From NCBI GenBank assembly GCA_031280435.1, contig JAITGS010000013.1, forward strand, positions 1-34,997: a stretch of DNA of 34,997 bases, given 5' to 3'. Positions 1-34,997 of the stretch are shown piece after piece (position 1 is the stretch's first letter; every line of letters starts with the position of its first letter). Source of the stretch: Tannerellaceae bacterium (GTDB taxonomy: Bacteria > Bacteroidota > Bacteroidia > Bacteroidales > Tannerellaceae). A model generated the notes under the pieces. That model had not been told where the DNA came from. It saw nothing but the letters and a program-made list of their open reading frames with translations, and ran no database searches. A program made the translations under genes and the position numbers.

Positions 1-255
1 GAGAGAGCTCCCTGCTAGCAACGGGGCGGTTTCCACATTTGTGGAAAGCTCCGCGCTGACAACGGGGCAATCTCCACAGTGGTGGAGAGCTCCCTGCTGA
101 CAGCGGGGCAATCTCCACAGTGGTGGAGAGCTTCCTGCTGACAACGGGGCCGTCTCCGCAACGGTGGAAAGCTTCCTGCTGCCAGCGGGACGGTCTCTCC
201 ACTTGTGGAAAGCGCCGGCATGTCCGGTTTGAGATTTCCACCTGTGGGAGAGAGG
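1..255. repeat. 41-bp tandem array 1 (runs off the left edge)
   Basis: The motif AGCTCC/AGCTTCC/AGCGCC recurs at 6, 47, 88, 129, 170 and 211, exactly 41 bp apart each time. Each unit holds a short palindrome such as TCTCCAC-AGTG-GTGGAGA, followed by a CTGCTGACAACGGGG-like stretch. The unit ending near 46 reads TTTCCAC...GTGGAAA while its neighbours read TCTCCAC...GTGGAGA, so both arms changed together. A degenerate seventh palindrome lies near 233-252. The start of the array lies before the window. No convincing gene is seen from 1 to 665; reading frames across the array lack an initiation context. Confidence 0.93.
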
Positions 256-353
256 GGGCGGCCATGTCTTTTTGTCAGTCCGACGGCTGGAGATTGGCCG
301 CCTCCCGGATATTATATCAGCCCAAGAAGAATGTTAAGACAAGTTTAAGTACC

Positions 354-389
354 GGAACGAAAAATTGTCAGTTTAATCGTTCCTTTTTT
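354..389 (+). terminator. Possible intrinsic terminator
   Basis: GGAACGA (354-360) pairs with TCGTTCC (377-383), and six T residues follow at 384-389. It would end transcription of a gene lying before the window. The same left arm can instead pair with CTGACAATTCGTTC at 390-403, giving a competing hairpin. Confidence 0.45.
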
Positions 390-444
390 CTGACAATTCG
401 TTCTCCCCCCCCGACCTTCCCCTCTATCGATCTCAAATATGCCT

Positions 445-504
445 TTTGCGCAGTTCCGCAAGCGGCTTGCGGGCTGCCGCAAACGATTGGCGGAACTGCG
501 CAAA
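445..504. repeat. Perfect 15-bp inverted repeat with nested hairpin
   Basis: TTTGCGCAGTTCCGC (445-459) is the exact reverse complement of 490-504. The loop itself contains GCGGC...GCCGC. It sits just upstream of the lpdA promoter. It may be a regulatory or mobile-element remnant; no function can be assigned. Confidence 0.7.
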
Positions 505-545
505 GCCTTTGGGGAAAGAGCTCAAACCGATTGCGGGCAGGGGAA

Positions 546-579
546 TTTTGCCGCGGGCCTGTTTTTTTACCTATTTTTG
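546..579 (+). promoter_or_regulatory. Bacteroidetes-type promoter of lpdA
   Basis: TTTTG at 546-550 (-33 box) is separated by 21 bp from TATTTTTG at 572-579, matching the Bacteroidetes sigma consensus TTTG-N19-21-TAnnTTTG. The predicted transcript starts near 585, about 80 nt before lpdA. Confidence 0.65.
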
Positions 580-665
580 CGCGGGACGGCTCCCATTGCA
601 TACACGAGATATGGAAGGGGGAGCGGACGTACAATCAATTATATAATAGAAAAAAACAGAAAATA

Positions 666-2003
666 ATGAAGAAAGATGTTGCTGTTATAGGGGGCGGGCC
701 GGCCGGATATACGGCTGCCGCCAAGGCGGGAAAGGCTGGGCTTTCCGTGGTTTTGTTCGAGAGAAATGCGCTGGGAGGAGTTTGTCTCAACGAGGGATGT
801 ATACCTACAAAAACCTTGCTCTACTCCGCTAAAGTTTACGACACTGCCAAAGCTGCCGCGAAATATGGCGTCGAGGTGGGGCCTCCCTCCTTTGATCTGC
901 AAAAAATCATGGGAAGGAAGAACAAGATTGTGAAAAAACTCGCGGCCGGAATCCGCGCTTCTATGGCCGAGGCCAAGGTGACGACGGTTGCCGGCGAGGC
1001 TGTTCTGCGCGGAAGGACTGACGACGGAAGCCTGCTGATTGCCTGTGAAGATACTGTTTACGAGGCCGGCAAGCTGCTCATTTGCACCGGCTCCGAGGCG
1101 CTTGTGCCTGCCATTCCCGGCCTCGACGGGAGGGACTACCGGACGAGCCGCGAGGCTCTGACGACGGCAGAGCTGCCCGCTTCGCTGACCATCATAGGCG
1201 GCGGAGTGATAGGGATGGAGTTTGCATCTTTATTCAACAGCCTGGGCTCTACCGTCCATGTTGTGGAAATGCAGGACGAAATCCTTCCGGGCATGGACAG
1301 GGAGATAGCCGGCCTGCTTAGGGCCGAATATGTCAAGCGCGGAGTGAGGTTCCATCTTGGCTGGCGCGCGACATTGGTTGAGGAAAGCTCTATGGTTTTG
1401 GAAAAGGATGGCGATGGCCTCCACCTGCCTGCCGAGCAATTGCTTGTGAGCGTCGGCCGCAGCCCCGTACTCTCCGGCTTTGGCCTCGAAACCCTCTTCG
1501 GAGAGCTTGGCTACGGAGGAATTAAGGTTGACGAATACATGCGGACAGCCGTCCCGAACGTGTATGCATGCGGCGATGTCACGGGCCGCTCCATGCTTGC
1601 CCACACTGCTGTGGCCGAGGCCGAAGCTGCTGTCGGACATATCCTTGGCGAGGGCCGCCCCATGAGCTACAAGGCCATCCCCGCCGTGGTTTATACCAAC
1701 CCCGAAATAGCCTGCGTGGGGGCCACCGAAGAGGAACTGAAGGCTGCCGGCGCCGATTTCAGGGTCAAGCGGGTTTCAATGGCATCCTCCGGCAGGTTTG
1801 TGGCCGAGAATGAGATGGGCTCCGGCCTCTGCAAGCTGCTCACGGCCTCCGACGGACGTATATTGGGGGCCCATGTCATAGGCAATCCGGCTTCCGAACT
1901 TATTATCGTGGCCGGCATGGCCATAGAGATGGGCATGACGCTCGAGCAGCTCTCCTCCTTCGTGTTCCCTCATCCCACAGTCGGTGAGATTTGGAAAGAC
2001 TAA
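666..2003 (+). CDS. lpdA: Dihydrolipoyl dehydrogenase
   Basis: FAD-dependent pyridine nucleotide-disulfide oxidoreductase of 445 residues. It reoxidises dihydrolipoamide with NAD+ as the E3 subunit of 2-oxo acid dehydrogenase complexes or the glycine cleavage system. The N-terminus has the FAD-binding fold VAVIGGGPAGYTAA (5-18). The redox pair is in CLNEGC (C40, C45). A second Rossmann motif, IIGGGVIGMEFAS, marks the NAD domain, and HPTVGE near the C-terminus supplies the catalytic His-Glu. The frame stays open upstream to 120, but the homology begins at ATG 666, preceded by a promoter at 546-579; the upstream part runs through tandem repeats and hairpins. No E1 or E2 gene is adjacent, so its complex partners are elsewhere. 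Length is slightly short for the family (~450-470). Confidence 0.96.
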   Translation: MKKDVAVIGGGPAGYTAAAKAGKAGLSVVLFERNALGGVCLNEGCIPTKTLLYSAKVYDTAKAAAKYGVEVGPPSFDLQKIMGRKNKIVKKLAAGIRASMAEAKVTTVAGEAVLRGRTDDGSLLIACEDTVYEAGKLLICTGSEALVPAIPGLDGRDYRTSREALTTAELPASLTIIGGGVIGMEFASLFNSLGSTVHVVEMQDEILPGMDREIAGLLRAEYVKRGVRFHLGWRATLVEESSMVLEKDGDGLHLPAEQLLVSVGRSPVLSGFGLETLFGELGYGGIKVDEYMRTAVPNVYACGDVTGRSMLAHTAVAEAEAAVGHILGEGRPMSYKAIPAVVYTNPEIACVGATEEELKAAGADFRVKRVSMASSGRFVAENEMGSGLCKLLTASDGRILGAHVIGNPASELIIVAGMAIEMGMTLEQLSSFVFPHPTVGEIWKD

Positions 2004-2072
2004 GCCGGAGAACGGAGCAAACGGAATAGTGGTTTAGTTAACTATATTAATCAACAATCAAATCAATTTTAT

Positions 2073-2678
2073 ATGTTTTCAGGAATAGTTGAAGAAGCAG
2101 GCAAAGTGGTTGCCATAAGGGAAGAGCAGGATAATATTCATATCACTGTAAAATGCTCTTTCACCCATGAGCTGAGGGTAGACCAAAGCGTATCGCACAA
2201 CGGGGTTTGCCTGACAGTGGTTGAGATAGAAGGCGATACCTATACGGTTACGGCCATACGCGAGACGCTCGAACGCTCCAACCTTGGGCTGCTGCAAGTA
2301 GGCGGCAGGGTCAATCTGGAGCGGAGCATGCTCATGAACGGGCGGCTCGACGGCCATATAGTTCAGGGGCACGTTGATCAGACCGCCCGCTGCCTTGCCG
2401 TGAATGAGGCCGGCGGCAGCTGGTATTACTCCTTCGGGTACGAGGTTGAGCCCGAGATGGCCCGCTTAGGATACATCACCGTCGAGAAAGGATCGGTGTG
2501 CGTCAACGGCGTCAGCCTCACCGTCTGCAATTCGCAGGCCGACGGCTTTGAGGTAGCCATCATTCCCTATACCTTCGAGCACACCAACTTCAGTGACCTG
2601 AGCCCCGGCTCTGTCGTCAACATAGAGTTCGACATCGTGGGGAAGTACATCGCAAAGCTTTCCGCATTAAAAGACTGA
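2073..2678 (+). CDS. ribE: Riboflavin synthase, alpha subunit type
   Basis: Protein of 201 residues that dismutates two molecules of 6,7-dimethyl-8-ribityllumazine to riboflavin, the last step of flavin synthesis. It shows the duplicated lumazine-binding barrel: the N-terminal repeat begins MFSGIVEEAGKV, and the second begins at GRLDGHIVQGHVDQ (about residue 90). SVSHNGVCLTV and VCVNGVSLTV are the paired substrate-binding loops of the two repeats. It starts 70 bp after lpdA on the same strand and probably shares its transcript; both concern flavin chemistry, though that may be coincidence. A strong hairpin follows the stop. Confidence 0.96.
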   Translation: MFSGIVEEAGKVVAIREEQDNIHITVKCSFTHELRVDQSVSHNGVCLTVVEIEGDTYTVTAIRETLERSNLGLLQVGGRVNLERSMLMNGRLDGHIVQGHVDQTARCLAVNEAGGSWYYSFGYEVEPEMARLGYITVEKGSVCVNGVSLTVCNSQADGFEVAIIPYTFEHTNFSDLSPGSVVNIEFDIVGKYIAKLSALKD

Positions 2679-2689
2679 CCAAGGAGAAA

Positions 2690-2718
2690 CGGGGCGCCAT
2701 ACATAGCTTGGCGCCCCG
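2690..2718 (+). terminator. Hairpin after ribE
   Basis: CGGGGCGCCA (2690-2699) pairs with TGGCGCCCCG (2709-2718), a perfect 10-bp GC-rich stem with a 9-nt loop. Only a weak T stretch (GTTTAAAC) follows. It separates ribE from cinA. Confidence 0.65.
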
Positions 2719-2750
2719 CTCCGTTTAAACGAACCTACAATTACTTCACA

Positions 2751-3515
2751 GTGGATTACGAAATCATTACAATAGGCGACGAATTACTTATAGGGCAGGT
2801 GATAGACACCAACTCCGCATGGATTGCCCGCGAACTGGAGCGCATCGGCTTAAGGGTAATTCGCAAAACATGCGTGGGCGACAGCCTTGTCGACATCACC
2901 TCTTCCATATCGACAGCCTTCCGGCGCTTCGACCTTGTTATCATGACGGGCGGCCTCGGCCCCACCAAAGACGACGTCACCCTCAAGGCAATATGCTCAC
3001 ACTACCGCTGCGGCATGCACCTCTCGCAGGCAGTGCTTGACGACATCGAGCGGCTCTTCGCCGAGACGGGCCGCACAATGAACGAGCTCACCCGCAACCA
3101 GGCTATGGTGCCCGACAGGAGCCTCATACTGCGCAACCTGGTAGGCACGGCTCCCGGAATATGGTTTGAAGACGACGACAGCGTACTGGTATCGCTTCCG
3201 GGAGTACCTGCCGAAATGGAGTGGCTGATGGACAACGAAGTGATTCCGCGCCTGCAAAAGCGCTTTGTGCGCGACACCTACATAATGCATCATACCATAA
3301 GCGTGAGCGGATGCACGGAATCTGCTTTAGCCATACGGCTCGCCGGCTTTGAGGCGGAGCTGCCCGCAAGCGTCAAGCTTGCCTACCTGCCTCAGCCGGG
3401 CTTAATCCGATTGCGATTGAGCGTGCAGACGCCTATGGAATTCGAAACCAAAGCTATTTCGCGGAAGTATCTGGCTCTGCTGGAGAAGGCCGTATGGGCG
3501 CGCGGCTCCGACTGA
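2751..3515 (+). CDS. cinA: CinA N-terminal domain protein, lacking the PncC domain
   Basis: Protein of 254 residues starting at GTG, with the MoaB/MogA-like domain of CinA (COG1058). It opens YEIITIGDELLIGQVIDTNS and carries the conserved VIMTGGLGPTKDD and LPGVPAEM motifs. Full-length CinA has about 410-420 residues, with a C-terminal PncC nicotinamide-mononucleotide deamidase domain (AESCTGG motif). Here the frame stops right after ALLEKAVWARGSD, where the linker to that domain would begin, and the opposite-strand gene ends only 12 bp further on. No remnant of PncC can fit. Stand-alone COG1058 proteins exist in other bacteria (established); in this lineage I expect the fused form, so a deletion is the likely cause. 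The ADP-ribose-type pyrophosphatase activity attributed to the N-terminal domain could remain. Confidence 0.9.
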   Translation: MDYEIITIGDELLIGQVIDTNSAWIARELERIGLRVIRKTCVGDSLVDITSSISTAFRRFDLVIMTGGLGPTKDDVTLKAICSHYRCGMHLSQAVLDDIERLFAETGRTMNELTRNQAMVPDRSLILRNLVGTAPGIWFEDDDSVLVSLPGVPAEMEWLMDNEVIPRLQKRFVRDTYIMHHTISVSGCTESALAIRLAGFEAELPASVKLAYLPQPGLIRLRLSVQTPMEFETKAISRKYLALLEKAVWARGSD

Positions 3516-3526
3516 GGCCTCCGCAG

Positions 3527-5767
3527 CTAAGTTAAGGAGAGCGTGTGCGAGGCGTTGACGAACAGGATGTCGCCCACTTTGCCGAGCTCTCCGCCGAAGT
3601 GCAGCTCGTGCTCGGCCAGCATATCGTAGTCGAATCCCATGATGATAAGGCCCGCTTGCCGGGAATGTTCGGCCACGGCGGCATTGATGCCAATGCCGGG
3701 CCTAAGGCTTACAATCTCTATGTTGGCAAGGGTGATAGGCAGCCGGCCTGTTTCTATGCTCCGCCGTATGTGCTCGCGCTCTTCGGAGCTGTCGAGCTGG
3801 CTGGCGATGAAGATACGGATCTTGCTCCGGCTCCAGTCCGGGTGGGCCAGGATGATGTATCCCAGGAGAATCATAAGGTTGGTGTTCAGCTCGTCGGTAT
3901 CACGTATCCATACATGTATGTCGAATCGCGTGCGCAGCGGGTAAGACGAGCCCGCAAAGATGCAAACGTCGAAGTCGCCCGCTTTGGCCAGGCTTATGTT
4001 GCTTGCTATTCGGGCCAGCTCGGCGGCCTGCGATTTATCATATTCAAAGATTACCATGTTGTTCTCCATGCCCGATATCGAAGGGCTTTGTATCACCTGC
4101 GCTATGGCTGAAGTGTAGGACGGAGAGATCATGGTGTCGATGTACATGGAGTTGCCGCATCCGCGCTGCATGTCGATTAGCCGGCGGAGTATGCGGTCGG
4201 CTTCCGCACGTGTTTCGGCGTCGTAGTATCCCTCTATATAGTGGAAATAGGTTCCGAAGCCGTGCCTGTGGCTTATCCACTTCATCATCTCAAGTACTTT
4301 GTCGCGCTCGAAGGAATGCCGTGAGATGCACAGGGCCGAGGGGCGCCACTCCTCGCTTCCGGCCGTGGAGGTATTCTTTTGCATGAAGACCCTCAGCCGT
4401 CGGTTGAGCTGGAACAGGGCTCCTCCGAAGATGTCCATCAGCCCCTTTTCGTCTTTCTTATAATGCTCTATAAACAGATAGAGGGCGGTGAGCAAGACGG
4501 ATGATACTATGGTATACAGCGGGTTTATCATAAACATTATCCAAACCGAGATAAGGAATCCGCCCAGGGAGAAGTACCATTTCGAACGGAAGCGCGGCCT
4601 GTACGAGGGCGGCGAGCCGAAGTGATTGATGAAGGAGATGAGGCAGAGGGTGCCGTAGGTGATAAGGAAGAACATGGATATGACCTGCGCCACCATGTTG
4701 ATGCTTCCCATCATTACGAACACCAGCGCTATTATCAGCGTCAGAATGGTTGCATTGAAGGGCTCCTTGGTGCGGCCCTTGCCCTTGGCGAGGAAGGCGT
4801 TGACGCGCTGCGAGGGGAAGCTGCCGTCGGAAGCTAAGGCCTGCAATGTACGCGGCGCCACTAATACGGAGCCAAGTGCGGACGAGAAGGTGCATGCCGC
4901 CAGCCCTACGGGAACAGCTATGGCTCCGAAATAGGCTATGCGCGACATGATGAGCTGATCCGAAGCCAGATCGGCCTGCGATGCCGACACCGACAGCTTC
5001 CATACAACCAGTATATAGACCGCCAGGCCCGTGAGGGTGCCCAGCATAGTTCCGAGCGGGATGGAGCGGCCCGGGTTGCGCAGGTCTCCGCTCAGTCCCA
5101 CTCCGGCCGTCATGCCGGTGAAGGCCGGGAAGCATATAGCGAACCACAGGAAGAGGTCGCCGCGATTAAAGAAGCCGAAGCTGTCGCCCGGCGCCTTTGC
5201 CGCATCGCCTCCCGCATCAATAGCCGGGCCTGCGAAGAAGAGCAGCAGCACAATCACAAGCACGGCGCTCACGAAGTAGAGCATCTTCATACCCATGTCG
5301 GTGCCTTTGCGCAGTATGCTCCAGCCCAGCAGCAGCAGCGCAGGTACGCTCACCGTCTGCCGGGGCAGCTCGAAGCCGGCGTATCTGTGCCACATGTCGA
5401 ACAGGGGGCTGAAGGCCTCCGTGAAGGCTATGGTATAGAAGGCCACGCTTATGGCCTGCGATATGTAGAGCGCAAATCCTATGGTGGAGCCTATCTTGAG
5501 CCCAAACGAACGCGAGATGATGAAGTACTCGCCGCCGCCCTCCACGCGCGTGTTTGTGGCAATCTCGGATATGGCCAGGGCGGTAGGGATAGTAACCAAG
5601 TGCCCCATCACCACTATGCCTATCGTTCCCCAGAAACCCATGGCGCCTATGGCATGGCCGAAGCGCAGGAAAAGTACGGCGCCGAGTATGGTTGATATGG
5701 CCGTGAAGAAGACAGGTGCGGTGCCGTATCCGCCGGATGCAGCGAGTGTAGTGGCGTTGGTTTTCAT
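3527..5767 (-). CDS. SLC12-like amino acid/cation-chloride transporter
   Basis: Integral membrane protein of 746 residues in the APC superfamily, closest in architecture to Na-K-Cl cotransporters. The first ~440 residues form about 12 hydrophobic segments and begin with the hallmark ISTILGAVLFLRFGHAIG (24-41). Next come EGGGEYFIISRSFG, the substrate-site region of the family, and FAICFPAFTGMTAGVGLSGDLRNP. From about 450 to the end lies a soluble regulatory region ending in a universal-stress-protein-like segment (LIIMGFDYDMLAEHE). The start ATG overlaps the stop of the DedA gene by 4 bp (ATGA), so the two are translationally coupled. Whether it carries ions with chloride or amino acids cannot be read from the sequence. 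Confidence 0.87.
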   Translation of the reverse strand: MKTNATTLAASGGYGTAPVFFTAISTILGAVLFLRFGHAIGAMGFWGTIGIVVMGHLVTIPTALAISEIATNTRVEGGGEYFIISRSFGLKIGSTIGFALYISQAISVAFYTIAFTEAFSPLFDMWHRYAGFELPRQTVSVPALLLLGWSILRKGTDMGMKMLYFVSAVLVIVLLLFFAGPAIDAGGDAAKAPGDSFGFFNRGDLFLWFAICFPAFTGMTAGVGLSGDLRNPGRSIPLGTMLGTLTGLAVYILVVWKLSVSASQADLASDQLIMSRIAYFGAIAVPVGLAACTFSSALGSVLVAPRTLQALASDGSFPSQRVNAFLAKGKGRTKEPFNATILTLIIALVFVMMGSINMVAQVISMFFLITYGTLCLISFINHFGSPPSYRPRFRSKWYFSLGGFLISVWIMFMINPLYTIVSSVLLTALYLFIEHYKKDEKGLMDIFGGALFQLNRRLRVFMQKNTSTAGSEEWRPSALCISRHSFERDKVLEMMKWISHRHGFGTYFHYIEGYYDAETRAEADRILRRLIDMQRGCGNSMYIDTMISPSYTSAIAQVIQSPSISGMENNMVIFEYDKSQAAELARIASNISLAKAGDFDVCIFAGSSYPLRTRFDIHVWIRDTDELNTNLMILLGYIILAHPDWSRSKIRIFIASQLDSSEEREHIRRSIETGRLPITLANIEIVSLRPGIGINAAVAEHSRQAGLIIMGFDYDMLAEHELHFGGELGKVGDILFVNASHTLSLT

Positions 5768-6495
5768 TCTTCGGGTCGCCTCTGTTTCTTTCGGAAGGTA
5801 TTATATATAATGTAGGCCGCGAAGAGCAGGGCCAGTGCAACTATTGCCAGCGACAGCTCCCGGCTGTATGCCTTGATGAGCTCCGACTGTCCGTGCGCCG
5901 CATAGCCGAAGGCGGCCAGGATGATATTCCACAGGCCCGCCCCCAGTGTGGTGTAGATAACGAAGGCCCCGAAATGCATGCGGGCCAGGCCGGCCGGGAT
6001 GGAGATGAGTTGCCTCACGACGGTTATCAGCCGGCCGAAAAAGGTGGAGGCCTTACCGTGTTTCACGAAGTAGGCCTCGGCCTTCATCACCTTGTCCTTA
6101 TCGAGAAGGCACATCCGGCCCAGCCTGCTCTCGGCCAGACGATAAATCACCGGGCGGCCCAGCCACAGGGCCAGGAAATAGTTGAAGATGGAGCCAATCA
6201 GGGCTCCAAGTGTGGCGAAAAACACTACGCCGGCCAGGCTCATATTGCTGCCCTCCTCGCGCGCCTTATAGGCTGCCGGCGGCACCACCACTTCGGAGGG
6301 GAATGGGATGAAGGAGCTTTCGACGGCCATAAGCAGAGTGAGGGTACCATAGTTCATGTTGTCCATATACCAGCCGACAACCCGTTCCGTAACCGATTTC
6401 TTTTTCTGTATTTGCTCCGCATCTATGCTTTGGGCCGATACGCTCAGCCACAAAGTAAGGAGAGCCGGGATGAGAAATAACTGTGTTCTTTTCAT
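5764..6495 (-). CDS. DedA family membrane protein
   Basis: Protein of 243 residues from the DedA/VTT family, membrane proteins linked to lipid flipping and proton-motive-force homeostasis. It begins with an apparent signal sequence, MKRTQLFLIPALLTLWLSVS, which decides the start at 6495; the frame is open 60 bp further up, but those residues look non-functional. Conserved family elements are the acidic ESSFIPFPSE segment (59-68) and the arginine motif GRLITVVRQLISIPAG (154-169). The last hydrophobic helix is followed by a basic tail, FRKKQRRPEE. The signal-like extension is unusual for DedA proteins, which normally begin close to the first re-entrant helix. It is first in an operon with the SLC12-like gene. 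Confidence 0.9.
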   Translation of the reverse strand: MKRTQLFLIPALLTLWLSVSAQSIDAEQIQKKKSVTERVVGWYMDNMNYGTLTLLMAVESSFIPFPSEVVVPPAAYKAREEGSNMSLAGVVFFATLGALIGSIFNYFLALWLGRPVIYRLAESRLGRMCLLDKDKVMKAEAYFVKHGKASTFFGRLITVVRQLISIPAGLARMHFGAFVIYTTLGAGLWNIILAAFGYAAHGQSELIKAYSRELSLAIVALALLFAAYIIYNTFRKKQRRPEE

Positions 6496-6682
6496 TTTTG
6501 TACTGTATACTTTTAAAGGGGCGAATATATACAAACTGTTTCGATTGAGCGGCATCGGCTGTTTTTTGTATCGAATGAGGGAGGTTTATAATACTTGGCA
6601 AATGATTCCGTATCAGGGCAAATAAAAGCATGGCGATCAGAGTACAGGGCGGGATTCCCTCCATCAGATCAAGCCCACTGCA

Positions 6683-6780
6683 AGGCAAATCCAACTTTCG
6701 GACTAAATATCACAGTACGCAACCAAGTATAACGCAGCTGCGGCAGCCGATTTGATTAACCGTCCAAAAACTCAGACAGC
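6683..6780. repeat. Composite spacer repeat, block a (copy 1)
   Basis: GCAAATCCAA near the left end, then AACGCAGC, CGGCAGCCGATTTGAT and CCGTCCAAAAACT recur in the same order at 11290-11400. Between the matching words the sequence diverges, so this is an old duplication. The stretch from 6496 to 6682 shows no gene; a weak TATATTCG -7-like box for the DedA operon lies on the minus strand at 6522-6529. Confidence 0.75.
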
Positions 6781-6781
6781 C

Positions 6782-6862
6782 TGCTTTCGTCCGGCGGGAA
6801 GCTTGCTGGGTTTCAAAAAGTCTACTTTCGCTCGGCGGGAAGCTTGCTGGGTTTCAAACGGC
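6782..6862. repeat. Short degenerate 41-bp array (two units)
   Basis: CGGCGGGAAGCTTGCTGGGT begins at 6792 and again at 6833, exactly 41 bp apart. The words CGGCGGGAA and AAGCTTGCT are shared with the six-unit array at 11808-12043, so the two loci hold related arrays of the same period. Confidence 0.8.
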
Positions 6863-7000
6863 CTTGCGGAACTCCACGACCAATAATTTTTTTCAGAGGT
6901 TGCCTGATTCTTCAAAAATCATCAAACAGATATAAAATACATGGCGCCTGTTAATGGCGAGACTGAAAATATTTTTCGCCTCCCCATGCAAGAGGTTGTC
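6863..7000. repeat. Composite spacer repeat, block b (copy 1)
   Basis: CCTTGCGGAACT, then CCAATAATTTTTTTCAGAGG, then TCATCAAACAG and ATGGCGC match 12052-12175 in order and spacing. Both copies directly follow a 41-bp array on the same side. No reading frame of note is conserved between the copies. Confidence 0.8.
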
Positions 7001-7023
7001 AAATGGGGATTTTCGACTGAAAA

Positions 7024-7249
7024 AATGTGTCAAAAAGGAGGTTACGCTCGCAAAGCAGGTCATTCCCGCGAAGGCGGGAATTCGAAGCAAGCTTTTAGCT
7101 TGCGAGAATCGACGCAGTCAATCTCCGTTCGAAAGACGGATACGATTGTAGTTGTATCATATAAAACAAACAGTACTATCGTCCCAACTATCGATCGGAG
7201 ATTCCCGCCTTCGCGGGAATGACCTATTTGGGCAGGCTGAATTACCTTT
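7024..7249. repeat. Palindromic ATTCCC-N8-GGGAAT element, copy A
   Basis: ATTCCC-N8-GGGAAT occurs at 7062-7081 and, inverted, at 7201-7220. Between them are inverted inner arms (CTCCGTTCGAAAG against CTATCGATCGGAG). The right flank TATTTGGGCAGGCTGAATTA is identical to that of copy C. Copy A carries an extra ~35 bp with its own small hairpin (GCAAGC...GCTTGC) inside the left half. The element ends about 150 bp before pyrC and lies in its leader. Confidence 0.88.
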
Positions 7250-7400
7250 CGGAACCCCTGCGAGACCCCTTCATTGGCAGGCTAATGACCCGCATGGGGC
7301 AGGCGGGAAATGTTTTTCACAGATAGCCTGCGCTTTCAGGGGGTGCGATTTTCAGGCTTCTTTTTTATTTGTAATATCGCAGGGAAAAACAATTAAAGCA

Positions 7401-8744
7401 ATGAAACGAACAATTATCTGCAATGCAACAATAATTAATGAGGGACGCAGCTTCCCCGGCTCGGTTCTTATCGAAGGCGATATTATCGCCGCCATACACG
7501 AAGGAGAGGGGCCCGCGCCATTCGATGGAGAGCTTCGCATAGATGCCGCCGGCCTCTTCCTCATCCCCGGAGCTATCGACGACCAGGTGCACTTCCGCGA
7601 ACCGGGCCATACGCACAAAGGCGATATAGCCGGCGAGGCCGCTGCAGCCGTGGCCGGGGGCGTCACCAGCTTCATGGACATGCCCAACACCGTGCCTCCT
7701 ACCACCACCGTCGAGGCCTTGGAGTGGAAGTTCCGCAGAGCGGCCGAAACCTCGCCGGCCAACTTCAGCTTCTTCCCGGGCGGGACTAACGACAACTTCG
7801 GCGAGCTCCTACTAATGGATCCGGGGCGTATACCCGGCCTGAAGCTCTTCCTCGGAACCTCAACCGGCAATCTGCTGATAGACGACAGGCGCGCACTCGA
7901 ACGAATCTTCGGCGAGAGCAATCTGCTCATAGCCGTGCATGCCGAAAAGGAGGATGTCATCCGCAGGAATATAGCCGTCTACACCGAAAAATACGGCCCC
8001 GACCCCGACATGCGCTTCCACCCTGCTATTCGCAGCGCCGAGGCCTGCTATGCCTGCTCGGCCGAAGCTGTGGAGCTGGCCCTGCGGCTCGGCGCCAGGC
8101 TGCACATACTTCACATATCGACCGCCCGCGAGCTGGACTTGCTGGAGGACGAGCGGAAAGCCCTGCGGGAAAAGCAAATCACCTCGGAAGTATGCCTGCA
8201 TCACCTCTGGTTCAGCGATGAGGATTATGCCCGGCTCGGAAGCCGCATCAAGTGGAACCCGGCGGTGAAGACTGCAGCCGACAGGGAGGCCCTGCGCCGC
8301 GGGCTGGCCTCAGGCCTGATCGATATCGCCGCAACAGACCATGCCCCGCACCTCCTCTCCGAAAAAGAAGGCGGATGCCTGCGTGCAGCCTCGGGAGGGC
8401 CAATGGTGCAGCACTCCGTGGCGGGCATGTGGGAGCTGGCCGAAAAGCAAATCTTCAGCCGCGAGAGGGTGGTGGAGGTGATGTCGCATCGTCCCGCCGA
8501 CCTGTTCCGCATCCGCCGCCGCGGATATATTCGCGAAGGCTACTACGCCGACTTGGTGCTGCTGGAGAAAGCCCGCCACAGCGTCTCCGCCGACCGCTTG
8601 CTGTACAAGTGCGGATGGTCGCCCTTCGAAGGCCTGAGCCTGGAATATGGCGTAAGGCAAACCTTTGTAAACGGAGAAATTGCTTATGATAACGGAAGCC
8701 TGAACCCGGCTGTACGCGGCCGCGAGCTGGAGTTCGAAAGATAA
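7401..8744 (+). CDS. pyrC: Dihydroorotase
   Basis: Zinc amidohydrolase of 447 residues that closes carbamoyl-aspartate to dihydroorotate, the third step of pyrimidine synthesis. The start at 7401 gives [15 protein letters not shown], the usual N-terminus; upstream codons run through repeat sequence. The metal site motif reads [17 protein letters not shown] (59-75), so the first histidine of the usual D-x-H-x-H is glutamine (Q62), a variant I recall in Porphyromonas-type Pyr[16 protein letters not shown] carries the catalytic Asp (D313). MDMPNT and [10 protein letters not shown] are further conserved blocks, and CGWSPFEG near the C-terminus is typical of Bacteroidales enzymes. No other pyr gene is adjacent. 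Confidence 0.95.
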
Positions 8745-8794
8745 GCCGACCCTGATTTTTTCAACAGGCATGCTGCATAAACGAAAAAATAGGT

Positions 8795-8802
8795 TATCTT
8801 TG
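8795..8802 (+). promoter_or_regulatory. -7 box of the gap promoter
   Basis: TATCTTTG fits TAnnTTTG exactly. The transcript would start near 8808, leaving an AT-rich leader of about 50 nt before gap. No clear -33 TTTG is present. Confidence 0.65.
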
Positions 8803-8813
8803 CCTCCGTTTAA

Positions 8814-9863
<1,050 letters not shown>

Positions 9864-9892
9864 ATCATCCGGTCTTTTAACATGTCAAATTC

Positions 9893-10014
9893 GGGAACTT
9901 CTAATAATTAGATTTTTCAAGGCTTGCGACGGAGGCAAAAGCGGAGTGTACTTTAGTACATGAGCATTTTGCCGACCGAGCGTAACGCAGAAAAAGCAAT
10001 TAGTAGAAGTTCCC
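9893..10014. mobile_element. 122-bp hairpin (MITE-like) element, copy 1
   Basis: Its core is nearly identical to the reverse complement of 27987-28110. The ends pair perfectly: GGGAACTTCTA (9893-9903) with TAGAAGTTCCC (10004-10014). The interior folds further (GGCAAAAGC against GCATTTTGCC, and TGTACT-TT-AGTACA at the tip), so the whole element can form one long stem. It lies downstream of gap and codes for nothing plausible. I recall near-identical sequences in many Bacteroidales genomes. Confidence 0.85.
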
Positions 10015-10022
10015 TTTAATAC

Positions 10023-10055
10023 GAGGGCGCCTTTCTGCAAACGAAAGGCGCCCTC
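10023..10055. terminator. Bidirectional 13-bp hairpin between gap and dinB
   Basis: GAGGGCGCCTTTC (10023-10035) pairs perfectly with GAAAGGCGCCCTC (10043-10055) around a 7-nt loop. It lies between convergent genes. There is no T tract on either side, so termination is inferred from position and stem strength. Confidence 0.65.
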
Positions 10056-10071
10056 CTCATATCCGCCCGGC

Positions 10072-11205
10072 TCATATATCGTCCGGTTCCGGAATGTCGC
10101 CGCCCTTATCGTTCCATCCCCATTCCTCAAATATAATCTCCAGCTGCATGCCGTCCTTGATGCTCTTTGCAGAGGCGGCGCCGACCTCGTTGCTCATGGT
10201 TAATCCTATCAGGCGTACCTTCTTCAGGGAGGTATCCACGTTCTCGAGCATCTCTTTGGCCGTGTCCAGCATCATATCGAAGCTGTCGAAAGGAGCGGCT
10301 ATGGTTTTGCTGCGCGTAATGATCGTGAAGTCCTCGTACTTCACCTTCAGCGTAAGCGTTCGACCGTAGAACTGCTCCGCCGCTATACGATCCCACACGC
10401 GGCGGGCTACGTTACAGAGTTCGAGCGTCAGGCTCTCCGACTTGGCGAGGTCGATCTCAAAGGTGTTTTCGGCTCCCACCGACTTGCGCAGCCTGCCGGG
10501 AGTTACCTCGCGCTTGTCGATTGCCCGTGCGTTGTCGTAGAACGCAAGCCCTGTCCTGCCGAAATTCCGCACGAGTTCTTCCTGACTTAGCCGCTTGAGG
10601 TCGGCCCCCGTCCGCACGCCAAGCGCATGCATCTTAAGGGTGGTAGCCTTCCCGACGCAGTAGAACTGCTCTATCTTCAGCCCCTCCACGAAGCGCTCGG
10701 CCTGCTTTGGCAATACCACGAACAAGCCGTCGGGCTTGCCGCAGTCCGATGCAATCTTGGCAATGAACTTATTGATCGAAACGCCCGCAGATGCAATCAG
10801 GCCCACCTCCCGGCGGATACGGGCCTTGAGCTCGCCGGCTATATCCACTGCCGGCATGCCGCGGCTGTTCGACGTCACATCCAGGAAGGCTTCATCCAGC
10901 GAAAGCGGCTCCACCAGCTCAGTGTACTCCAGCAATATCCGCATGATGGCCTCCGAGGCTTCTATGTATGCATTGAAGCGGGGCGGAACGAAGATAAGGT
11001 GAGGACAACGGCGCAAGGCTGTCTTAGACGGCATAGACGATCGGATGCCATACCTCCGCGCCTCGTAGCTTGCAGCCGCCACCACACTGCGCATGTTTGA
11101 GCTGCCGACGGCAAGAGGCCTGCCTCTGAAGGCCGGATTATCTCTCTGCTCCACTGAAGCGTAGAAAGCATCCATGTCTATATGAATAATTTTGCGGACT
11201 GTCAT
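10072..11205 (-). CDS. dinB: DNA polymerase IV (Y family)
   Basis: Translesion polymerase of 377 residues. The palm motifs are IHIDMDAFYASVEQ (7-20; D10 binds metal, the F13-Y14 pair holds the steric gate) and LSLDEAFLDV (D104, E105). SYEARRYGIRSSMPSKTA is the conserved fingers segment, and a helix-hairpin-helix and little-finger domain follow. GMQLEIIFEEW close to the C-terminus resembles a sliding-clamp-binding motif (QLxLF type). The start could be ATG 11205 or GTG 11199; family proteins usually begin about RKIIHID. A near-consensus -7 box at 11210-11217 would give almost no leader. No LexA site is evident. Confidence 0.95.
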   Translation of the reverse strand: MTVRKIIHIDMDAFYASVEQRDNPAFRGRPLAVGSSNMRSVVAAASYEARRYGIRSSMPSKTALRRCPHLIFVPPRFNAYIEASEAIMRILLEYTELVEPLSLDEAFLDVTSNSRGMPAVDIAGELKARIRREVGLIASAGVSINKFIAKIASDCGKPDGLFVVLPKQAERFVEGLKIEQFYCVGKATTLKMHALGVRTGADLKRLSQEELVRNFGRTGLAFYDNARAIDKREVTPGRLRKSVGAENTFEIDLAKSESLTLELCNVARRVWDRIAAEQFYGRTLTLKVKYEDFTIITRSKTIAAPFDSFDMMLDTAKEMLENVDTSLKKVRLIGLTMSNEVGAASAKSIKDGMQLEIIFEEWGWNDKGGDIPEPDDI

Positions 11206-11209
11206 ACTG

Positions 11210-11217
11210 CGAAGATA
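11210..11217 (-). promoter_or_regulatory. Possible -7 box for dinB
   Basis: TATCTTCG on the minus strand differs from TAnnTTTG by one base. Transcription would start within a few bases of the ATG, implying a leaderless or nearly leaderless message, or use of the GTG at 11199. Confidence 0.35.
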
Positions 11218-11289
11218 ATATTTCCGCCAATATGAAGAATTTGGCAGGCGAAAACAATTATCCGCTTCAAAGATTTACCGTATTTGCGC

Positions 11290-11400
11290 CAATGCAAAGC
11301 AAATCCAATTCACCGATGAAATCTCAAAGTATAAATCCCAACACAAACGCAGCTTCGGCAGCCGATTTGATAGCCGTCCAAAAACTTGGACGCCTGCCCA
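11290..11400. repeat. Composite spacer repeat, block a (copy 2)
   Basis: GCAAATCCAA, AACGCAGC, CGGCAGCCGATTTGAT and CCGTCCAAAAACT recur in the order seen at 6683-6780. A single array-like unit end, TTCGGCGGGAA, follows near 11444 and runs straight into the palindromic element. Confidence 0.75.
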
Positions 11401-11452
11401 ACAATTTTCGAGTGCGTTCAAAACCTGGACGGTTTACTTCAGTTCGGCGGGA

Positions 11453-11575
11453 ATGTGTCAAAAGGCAATTCAGCCTGCCCAAATATGTCATTCCCGCGAA
11501 GGCGGGAGGCCCTGCGGTGGTGTTTGTAGAGACGCGATTAATCGCGTCTCTACGGGGCCTGGGCATTGCAGGCGA
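11453..11575. repeat. Palindromic element, half copy B, with a 28-bp perfect palindrome
   Basis: The left arm GTCAAAAGGCAATTCAGCCT leads to ATTCCC-N8-GGGAGG at 11490-11509, one imperfect copy of the element's signature. The matching right arm is missing. In its place lies a perfect 28-bp palindrome at 11526-11553: GTAGAGACGCGATT followed by its exact reverse complement. This second palindrome type is not found elsewhere in the window. Confidence 0.8.
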
Positions 11576-11803
11576 TGCATCAAAAACCCTTCACGCTCGA
11601 ACAATATGTCATGTCAATGCGTCAAAAGGCAATTCAGCCCGCCCATACGGGTCATTCCCGCGAAGGCGGGAATCTCCGATCGATAGTTGGGACGATAGTA
11701 TAAGCCCGTTGTGTCTAAGAATTATGCAATCGTATCCGTCTTTCGATCGGAGATTCCCGCCTTCGCGGGAATGACATATTTGGGCAGGCTGAATTACCTT
11801 TTT
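11576..11803. repeat. Palindromic element, copy C (complete)
   Basis: ATTCCC-N8-GGGAAT occurs at 11654-11673 and, inverted, at 11753-11772. The left flank GTCAAAAGGCAATTCAGC (from 11625) is the inverted match of the right flank GCTGAATTACCTTTTT (to 11803), and inner arms CTCCGATCGATAG and CTTTCGATCGGAG also pair. The whole unit is a near-palindrome of roughly 180 bp. A second left-end variant, CCCTTCACGCTCGAACA, lies just before it (11587-11603) and is also found in copy D. Confidence 0.88.
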
Positions 11804-12045
11804 GGAAAGCTTGCTTTTGTTCGGCGGGAAACTTTCCAGTTTCTGGAAAGCTTGCTTTCGTTCGGCGGGAAACTTTCCAGTTTCTGGAAAGCTTGCTTTT
11901 GTTCGGCGGGAAACTTTCCAGTTTCTGGAAAGCTTGCTTTTGTTCGGCGGGAAACTTTCCAGTTTCCGGCAAGCTTGCTTTCGTTCGGCGGGAAACTTTC
12001 CAGTTTCTGGCAAGCTTGCTTTCGTTCGGCGGGAAACTTTCCGGA
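11804..12045. repeat. 41-bp tandem array 2 (six units)
   Basis: AGCTTGCTTT recurs at 11808, 11849, 11890, 11931, 11972 and 12013, exactly 41 bp apart. Each junction forms the palindrome CTTTCCAG-TTT-CTGGAAAG, with minor variation in the last two units. Frames are open on both strands because the unit lacks stop codons; I do not regard them as genes. The array lies between the start of dinB and the end of the kinase gene. Confidence 0.95.
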
Positions 12046-12051
12046 AATGGG

Positions 12052-12175
12052 ACGACCTTGCGGAACTATATAGCCAATAATTTTTTTCAGAGGTTAGGCA
12101 AATCTTCATAAATCATTAAACAGTCATAAAAATGCATGGCGCTGATTTTGGAGCTGCGCAAGAGGTAACAGGTTC
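12052..12175. repeat. Composite spacer repeat, block b (copy 2)
   Basis: CCTTGCGGAACT, CCAATAATTTTTTTCAGAGG, AAATCATTAAACAG, ATGCATGGCGC and GCAAGAGGT follow the array in the same order as at 6863-7000. The remaining bases to the kinase stop at 12204 show nothing recognisable. Confidence 0.8.
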
Positions 12176-12203
12176 GATAGCCTTCATATAATTTAAAGCC
12201 ATG

Positions 12204-13928
12204 TTATTTCCTTAGCGTGAAGAGGAACTCAAGGCCGCCGCCGGGCCTGTTCTTCACCTGTATATCACCCTTGTGAAACAGTATTGCGTTCTTCACTATG
12301 GAGAGGCCGAGGCCGGAGCCGCCGGTGTCGCGGGTTCGGCCTTCGCTCACGCGGTAGAAGCGCTCGAAGAGGCGGCCGAGGTGTTTTTCTTCTACGCCGG
12401 AGCCTGTGTCGTAGTAGGAGAAGTAGTAGTGGTGCTCGCTCTCGGAGTAGTTGGTGATGCTGACGGATATATCGGGGCCGGCGTAGCTGATGGAGTTGTC
12501 GATGAGGTTTCGGAACACGGCGTAGAGCAGCGTGTAGTTGCCTTTCACCTTCAGGGCTTCGTCCATGCTGACGGTGAAGCTGATGCTGCTCGCTTCGAGC
12601 TTGTCGCGCAGGTCGGCCCGCACCTCCTCTATGAGTTGCGGCAGTATTATCTCCTCCAGCCTGAAGTGCGATGGGGCATCTTCTATCTTGCTGATGATGC
12701 TGGTGTCTTCGATGAGGTTCGAGAGCCGCAGGGTTTGCAGGAAGGCGCGCTCTATAAACTGTTGCTGCTTGTCGGCCGGCAGCCTGTGGTTGCTTAGTGT
12801 TTCCAGGTATCCCCTGAGCGTTGTCACGGGCGTGCGGAGCTCATGTGCGATATTGCCGGTCATCTCCTGCTTGAGCTGTTTTGTTTTCTCGGCCAGGCTG
12901 ATGTCCTTGATGATAATCTCGAAGCTGTAATCGTTGAAGACTACTGCCTGTACGGAGAATACCTTGGCGTTCTTGGCTATCCTGAAGTCGGCGTACTGCT
13001 CCTCTCTGCTGCCTGCGTTGATGAAGTCGGCCACGGGGCCGAACATCTGGTCGTCGAATATCTTCTCTACGTCCAGAATGGGGATGTCGGATATGAGGTT
13101 GACGTACTGTATGAAACCCGTATTGGCATAAATCTTTTTTTTCTCCGGGCTGAATATGCAGAGGCCTTCGCCGGAGAATCTGAAGTGCCGTATGAGCTTC
13201 TCGCGCTCCTGCTGAATGTATTGCCGGTTTTGCTCTCCCTGCTTGAATATCTCCACGAGCTCGTTGCCTATGTCCCCCAGCTCGTCTTCGGGGAAGGATA
13301 CGGAGGGTATGCTCTTGCCTTTCTTGATTGCTGTGGCAAGCTCCTTGAGTTGCTTCACCGAGCTCCCGAAGCGCCTGGCCATATAGTTAACCAGCAGCAC
13401 CACCACCATGAAGAGCGCCACCGTGAGGTATATGAAAAGATTGTCGGGCCGGAGCATGCTCCTCGTCTGCGAATTATAAGGCAAGGCCACCCGCACGAAG
13501 CAGTTGTCGAATCTGCGGACGTAGTACAGGTATTCGAGCCCGGTGGAAGCCGATCGCCTTACGGAATGTCCTCTGCGAAGCTCGCCGGCAGCCCTGACCT
13601 CGGGCCGGTCGAGGTGATTGCCGGCCAGGTCGGCGCTGTCGGCTGCATTATCGAACCGCACCCGCCCGCGGGCATCTATAATCGTGAGCCGTATGCTGTC
13701 CGGCAAAACCGCTCCAAGCTCGTGCATCCTGTCAATGCTGTCGAGCGACAGAGCCGTATTGCCCACGTAAGAGTGCACTATCTCCGCATAGCCGTCGAGA
13801 CGGCTCACCGCCTCCGACATCCTGTACCGTTTCTCCTGCTGCTGCTCAATCATGATTATGCCCGCCGTGAACAGCAGGAAGAGCATCAGTATGCCGTAGA
13901 ATATACGTTGCCTGTAAGATACCTTCAT
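12204..13928 (-). CDS. Membrane sensor histidine kinase, PhoR-like
   Basis: Sensor kinase of 574 residues. Transmembrane helices lie at about 8-28 and 164-183, enclosing a ~135-residue periplasmic sensor. A HAMP-like linker (184-235) and a PAS-like domain (~245-340) follow. The phosphoacceptor is H362 in AHELRTP. The ATP-binding domain shows the N box RNLIDNSI (474-481), the G1 box DTGSGVEE and the G2 box GGSGLGLSIVK. It starts 1 bp after the regulator's stop, so the pair is translationally coupled. The architecture resembles PhoR, but the signal cannot be read from the sequence and no phosphate genes adjoin. Confidence 0.93.
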   Translation of the reverse strand: MKVSYRQRIFYGILMLFLLFTAGIIMIEQQQEKRYRMSEAVSRLDGYAEIVHSYVGNTALSLDSIDRMHELGAVLPDSIRLTIIDARGRVRFDNAADSADLAGNHLDRPEVRAAGELRRGHSVRRSASTGLEYLYYVRRFDNCFVRVALPYNSQTRSMLRPDNLFIYLTVALFMVVVLLVNYMARRFGSSVKQLKELATAIKKGKSIPSVSFPEDELGDIGNELVEIFKQGEQNRQYIQQEREKLIRHFRFSGEGLCIFSPEKKKIYANTGFIQYVNLISDIPILDVEKIFDDQMFGPVADFINAGSREEQYADFRIAKNAKVFSVQAVVFNDYSFEIIIKDISLAEKTKQLKQEMTGNIAHELRTPVTTLRGYLETLSNHRLPADKQQQFIERAFLQTLRLSNLIEDTSIISKIEDAPSHFRLEEIILPQLIEEVRADLRDKLEASSISFTVSMDEALKVKGNYTLLYAVFRNLIDNSISYAGPDISVSITNYSESEHHYYFSYYDTGSGVEEKHLGRLFERFYRVSEGRTRDTGGSGLGLSIVKNAILFHKGDIQVKNRPGGGLEFLFTLRK

Positions 13929-13929
13929 A

Positions 13930-14625
13930 CTATTCCAAGCTTAAGTCCGAATCAAAAGCATATCCGTATCCTATGCGGCTGATGATACATTCGGAGCAGG
14001 GGCCGAGCTTCTTCCTGAGCCTGGCCATGTGCACGTCTACCGTTCGCTCCAGGACGACAGTGTCGTTGTTCCATGCCTTAGCCAGTATGTAGCTGCGCGG
14101 GAAGAACTCCCTCTCGCGCTTCAGGAGCAGGTGGAGGATGTTGTACTCGGTTCGGGTGAGCTCCACCTTCTCGCCGGCTATAGCCACCGTCTTTGTGCGC
14201 GTGTCGAGCGTCAGCTTTCCGGCCGTAATCACTTCAGGCGAAGCTATGCGGCCGCGCTTGAGCACGCTCCTCACCCGCGCTATCACTTCCTTGACGGAGA
14301 AAGGCTTGGTGATAAAATCGTCGCCGCCTATGGAGAAGCCCGTCAGCAGGTCGTTCTCCGTCTTCTTGGCCGTCAGGAATATTATGGGGATACTGTTGCC
14401 GTCCTTCCTCAGCCTGTCGGCAAGCTTAAAGCCCGACATGCCGCTCATCATCACGTCGAGCAGCAGCAGGCTATGGTCGGGCCTGAGCAGGCGCAGGGCC
14501 TCCTCGGCGGATACGGCCGTGTCCACATTATATCCTTCATGCTCCAGATTAAAACTAAGTATTTCGCGAATGTCGGGTTCGTCGTCCACTATCAGTATGT
14601 GAACCTCGCCGGCCTTAGTGTTCAT
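13930..14625 (-). CDS. OmpR/PhoB-family response regulator
   Basis: Transcription factor of 231 residues. The receiver domain has the acidic pocket VDDEPD, phosphoacceptor D57 in LLLLDVMMSGMSG, and the conserved lysine in FITKPFS. A winged-helix DNA-binding domain follows, with ELTRTEYNILHLLLKRE and RTVDVHMARLRKKLG. The start at 14625 is chosen because AAGGA lies 7 nt upstream and because the promoter's -7 box at 14666-14673 leaves a sensible leader; an ATG at 14652 would be nearly leaderless. It is the first gene of the operon with the kinase at 12204-13928. Confidence 0.93.
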   Translation of the reverse strand: MNTKAGEVHILIVDDEPDIREILSFNLEHEGYNVDTAVSAEEALRLLRPDHSLLLLDVMMSGMSGFKLADRLRKDGNSIPIIFLTAKKTENDLLTGFSIGGDDFITKPFSVKEVIARVRSVLKRGRIASPEVITAGKLTLDTRTKTVAIAGEKVELTRTEYNILHLLLKREREFFPRSYILAKAWNNDTVVLERTVDVHMARLRKKLGPCSECIISRIGYGYAFDSDLSLE

Positions 14626-14665
14626 TGTTATCCTTTCCGTTAAATTATACATGTTTAATACCGGG

Positions 14666-14673
14666 CAAAGCTA
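14666..14673 (-). promoter_or_regulatory. -7 box of the two-component operon
   Basis: TAGCTTTG on the minus strand matches TAnnTTTG exactly, with the predicted start near 14660. Confidence 0.6.
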
Positions 14674-14826
14674 ATATATAATTCTCAGAGGATACAAAAA
14701 GGCCGAGCCCTGAGCCGGGGCGGAACATCCCGCTTCCGAACCCGATCCGTCAAAGGCCCGGAGCCGGGATACAGTCTGCGCCCAGGGCAGGCTCAAGACT
14801 TCGGCCGAGGCTGCCCGGCACCCAAT

Positions 14827-14854
14827 AAAAAAAGCCCCTCAAAACTGAGAGGCT
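14827..14854 (-). terminator. Intrinsic terminator of the tRNA-Gly gene
   Basis: Read on the minus strand, AGCCTCTCA pairs with TGAGGGGCT (one G-U pair) and is followed by seven T residues (plus-strand A run at 14827-14833). It begins about 20 nt after the tRNA 3' end. Confidence 0.85.
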
Positions 14855-14874
14855 ACACTATGGAGAAGAGGGAG

Positions 14875-14947
14875 AGCGGTAGGCGAGATTCGAACTCGTG
14901 ACCCTCAGCTTGGGAAGCTGATGCTCTACCGGCTGAGCTACTACCGC
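14875..14947 (-). tRNA. tRNA-Gly (anticodon CCC)
   Basis: A 73-nt cloverleaf. The acceptor GCGGTAG pairs with CTACCGC; the D arm is GCTC...GAGC; the anticodon stem TCAGC/GCTGA encloses TTCCCAA, giving anticodon CCC (reads GGG); the T arm carries TTCGAAT. The discriminator base is U, usual for glycine. The outermost T-stem pair is an A-C mismatch. CCA is not encoded, so it is added after transcription. A promoter and a terminator flank it. Confidence 0.95.
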
Positions 14948-14961
14948 GGGGTTCGGGATGG

Positions 14962-14969
14962 CAAAGATA
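14962..14969 (-). promoter_or_regulatory. -7 box of the tRNA-Gly promoter
   Basis: TATCTTTG on the minus strand matches TAnnTTTG; transcription would begin about 9 nt before the mature tRNA. It is back to back with the argB box. Confidence 0.7.
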
Positions 14970-14989
14970 GAGAGATATTTCGTTTTTCC

Positions 14990-14997
14990 TACCTTTG
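14990..14997 (+). promoter_or_regulatory. -7 box of the argB operon promoter
   Basis: TACCTTTG matches TAnnTTTG. The predicted start near 15003 leaves a leader of about 22 nt. The upstream promoter region is shared with the divergent tRNA gene. Confidence 0.65.
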
Positions 14998-15024
14998 CGC
15001 ATCTAAAAAACTTAAGCAACAATA

Positions 15025-15792
15025 ATGAATAAGCTCTCATTAATCAAAGTCGGAGGCAAGGTGGTAGAAGATCCTCAAGCGCTGGATGCCCTTCTCCGCG
15101 ACTTTTCAGCTATACAAGGTTACAAGATTCTGGTTCACGGCGGGGGGAGCATCCTCTCCCGCCTGGCCTGTCGTATGGGCATAGAAACACGCATGCATAA
15201 CGGCAGGCGGATAACGGACGAGGCCACGCTTGAGCTCGTTGCCATGGTATACGGCGGGCTGCTGAACAAGCGCATAGTTGCCAAGCTGCAGTCGCTTGGC
15301 CTGAACGGCATAGGGCTGTCCGGAGCAGACATGAACATTATCCGCTCCGTAAAGAGAGCCGCAGGCGAGGTAGACTACGGCTTCGTGGGCGACGTGGAGG
15401 AGGTAGCTGCCGATGCGCTGGCTGCACTCCTCATGCAGGGGACGGTTCCGGTTCTGGCGCCGCTCACCCACGACGGCCGTGGACTGCTGCTCAACACCAA
15501 TGCGGATACCATAGCAGCCTCGGTAGCCAAGTCTATGGCGGGACGCTTTGAGGTGGAGCTCGTTTACTGCTTCGAGAAGCCGGGCGTGCTTGCCGACGAG
15601 GCCGACCTCGGCAGCCTCATCCCAAGCCTCGACAGGGAAAAGTTTGCCGAGCTGGTTGCCGCTAAGGTCATACAGGGCGGCATGATCGCCAAGCTGGAAA
15701 ATGCCTTCGACGCCATTGCCGCCGGAGTGCGCTACGTTCGTATCACTCAGGCTTCGGCTCTGACGGCTCAATCGGGAACCCTCATACGATAA
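15025..15792 (+). CDS. argB: Acetylglutamate kinase (possibly succinylglutamate kinase)
   Basis: Amino acid kinase of 255 residues that phosphorylates N-acylglutamate in arginine synthesis. The ATP site begins LIKVGGKVVEDP; VHGGGSILSRL and HNGRRITDEATLE are the substrate-binding segments; LNTNADTIAAS and KVIQGGMIAKLENA are the conserved C-terminal blocks (the lysine of the latter contacts ATP). Some Bacteroides use N-succinyl instead of N-acetyl intermediates (established for B. fragilis); the sequence alone does not settle which applies. No other arg gene is nearby. Its stop overlaps the next start (TAATG). Confidence 0.95.
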   Translation: MNKLSLIKVGGKVVEDPQALDALLRDFSAIQGYKILVHGGGSILSRLACRMGIETRMHNGRRITDEATLELVAMVYGGLLNKRIVAKLQSLGLNGIGLSGADMNIIRSVKRAAGEVDYGFVGDVEEVAADALAALLMQGTVPVLAPLTHDGRGLLLNTNADTIAASVAKSMAGRFEVELVYCFEKPGVLADEADLGSLIPSLDREKFAELVAAKVIQGGMIAKLENAFDAIAAGVRYVRITQASALTAQSGTLIR

Positions 15793-16730
15793 TGACCGCC
15801 GAGAAATGGAAGGGGCACGGGCTGATTCTGCTCGTGAACATACTCTTCGCCGTGAATCTGCCCGTATCCAAGTATCTTATTCCTTCGCATGTAGCTCCGG
15901 AGGCCCTCACCCTGATGCGCTCCGTATTCGCCTGCGCCATGTTCTGGCTCACCTCGCTGTTCATCGGCAGGGAGAAGATGGAGCTGAAGGATATGGGCAT
16001 GCTCTTTGTGTGCGCGCTCTGCGGGGTGACGCTTAACACGTCCCTGTTTATGACCGGGCTGAATCTCACATCGCCGGTCGATGCCTCCATCATCTCCACC
16101 GCCGGGCCTATATACGTGATGCTGCTTGCGGCGGTCATACTGAAGGAGCCCATCACCTGGCAGAAGGCTGCGGGAGTGGCCATGGGCGTAGGCGGCGCTC
16201 TGCTGATGATCCTGACTGCGGCCGGCGGAGGCAAAAACGGAGGCAGCGGCATGAGCGGCGTGCTGCATATAGTGCTGAGCAACCTGCTCTACTCCGTGTA
16301 TGTGGTACTGTCGAGGCCCTTGAGCCGCAAATATTCCGCTATAACGATCATGAAGTGGATGTTCCTCTTCTCCACGCTGATGTTGCTTCCCTTCATGTAT
16401 AAGGGCGTGCTCGATGCGCCTGTGTTTATCAACGGGCTGAAGAATCCGGCGGACATGGCAGCCCTGCTCTATGTGCTTCTGTTCGCCACCTTCGTCACCT
16501 ACGCCCTCATTCCGATGTCGCTGCGGCGGCTGAGGCCTACCACGGTCAGCATGTACAACTACATACAGCCCATTGTGGCTTCGCTGATAGCGATGATGAT
16601 AGGGCAGGGCAGCTTCACGCTCTGGAAGCTGGCATCTACCGTCCTGGTATTTGCCGGGGTATATATGGTGACGCAGAGTAAGAGCCGCGAGGATGTGGAG
16701 AAGGAGAAGCTAAATCAGGAACAGACATAA
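15792..16730 (+). CDS. EamA-family DMT transporter
   Basis: Inner-membrane protein of 312 residues with ten predicted helices in two EamA repeats (about 5-138 and 155-298). The first repeat opens GLILLVNILFAVNLPVSKY, and STAGPIYVMLLAAVILKEPI is the typical end of such a repeat; the second repeat ends PTTVSMYNYIQPIVASLIAM. The family exports metabolites and amino acids; the substrate is unknown. It overlaps argB by 1 bp, so it is translationally coupled, which might hint at an amino-acid-related substrate, though this is only an inference. The tail is charged (KSREDVEKEKLNQEQT). Confidence 0.9.
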   Translation: MTAEKWKGHGLILLVNILFAVNLPVSKYLIPSHVAPEALTLMRSVFACAMFWLTSLFIGREKMELKDMGMLFVCALCGVTLNTSLFMTGLNLTSPVDASIISTAGPIYVMLLAAVILKEPITWQKAAGVAMGVGGALLMILTAAGGGKNGGSGMSGVLHIVLSNLLYSVYVVLSRPLSRKYSAITIMKWMFLFSTLMLLPFMYKGVLDAPVFINGLKNPADMAALLYVLLFATFVTYALIPMSLRRLRPTTVSMYNYIQPIVASLIAMMIGQGSFTLWKLASTVLVFAGVYMVTQSKSREDVEKEKLNQEQT

Positions 16731-16742
16731 TAAATTATCAAT

Positions 16743-17318
16743 ATGACGGAATTAAAAAGCATAGCCGTATACTGCGGCTCTAACAGTGGTTTGCACGAGG
16801 AGTATGCCCACCAGGCATATATGCTCGGAATGTTTCTGGCCGGGCAGGGCACCGGGATTATCTGCGGCGGAGGCAAAGTGGGTCTGATGAACTGCGTGGC
16901 CGACGGCGCTCTCGACAACGGAGGCGAAGTCACGGGCGTCATTCCCGGATTCCTCAACCGCACGGAGCTGGCCCACGAAGGCCTGACGCAGATGATTGTG
17001 GTTGCCACCATGCACGAGCGCAAATACCGCATGAGCCTGATGAGCCAGGCCTTCATAGCCCTCCCCGGCGGCTACGGCACCATGGATGAGCTCTTCGAGA
17101 TTGTCACCTGGGCTCAGCTTGGGCTGCACAGGAAGCCGGTAGGGCTGCTGAACACCAACGGCTTCTTCAACCCTTTGCTGGATTTCATAGCCACCATGAC
17201 TAAGGAAGGCTTCCTTAAGGAGGAGCACAGGGACATGCTGCTCGTCAGCGATAATGTTCCGGAGCTTTATGAGCTGCTGAAAGGATACCAGCCTGTTGCG
17301 ACGGGGAAGTGGATATAA
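16743..17318 (+). CDS. LOG-family nucleoside-monophosphate phosphoribohydrolase
   Basis: Rossmann-like enzyme of 191 residues (TIGR00730 family). IAVYCGSNSG opens the fold; MHERKYRM supplies the conserved R/K residues; PGGYGTMDELFEI (108-120) is the signature nucleotide-binding motif. Family members release the base from nucleoside 5'-monophosphates, including cytokinin-type ones; the physiological role in Bacteroidales is unclear. It lies 12 bp after the DMT transporter gene, so it is in the argB operon. Confidence 0.94.
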   Translation: MTELKSIAVYCGSNSGLHEEYAHQAYMLGMFLAGQGTGIICGGGKVGLMNCVADGALDNGGEVTGVIPGFLNRTELAHEGLTQMIVVATMHERKYRMSLMSQAFIALPGGYGTMDELFEIVTWAQLGLHRKPVGLLNTNGFFNPLLDFIATMTKEGFLKEEHRDMLLVSDNVPELYELLKGYQPVATGKWI

Positions 17319-17356
17319 TCCCCGCCAAATTATCAGTTCCCCTTTATCGGCACCGT

Positions 17357-18085
17357 ATGAAACCGCATGTATATATGATAGCCCTGGCGATAGCGGCCAC
17401 CCTGATTCCGGGGCCGGCGGCGGCTCAGCAGCAGGAGGTCTCGTTCGGCAGGCGGGCAGCGCCCTATATTATCTCCGGCTCGCTGATAGCCTACGGCATC
17501 CTGGCCCATACTGTCCGTCCGTACCGGCAGACGGACGAGTTTATAGACAACCGCATGAAGGAGCTGAACCTGCATACGCGGGTCGACGACTATCTGCAAT
17601 ATGCGCCGGCGGCGGCCATCTACGGCACGGAGCTGCTGGGGCTGAAGGCCCGGCACAACCTTCGCGATCGCAGCTTCGTTACGGCCACCTCCTATCTGCT
17701 CACCACCCTGACGGTGAATGCCGTGAAGTATACAGCCGCGGTGCCGCGTCCGTCCGGCCTTTCCCATAACTCCTTTCCCTCCGGGCATACGGCCACGGCC
17801 TTCACCGGCGCCCACATCCTTTTCCGCGAGTACAGCGAGAGCGCGCCCTGGATAGGCATTGCCGGCTATGCAGCCGCTACGGGCGTAGGCGCCATGCGCA
17901 TCGTGAACCGCAAGCACTGGCTGGGCGACGTTGCTGCCGGAGCCGGCACGGCCATACTCTGCGTGGAGGCCTCCTACCTGCTGCTGCCCCTCTTCCGCAA
18001 GGTCGTAAAGGCTCCCGGCAATATGGCCGTAGCGCCCGTGGTAGGCGTCAATTCCGCAGGCATGGGCCTGGCTTACAGCTTCTGA
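17357..18085 (+). CDS. PAP2-family phosphatase, exported
   Basis: Protein of 242 residues with a signal sequence (MKPHVYMIALAIAATLIPG...AAAQQ), which fixes the start at 17357. The three acid-phosphatase motifs are present: KYTAAVPRP (KX6RP), PSGHTATAF (PSGH) and RIVNRKHWLGD (the SRX5HX3D motif, with the Ser replaced by Met). Helices surround them, as in membrane-bound PAP2 enzymes acting on lipid phosphates such as undecaprenyl pyrophosphate or lipid A. The substrate cannot be told. It is last in the operon, 38 bp after the LOG gene, and a small hairpin follows. Confidence 0.92.
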   Translation: MKPHVYMIALAIAATLIPGPAAAQQQEVSFGRRAAPYIISGSLIAYGILAHTVRPYRQTDEFIDNRMKELNLHTRVDDYLQYAPAAAIYGTELLGLKARHNLRDRSFVTATSYLLTTLTVNAVKYTAAVPRPSGLSHNSFPSGHTATAFTGAHILFREYSESAPWIGIAGYAAATGVGAMRIVNRKHWLGDVAAGAGTAILCVEASYLLLPLFRKVVKAPGNMAVAPVVGVNSAGMGLAYSF

Positions 18086-18086
18086 G

Positions 18087-18101
18087 CGGAGGCGGCCTCC
18101 G
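18087..18101 (+). terminator. Possible hairpin terminator after the PAP2 gene
   Basis: CGGAGG-CGG-CCTCCG forms a 6-bp GC-only stem with a 3-nt loop immediately after the stop codon. GGCCTTTATA follows, a weak T stretch. Confidence 0.4.
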
Positions 18102-18140
18102 GCCTTTATATACCCCCGAAATTCCCCTTCCCGGCCTTCA

Positions 18141-18643
18141 ATGCCGCAGCGGCATTTTGAAGGAAAAAAATCCGGCCCAATGCCGCAGCGGCAAAATGCC
18201 CAAATTGTTTGCGGGAAGCCAATGCCGCACCGGCAAAGCCCTCAAATCGACTTTTTGAGGCCAATGCCGCTGCCAATTTGTCCCCAAATCATCTTTTTGG
18301 AGCCGATGCTGCTGCCAATTTGTCCTCAAATCACTTTTCCGGGGCCGATGCAGGCCCGGATTTCCCCCCAAAAGGCCCTATTTAGCCCTTTGCCGGTGCG
18401 GCAGAGGCTTCCCGCAAATAAATTGGGCCCTTTGCCGCTGCGGCATTGGGTATATGAAAGCCGGGTGGGCCCTTTGCCGCTGCGGCATTGGGTATATGAA
18501 AGCAGGGTGGGCCCTTTGCCGCTGCGGCATTGGGGTGGATGAGGCCGGGTGGGTCCTTTGCCGCTGCGGCATTGGGGTGGATGAGGCAGGGTGGGCCCTT
18601 TGCCGCTACGGCATTGGGTGCCGGCGGCGGGCTCAGGGCTGAT
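18141..18643. repeat. 42-bp tandem array 3, core flips orientation midway
   Basis: The palindromic core TGCCGC-T-GCGGCA and its variants begin at 18142, 18181, 18223, 18265, 18307, 18349, 18391, 18433, 18475, 18517, 18559 and 18601. After the first gap of 39 bp, every step is exactly 42 bp. The sequence between cores is of one type on the left (AAATC-CTTTTTG-like, ending GGCCAATGCC) and another on the right (GGGCCCTTTGCC...ATTGGG), in inverted relation. A 42-bp unit equals 14 codons, so long repetitive frames are open on both strands; they lack supported starts. The rest of the gap to 18724 shows nothing certain. Confidence 0.95.
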
Positions 18644-18724
18644 ATTCTTAATTTTTATTAGAGGTTTAAACCATAGGGAAGGCTTGCCGTCTATCCATAT
18701 ACAAATCATTTATATATTGAAATC

Positions 18725-21625
18725 ATGCAGAAAAGCAACTTCCTCGTATTACTACTTATCCTCCTTTCCGCCGTTCCGGCTATGGCTCAGCAGCGTTCGG
18801 GCGCGTCCGGCGTGGAAATAAGAGGCACTATCATTGAGAAAAGCAATCGCGAACCCGTTGAACAGGCTACCGTGAGGCTGCTCACCGTTAAGGACAGCAC
18901 CTTCATCATCGGTGCGGCCAGCGAACGCAACGGCAGCTTCTCGCTCCGTAACGTCAGGCCGGGCAATTATCTTATGCATATCAGCTACGTTGGCTTCGAG
19001 TCCATTTATCAGTTACTGCAAGTATCCGGGCGCACCAATCCGGTTAACATAGGCCGCGTGGAGATGGTCGACGCAGCCATCCTCCTGGGCGAGGCCGTGG
19101 TTGTGGGCAAGGCGGCAGAGGTTCAGGTCAGAAACGATACTATTGAATATAATGCGGATTCTTATAAGGTTCAGGAAGGCGCGGTGCTGGAGGAATTAGT
19201 GAAGCGCATGCCGGGCGCCGAGGTTGGCAGCGACGGCAAGATAACGGTCAACGGCAAAGAGATTAAGAAGATATTGGTTGACGGCAAGGAGTTCTTCTCG
19301 GACGATCCCAAGGTTGCTTCCAAGAACTTGCCTGCGGCTATGATAGACAAGGTTCAGGTGGTAGATCGCAAGAGCGACATGACTATGATGACGGGCTTTG
19401 ACGACGGCGACGAGGAGACGGTTATCAATCTGGTGGTGAAGCCCGGCATGAAGGAGGGCTGGTTCGGCAATGCTATGGCCGGCTACGGCAGCAAGGAGCG
19501 CTACGAGGGCAATGCCATAGTTAATCGCTTCTGGGGGAACAACCAGGTTACTCTGATGGGCGGGCTGAACAATACGAATAACATGGGCTTTACCGATTTC
19601 GCCTCCTCCATGATGCAGGGCGGAGGCGGCGGGCGTATGATGTTCGGCGGCGGCGGAGGCAACGGTGTCACCTCGTCGGGCAATCTGGGTCTGAACATCA
19701 GCAAGGAGTTCTCGGAGAAGCTGACCGTAACGGGTAACATCAGATATAACGGCACGGACAATACGGCCATCACCAACAGCAGCTCGCAAACCTTCCTGCG
19801 GGACGATACAACCCGGTTCACCGACCGGGTATCGTCCGGCAATCGCGTGAACGATAATATACGCGCCAACATTCGCATGGAATGGCGGCCCGACACGCTG
19901 ACGACTATCATCTTCCGGCCCAACCTGAGCTTCAGCGGCAGCCATATCAGCCAGGATGAGACGTCGGCCACCAAGCTGGGGCTCGGCCGCAATCCTAATG
20001 CTGCTCACGGGAAGCTGAGCGACGTGGAGTCGCGCTCGTCGTCCGACGGCAGCGGCTTCAACTTTGAGGGCGAGCTCGACATCAGCCGCAAGCTCAACAG
20101 CAGGGGCCGCGTGCTGAGCCTGTCTCTGGAAGGCGAATCGAGCAGCACTAAGGAAGATGGCAAGAACTACTCGAACTCGCTCTACTTCGACGGTACGCCG
20201 GACTATCTGATAGACCAAATCTACAACTACAAGAATTCGGGCTACAATTACCGCCTCTATCTCTCCTGGGTGGAGCCCTTAGGCAACAATAATTTCCTCC
20301 AGCTGAGCTATCGCTACTCGCAGCGCAACCAGAGCTCCGACCGGCCTATCTACATGGCCGACGGCGACGGCAATTATACCATCCGCGACACGAGCTACAT
20401 AGAGAAGTACAACTACGACTTCACCTCGCAGCGGGCCAGCCTTAGCTTCAAAGCCGTCAGGCCCAAGTATAACTTAACGCTCGGAGCCAACCTCGACCCT
20501 GCATCCAGCAAGGGGGAGATATACAAGCAAGGCGTGGTGGCGGAGGAGATCTCGCGCTCGGTGCTCAACTTCTCTCCCATGCTCCAGTTCAACTACCTGT
20601 TCAGCCGGCAGTCTAATCTGCGCGTTGATTACAACGGACGAGCCAGCGAGCCGAGCATGACACAGCTGCAGCAGGTGCGCGACGTGACCGATCCGAACAA
20701 CATCGTGATAGGCAACTCGCAGCTCAAGCCCAGCTATAACAACAACCTGAACATCATGTTCCGCAAGTTTATTCCCGAGCAGCAGACGGCCTTCATGCTC
20801 ATGGCCGGCGGAAACTATACGACCAATGCCATAGTTAACGACATCAGCAACCTTCCCGGCGGCGTGAAGCATACGACCTATGCCAACATGGACGGCAACT
20901 ATAACGCTAACCTCCGCTTCATGATGAACACGCCGCTGAAGTACAAGGAGCGCTTCTCCAAATTCTCGGTCAGCTCCATGACTATGGGAATGTACAGCAA
21001 CAGCAACTCTCTTATGGATAAGGTGACGAGCAACACGAAGTCGCTTATGCTGAGCGAACGCGCCGGCATAGATTATCGCTCCAACTATTTCGATATAGGC
21101 GTAAACGGCAACCTGAGCTATAACAGCTATCGCTACTCCACCCGTCCTGGCGACAACCTTAACACCTTCCGGTACGGCGTTGGCGGAACCACTTCCCTAT
21201 ACCTATATAATATAGCGCCGGTGCTGCCATTGGTTATAGAAAGCGACATCACCTACTCTACCACCTCCGGCTACTCGGACACGTATACGCAGAAGGAGAC
21301 CATGTGGAATGCATCCATCGCCTCAAAGCCTATCCCCATGCTCAAGGGCACCGGAACCTTTCGCATGAAGGTATACGACATCCTTCAGCAGCGAGCCAAC
21401 ATATCCAACTCCTCGACCGATGCCATGTACTCCGAATCCCGGACCAATACGCTCACGAGCTATTTCATGGTGCACTTCATCTACCGCTTCAGCATCTTCA
21501 AAGGAGGCGCCAACATGCGGGATGCATTCGGAGGCAACCGTCGCTTCGAAGGCGGAGGCCCTCCCGGCGGTGCCCCTCCGGGCGGAGGACGCCAGGGCGG
21601 CGGCTTCAGAGGCCCCGGCGGATGA
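18725..21625 (+). CDS. TonB-dependent-receptor-like outer membrane protein
   Basis: Protein of 966 residues. It has a signal peptide (1-21, ending AMAQQ), a carboxypeptidase-regulatory-like domain (~30-115, GSFSLRNVRPGNYLMHISYVG) and a plug-like domain (~135-235, with GKEIKKILVDGKEFF). A beta-barrel of the OMP_b-brl type fills the rest. Two glycine-rich inserts stand out: one at about 297-316 (QGGGGGRMMFGGGGGNG), and a ~40-residue Gly/Pro/Arg tail after the last strand (FMVHFIYRFSIF). Barrel proteins normally end on an aromatic strand, so this tail is unusual for insertion by BAM. No SusD partner follows. Ligand unknown. A terminator follows at 21697. Confidence 0.9.
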   Translation: MQKSNFLVLLLILLSAVPAMAQQRSGASGVEIRGTIIEKSNREPVEQATVRLLTVKDSTFIIGAASERNGSFSLRNVRPGNYLMHISYVGFESIYQLLQVSGRTNPVNIGRVEMVDAAILLGEAVVVGKAAEVQVRNDTIEYNADSYKVQEGAVLEELVKRMPGAEVGSDGKITVNGKEIKKILVDGKEFFSDDPKVASKNLPAAMIDKVQVVDRKSDMTMMTGFDDGDEETVINLVVKPGMKEGWFGNAMAGYGSKERYEGNAIVNRFWGNNQVTLMGGLNNTNNMGFTDFASSMMQGGGGGRMMFGGGGGNGVTSSGNLGLNISKEFSEKLTVTGNIRYNGTDNTAITNSSSQTFLRDDTTRFTDRVSSGNRVNDNIRANIRMEWRPDTLTTIIFRPNLSFSGSHISQDETSATKLGLGRNPNAAHGKLSDVESRSSSDGSGFNFEGELDISRKLNSRGRVLSLSLEGESSSTKEDGKNYSNSLYFDGTPDYLIDQIYNYKNSGYNYRLYLSWVEPLGNNNFLQLSYRYSQRNQSSDRPIYMADGDGNYTIRDTSYIEKYNYDFTSQRASLSFKAVRPKYNLTLGANLDPASSKGEIYKQGVVAEEISRSVLNFSPMLQFNYLFSRQSNLRVDYNGRASEPSMTQLQQVRDVTDPNNIVIGNSQLKPSYNNNLNIMFRKFIPEQQTAFMLMAGGNYTTNAIVNDISNLPGGVKHTTYANMDGNYNANLRFMMNTPLKYKERFSKFSVSSMTMGMYSNSNSLMDKVTSNTKSLMLSERAGIDYRSNYFDIGVNGNLSYNSYRYSTRPGDNLNTFRYGVGGTTSLYLYNIAPVLPLVIESDITYSTTSGYSDTYTQKETMWNASIASKPIPMLKGTGTFRMKVYDILQQRANISNSSTDAMYSESRTNTLTSYFMVHFIYRFSIFKGGANMRDAFGGNRRFEGGGPPGGAPPGGGRQGGGFRGPGG

Positions 21626-21696
21626 GCCTCGGCACTCGGCTCGCTTAATCAAAACACAATAACGTTCTAATAGGTATCGGTAATATCGCAATCCCT

Positions 21697-21733
21697 TTGG
21701 AGGCTTCTATCTCGGTAGTAGCCTCCAATTTTT
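21697..21733 (+). terminator. Intrinsic terminator of the 18725-21625 gene
   Basis: TTGGAGGCT (21697-21705) pairs with AGCCTCCAA (21720-21728) and is followed by five T residues. Confidence 0.85.
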
Positions 21734-21734
21734 A

Positions 21735-21764
21735 TTTGTCCAAGTCCGATTGGTATTACCTTTG
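21735..21764 (+). promoter_or_regulatory. Promoter of the sigma/FecR/receptor operon
   Basis: TTTG at 21735-21738 and TACCTTTG at 21757-21764 are spaced 18 bp, one less than the usual range. The transcript would begin near 21770, about 90 nt before the sigma gene. Confidence 0.55.
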
Positions 21765-21859
21765 GAGCAAAATCCTCCGGCTGCACTGCAATCTTTATTG
21801 GGCAAGCCTGGGGGTAGATCGCCTCTTGTGCGGTATTAATAACATAAGAAACAGCTATA

Positions 21860-22348
21860 ATGTTAAGCGAAACAGACTTCAAGAGCCTCTTCGGCGAGCA
21901 CTTCGACGCAATCCGCACCTACGTCTTCTATCGCTGCGGCGATACCCTGACCGCCTCGGACATAGCCCAGGACGTTTTCCTGCGGATATGGGAAAAGCGA
22001 GGCTCGCTGAGCTCGGACAGCATCAAGCCGCTGCTGTACAAGATAGCCTCGGACTCCTACGTCAGCAATTACAGGAAAGCCTGCTGCCGGATGAACTTCG
22101 CGCAAAACATGACAGCCGAAAACGCAACCGAGCTCTCCCCCGAAGACACAATTATATACAACGAAACTGCCGCCGCATACTCCTCCGCCCTCAAGCAAAT
22201 GCCGGAGATGCAGCGCACCGTCTTCCTCATGCATCGCGAAGACGAAATGAAGTACCGCGAGATAGCCGAATGTTTAAGGATAAGCGTAAAGACAGTGGAG
22301 AAGCACATGAGCGCAGCATTAAGATATATGAGAAGCAAACTATTATAA
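21860..22348 (+). CDS. ECF RNA polymerase sigma factor (FecI-like)
   Basis: Protein of 162 residues. Sigma region 2 spans about 8-75 (FGEHFDAIRTYVFYRCGD...ASDIAQDVFLRIWEKRG, the -10-binding helix). Region 4 spans about 105-160 (LKQMPEMQRTVFLMHREDEMKYREIAECLRI...VKTVEKHMSAALRYMR, a helix-turn-helix). It is directly followed by a FecR anti-sigma gene and a receptor gene with an STN domain, so it should be released when the receptor is loaded and then transcribe this or a linked operon. Region 4 carries the Bacteroidetes-typical KTVEKHMSAAL. Confidence 0.95.
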   Translation: MLSETDFKSLFGEHFDAIRTYVFYRCGDTLTASDIAQDVFLRIWEKRGSLSSDSIKPLLYKIASDSYVSNYRKACCRMNFAQNMTAENATELSPEDTIIYNETAAAYSSALKQMPEMQRTVFLMHREDEMKYREIAECLRISVKTVEKHMSAALRYMRSKLL

Positions 22349-22360
22349 ACTCAACATAGC

Positions 22361-23119
22361 ATGAACGCAAATAACATCAGAATCAAGCCCGAATGGCCGC
22401 AAAGCAAGGAAGAAATATGGAGCAAAACCTTCGCCGGTTTAAAGGAAAGTCCCGCCGCAAACAGGCAGCCTTATCACATTCGGGTATGGCAATATGCAGC
22501 CGCCGTTTTAATCCTGGCCGTATCGTTTTGTAGCTTATATCAGGTAGCAGATGAAGCAGCTGCCGGCGAGCAGGCCTTAGTAGCGCTGCCCGATCATTCG
22601 AGCGTCAGGCTTAATGCCGGAAGCCGTATCACTTATCGTCCGTTCGGCTGGTTTTTATCCCGAACCTTAAAGCTCGAAGGCGAAGGATATTTCGAGGTAA
22701 ATAAAGGCAGAGCTTTCAGCGTAGTTTCCGGAAAAAATAAAGTCAAAGTGCTCGGCACAGTCTTCAATGTTTATTCCAGGGACAGCAAGTACCGGGTGAC
22801 ATGCATCGGCGGCAGCGTAGAGGTAGTTTCCGCGGGAGGATCGGCCATCCTTCAGCCCGGAATGAAGGCAATCTGCGACGGAAAAGAGATGCGGATAGCC
22901 GCCGGACAGGCGCCCGAATGGATGTACGGCCGACTTGTTTTCGTCGAAACCCCCCTCGCGGAAGTGATAGCCGAAATAGAGCGGCAGTACAACATAAAGG
23001 TGACTACAAACGCCCAATTAAATCATCTTTATACCGGCAACTTCCGGCAAACCGAACAAGCCGAAACGGTTCTCGAAATAGTCGGGAAGCCCTTCGGTAT
23101 TACATTCGGAATCGAATAG
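22361..23119 (+). CDS. FecR-family anti-sigma factor
   Basis: Protein of 252 residues. A short cytoplasmic N-terminus (~1-40) holds the sigma-binding part, followed by one membrane helix (about 43-60, QYAAAVLILAVSFCSLY). The periplasmic FecR domain runs from ~75 to 165 (LPDHSSVRLNAGSRITY...GEGYFEVNKGRAFSV...VKVLGTVFNVYS). A C-terminal DUF4974-type domain covers ~180-252 (LVFVETPLAEVIAEIERQYN). It passes the receptor's signal across the inner membrane to the sigma factor at 21860-22348. The gene starts 12 bp after the sigma stop, and its stop directly abuts the receptor start. Confidence 0.94.
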   Translation: MNANNIRIKPEWPQSKEEIWSKTFAGLKESPAANRQPYHIRVWQYAAAVLILAVSFCSLYQVADEAAAGEQALVALPDHSSVRLNAGSRITYRPFGWFLSRTLKLEGEGYFEVNKGRAFSVVSGKNKVKVLGTVFNVYSRDSKYRVTCIGGSVEVVSAGGSAILQPGMKAICDGKEMRIAAGQAPEWMYGRLVFVETPLAEVIAEIERQYNIKVTTNAQLNHLYTGNFRQTEQAETVLEIVGKPFGITFGIE

Positions 23120-25708
23120 GTGAGCGGACGGATTATCCTTGCGCTTATGCTCGCCGCGACCGTCCTTACAGGACATTCGCAAAGCCTCAGGCTCGACCTG
23201 GATAATGTTCCGCTTAACAGGGTTCTTGCCGGGCTTAATGTTGCAATATCCTTTGACGATAAGGCCCTGTCGGCATACAGCGTATCCGTTGCGCAATCCT
23301 TCGATACTCCCGAAAGTGCAATCGAACATTTGCTGAAGGACAAACCCTTTCGTGTAGAAAAAATCGAAGACGTTTATGTCATAGTTCCGCATGCCAGAAA
23401 GCGGAATGAGGCCAAAGCCGTCCATCCTTTTGCCGAAGCAAATCGCTACCTATTCCGCGGGATTGTACTCGACAAAGATTCGCCCGCAGCCTTGGAATAT
23501 GCGGCAGTAAGTTTGCTCCGTCACGACGGCGATATTATAGTCACGGGAGTGTCGGCGCAGGACGGGACTTTCGGCATGGAAAGCCGGGAGATGCCTGCCA
23601 TGATTCAGATCAGTTATTTAGGATACGAGAGCCTGCTTAAGAACATTTATACGGCCGGCGACCTCGGCATCTTCCTGCTTAAATCAAAAGAATTTCAGCT
23701 GGGCGAAACCGTAGTCGCTGCGGACAAAAAAGCCGATAGGGGAATCAATCGCGCTACCTGGTTAATCACGCCGCAAATGCGCGCAGGCGCTCTTAATGCG
23801 ATAGAACTATTAGACCGGATTCCGGGAGTATTACTGGATGAAGCCATGGAAACAGTGCTGGTGAATCATCAGGCCAACGTGCTGATGGTGGTCGACGGCA
23901 TAGAGCACAAGCCTTCCTATCTCAAGCATTTATCTCCCCACAGAGTGGATGCGGTTGAAATCATAAATGCAGTGTCCGGGCGCTACGTGTCGGACGATTA
24001 TGCGGCCATCATCAACTTCGTTTTAAAGAAGGATTACAGAGGATACGACCTGAACGCCTTCCAATCCGTTTCGCTCAATCTATCGGGCAATAATACGAAT
24101 TCGGCCGGGAATAATTCGGGGGTAGGATTGAGCTATTCTGCGGGCAAAATAAATCTGTCGGCCTCATGGTCGTACGATGCGGATAAGAGGGAGATTTACT
24201 CGGACAAATTCCTTCGCTACGATCACTTAAGCTTCGTTTCTTTGCCCTCGGATGTGCCGAACAACCTTTACCGAAACTCCAACCATACGCTCAACGGAGG
24301 ACTGAGCTTTCGGCTTTCGGGCCGGCAATTAATAGGCGTGCAGACCAACTATCTTTCGGGCAGCATTTACTCCAAGTCGAGGCATGTTATGCAATATGCC
24401 GATTCGCTTTTCTCCGATTACAGGCTGACTAATGTATCCCGTAATCTGACTAAGGCAAAAGCCTTCACTGGTATGCTTTATTATCAGGCGCAATTTATCA
24501 ACAGGCTGCATCTTTATGCCGATCTGTCTTACAATTATTATTACAACCAGATAGAAAACGAATATCACCGGGAGGAGACGGCCGACCTGCGTTATGATGA
24601 CTATTATAACGAATATAAGAACCATACGGTGGCCAATCTTGAGGCCCGTTATATTCTGTCGGACGCCATATCGGCCGAGGCCGGATATTCCAATATCCGG
24701 CGCGAATATGCCTCGACCGACAGCCGCGGTATAGGTTTTCTGGACTATACCGAACAGCGTAATAAAGGCTTCGCCTATCTGTCGTTTTATCCCTTAAGAA
24801 AGATGGAAATTAAGGCCGGAATTGTGTTGGAGCAAACCCTGAGTAAGGACAGGGACAGGGCATGGAAATCCTCCGTTATGCTGCCCCTGTTGCTGTTCAA
24901 TTACAGGATAAGCAACGCAATTAACCTCAGGGCAGGCTATCATGCGCGCCAATCGCACCCATCATTATATCAGCTTAGCCCCATGAGTATTGTGGTCGAC
25001 ACCTTCATGACGCAGTCCGGCAATCCGGCCCTTAAATCGTCGGTTAAGCACAATGTGTTGCTGGAAATTGATTTTGCAAACAGGCTGAAACTGTCCGGTG
25101 TTTTCAACTATACGCAAGACGGAATAAGCGAGCTGTATAACCCCGTGGTCAATAAATTTTACAGGACGTTTAACAACGTCGACTTCAGGGAATATAACAT
25201 TCAAATCTCCTATGACAGGGAGTTAGACAAGTATTTCCGATTCAAAAATTCGCTGATGTTTTACCGTGAAGAGGCCATGCACAGGAGGATCAATAATACC
25301 CACAACGGTTTAATGTTCTTCTCTGAAATCAATTACTATAACGCCGCATTTTCGTTTGGAATTCAACTTGGCTATTACAATAACATGCGGAAAAATATTA
25401 TCTGGCAGGGATTTCAGATGTCCGGCTCCGATCATTGGAATATTGCTCTGCAAAAGGGGGTATGGAACGACCGTATTGCCCTTGCTTTATCCTACACTCC
25501 ACCCTTCTTGCCGGGGGTAAGATACAACAGGATTAAAGAAATAAAAAGTCTGATCTATAACGAGAAAACCGTCTTTAAAATGGACTCGTACCGGCACATG
25601 CTTCTTCTCAAAATAAATGTGAACATAGGAAGTTGGGGCGTTACAAAGTCCGAACAAAAAGCGGTGGTAACAGAACGCGAGAGGGAGAGGCCACCATTAC
25701 AAAATTGA
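23120..25708 (+). CDS. TonB-dependent receptor with STN signalling domain
   Basis: Outer membrane transducer of 862 residues starting at a GTG that directly abuts the FecR stop (TAGGTG). The signal peptide covers ~1-22. The STN domain (~24-78, LDLDNVPLNRVLAGLNVAIS) talks to FecR. A carboxypeptidase-regulatory-like domain follows at ~92-175. The plug is at ~200-300 (NAIELLDRIPGVLLDE...VLMVVDGIEHKP...VDAVEIINAVSGRYVSDDYAAIINFVLK), and the barrel fills ~310-850. No TonB box is obvious. The last ~18 residues (VVTERERERPPLQN) are charged rather than aromatic. Ligand unknown; no SusD partner is next to it, so it looks like a Fec-type rather than Sus-type system. Confidence 0.94.
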   Translation: MSGRIILALMLAATVLTGHSQSLRLDLDNVPLNRVLAGLNVAISFDDKALSAYSVSVAQSFDTPESAIEHLLKDKPFRVEKIEDVYVIVPHARKRNEAKAVHPFAEANRYLFRGIVLDKDSPAALEYAAVSLLRHDGDIIVTGVSAQDGTFGMESREMPAMIQISYLGYESLLKNIYTAGDLGIFLLKSKEFQLGETVVAADKKADRGINRATWLITPQMRAGALNAIELLDRIPGVLLDEAMETVLVNHQANVLMVVDGIEHKPSYLKHLSPHRVDAVEIINAVSGRYVSDDYAAIINFVLKKDYRGYDLNAFQSVSLNLSGNNTNSAGNNSGVGLSYSAGKINLSASWSYDADKREIYSDKFLRYDHLSFVSLPSDVPNNLYRNSNHTLNGGLSFRLSGRQLIGVQTNYLSGSIYSKSRHVMQYADSLFSDYRLTNVSRNLTKAKAFTGMLYYQAQFINRLHLYADLSYNYYYNQIENEYHREETADLRYDDYYNEYKNHTVANLEARYILSDAISAEAGYSNIRREYASTDSRGIGFLDYTEQRNKGFAYLSFYPLRKMEIKAGIVLEQTLSKDRDRAWKSSVMLPLLLFNYRISNAINLRAGYHARQSHPSLYQLSPMSIVVDTFMTQSGNPALKSSVKHNVLLEIDFANRLKLSGVFNYTQDGISELYNPVVNKFYRTFNNVDFREYNIQISYDRELDKYFRFKNSLMFYREEAMHRRINNTHNGLMFFSEINYYNAAFSFGIQLGYYNNMRKNIIWQGFQMSGSDHWNIALQKGVWNDRIALALSYTPPFLPGVRYNRIKEIKSLIYNEKTVFKMDSYRHMLLLKINVNIGSWGVTKSEQKAVVTERERERPPLQN

Positions 25709-25756
25709 TGCTATGCACGCACAGGTTTTGTTTCACATTCCCGAAATTAAGGAAAA

Positions 25757-26103
25757 CAGAGCTCTATGTTTTTATACATTTACCAAAAATGAATAAAACC
25801 GAGTGCTATGTTTTTGCATATATCGGCAAAACGAAAAGAACATAGTCCTATGTTGGCCTATTCCAAACAAAATCAAGCAAACCGAGTGCTATGTTTGCTT
25901 GAATTTGATCAAAATATACCAAACCGAGTGCTATGTTTGGCCTGTTCTCCGAAAAATGAAGCAAACCGAGTGCTATGTTTGGCCCATTCTCCGAAAAATG
26001 AGGCAAACCGAGTGCTATGTTTAGCCCATTCTCCGAAAAATGAGGCAAACCGGGTGCTATGTTTGGCCCGTTCTTCGAAAAATAAGGCAAACATAGCTCT
26101 CGG
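25757..26103. repeat. 42-bp tandem array 4, last core inverted in phase
   Basis: The core CCGAGTGCTATG and its variants begin at 25757, 25799, 25841, 25882, 25924, 25966, 26008 and 26050, 42 bp apart except one 41-bp step. The next position, 26092, holds CATAGCTCTCGG, the core in reverse orientation, still exactly 42 bp on. The core is framed by CAAAC...GTTTG. The linkers read CCGAAAAATGAGG-like in the central units. Open frames on both strands are products of a stop-free 42-bp unit. The gap between the receptor gene (ends 25708) and the lipoprotein promoter shows nothing else. Confidence 0.95.
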
Positions 26104-26172
26104 TTTGTTTCGTTTGGAAGGAAAGGAGGCAAAGTGCGAACGTGTTTGGGCCCGCCCGGCTTCAATTTGTTC

Positions 26173-26180
26173 TAACTTTG
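26173..26180 (+). promoter_or_regulatory. -7 box of the lipoprotein genes
   Basis: TAACTTTG matches TAnnTTTG, with the predicted start near 26187, about 86 nt before the first lipoprotein. Confidence 0.55.
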
Positions 26181-26272
26181 TCCTGAGCTTGTCCTATTTT
26201 TCAGAGCATGAGAGTAAGCAGGTAGGGTTTTTTATTGTGTAATCGGTATATTAACAGAAAGTGATTTGATGT

Positions 26273-26803
26273 ATGAACAAAATGTATTTGATTTTAGGGA
26301 TGTCGGTATGGTTTTTGGTTGCAGGATGTCGTCCTGAGACCGAGGAGCCTGCACTTTCGGATGTGTCGACGCAAATTATTGCGGTTGCGGCCTATTACGA
26401 GCCTCAGTATGATAACGACAAACATATTGTTTTTACGGGTAACGATATTCTTTGGTTTAATGAGACAACAAGGGAGCTGCGTTTCCGCCAAAATTATTCG
26501 AATAAGGCTATTGTTACGGAGAACAGGGAGTTCGGAATACAGTTTTTTATAGGCGACGAATTTGTTTTGTTTACCCCGGTTTGTATGGACGTTTTGAGCT
26601 ACCGTATCTTCGACCAGCCGGTTTTTTATTACGATGTCATCAACAACAAATACTTCATACCGGACGGATTTCCGGATGTGTCTTTACTGCCCGACCCCGC
26701 TCAGCATCAATGGGTGCGAAGCGAGAACCGCAAGGCGGTGGAACAGGAATGGGCGAGGCTTATGGAGCAGCTGAAAAAGGAGAATTTATACAGAACGAAT
26801 TAA
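26273..26803 (+). CDS. Lipoprotein of unknown function
   Basis: Protein of 176 residues. It begins with a lipoprotein signal, MNKMYLILGMSVWFLVAGC, with lipobox LVAGC and the acylated Cys at about residue 19. The following residues (RPETEEP) are acidic, as in lipoproteins surface-exported in Bacteroidetes, though the motif is not exact. No family is recognised in the remainder. It contains YDNDKHIVFTGNDILWFNETT and an aromatic-rich stretch, suggesting a small beta domain, and ends in a basic and acidic helix. It lies 30 bp before another lipoprotein gene in the same direction and behind the receptor operon; a shared function is possible but not shown. Confidence 0.75.
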   Translation: MNKMYLILGMSVWFLVAGCRPETEEPALSDVSTQIIAVAAYYEPQYDNDKHIVFTGNDILWFNETTRELRFRQNYSNKAIVTENREFGIQFFIGDEFVLFTPVCMDVLSYRIFDQPVFYYDVINNKYFIPDGFPDVSLLPDPAQHQWVRSENRKAVEQEWARLMEQLKKENLYRTN

Positions 26804-26833
26804 TGTATGTTTAATATATAATATAAGAAGATT

Positions 26834-27877
26834 ATGAGTAAAAGAATTTCGAACGGAATGATTGCGTTTATGCTTGCTGCGGCGCTGGCGTTAATGACTT
26901 TTTCCTGTCTGAAAACGGAGGGATACCCGGATGATGAGCATGAGCCTACGATTGATTACCCGGAGCTCGAAGTTGCCGTCGGGAGAATGCAGCGCGACGA
27001 TGCCGGAAGGCTGCTGGCAATAGCTGCGACAAGGAGCTTCGATACGCGGACGGATCTCGACACGATTGAGATCCAAGACTGGGCGTCTGTGCTGCGTGCC
27101 GAGGGCGACCGGCCTTACGTGAGCTATCCTTATGATGCGATACAGATATCAGGGGCTCTGTTTTATACGGTTGGCGGCGATCGCTTCCCGTTCTTGCGCC
27201 AAATTTGCGGCCAGGGGGATTTGCTCGTTACGGTTTCGGCTTTCACGGCTTATGTGGAGCAGCATGACAGGCCCGAAAACCTTGAGCCGCCGCTCAATAC
27301 TCCTCCGGGCATGCGGATAGTGGTTAGCGACGGGATGATTGCTTTCCGAGGCCCTGCGGGTGTGTACAGCTGCCTGCTGAACGACGGTGCGAACTACACT
27401 GCTATCTTCAGTTCGCACAAGAAGCTGACGGAGCATGAGGAGATCAAGGATTTCACTCCGCCGCTTTACTACTTTTACCTCAATGCCGAGGTTGGTCGCA
27501 CCCGCCTTGGCTTCCAGGCGCTCTTTGGCGAAGACGGCATGCTTCATCCCGATACCAATATCGTATGGGCCGAGCTCGTTCCGCAGGGAACGTACACGGA
27601 GCCGCAGCTGTACGACGTGGATGAGCTTACGAAGTTCCCTCAATCGAGCCAGGTTTGCACCCTTACGGGGATGACGGACAGCATGATGTTCGTGACGGCT
27701 CCCGCTCCTTCGGAAATAAGGAATGTGCTGTTCGATGCTTATACGGTTTTCACTGAGAAGGGCCTGCCTGCTACGGCTGATGCCTTCAAGCCGGGCGATG
27801 TGATAACGATTACGTACGACGAACCCTACGAGGGCTACCGGCCGTGGATTGTGTTTGCCAATACGGTTTCCAAGTAA
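26834..27877 (+). CDS. Lipoprotein of unknown function
   Basis: Protein of 347 residues with a signal ending in a lipobox-like MTFSC (Cys at about residue 25), then an acidic spacer (DDEHEPTIDYPE). No domain is recognised. The first ~80 residues look folded (VAVGRMQRDDAGRLLAIAATRSFDT), and the C-terminus has FKPGDVITITYDEPYEGYRPWIVFANTVSK, which reads like a beta-sandwich domain of a surface protein. It probably shares the promoter at 26173 with the lipoprotein before it. It has no start promoter of its own and is followed by a strong hairpin. Confidence 0.75.
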   Translation: MSKRISNGMIAFMLAAALALMTFSCLKTEGYPDDEHEPTIDYPELEVAVGRMQRDDAGRLLAIAATRSFDTRTDLDTIEIQDWASVLRAEGDRPYVSYPYDAIQISGALFYTVGGDRFPFLRQICGQGDLLVTVSAFTAYVEQHDRPENLEPPLNTPPGMRIVVSDGMIAFRGPAGVYSCLLNDGANYTAIFSSHKKLTEHEEIKDFTPPLYYFYLNAEVGRTRLGFQALFGEDGMLHPDTNIVWAELVPQGTYTEPQLYDVDELTKFPQSSQVCTLTGMTDSMMFVTAPAPSEIRNVLFDAYTVFTEKGLPATADAFKPGDVITITYDEPYEGYRPWIVFANTVSK

Positions 27878-27949
27878 AAATTGATGAATGCTTATACATA
27901 CGCCATGATTTAGAAGTTTAGTTTTTTGGATTCCAAGTTGTGTACAGAG

Positions 27950-27982
27950 AAGGCCGCCGGAAAATCTAATTCCGGCGGCCTT
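27950..27982. terminator. Perfect 13-bp hairpin after the lipoprotein genes
   Basis: AAGGCCGCCGGAA (27950-27962) pairs with TTCCGGCGGCCTT (27970-27982) around a 7-nt loop. It is 5 bp from hairpin element copy 2. There is no T tract immediately after it. Confidence 0.65.
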
Positions 27983-27986
27983 CGTC

Positions 27987-28110
27987 ATGCTGTTTCTACT
28001 AATTGCTTTTTCTGCGTTATGCTCCGTCGGCAAAATGCTCATGTACTAAAGTACACTCCGCTTTTGCCTCCGTCGCAAGCCTTGAAAAATCTAATTATTA
28101 GAAGCAGCAT
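27987..28110. mobile_element. 124-bp hairpin (MITE-like) element, copy 2
   Basis: Its core is the reverse complement of 9893-10014 with few changes. The ends pair as ATGCTGTTTCTA (27987-27998) with TAGAAGCAGCAT (28099-28110), 12 bp with one G-U pair. On the plus strand six T residues follow at 28113-28118, so the element as a whole reads like a very long terminator. It lies between converging genes; the DUF2807 stop is at 28136. Confidence 0.85.
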
Positions 28111-28135
28111 CATTTTTTGTAGATGCTTATTTATT

Positions 28136-28858
28136 CTACTGATATACGTCGCCGCCTCCGCTCTTGTGCGTTTCGGCGTGGTTTCGGGTGAGCCTGCGGA
28201 TGTTGACGTCGGCTCCTCCGCTGGCATTGGCCTTCACGGTATCGGCCTTTCCGCTGAGACTGATGTCGGCTCCGCCGCTGGCCGAGCAGGATATTTTCCC
28301 GGTGGCCTCAAGCTCTATGCTGATGTCGGCCCCTCCGCTGGCGTCGAAGTCGGCATCGGTCGTGCGCAGGGCCTTGATTGTGCAATCGGCTCCTCCGCTG
28401 GCGCTAACCTTGGTGCTCCCGTTCACGGTCAGGCTGTTGATTTTGACGTCGGCTCCGCCGGAGAGGTCGATGTGGCAATCAGCGTCGCATGTTACCTTCT
28501 CGGCAATGAAATCGGCTCCGCCGGAGGCACGGATCTCCCTGAGTCTCGGCGCGGAGACGTGCACCTTGACGCTCCAGCCCTTCCTGTTGAAGAGGTTGAA
28601 GCCGTTGAAGTTCGATTTGCGCTTTACGGTGAGTACTCCGGAGCTTACCTCGGTGATGATTTCCTTCAGTATGTCCTCGTCGGCCTCAACCGTTATGGAG
28701 TAGGAGGCCGATTCGGTGAAGATGACGTCTATTCCGCCGCTGTTGAATATCGCTTCGAAGGGAGCGGCCTGCCGCGTTTCCTTCTTTACGGCCGCCGGCG
28801 ATGCTGCGATAGCAACTATGGCTATCAAAATGATGATGTAAAAAGTTTTTGTTTTCAT
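28136..28858 (-). CDS. DUF2807 (head GIN) exported beta-helix protein
   Basis: Protein of 240 residues with a signal peptide (~1-22, FYIIILIAIVAIAASPAA). It consists largely of ~20-residue turns of a right-handed beta-helix, each starting SGGAD: the repeat appears six times between about residues 110 and 235, every 19-21 residues, with a final SGGGD. An earlier SGGIDVIFTESASYSITVEAD segment belongs to the domain head. The family is common and poorly characterised in Bacteroidetes; a surface or periplasmic location is expected. It has its own promoter at 28896 and is not part of an operon. Confidence 0.9.
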   Translation of the reverse strand: MKTKTFYIIILIAIVAIAASPAAVKKETRQAAPFEAIFNSGGIDVIFTESASYSITVEADEDILKEIITEVSSGVLTVKRKSNFNGFNLFNRKGWSVKVHVSAPRLREIRASGGADFIAEKVTCDADCHIDLSGGADVKINSLTVNGSTKVSASGGADCTIKALRTTDADFDASGGADISIELEATGKISCSASGGADISLSGKADTVKANASGGADVNIRRLTRNHAETHKSGGGDVYQ

Positions 28859-28895
28859 ATTATATAATTATTAATCCTATTAAAAGATAGACGAG

Positions 28896-28903
28896 CAAAG
28901 TTA
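28896..28903 (-). promoter_or_regulatory. -7 box of the DUF2807 gene
   Basis: TAACTTTG on the minus strand matches TAnnTTTG, about 37 bp before the start codon. Confidence 0.6.
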
Positions 28904-28953
28904 GGAAATGTTGCAGCTCATCTGGATTGCGGCCGTATAAATTGCGAATTACT

Positions 28954-28961
28954 TACATTTG
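28954..28961 (+). promoter_or_regulatory. -7 box of the CMP-kinase-like operon
   Basis: TACATTTG matches TAnnTTTG; transcription would start near 28967, about 13 nt before the ATG at 28980. This favours that ATG over a TTG at 28959. Confidence 0.55.
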
Positions 28962-28979
28962 CCGGAAAAACGAAGCTAT

Positions 28980-29576
28980 ATGACAAGCAACAATATCACC
29001 ATCAGCGGCGAGCCGGGCAGCGGCAAGAGCTCGGTTACTGCAATCCTCCGTAGAGAGCTGGGGTTCGAGGTAGTCTCGGTGGGCCTCATCCAGCGCGAGA
29101 TGGCCGCAAGCCTGAACATGAGCGCGGTGGAATTTAACCGCTACATGGAAACCCACCCCGAGCTCGACCACGAATGTGACCGCCGCGTGGCCGAGCTGGG
29201 CCGCAGGCAGGGCATCATCTTCGATTCGAGGATGGCCTGGCGCTTTGTTCCCCATTCCTTCAAGGTTTTCCTGACGGTGGAGGAGCATATTGCAGCCAAA
29301 CGGATCTTCGGGGACACAAACCGTATAGGCGAAAGCTTCGATCACATCGAGGAGGCCGTGAGCAAGATACGCGAAAGGCGCGACAGCGAGCGATTGAGGT
29401 TCAGGATGCAGTACGATGCAGACCTTGCGGATTTCGGCAACTACGATCTGGTGGTGGATACCTCCGAATCGTCTCCGGCCAGGACAGCCGCCTGCATACT
29501 CGATAACTACTACCTGCACTCGGAGCAAAAGCCCTACCGACGGCTATGGCTCGGAAACCAGGCGGACATCGAATAG
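28980..29576 (+). CDS. Cytidylate-kinase-like P-loop protein (archaeal type)
   Basis: Protein of 198 residues. The Walker A motif is SGEPGSGKSS (9-18). The following VSVGLIQREMAASLNMSAVEFNRYME segment and the DHECDRRVAELG helix recall the archaeal-type CMP kinase (TIGR02173-like) rather than the standard bacterial Cmk. The middle FDSRMAWRFVP occupies the place of the nucleotide-binding loop, and the C-terminal helices are charged. It would phosphorylate CMP or a related nucleotide, but specificity is inferred. The ATG at 28980 follows a -7 box directly. The next gene, 35 bp on, is a secreted Gfo/Idh/MocA protein; the connection is unclear. Confidence 0.8.
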   Translation: MTSNNITISGEPGSGKSSVTAILRRELGFEVVSVGLIQREMAASLNMSAVEFNRYMETHPELDHECDRRVAELGRRQGIIFDSRMAWRFVPHSFKVFLTVEEHIAAKRIFGDTNRIGESFDHIEEAVSKIRERRDSERLRFRMQYDADLADFGNYDLVVDTSESSPARTAACILDNYYLHSEQKPYRRLWLGNQADIE

Positions 29577-29611
29577 CACCGACTTATTATTAACTTATAA
29601 ATATTGATACC

Positions 29612-30712
29612 ATGAAAGCACTAAAACAGTTTATCTCGATTTTGATCGTAGCCCTTGCGGCAGCAGCCGCACATCATGCACATGCAGAGGAAGGCAAGCC
29701 TATGCGGCTTGCAGTTGCCGGAATATCCCACGGACATCTGGCCGAGGTGGTCAACCGTATCGGCCGCGGCGACTTTGTTATCGTCGGAGTATTTGAAGCC
29801 GACCGTGATTTGAGGGAGCACAACCGGCTGCGCGACAAGCTTGCCCCCGAACTCTTCTACGGCAACCTGGAGCGGATGCTGGACGACACCAAGCCGGAGG
29901 CGGTTGTGGCCTACGGCTCCATATACGATCACCTGAGCGTGGTCGAAGCCTCTGCCCCGCGAGGCATCCATGTGATGGTGGAGAAGCCTCTGGCGGTAAG
30001 CGTTGCCCACGCCGAGCGCATGGCGGAGCTCGCCCGCAAGCACAGCATCCATCTGCTCACAAACTACGAGACCACATGGTACGCAACGAACCACGAGGCC
30101 TTCCGGCTGACGGACAGCCGGGCCATAGGCAGCGTCACCCGCATCAACGTGTACGACGGCCATAAGGGCCCGATAGAGATTGGCTGCTCAAAGGAGTTCC
30201 TCTCCTGGCTAACCAATCCCGTAGGCAACGGCGGAGGCGCGGTGATGGACTTCGGTTGCTACGGCGCCAATCTTGCCACCCGCATCATGAACGGAGAGAA
30301 GCCCCTGAAAGTACATGGAGTCCTGCTCCAGCAGAAGCCGGACAAATACCCGCTGGTCGACGACGATGCTACAATACTTTTGCAATATCCCAATGCCGTC
30401 GTACAGATCATGGCCTCGTGGAACTGGCCCATGAATCGCAAGGATATGCACATCTACGGCTCTCAGGGCTATATCTATCAGGATACGCCCAATTCCATGC
30501 GCATCTACCTCGACGGCAAGGAGCGGACGGAGAATCCGCCAGCCTTGCAGGCTCCCTACAATGATTCGTTCCTGTATCTGAAGGCAGTTGTCCGCGGCGA
30601 GATCGGCCTGAAGCCAACCGACCTCTCGGCTTTAGAGAACAACGTCACGGTGGTGCGAATCCTTGAGGCGGCCGTCAGGAGTTCGCAGCAGGGGAGCCCG
30701 GTGATACCCTGA
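29612..30712 (+). CDS. Exported Gfo/Idh/MocA-family oxidoreductase
   Basis: Protein of 366 residues. A signal peptide (~1-25, ISILIVALAAAAAHHAHAEE) precedes an NAD(P)-binding Rossmann domain (RLAVAGISHGHLAEVV). VMVEKPLAV is the family's EKP motif, with the catalytic-type lysine, and the C-terminal domain carries GGGAVMDFGCYG and DATILLQYPN. Family enzymes act on sugars or sugar derivatives. An ordinary Sec signal on a cofactor-binding enzyme is odd, because NAD(P) must be loaded after folding; Tat export would be usual. Its 3' end overlaps the opposite-strand regulator by 38 bp. Confidence 0.88.
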   Translation: MKALKQFISILIVALAAAAAHHAHAEEGKPMRLAVAGISHGHLAEVVNRIGRGDFVIVGVFEADRDLREHNRLRDKLAPELFYGNLERMLDDTKPEAVVAYGSIYDHLSVVEASAPRGIHVMVEKPLAVSVAHAERMAELARKHSIHLLTNYETTWYATNHEAFRLTDSRAIGSVTRINVYDGHKGPIEIGCSKEFLSWLTNPVGNGGGAVMDFGCYGANLATRIMNGEKPLKVHGVLLQQKPDKYPLVDDDATILLQYPNAVVQIMASWNWPMNRKDMHIYGSQGYIYQDTPNSMRIYLDGKERTENPPALQAPYNDSFLYLKAVVRGEIGLKPTDLSALENNVTVVRILEAAVRSSQQGSPVIP

Positions 30713-31376
30713 GCGCATATCCCTTCCCGCTTACCGATACTATCTCCGCTCCCGGATCGTTCCGCAGAGCTTTGCGCAAGTACGTCACCTGAACATTCAG
30801 GGCAAGTGAATTGGCATGGGATACATTTCCCCATACGGCAGCGAGTATCGCCTCCCGCGAGACCGTTTCGTTGAGCCGCACGGCCATCATTCGCAGTATG
30901 TCGGCCTGGCGGGAGGTTATGAGCGTCTTGCTGTTGCCCGTGCGCAGCTCGTTGGCGTCGTAGTCGAAGTAGGTGGATGCAAAAACGATGGCTTCGCTGC
31001 CCGGTGCAAGCTCCGTTTCGAAGCGTTCGCGAATGCGTGCGAGCAGCTCTTCGGGATAGAAAGGCTTGGCGAGATAGTCGTTGCCCCGCAAGCCGAATCC
31101 CGTAAGGCGATCGGACTTGTCGGAGCGGTCGGACAGGAAGAAGATGAGCGTATGCTTGTCCGATCGGCGTATGCGCTCGGCCACCTCGAAGCCGTTGAGG
31201 CCTGGCATGTTCACGTCGAGCAGCACCAAGTCCGGTTTGATCTGCGCGAAGAGCTCGGCGGCGTTCAGTCCGTTGCCGGTGTAGGTGACGTCGTACCCCT
31301 CACGCTCCAGGAAGCGCTTGATGAGGAGCGAGTACTTCAGGTCGTCGTCGGCGAAGAGTATTTTCAGGGCTTTCAT
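30675..31376 (-). CDS. OmpR-family response regulator (RprY-like)
   Basis: Transcription factor of 233 residues. The receiver domain has acidic residues in LFADDDLKYS, phosphoacceptor D54 in LVLLDVNMPGLNG and lysine K104 in YLAKPF. The winged helix contains LITSRQADILRMMAV and LNVQVTYLRKALRNDPGAEIVSVSGKGYALRV. It starts 3 bp after the kinase stop, so the two are co-translated. The coding end runs 38 bp into the opposite-strand oxidoreductase gene, through a 9-residue tail beyond the usual GYALRV. Confidence 0.93.
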   Translation of the reverse strand: MKALKILFADDDLKYSLLIKRFLEREGYDVTYTGNGLNAAELFAQIKPDLVLLDVNMPGLNGFEVAERIRRSDKHTLIFFLSDRSDKSDRLTGFGLRGNDYLAKPFYPEELLARIRERFETELAPGSEAIVFASTYFDYDANELRTGNSKTLITSRQADILRMMAVRLNETVSREAILAAVWGNVSHANSLALNVQVTYLRKALRNDPGAEIVSVSGKGYALRVSPGSPAANS

Positions 31377-31379
31377 GGG

Positions 31380-32849
31380 TCACTGCGGGAATATCAGCTG
31401 CATGACGGTGCCTTCTCCGGGCCGGCCGGATAGAACAAGCCGTCCGCGATGCGCTTCGGTTATCAGCTTCACGTAGCTCAGTCCGAGTCCAAGCCCCGGC
31501 AGCTTGCTGTCGGGCAGGTTTGAGGCCCGATAGAACTTGTCGAACACCTTCTTCTGCTCGGCAACGGGTATTCCGATGCCATTGTCCGTAACGGAGATGC
31601 AAATCTCCTTGCCGCGGCTTTCGGCCTTCACGGCAATGCGTACCTCCCGGCCGGAATACTTCAGCGAGTTCTCTATAAGGTTGCTCAGCATGTTGGCCAG
31701 ATGCACAGGGTCGGCCTCAATCATCTCCGCTTCCGGAGCGATGTCTATGTCTATGCGCACCTCCTTGCCGGCGGCTGCGAGCGGCCTTAGCCGTACCAGC
31801 TTCTCGACGAGCTCCCGCAAATTGAAGCGCGAGAGCTGAAGGGGAGTAGTCTCGCTGTCGGTACGGATAATGTCCTTGAGCTTGTTCAGGTAAACCGACA
31901 GGTTGTCGATCTCGAACATGGAGTCGTGCACCACCTGCCGGGTAGCGTTTTCGTCGCTACGCATCTCGCGGTCGCCCAGGAAAGCGATGAAGGTCTTAAG
32001 GGTTTGCACCGGCCGCTTCAGCTCGTGAATCATGGTATTGACGAAGTTCTCGCGGAGCTCGCCGAGTTTCTTCTGCTTCAGAATCGTCTTGATTTGGAAC
32101 ATGAGGCAGCCGGTGAGCAGCAGAACCAGGCCTAAGGCTATGGCCAGCTGAAACGCCATACGGCCGAAGATGGGATGCGGCGGTATTGCCACACGGATAA
32201 GGACCCCTTTGTGCTCCATAGGGCTGTATGCATAGCTTACCGCCAGCTCCGGGCGGAGCAGCCCTCCGGTCTTTTCCCAGTGCGAGATGTAGCTGAGACT
32301 CGAATCGGCCTGCGTCCAGGCTTCCGTTGTATACTTCAGGGAGGGCATGTCGGCAGTCAGGATGGAGTCGAGCAGGGCGGGACCGAAGGGCACGAAGGAT
32401 TCGGTTACGGCTCTGCGAATGTTCCTCTGGAGCTCATCGTCCGACATGCTGTGCGGAGAGGTGATGGAGAAGTTCATTATGCGGCGTCCTACATCGGCTG
32501 CAAGCTCCCGGCCGGCCGAATCCGAAAGATGAGGCAGTGAGATGCCCGGACTGTCGATAGGCATCTTCATCGAAAAGGAGAATATCGTGGCGGCATGCCC
32601 GGATGCAGTCGCAGCAGAATCCGTAATGGCCGTATTGCGCTGCATCATGATTGAGAGCGGCCGTTTGTCGGCTGCCTTCCGCAGCTCATATTCCTGCTCG
32701 CAGGCAGCCAGAATCCGTGCAGCCGTATCCTCGGCATAAGTATCAATAACATATTTATACTGATTGTAGAGCCAATAGCACTGTACTCCTATCGCAAGCG
32801 CGGCCGATATAAGCGAAAGCGCCCAAACGATTCTTATTCTTCGTTCCAT
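31380..32849 (-). CDS. Membrane sensor histidine kinase (RprX-like)
   Basis: Protein of 489 residues. Transmembrane helices lie at about 7-27 and 230-252, with a ~200-residue periplasmic sensor between. The phosphoacceptor is H275 in IHELKRPVQTLK, a variant of the usual HELRTP that I recall in the RprX-like kinases of Bacteroides. The catalytic domain shows the N box NLIENSLKYSG, the G1 box DNGIGIP, the F box FDKFYRAS and the G2 box GLGLGLSYVK. No separate PAS domain is seen. It is the first gene of the operon with the regulator at 30675-31376; the order kinase-regulator also matches rprXY. Confidence 0.93.
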   Translation of the reverse strand: MERRIRIVWALSLISAALAIGVQCYWLYNQYKYVIDTYAEDTAARILAACEQEYELRKAADKRPLSIMMQRNTAITDSAATASGHAATIFSFSMKMPIDSPGISLPHLSDSAGRELAADVGRRIMNFSITSPHSMSDDELQRNIRRAVTESFVPFGPALLDSILTADMPSLKYTTEAWTQADSSLSYISHWEKTGGLLRPELAVSYAYSPMEHKGVLIRVAIPPHPIFGRMAFQLAIALGLVLLLTGCLMFQIKTILKQKKLGELRENFVNTMIHELKRPVQTLKTFIAFLGDREMRSDENATRQVVHDSMFEIDNLSVYLNKLKDIIRTDSETTPLQLSRFNLRELVEKLVRLRPLAAAGKEVRIDIDIAPEAEMIEADPVHLANMLSNLIENSLKYSGREVRIAVKAESRGKEICISVTDNGIGIPVAEQKKVFDKFYRASNLPDSKLPGLGLGLSYVKLITEAHRGRLVLSGRPGEGTVMQLIFPQ

Positions 32850-32872
32850 ATTCTCATAATAATTTGTGCGGG

Positions 32873-32880
32873 CAAAGATA
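32873..32880 (-). promoter_or_regulatory. -7 box of the second two-component operon
   Basis: TATCTTTG on the minus strand matches TAnnTTTG, giving a start near 32867, about 18 nt before the kinase ATG. Confidence 0.65.
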
Positions 32881-32950
32881 AGCCGGAAAAGGATTAATGC
32901 GATTTCCCCTAAATTCTTTGCCCTGCTGCCCTCTCAAAATCGCTTTTTGC

Positions 32951-33237
32951 TGCGAAAAACGGATTCGACATAATAACAAGTGTCATTGGCTTGCGAAAAA
33001 CGGATTCGGCAAAATGACAAATCTCATTGGCTTGCGAAAAACAGATTCGGCAGAATGACAAATCTCATTGGCTTGCGAAAAACAGATTTGAAAGAATGAC
33101 AAATGTTATTGGCTTGCGAAAAACAGATTCGGCAGAATGACAAATGTTATTGGCTTGCGAAAAACGGATTTGAAAGAATGACAAGTGTTATAAGCTTGCG
33201 AAAAACGGATTCGGCAGAATGCGATTTCAGGAGGGCT
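32951..33237. repeat. 41-bp tandem array 5 (seven units)
   Basis: TGCGAAAAAC recurs at 32951, 32992, 33033, 33074, 33115, 33156 and 33197, exactly 41 bp apart. The unit reads TTGGCTTGCGAAAAACGGAT, then TCGGCAGAATGACAAATGTT-like sequence, with small variants (GGATTCGG or AGATTTGA). A weak GCGAA...TTCGG pairing is possible inside each unit. It lies between divergent genes. From 33238 to 33446 nothing recognisable is seen. Confidence 0.95.
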
Positions 33238-33446
33238 TCGGCTGGGAAAAATGAGGCTGTTGCGATGCGGCATAGCTTTGCGGAGAAGCGGATTGCCCCG
33301 TCAAAGGGCTTCATTTGCCGGCGCATATATTGTCCGAGCCGCCGAGAAGTTTTGCCGGCTTGAATCGGAGGGCATCTGTGACGAACTGAAATGCCTCTGC
33401 CCTGCGGGGGCGGGAATGAGCCTCCATGAAGGTTCGGATATTTCAA

Positions 33447-33454
33447 TAACTTTG
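33447..33454 (+). promoter_or_regulatory. -7 box of the Tat-exported oxidoreductase gene
   Basis: TAACTTTG matches TAnnTTTG, with the predicted start near 33460, about 60 nt before the ATG. Confidence 0.6.
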
Positions 33455-33519
33455 CGAACGATCAAATTGCAGGCCCAATGAGGCCGGATGTATATTTACT
33501 AATTCAATAATCCCGTATC

Positions 33520-34854
33520 ATGCAAAACACATCACGAAGAACATTTATCAAGCAAACAACAGCAGCCGGCGTAGCTCTGAGCCTCGGCGGCATGAATCTC
33601 AGCGCACGCAGCTATGCCAATATTGTCGGCGCCAATGAGCGCATCCAGGTGGCCGTCATGGGAACCAACGGACGCGGAGCCGTCATGGCTCAGCTTTTCC
33701 AGCAAGCAGGGCAGGCCAATGTAGCCTACGTTTGCGATGTCGACGAAGCAGCCTTAGCCAAGGGCGTGAAGGCAGTGACCGGAGCCGGCGGCAGCCCAAA
33801 GACCGAGAAGGACATCCGCAAGCTGCTTGCCGACAAGAACCTCGACGCCCTCTACTATGCCACCCCCGACCACTGGCATGCAGCCGCAGCCGTTATGGCC
33901 TGTCAGGCCGGCAAGCACGTTTACGGCGAGAAGCCCTGCGGGCATAATCCGCGCGAAGGCGAGCTGATGACGGCCGCCGCCCGCAAGTACAACCGCATAG
34001 TTCAGATAGGCGCACAGCGGCGCTCCTGGCCGGGCGTCATAGAGGCTATCAGGGAGCTGCAGGGCGGAGCGATAGGGAAGGCTTATTTTGCTCGCGGATG
34101 GTATACCAACAGGCGCAGCTCGATAGGTACGGGCAAAACGGCTCAGCCTCCCTCCGGGCTCGACTTCGACCTGTGGCAAGGGCCCGCTCCGCGGCGCAGC
34201 TTCCGCGACAATCTGGTTCACTACAACTGGCACTGGTTCTGGCATTGGGGAACAGGCGAGGCCCTGAACAACGGTACGCACGAAATCGACCTCATACGCT
34301 GGGGCCTTGGGGTGGATTATCCCACGCAGGTAAGCTCCGAAGGCGCCCGCTTCGCCTTCAAGGACGACTGGGAATGTCCCGACACTCAAATCATCAACCT
34401 TCAGTTCGGCAACGACTGCCTCGTTACATGGGAAGGCCGCAGCTGCAACGGACGCCACTCCGAGGGAGCCGACCGCGGCGTTGTGTTCTACGGCTCCGAA
34501 GGTTCGCTCGAAACGGGGCACAACGGCTACCGCATCTTCGACCGGCAGAACAAGCTCGTCAGGGAAGTAAGCTCCAAGGACGTGATTGACGGCACCAACG
34601 CGGCCAGCCCTGCGGCCCGGCTCGATGCTATTCACATTGCCGACTTCCTCGATGCCGTAAGGAACAACCGACGCCCCAGCGCCGACGTGGCCGAGCTGCA
34701 TAAAAGCACCGTCCTTGTTCAGCTCGGCAACATTGCATGGCGCACTGGCGAACGCTTAGCCATAGACCCCTCCGACGGCCATATCCTAAACTCGACTGGC
34801 GCGCAGGCCTTGTGGTCGCGCAGCTACGAGCCCGGTTGGGAGATCAGCGTCTGA
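33520..34854 (+). CDS. Tat-exported Gfo/Idh/MocA-family oxidoreductase
   Basis: Protein of 444 residues. A twin-arginine signal opens it (SRRTFIKQTTAAGVALSLGG, residues 5-24), consistent with export of a protein folded around NAD(P). The Rossmann domain follows (VAVMGTNGRGAVMAQLF), with YYATPDHWHAAAA and the EKP motif in VYGEKPCGHNPREGE. The substrate domain has HYNWHWFWHWGTGEALNNG, rich in Trp and His, and THEIDLIRWGLGV. Periplasmic relatives act on sugars, and GH109 glycosidases share this fold and signal type, so a glycosidase role is possible. It is monocistronic, with its own promoter. Confidence 0.92.
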   Translation: MQNTSRRTFIKQTTAAGVALSLGGMNLSARSYANIVGANERIQVAVMGTNGRGAVMAQLFQQAGQANVAYVCDVDEAALAKGVKAVTGAGGSPKTEKDIRKLLADKNLDALYYATPDHWHAAAAVMACQAGKHVYGEKPCGHNPREGELMTAAARKYNRIVQIGAQRRSWPGVIEAIRELQGGAIGKAYFARGWYTNRRSSIGTGKTAQPPSGLDFDLWQGPAPRRSFRDNLVHYNWHWFWHWGTGEALNNGTHEIDLIRWGLGVDYPTQVSSEGARFAFKDDWECPDTQIINLQFGNDCLVTWEGRSCNGRHSEGADRGVVFYGSEGSLETGHNGYRIFDRQNKLVREVSSKDVIDGTNAASPAARLDAIHIADFLDAVRNNRRPSADVAELHKSTVLVQLGNIAWRTGERLAIDPSDGHILNSTGAQALWSRSYEPGWEISV

Positions 34855-34868
34855 GCCTCGGCCGCCGA

Positions 34869-34997
34869 ATGTGTCAAAAGCCCTTCACGCTCGAACATAG
34901 GTCATTCCCGCGAAGGCGGGAATCTCCGATCGAGAGCTGGGACGATTGTATGTATTTTTATATGATACAAATACATTCGTCCCGTTTTTCGATCGGA
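34869..34997. repeat. Palindromic element, copy D (cut by the window end)
   Basis: GTGTCAAAAGCCCTTCACGC (34871-34890) is followed by ATTCCC-N8-GGGAAT at 34904-34923. The inner arms GGGACGATTGTATGTAT and ATACAAATACATTCGTCCC pair closely. The window ends in TTTCGATCGGA, the sequence that directly precedes the second signature in copies A and C, so the right arm probably continues past 34997. Confidence 0.85.

Follow-up and report, generated by a model that had tools for sequence, protein, structure and literature searches.

Minisatellites in bacteria are commonly regarded as accidents that have nothing to do with one another. Within the single genus examined here, we instead observed a two-class period spectrum that extends over more than 100 sequence clusters, with different sequence families occupying most of the orthologous intergenic gaps compared. 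These observations raise a testable question, namely whether tandem amplification in bacteria has a ruler, and what that ruler is.

The window, i.e. the whole 34,997-nt stretch of Tannerellaceae DNA analysed here (genome G000), contains six such arrays. For each array, we compared the share of bases that match at the proposed lag with the maximum obtained at any lag in 300 shuffles. All six arrays proposed from the letters alone were recovered with their 41- or 42-bp periods, the claimed lag being the best of those tested in every case (6/6). The first array (1–255; 41 bp, about 5–6 units; lag match 0.72, shuffle maximum 0.39) precedes a gene that matches pyridine-nucleotide-disulphide oxidoreductase in Pfam and whose called ORF starts within the array. 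Two 41-bp units at 6792–6862 (0.90, shuffle maximum 0.53) separate divergent genes, and six more are found at 11799–12043, initially delimited as 11808–12043 (0.96, shuffle maximum 0.42). The 42-bp array at 18142–18643 (about 12 cores; 0.67, shuffle maximum 0.36) is located upstream of a TonB-type outer-membrane gene, is partly self-inverted (18176–18450, 70%), and belongs to a dispersed family; the single 39-bp step reported among the 42-bp arrays is real, and was read by eye from 18142 to 18181. A second 42-bp array spans 25757–26103 (0.71, shuffle maximum 0.36). The last array (32951–33237; 41 bp, 6.6 units; 0.85, shuffle maximum 0.38) is again flanked by divergent genes and is carried by a dispersed element of approximate extent 32904–33317, whose copies in L238, L244, and L064 have in common a tail of ~40–90 bp, while its left end is variable. 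On the window, TRF called arrays at 6–213, 11799–12042, 18240–18351 and 18424–18619, 25869–26092, and 32951–33221, as well as an 84-bp period at 25785–26065; the two-unit array at 6792 was absent from this output. An Rfam search of the window at gathering thresholds returned a tRNA alone. GAPDH shares 84% identity with that of a Porphyromonas species, which points to Bacteroidales. Units had been described as unrelated or only distantly related between loci, which holds for five families but not for the 6792 array: this array joins the 11808 family (74.6% over 71 bp; 74.9% over 171 bp), so that the window includes five unit families rather than six. The 11808 family is itself dispersed, and its cluster includes 8 array regions from the G000 sample.

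This periodicity extends well beyond the window. Across 28 further stretches of G000 (431,675 bp; samples overall cover about 22% of the genome), 85 of the 88 arrays with a period of 19–130 bp fell within the bands 20–23, 40–43, 61–64, 80–85, and 120–127 bp, which were drawn after the data were seen and span 23% of that range, and 54 of the 88 fell within the 40–43 bp band. A lag analysis performed without TRF yielded a similar picture over 104 bins, with 73 bins at 40–43 bp, 11 at 20–23 bp, and 12 at 80–86 bp, compared to 2 at 24–39 bp and none at 44–60 bp. The sequence-only reading had proposed a constant period with variable sequence, and had set a broad genome-wide period distribution beforehand as the outcome that would speak against it; neither TRF nor the lag analysis revealed such a distribution across this ~22% of the genome, and a close relative shows the same pattern built on different units. 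Array density was roughly 21 per 100 kb, and the more distantly related bacteria in the sample displayed far less sharp banding.

The individual periods bear directly on one explanation offered earlier, in which a nucleoid protein phased on one face of the helix would set the period. B-DNA has about 10.5 bp per turn, and units of 21 and 42 bp are indeed near 2 and 4 turns. However, each additional bp per unit rotates the face by ~34 degrees, and the G000 sample combines arrays of 41 bp (n = 33), 42 bp (n = 16), 21 bp (n = 7), and 23 bp (n = 3), along with single arrays of 46 and 69 bp, which would fall out of phase within a few units. Since these periods coexist in one genome, the arrays cannot all be in phase. 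Units close to an odd number of turns, at ~31 bp (3 turns) or ~52 bp (5 turns), are almost missing, a result not expected from simple phasing. We therefore reject helical phasing as an explanation for the shared period, and regard a phased nucleoid protein as very unlikely.

Clustering of 199 array regions from nine genomes of the genus yielded 113 sequence clusters. Dispersed families form clusters of 15, 12, 11, and 7 regions, and 82 of the 199 regions are single within the sample. One way to reconcile this diversity with a common period would be descent of all families from one ancestral unit of ~41 bp (or ~21 bp), with the period inherited and the sequence saturated. Consistent with this idea, families do disperse, some clusters combine units of 21, 42, and 63 bp, and a GCTTGCGGAA-like motif is found above expectation in a minority of families: at ≥9/10 letters in 5 of 47 families (0.1 expected from shuffles, 0.6 from genomic 41-mers), and at ≥8/10 letters in 8 of 47 (1.4 and 3.7 expected, respectively). 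However, 39 of the 47 families lack this motif even at 8/10 letters and none of the motifs is universal, which also leads us to reject a universal binding motif, the one tested being confined to a minority of families. Moreover, while 300 of 331 adjacent steps inside arrays are exact, 31 deviate by 1–2 bp, and a saturated sequence at near-constant length would thus need a restoring process. The 23- and 41-nt repeats of Porphyromonas gingivalis are likewise reported as lacking homology to each other (PMC4596501). Overall, we judge a common ancestral unit to be improbable.

Comparison of orthologous gaps further revealed that arrays recur at a given position with other sequences. Six gaps with arrays in G000 also hold arrays of the same period in G009, the closest relative compared; one array pair belongs to the same family, four pairs are unrelated, and the sixth is ambiguous. 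The gap at 6792–6862 corresponds in G009 to an array of twelve 42-bp units with a different sequence, the gap at 11799–12043 to a 42-bp array that follows the same kinase gene but has an unrelated unit, and the gap at 32951–33237 to an 82-bp array (two 41-bp units) with an unrelated unit. At 25757–26103, G009 holds an array of the same distant family, with a period of 41 bp (rank 2 of 135; same cluster). When G009 arrays were ranked by likeness to their G000 partners, the six orthologous arrays ranked 24, 2, 40, 45, 66, and 17 of 135–137, while flanking intergenic DNA was 78% identical between the two genomes (355 of 457 aligned bases). A partial relationship seen by eye between the TonB-gap arrays of G000 and G009 found no support in this ranking (24 of 135), and the pair L242/L252, ranked 17, falls within one single-linkage cluster, so that its unrelatedness is not certain.

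A rival view is that spacing itself is under selection: arrays would serve a purpose in structure or regulation (as hairpin RNA, transcription insulator, or supercoil sink), and only sequences with the right step would be accepted. Of the eight other genus members examined, seven carry an array in the gap at the TonB-type gene, with periods of 20, 22, 23/69, 41, 42, 42, and 126 bp, compared to the 2.9 predicted by the occupancy of each species (P ≈ 0.0035, one locus tested; occupancy estimated from small samples, with a pooled value where <25 gaps were seen). However, TRF detected no array in three gaps matched by one flanking gene, namely those preceding the MocA gene in G005 (L272) and G002 (L273), and the one following the kinase gene in G012 (L280).

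The position of arrays relative to genes can be read both ways. Arrays are intergenic, as had been noted from the window: only 6 of 133 arrays with banded periods have their midpoint >60 bp inside a predicted gene (G000 sample, gene calls based on codon usage). With a coarser criterion, in which every open frame of at least 150 codons counts, 14 of 75 arrays overlap a frame, open frames crossing some arrays. Occupancy was 0/34 for gaps of 150–300 bp, 9/36 for gaps of 300–500 bp, and 60/79 for gaps of at least 500 bp, in a sample that includes stretches picked for their arrays. While the high occupancy of long gaps would be expected from a role of the arrays, all orientations are occupied among gaps of at least 500 bp, including divergent (24/27), co-directional (27/36), and convergent (9/16) gaps. 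This distribution follows no single promoter or terminator logic, and a promoter-only or terminator-only role was rejected on this basis.

We next consider the structure of the units, based on 47 non-redundant families from 120 arrays of 40–43 bp in seven genomes. Strong palindromes (score ≥7) were found in 23% of these families, compared to 2% of shuffles, and 34% had a hairpin energy z below −1.64, compared to 13% of 60 random genomic 41-mers. The earlier view that most units hold a palindrome thus overstates what is an enrichment. This enrichment would agree with a selected role, but strong palindromes are limited to roughly 25–33% of families. Changes in palindrome arms were mostly uncompensated (3 compensated vs. 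81 broken across 23 arrays), so that hairpins are not visibly maintained, and compensatory maintenance of palindromes was rejected. In co-directional arrays, read on the gene strand, there were 9 G-T mismatches and 2 A-C mismatches; the remaining arrays, read on an arbitrarily chosen strand, had 30 and 8, respectively. These counts are not independent, however, and indicate nothing firm about RNA. Similarly, arrays displayed 0.157 indel bp per mismatch bp, whereas short aligned intergenic stretches had 8 gap events per 102 mismatches. This comparison involves different units and a small sample, but arrays show no lower ratio than ordinary intergenic DNA, hence no purifying selection on spacing is visible there. 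The proposal that spacing rather than sequence is kept therefore stands insofar as the period is constant while the sequence varies, and fails insofar as steps deviate and indels are not depleted. With selection on spacing inside arrays unsupported, we consider a spacing-dependent function to be rather unlikely.

A further candidate cause of the arrays is a missing hairpin nuclease SbcCD, or a REP-type Y1 transposase (RAYT), both of which act on palindromic DNA. However, SbcD was above the cut-off in both array-rich (G000, G009, G012, G001) and array-poor (G007, G011, G016) genomes. A Y1 transposase had no match in array-rich G000 (83% complete), G009, G012, and G001, these genomes being incomplete, while it was present in array-poor G007 and G016; one was detected in array-rich G004 (36-kb sample) and none in array-poor G011. 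Within the limits of genome completeness, both candidates were rejected as a presence/absence cause, and we regard this explanation as barely credible. REP and BIME elements are, like the present arrays, intergenic palindromic repeats that are partly tandem, but the arrays differ from REP/BIME with RAYT by their locus-to-locus sequence differences, their fixed step, and the lack of a Y1 match in G000, G009, G012, and G001. The regular spacing is also reminiscent of CRISPR, except that here the entire unit is repeated, with no unique spacers in between.

The closest known counterparts are found in P. gingivalis. BrickBuilt is an intergenic 23-nt minisatellite MITE with a leader and a tail, a repeat number that varies among strains, predicted long stem-loops, and IS5-type ends, and PgRS/MITE464 is a dispersed MITE-like element with 41-nt tandem direct repeats and repetitive flanks, reported as one family of around 10–20 copies in one species (PMC4596501). 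The arrays described here resemble both in their period classes (20–23 and 40–43 bp here, 22, 23, or 41 nt in the literature), intergenic location, and multi-copy dispersal of families. Unlike these single-family elements, however, they comprise 113 clusters in nine genomes, most without recognizable MITE ends, and the P. gingivalis IS5-type end motif had no exact match in 877,382 bp. The earlier statement that no such pattern had been described must accordingly be qualified, because P. gingivalis MITEs with mutually unrelated 41- and 23-nt repeats are on record (PMC4596501), and we thus classify the arrays as a greatly expanded form of these. One array family does lie within a MITE-like element whose ends are inverted and accompanied by a direct repeat (9 bp in L072, 7 bp in L057); the corresponding G009 gap lacks this element and measures 54 bp vs. 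590. Flanking inverted repeats (16 bp, ≤2 mismatches) were found at 21 of 117 arrays, compared to 2 of 117 with shuffled flanks. Of 139 array regions, three had inverted ends with an outside direct repeat; two of these represent one family and the third (L063) looks spurious, so that most arrays are not demonstrably MITEs.

The reading we favor, at slightly less than even confidence, is that the arrays are intergenic minisatellites of the P. gingivalis MITE type, much expanded and growing by copying of whole modules. The elementary unit would be a hairpin-sized module of about 20.5–23 bp, and the 41–42 bp unit a pair of such modules. Arrays would gain, lose, and replace units through slippage or unequal recombination, the unit sequence at a given gap being soon replaced, and some would reach new loci as parts of dispersed elements, as the dispersal of several families illustrates. 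The step would then reflect the geometry of the modules and not a function, remaining constant despite sequence replacement because copying proceeds by whole modules, and arrays would persist in gaps between genes because such gaps tolerate them. This is close to the second option of the sequence-only reading, an amplification process with a preferred step, which we consider possible and prefer to phased binding. In a more radical version, which seems unlikely to us, a DNA-copying process present in members of this genus, with an intrinsic step of ~21 or 41 bp, would tandemly duplicate any gap sequence; position and step would then be inherited while sequence is rewritten. The two P. gingivalis repeat types (41 and 23 nt) may represent two cases of a broader rule. 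As for the whole-module reading, half-unit similarity in the average 40–43 bp unit is 0.27–0.28 at lags 21–23, compared to 0.25 by chance; this is barely above chance, so that a pair of modules is not established for most families. Module doubling is nevertheless directly visible in two families: L070 and L268 of G012, both with a 42-bp period, can be read as 21-bp modules that alternate and carry similar palindromes, and both cluster with 21-bp relatives (L071 and L264, respectively).

All six intergenic arrays proposed in the sequence-only reading of the window (1-255, 6792-6862, 11808-12043, 18142-18643, 25757-26103, and 32951-33237) were borne out, the claimed lag being the best of those tested at every site and well beyond shuffles (in window order, matches of 0.72, 0.90, 0.96, 0.67, 0.71, and 0.85; shuffle maxima of 0.36–0.53). 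TRF listed five of the six, the missing one being the two-unit array at 6792, which belongs to the same family as 11808, so that the window holds five families. ORFs crossing arrays at 18141-18542 and 120-255 are probably artefacts; ORF 18141-18539 had no match in Pfam, and the earliest Pfam match in ORF 120-2003 starts only at residue 185.

Periods in the source genome, G000 (3.06 Mb assembly, 143 contigs, 83% complete, the window being contig C58), were surveyed in 28 stretches (431,675 bp), comprising 20 odd-numbered contigs from C1–C39 and 8 stretches from contigs without a listed match to the window arrays. At a TRF score of at least 60, these contained 92 arrays with a period of at least 10, with a main class at 41 bp (33), 42 bp (16), and 40 bp (5), a shorter class at 21–23 bp (12), longer classes at 63 bp (2), 81–84 bp (8), and 120–126 bp (9), and single arrays at 16, 18, 33, 46, 69, 210, and 357 bp. 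Bands set post hoc and spanning 23% of the 19–130 range included 85 of its 88 arrays. A TRF-free lag analysis returned 73 of 104 bins at 40–43, 11 at 20–23, 12 at 80–86, 2 at 24–39, and none at 44–60, while shuffled sequence gave no bins. The genome-wide check suggested earlier, run on samples covering about 22% of the genome, revealed sharp bands by both approaches, with 40–43 dominant. Array density in the sample was 21 per 100 kb, which extrapolates to ~650 arrays genome-wide, and arrays made up ~4% of bases in the first G000 sample (summed over listed classes). A separate 22/23/46/69-bp class formed its own sequence cluster, common to G001 of the same genus (L067:1257-1560, L062:10494-10648, L235:19530-19674, L244:1034-1217, and, in G001, L259:415-665).

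Elsewhere in the genus, 17 of 30 arrays lay at 40–42 in G009, the closest relative compared; G012 had 8 of 27 at 41–43 and 7 at 21–22, G001 had 9 of 13 at 21 or 23 (62 and 63 once each), and G007 (400 kb) had 12 at 21–22 and 2 at 44 among 17 arrays of period at least 10. Across 43 loci from other Bacteroidota (720 kb) the spectrum was broad (41 bins, 5 at 20–23 and 1 at 40–43), and 37 further loci (608 kb) gave 14 bins, the grouping following record titles and being doubtful for some. Within the sampled data, sharp bands are therefore a trait of this genus, with Porphyromonas as the known parallel (two 23-bp arrays in L094). The abstract, outline, part of section 7, and term-located passages of Klein et al. 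2015 (PMC4596501) describe 41-nt PgRS and 23-nt BrickBuilt repeats without mutual homology in P. gingivalis, list repeats of 41, 23, and 22 nt for strain W83, and contain no remark on a common period. No description of a constant-period, variable-sequence rule was found in the literature searched, subscription journals being mostly outside its reach. Close relatives of the window GAPDH (76–83% identity) occurred in L095, L115, L117, and L118, labelled Alphaproteobacteria, Clostridiales, Flavonifractor, and Clostridia, which are possibly mislabelled or mixed MAGs.

By unit sequence, 199 array regions from nine genomes fell into 113 clusters (31 with at least two members, 82 single), of which 6 were found in more than one species. 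No motif common to all was seen among 47 families; 5 of them carried a GCTTGCGGAA-like motif matched at 9 of 10 letters (expectation 0.1 with shuffles, 0.6 with genomic 41-mers). Across 85 arrays, 300 of the 331 steps between neighbouring units were exact and 31 off by 1–2 bp, including 15 of the 43 less alike steps (0.6–0.8 identity), so single units drift. The idea that spacing rather than sequence is kept is only partly borne out: array periods hold at 40–42, but within arrays spacing shows no sign of purifying selection. As units drift yet array periods stay at 40–42, something may restore length during array turnover. Palindromes, ascribed earlier to most units, were enriched but not universal (23% of the 47 families vs. 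2% of shuffles). Hairpin energy was shifted (mean z −1.17 vs. −0.24), and a second dyad at half period exceeded chance (0.79–0.98 vs. 0.41–0.50). In L070 and in L268 of G012, the 42-bp unit can be read as two 21-bp modules with similar palindromes, and 21-bp relatives of both were found; half-unit similarity was small in the average unit. One G009 array contains an asymmetric palindrome centre in both orientations (CTCCGTCCGGAG and CTCCGGACGGAG), and orientation is mixed in much the same way in L059, a pattern that would fit hairpin-linked template switching.

Only 6 of 133 arrays had a midpoint >60 bp inside a predicted gene. Based on a simple gene caller of our own and a sample including stretches picked for arrays, arrays occupied gaps of at least 500 bp in all three gene orientations (co-directional, 27 of 36; divergent, 24 of 27; convergent, 9 of 16) but 0 of 34 gaps of 150–300 bp; 41 of 93 gaps of 150–2500 bp in the 28-stretch sample contained an array. 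This link between occupancy and length is partly circular because arrays lengthen their own gaps.

Positions 17455-34857 of the window are collinear with L269 (G009 contig C47; large aligned blocks 77–87% identical), and all three arrays therein are matched by a G009 array in the same gap, the periods being 42 bp, 41 bp (82 when read on the opposite strand), and 82 bp; by eye, the third of these is made of two 41-bp units. TRF arrays occupied five gaps in both genomes, including the L242 gap and that downstream of the kinase gene (window array 11799-12043; L270), and a sixth if the two-unit 6792 array counts; one gap had an array in G000 but not G009, and two more of at least 200 bp had none in either. 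Joint occupancy of 6 of 7 is only weakly above chance because about half of G009 gaps (15 of 30) are occupied; a hand calculation with one half for each gap gives about 0.06. True G009 partners ranked 24, 2, 40, 45, 66, and 17 in likeness among 135–137 G000 arrays; the family is therefore the same in one gap and unrelated in four, the L242/L252 pair (rank 17) being doubtful because both belong to one single-linkage cluster of seven. The gap upstream of the TonB-type gene (window array 18142-18643) makes a stronger case for shared occupancy: at a TRF score of at least 50, where several of its arrays are weak, 7 of 8 other genus members had an array vs. 2.9 expected (P ~0.0035, one locus), with periods of 42 (G009), 41 (G010), 42 (G005), 126 (G002), 23/69 (G001), 22 (G007), and 20 bp (G004), and none in G012. 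Counting against this, TRF listed no array upstream of MocA in G005 or G002 (L272, L273) and none downstream of the G012 kinase gene (L280). A comparison of six further collinear gaps with G012, G005, and G007 likewise gave no TRF array in either genome, the two-unit 6792 array being sub-threshold.

The 32951 family has a tail of ~40–90 bp common to four copies, and members of the L057/L072 family resemble MITEs, with direct repeats of 7 and 9 bp as well as inverted ends; the L072 gap is uninterrupted in G009. Of 139 regions tested for inverted ends plus a direct repeat, 3 scored, one of them (L063) probably a chance hit, and flanking inverted repeats were in excess (21 of 117 arrays vs. 2 of 117 with shuffled flanks). 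Our preferred reading, held with slightly less than even confidence, is that arrays are copied by whole modules inside dispersed intergenic minisatellites, in which case a hairpin-sized module, singly or as a pair, would underlie the step. Whole-module copying would account for the turnover, the two period classes, and the fact that small indels are tolerated. The missing 24–39 bp modules and the weak palindromes of most families are not explained by it, and our confidence is limited for that reason. Separately, window positions 11451-11802, 7024-7249, and 34867-34951 carry a palindromic repeat (core CATTCCCGCGAAGGCGGGAATGAC) that is dispersed, frequently forms inverted pairs, adjoins arrays of differing families, and is present in G009 too. 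A second dispersed repeat (9946-10019 and 27994-28104; ~65–110 bp, ~86–94% identity) is found on several contigs, and a 92% copy lies in the TonB gap of G009.
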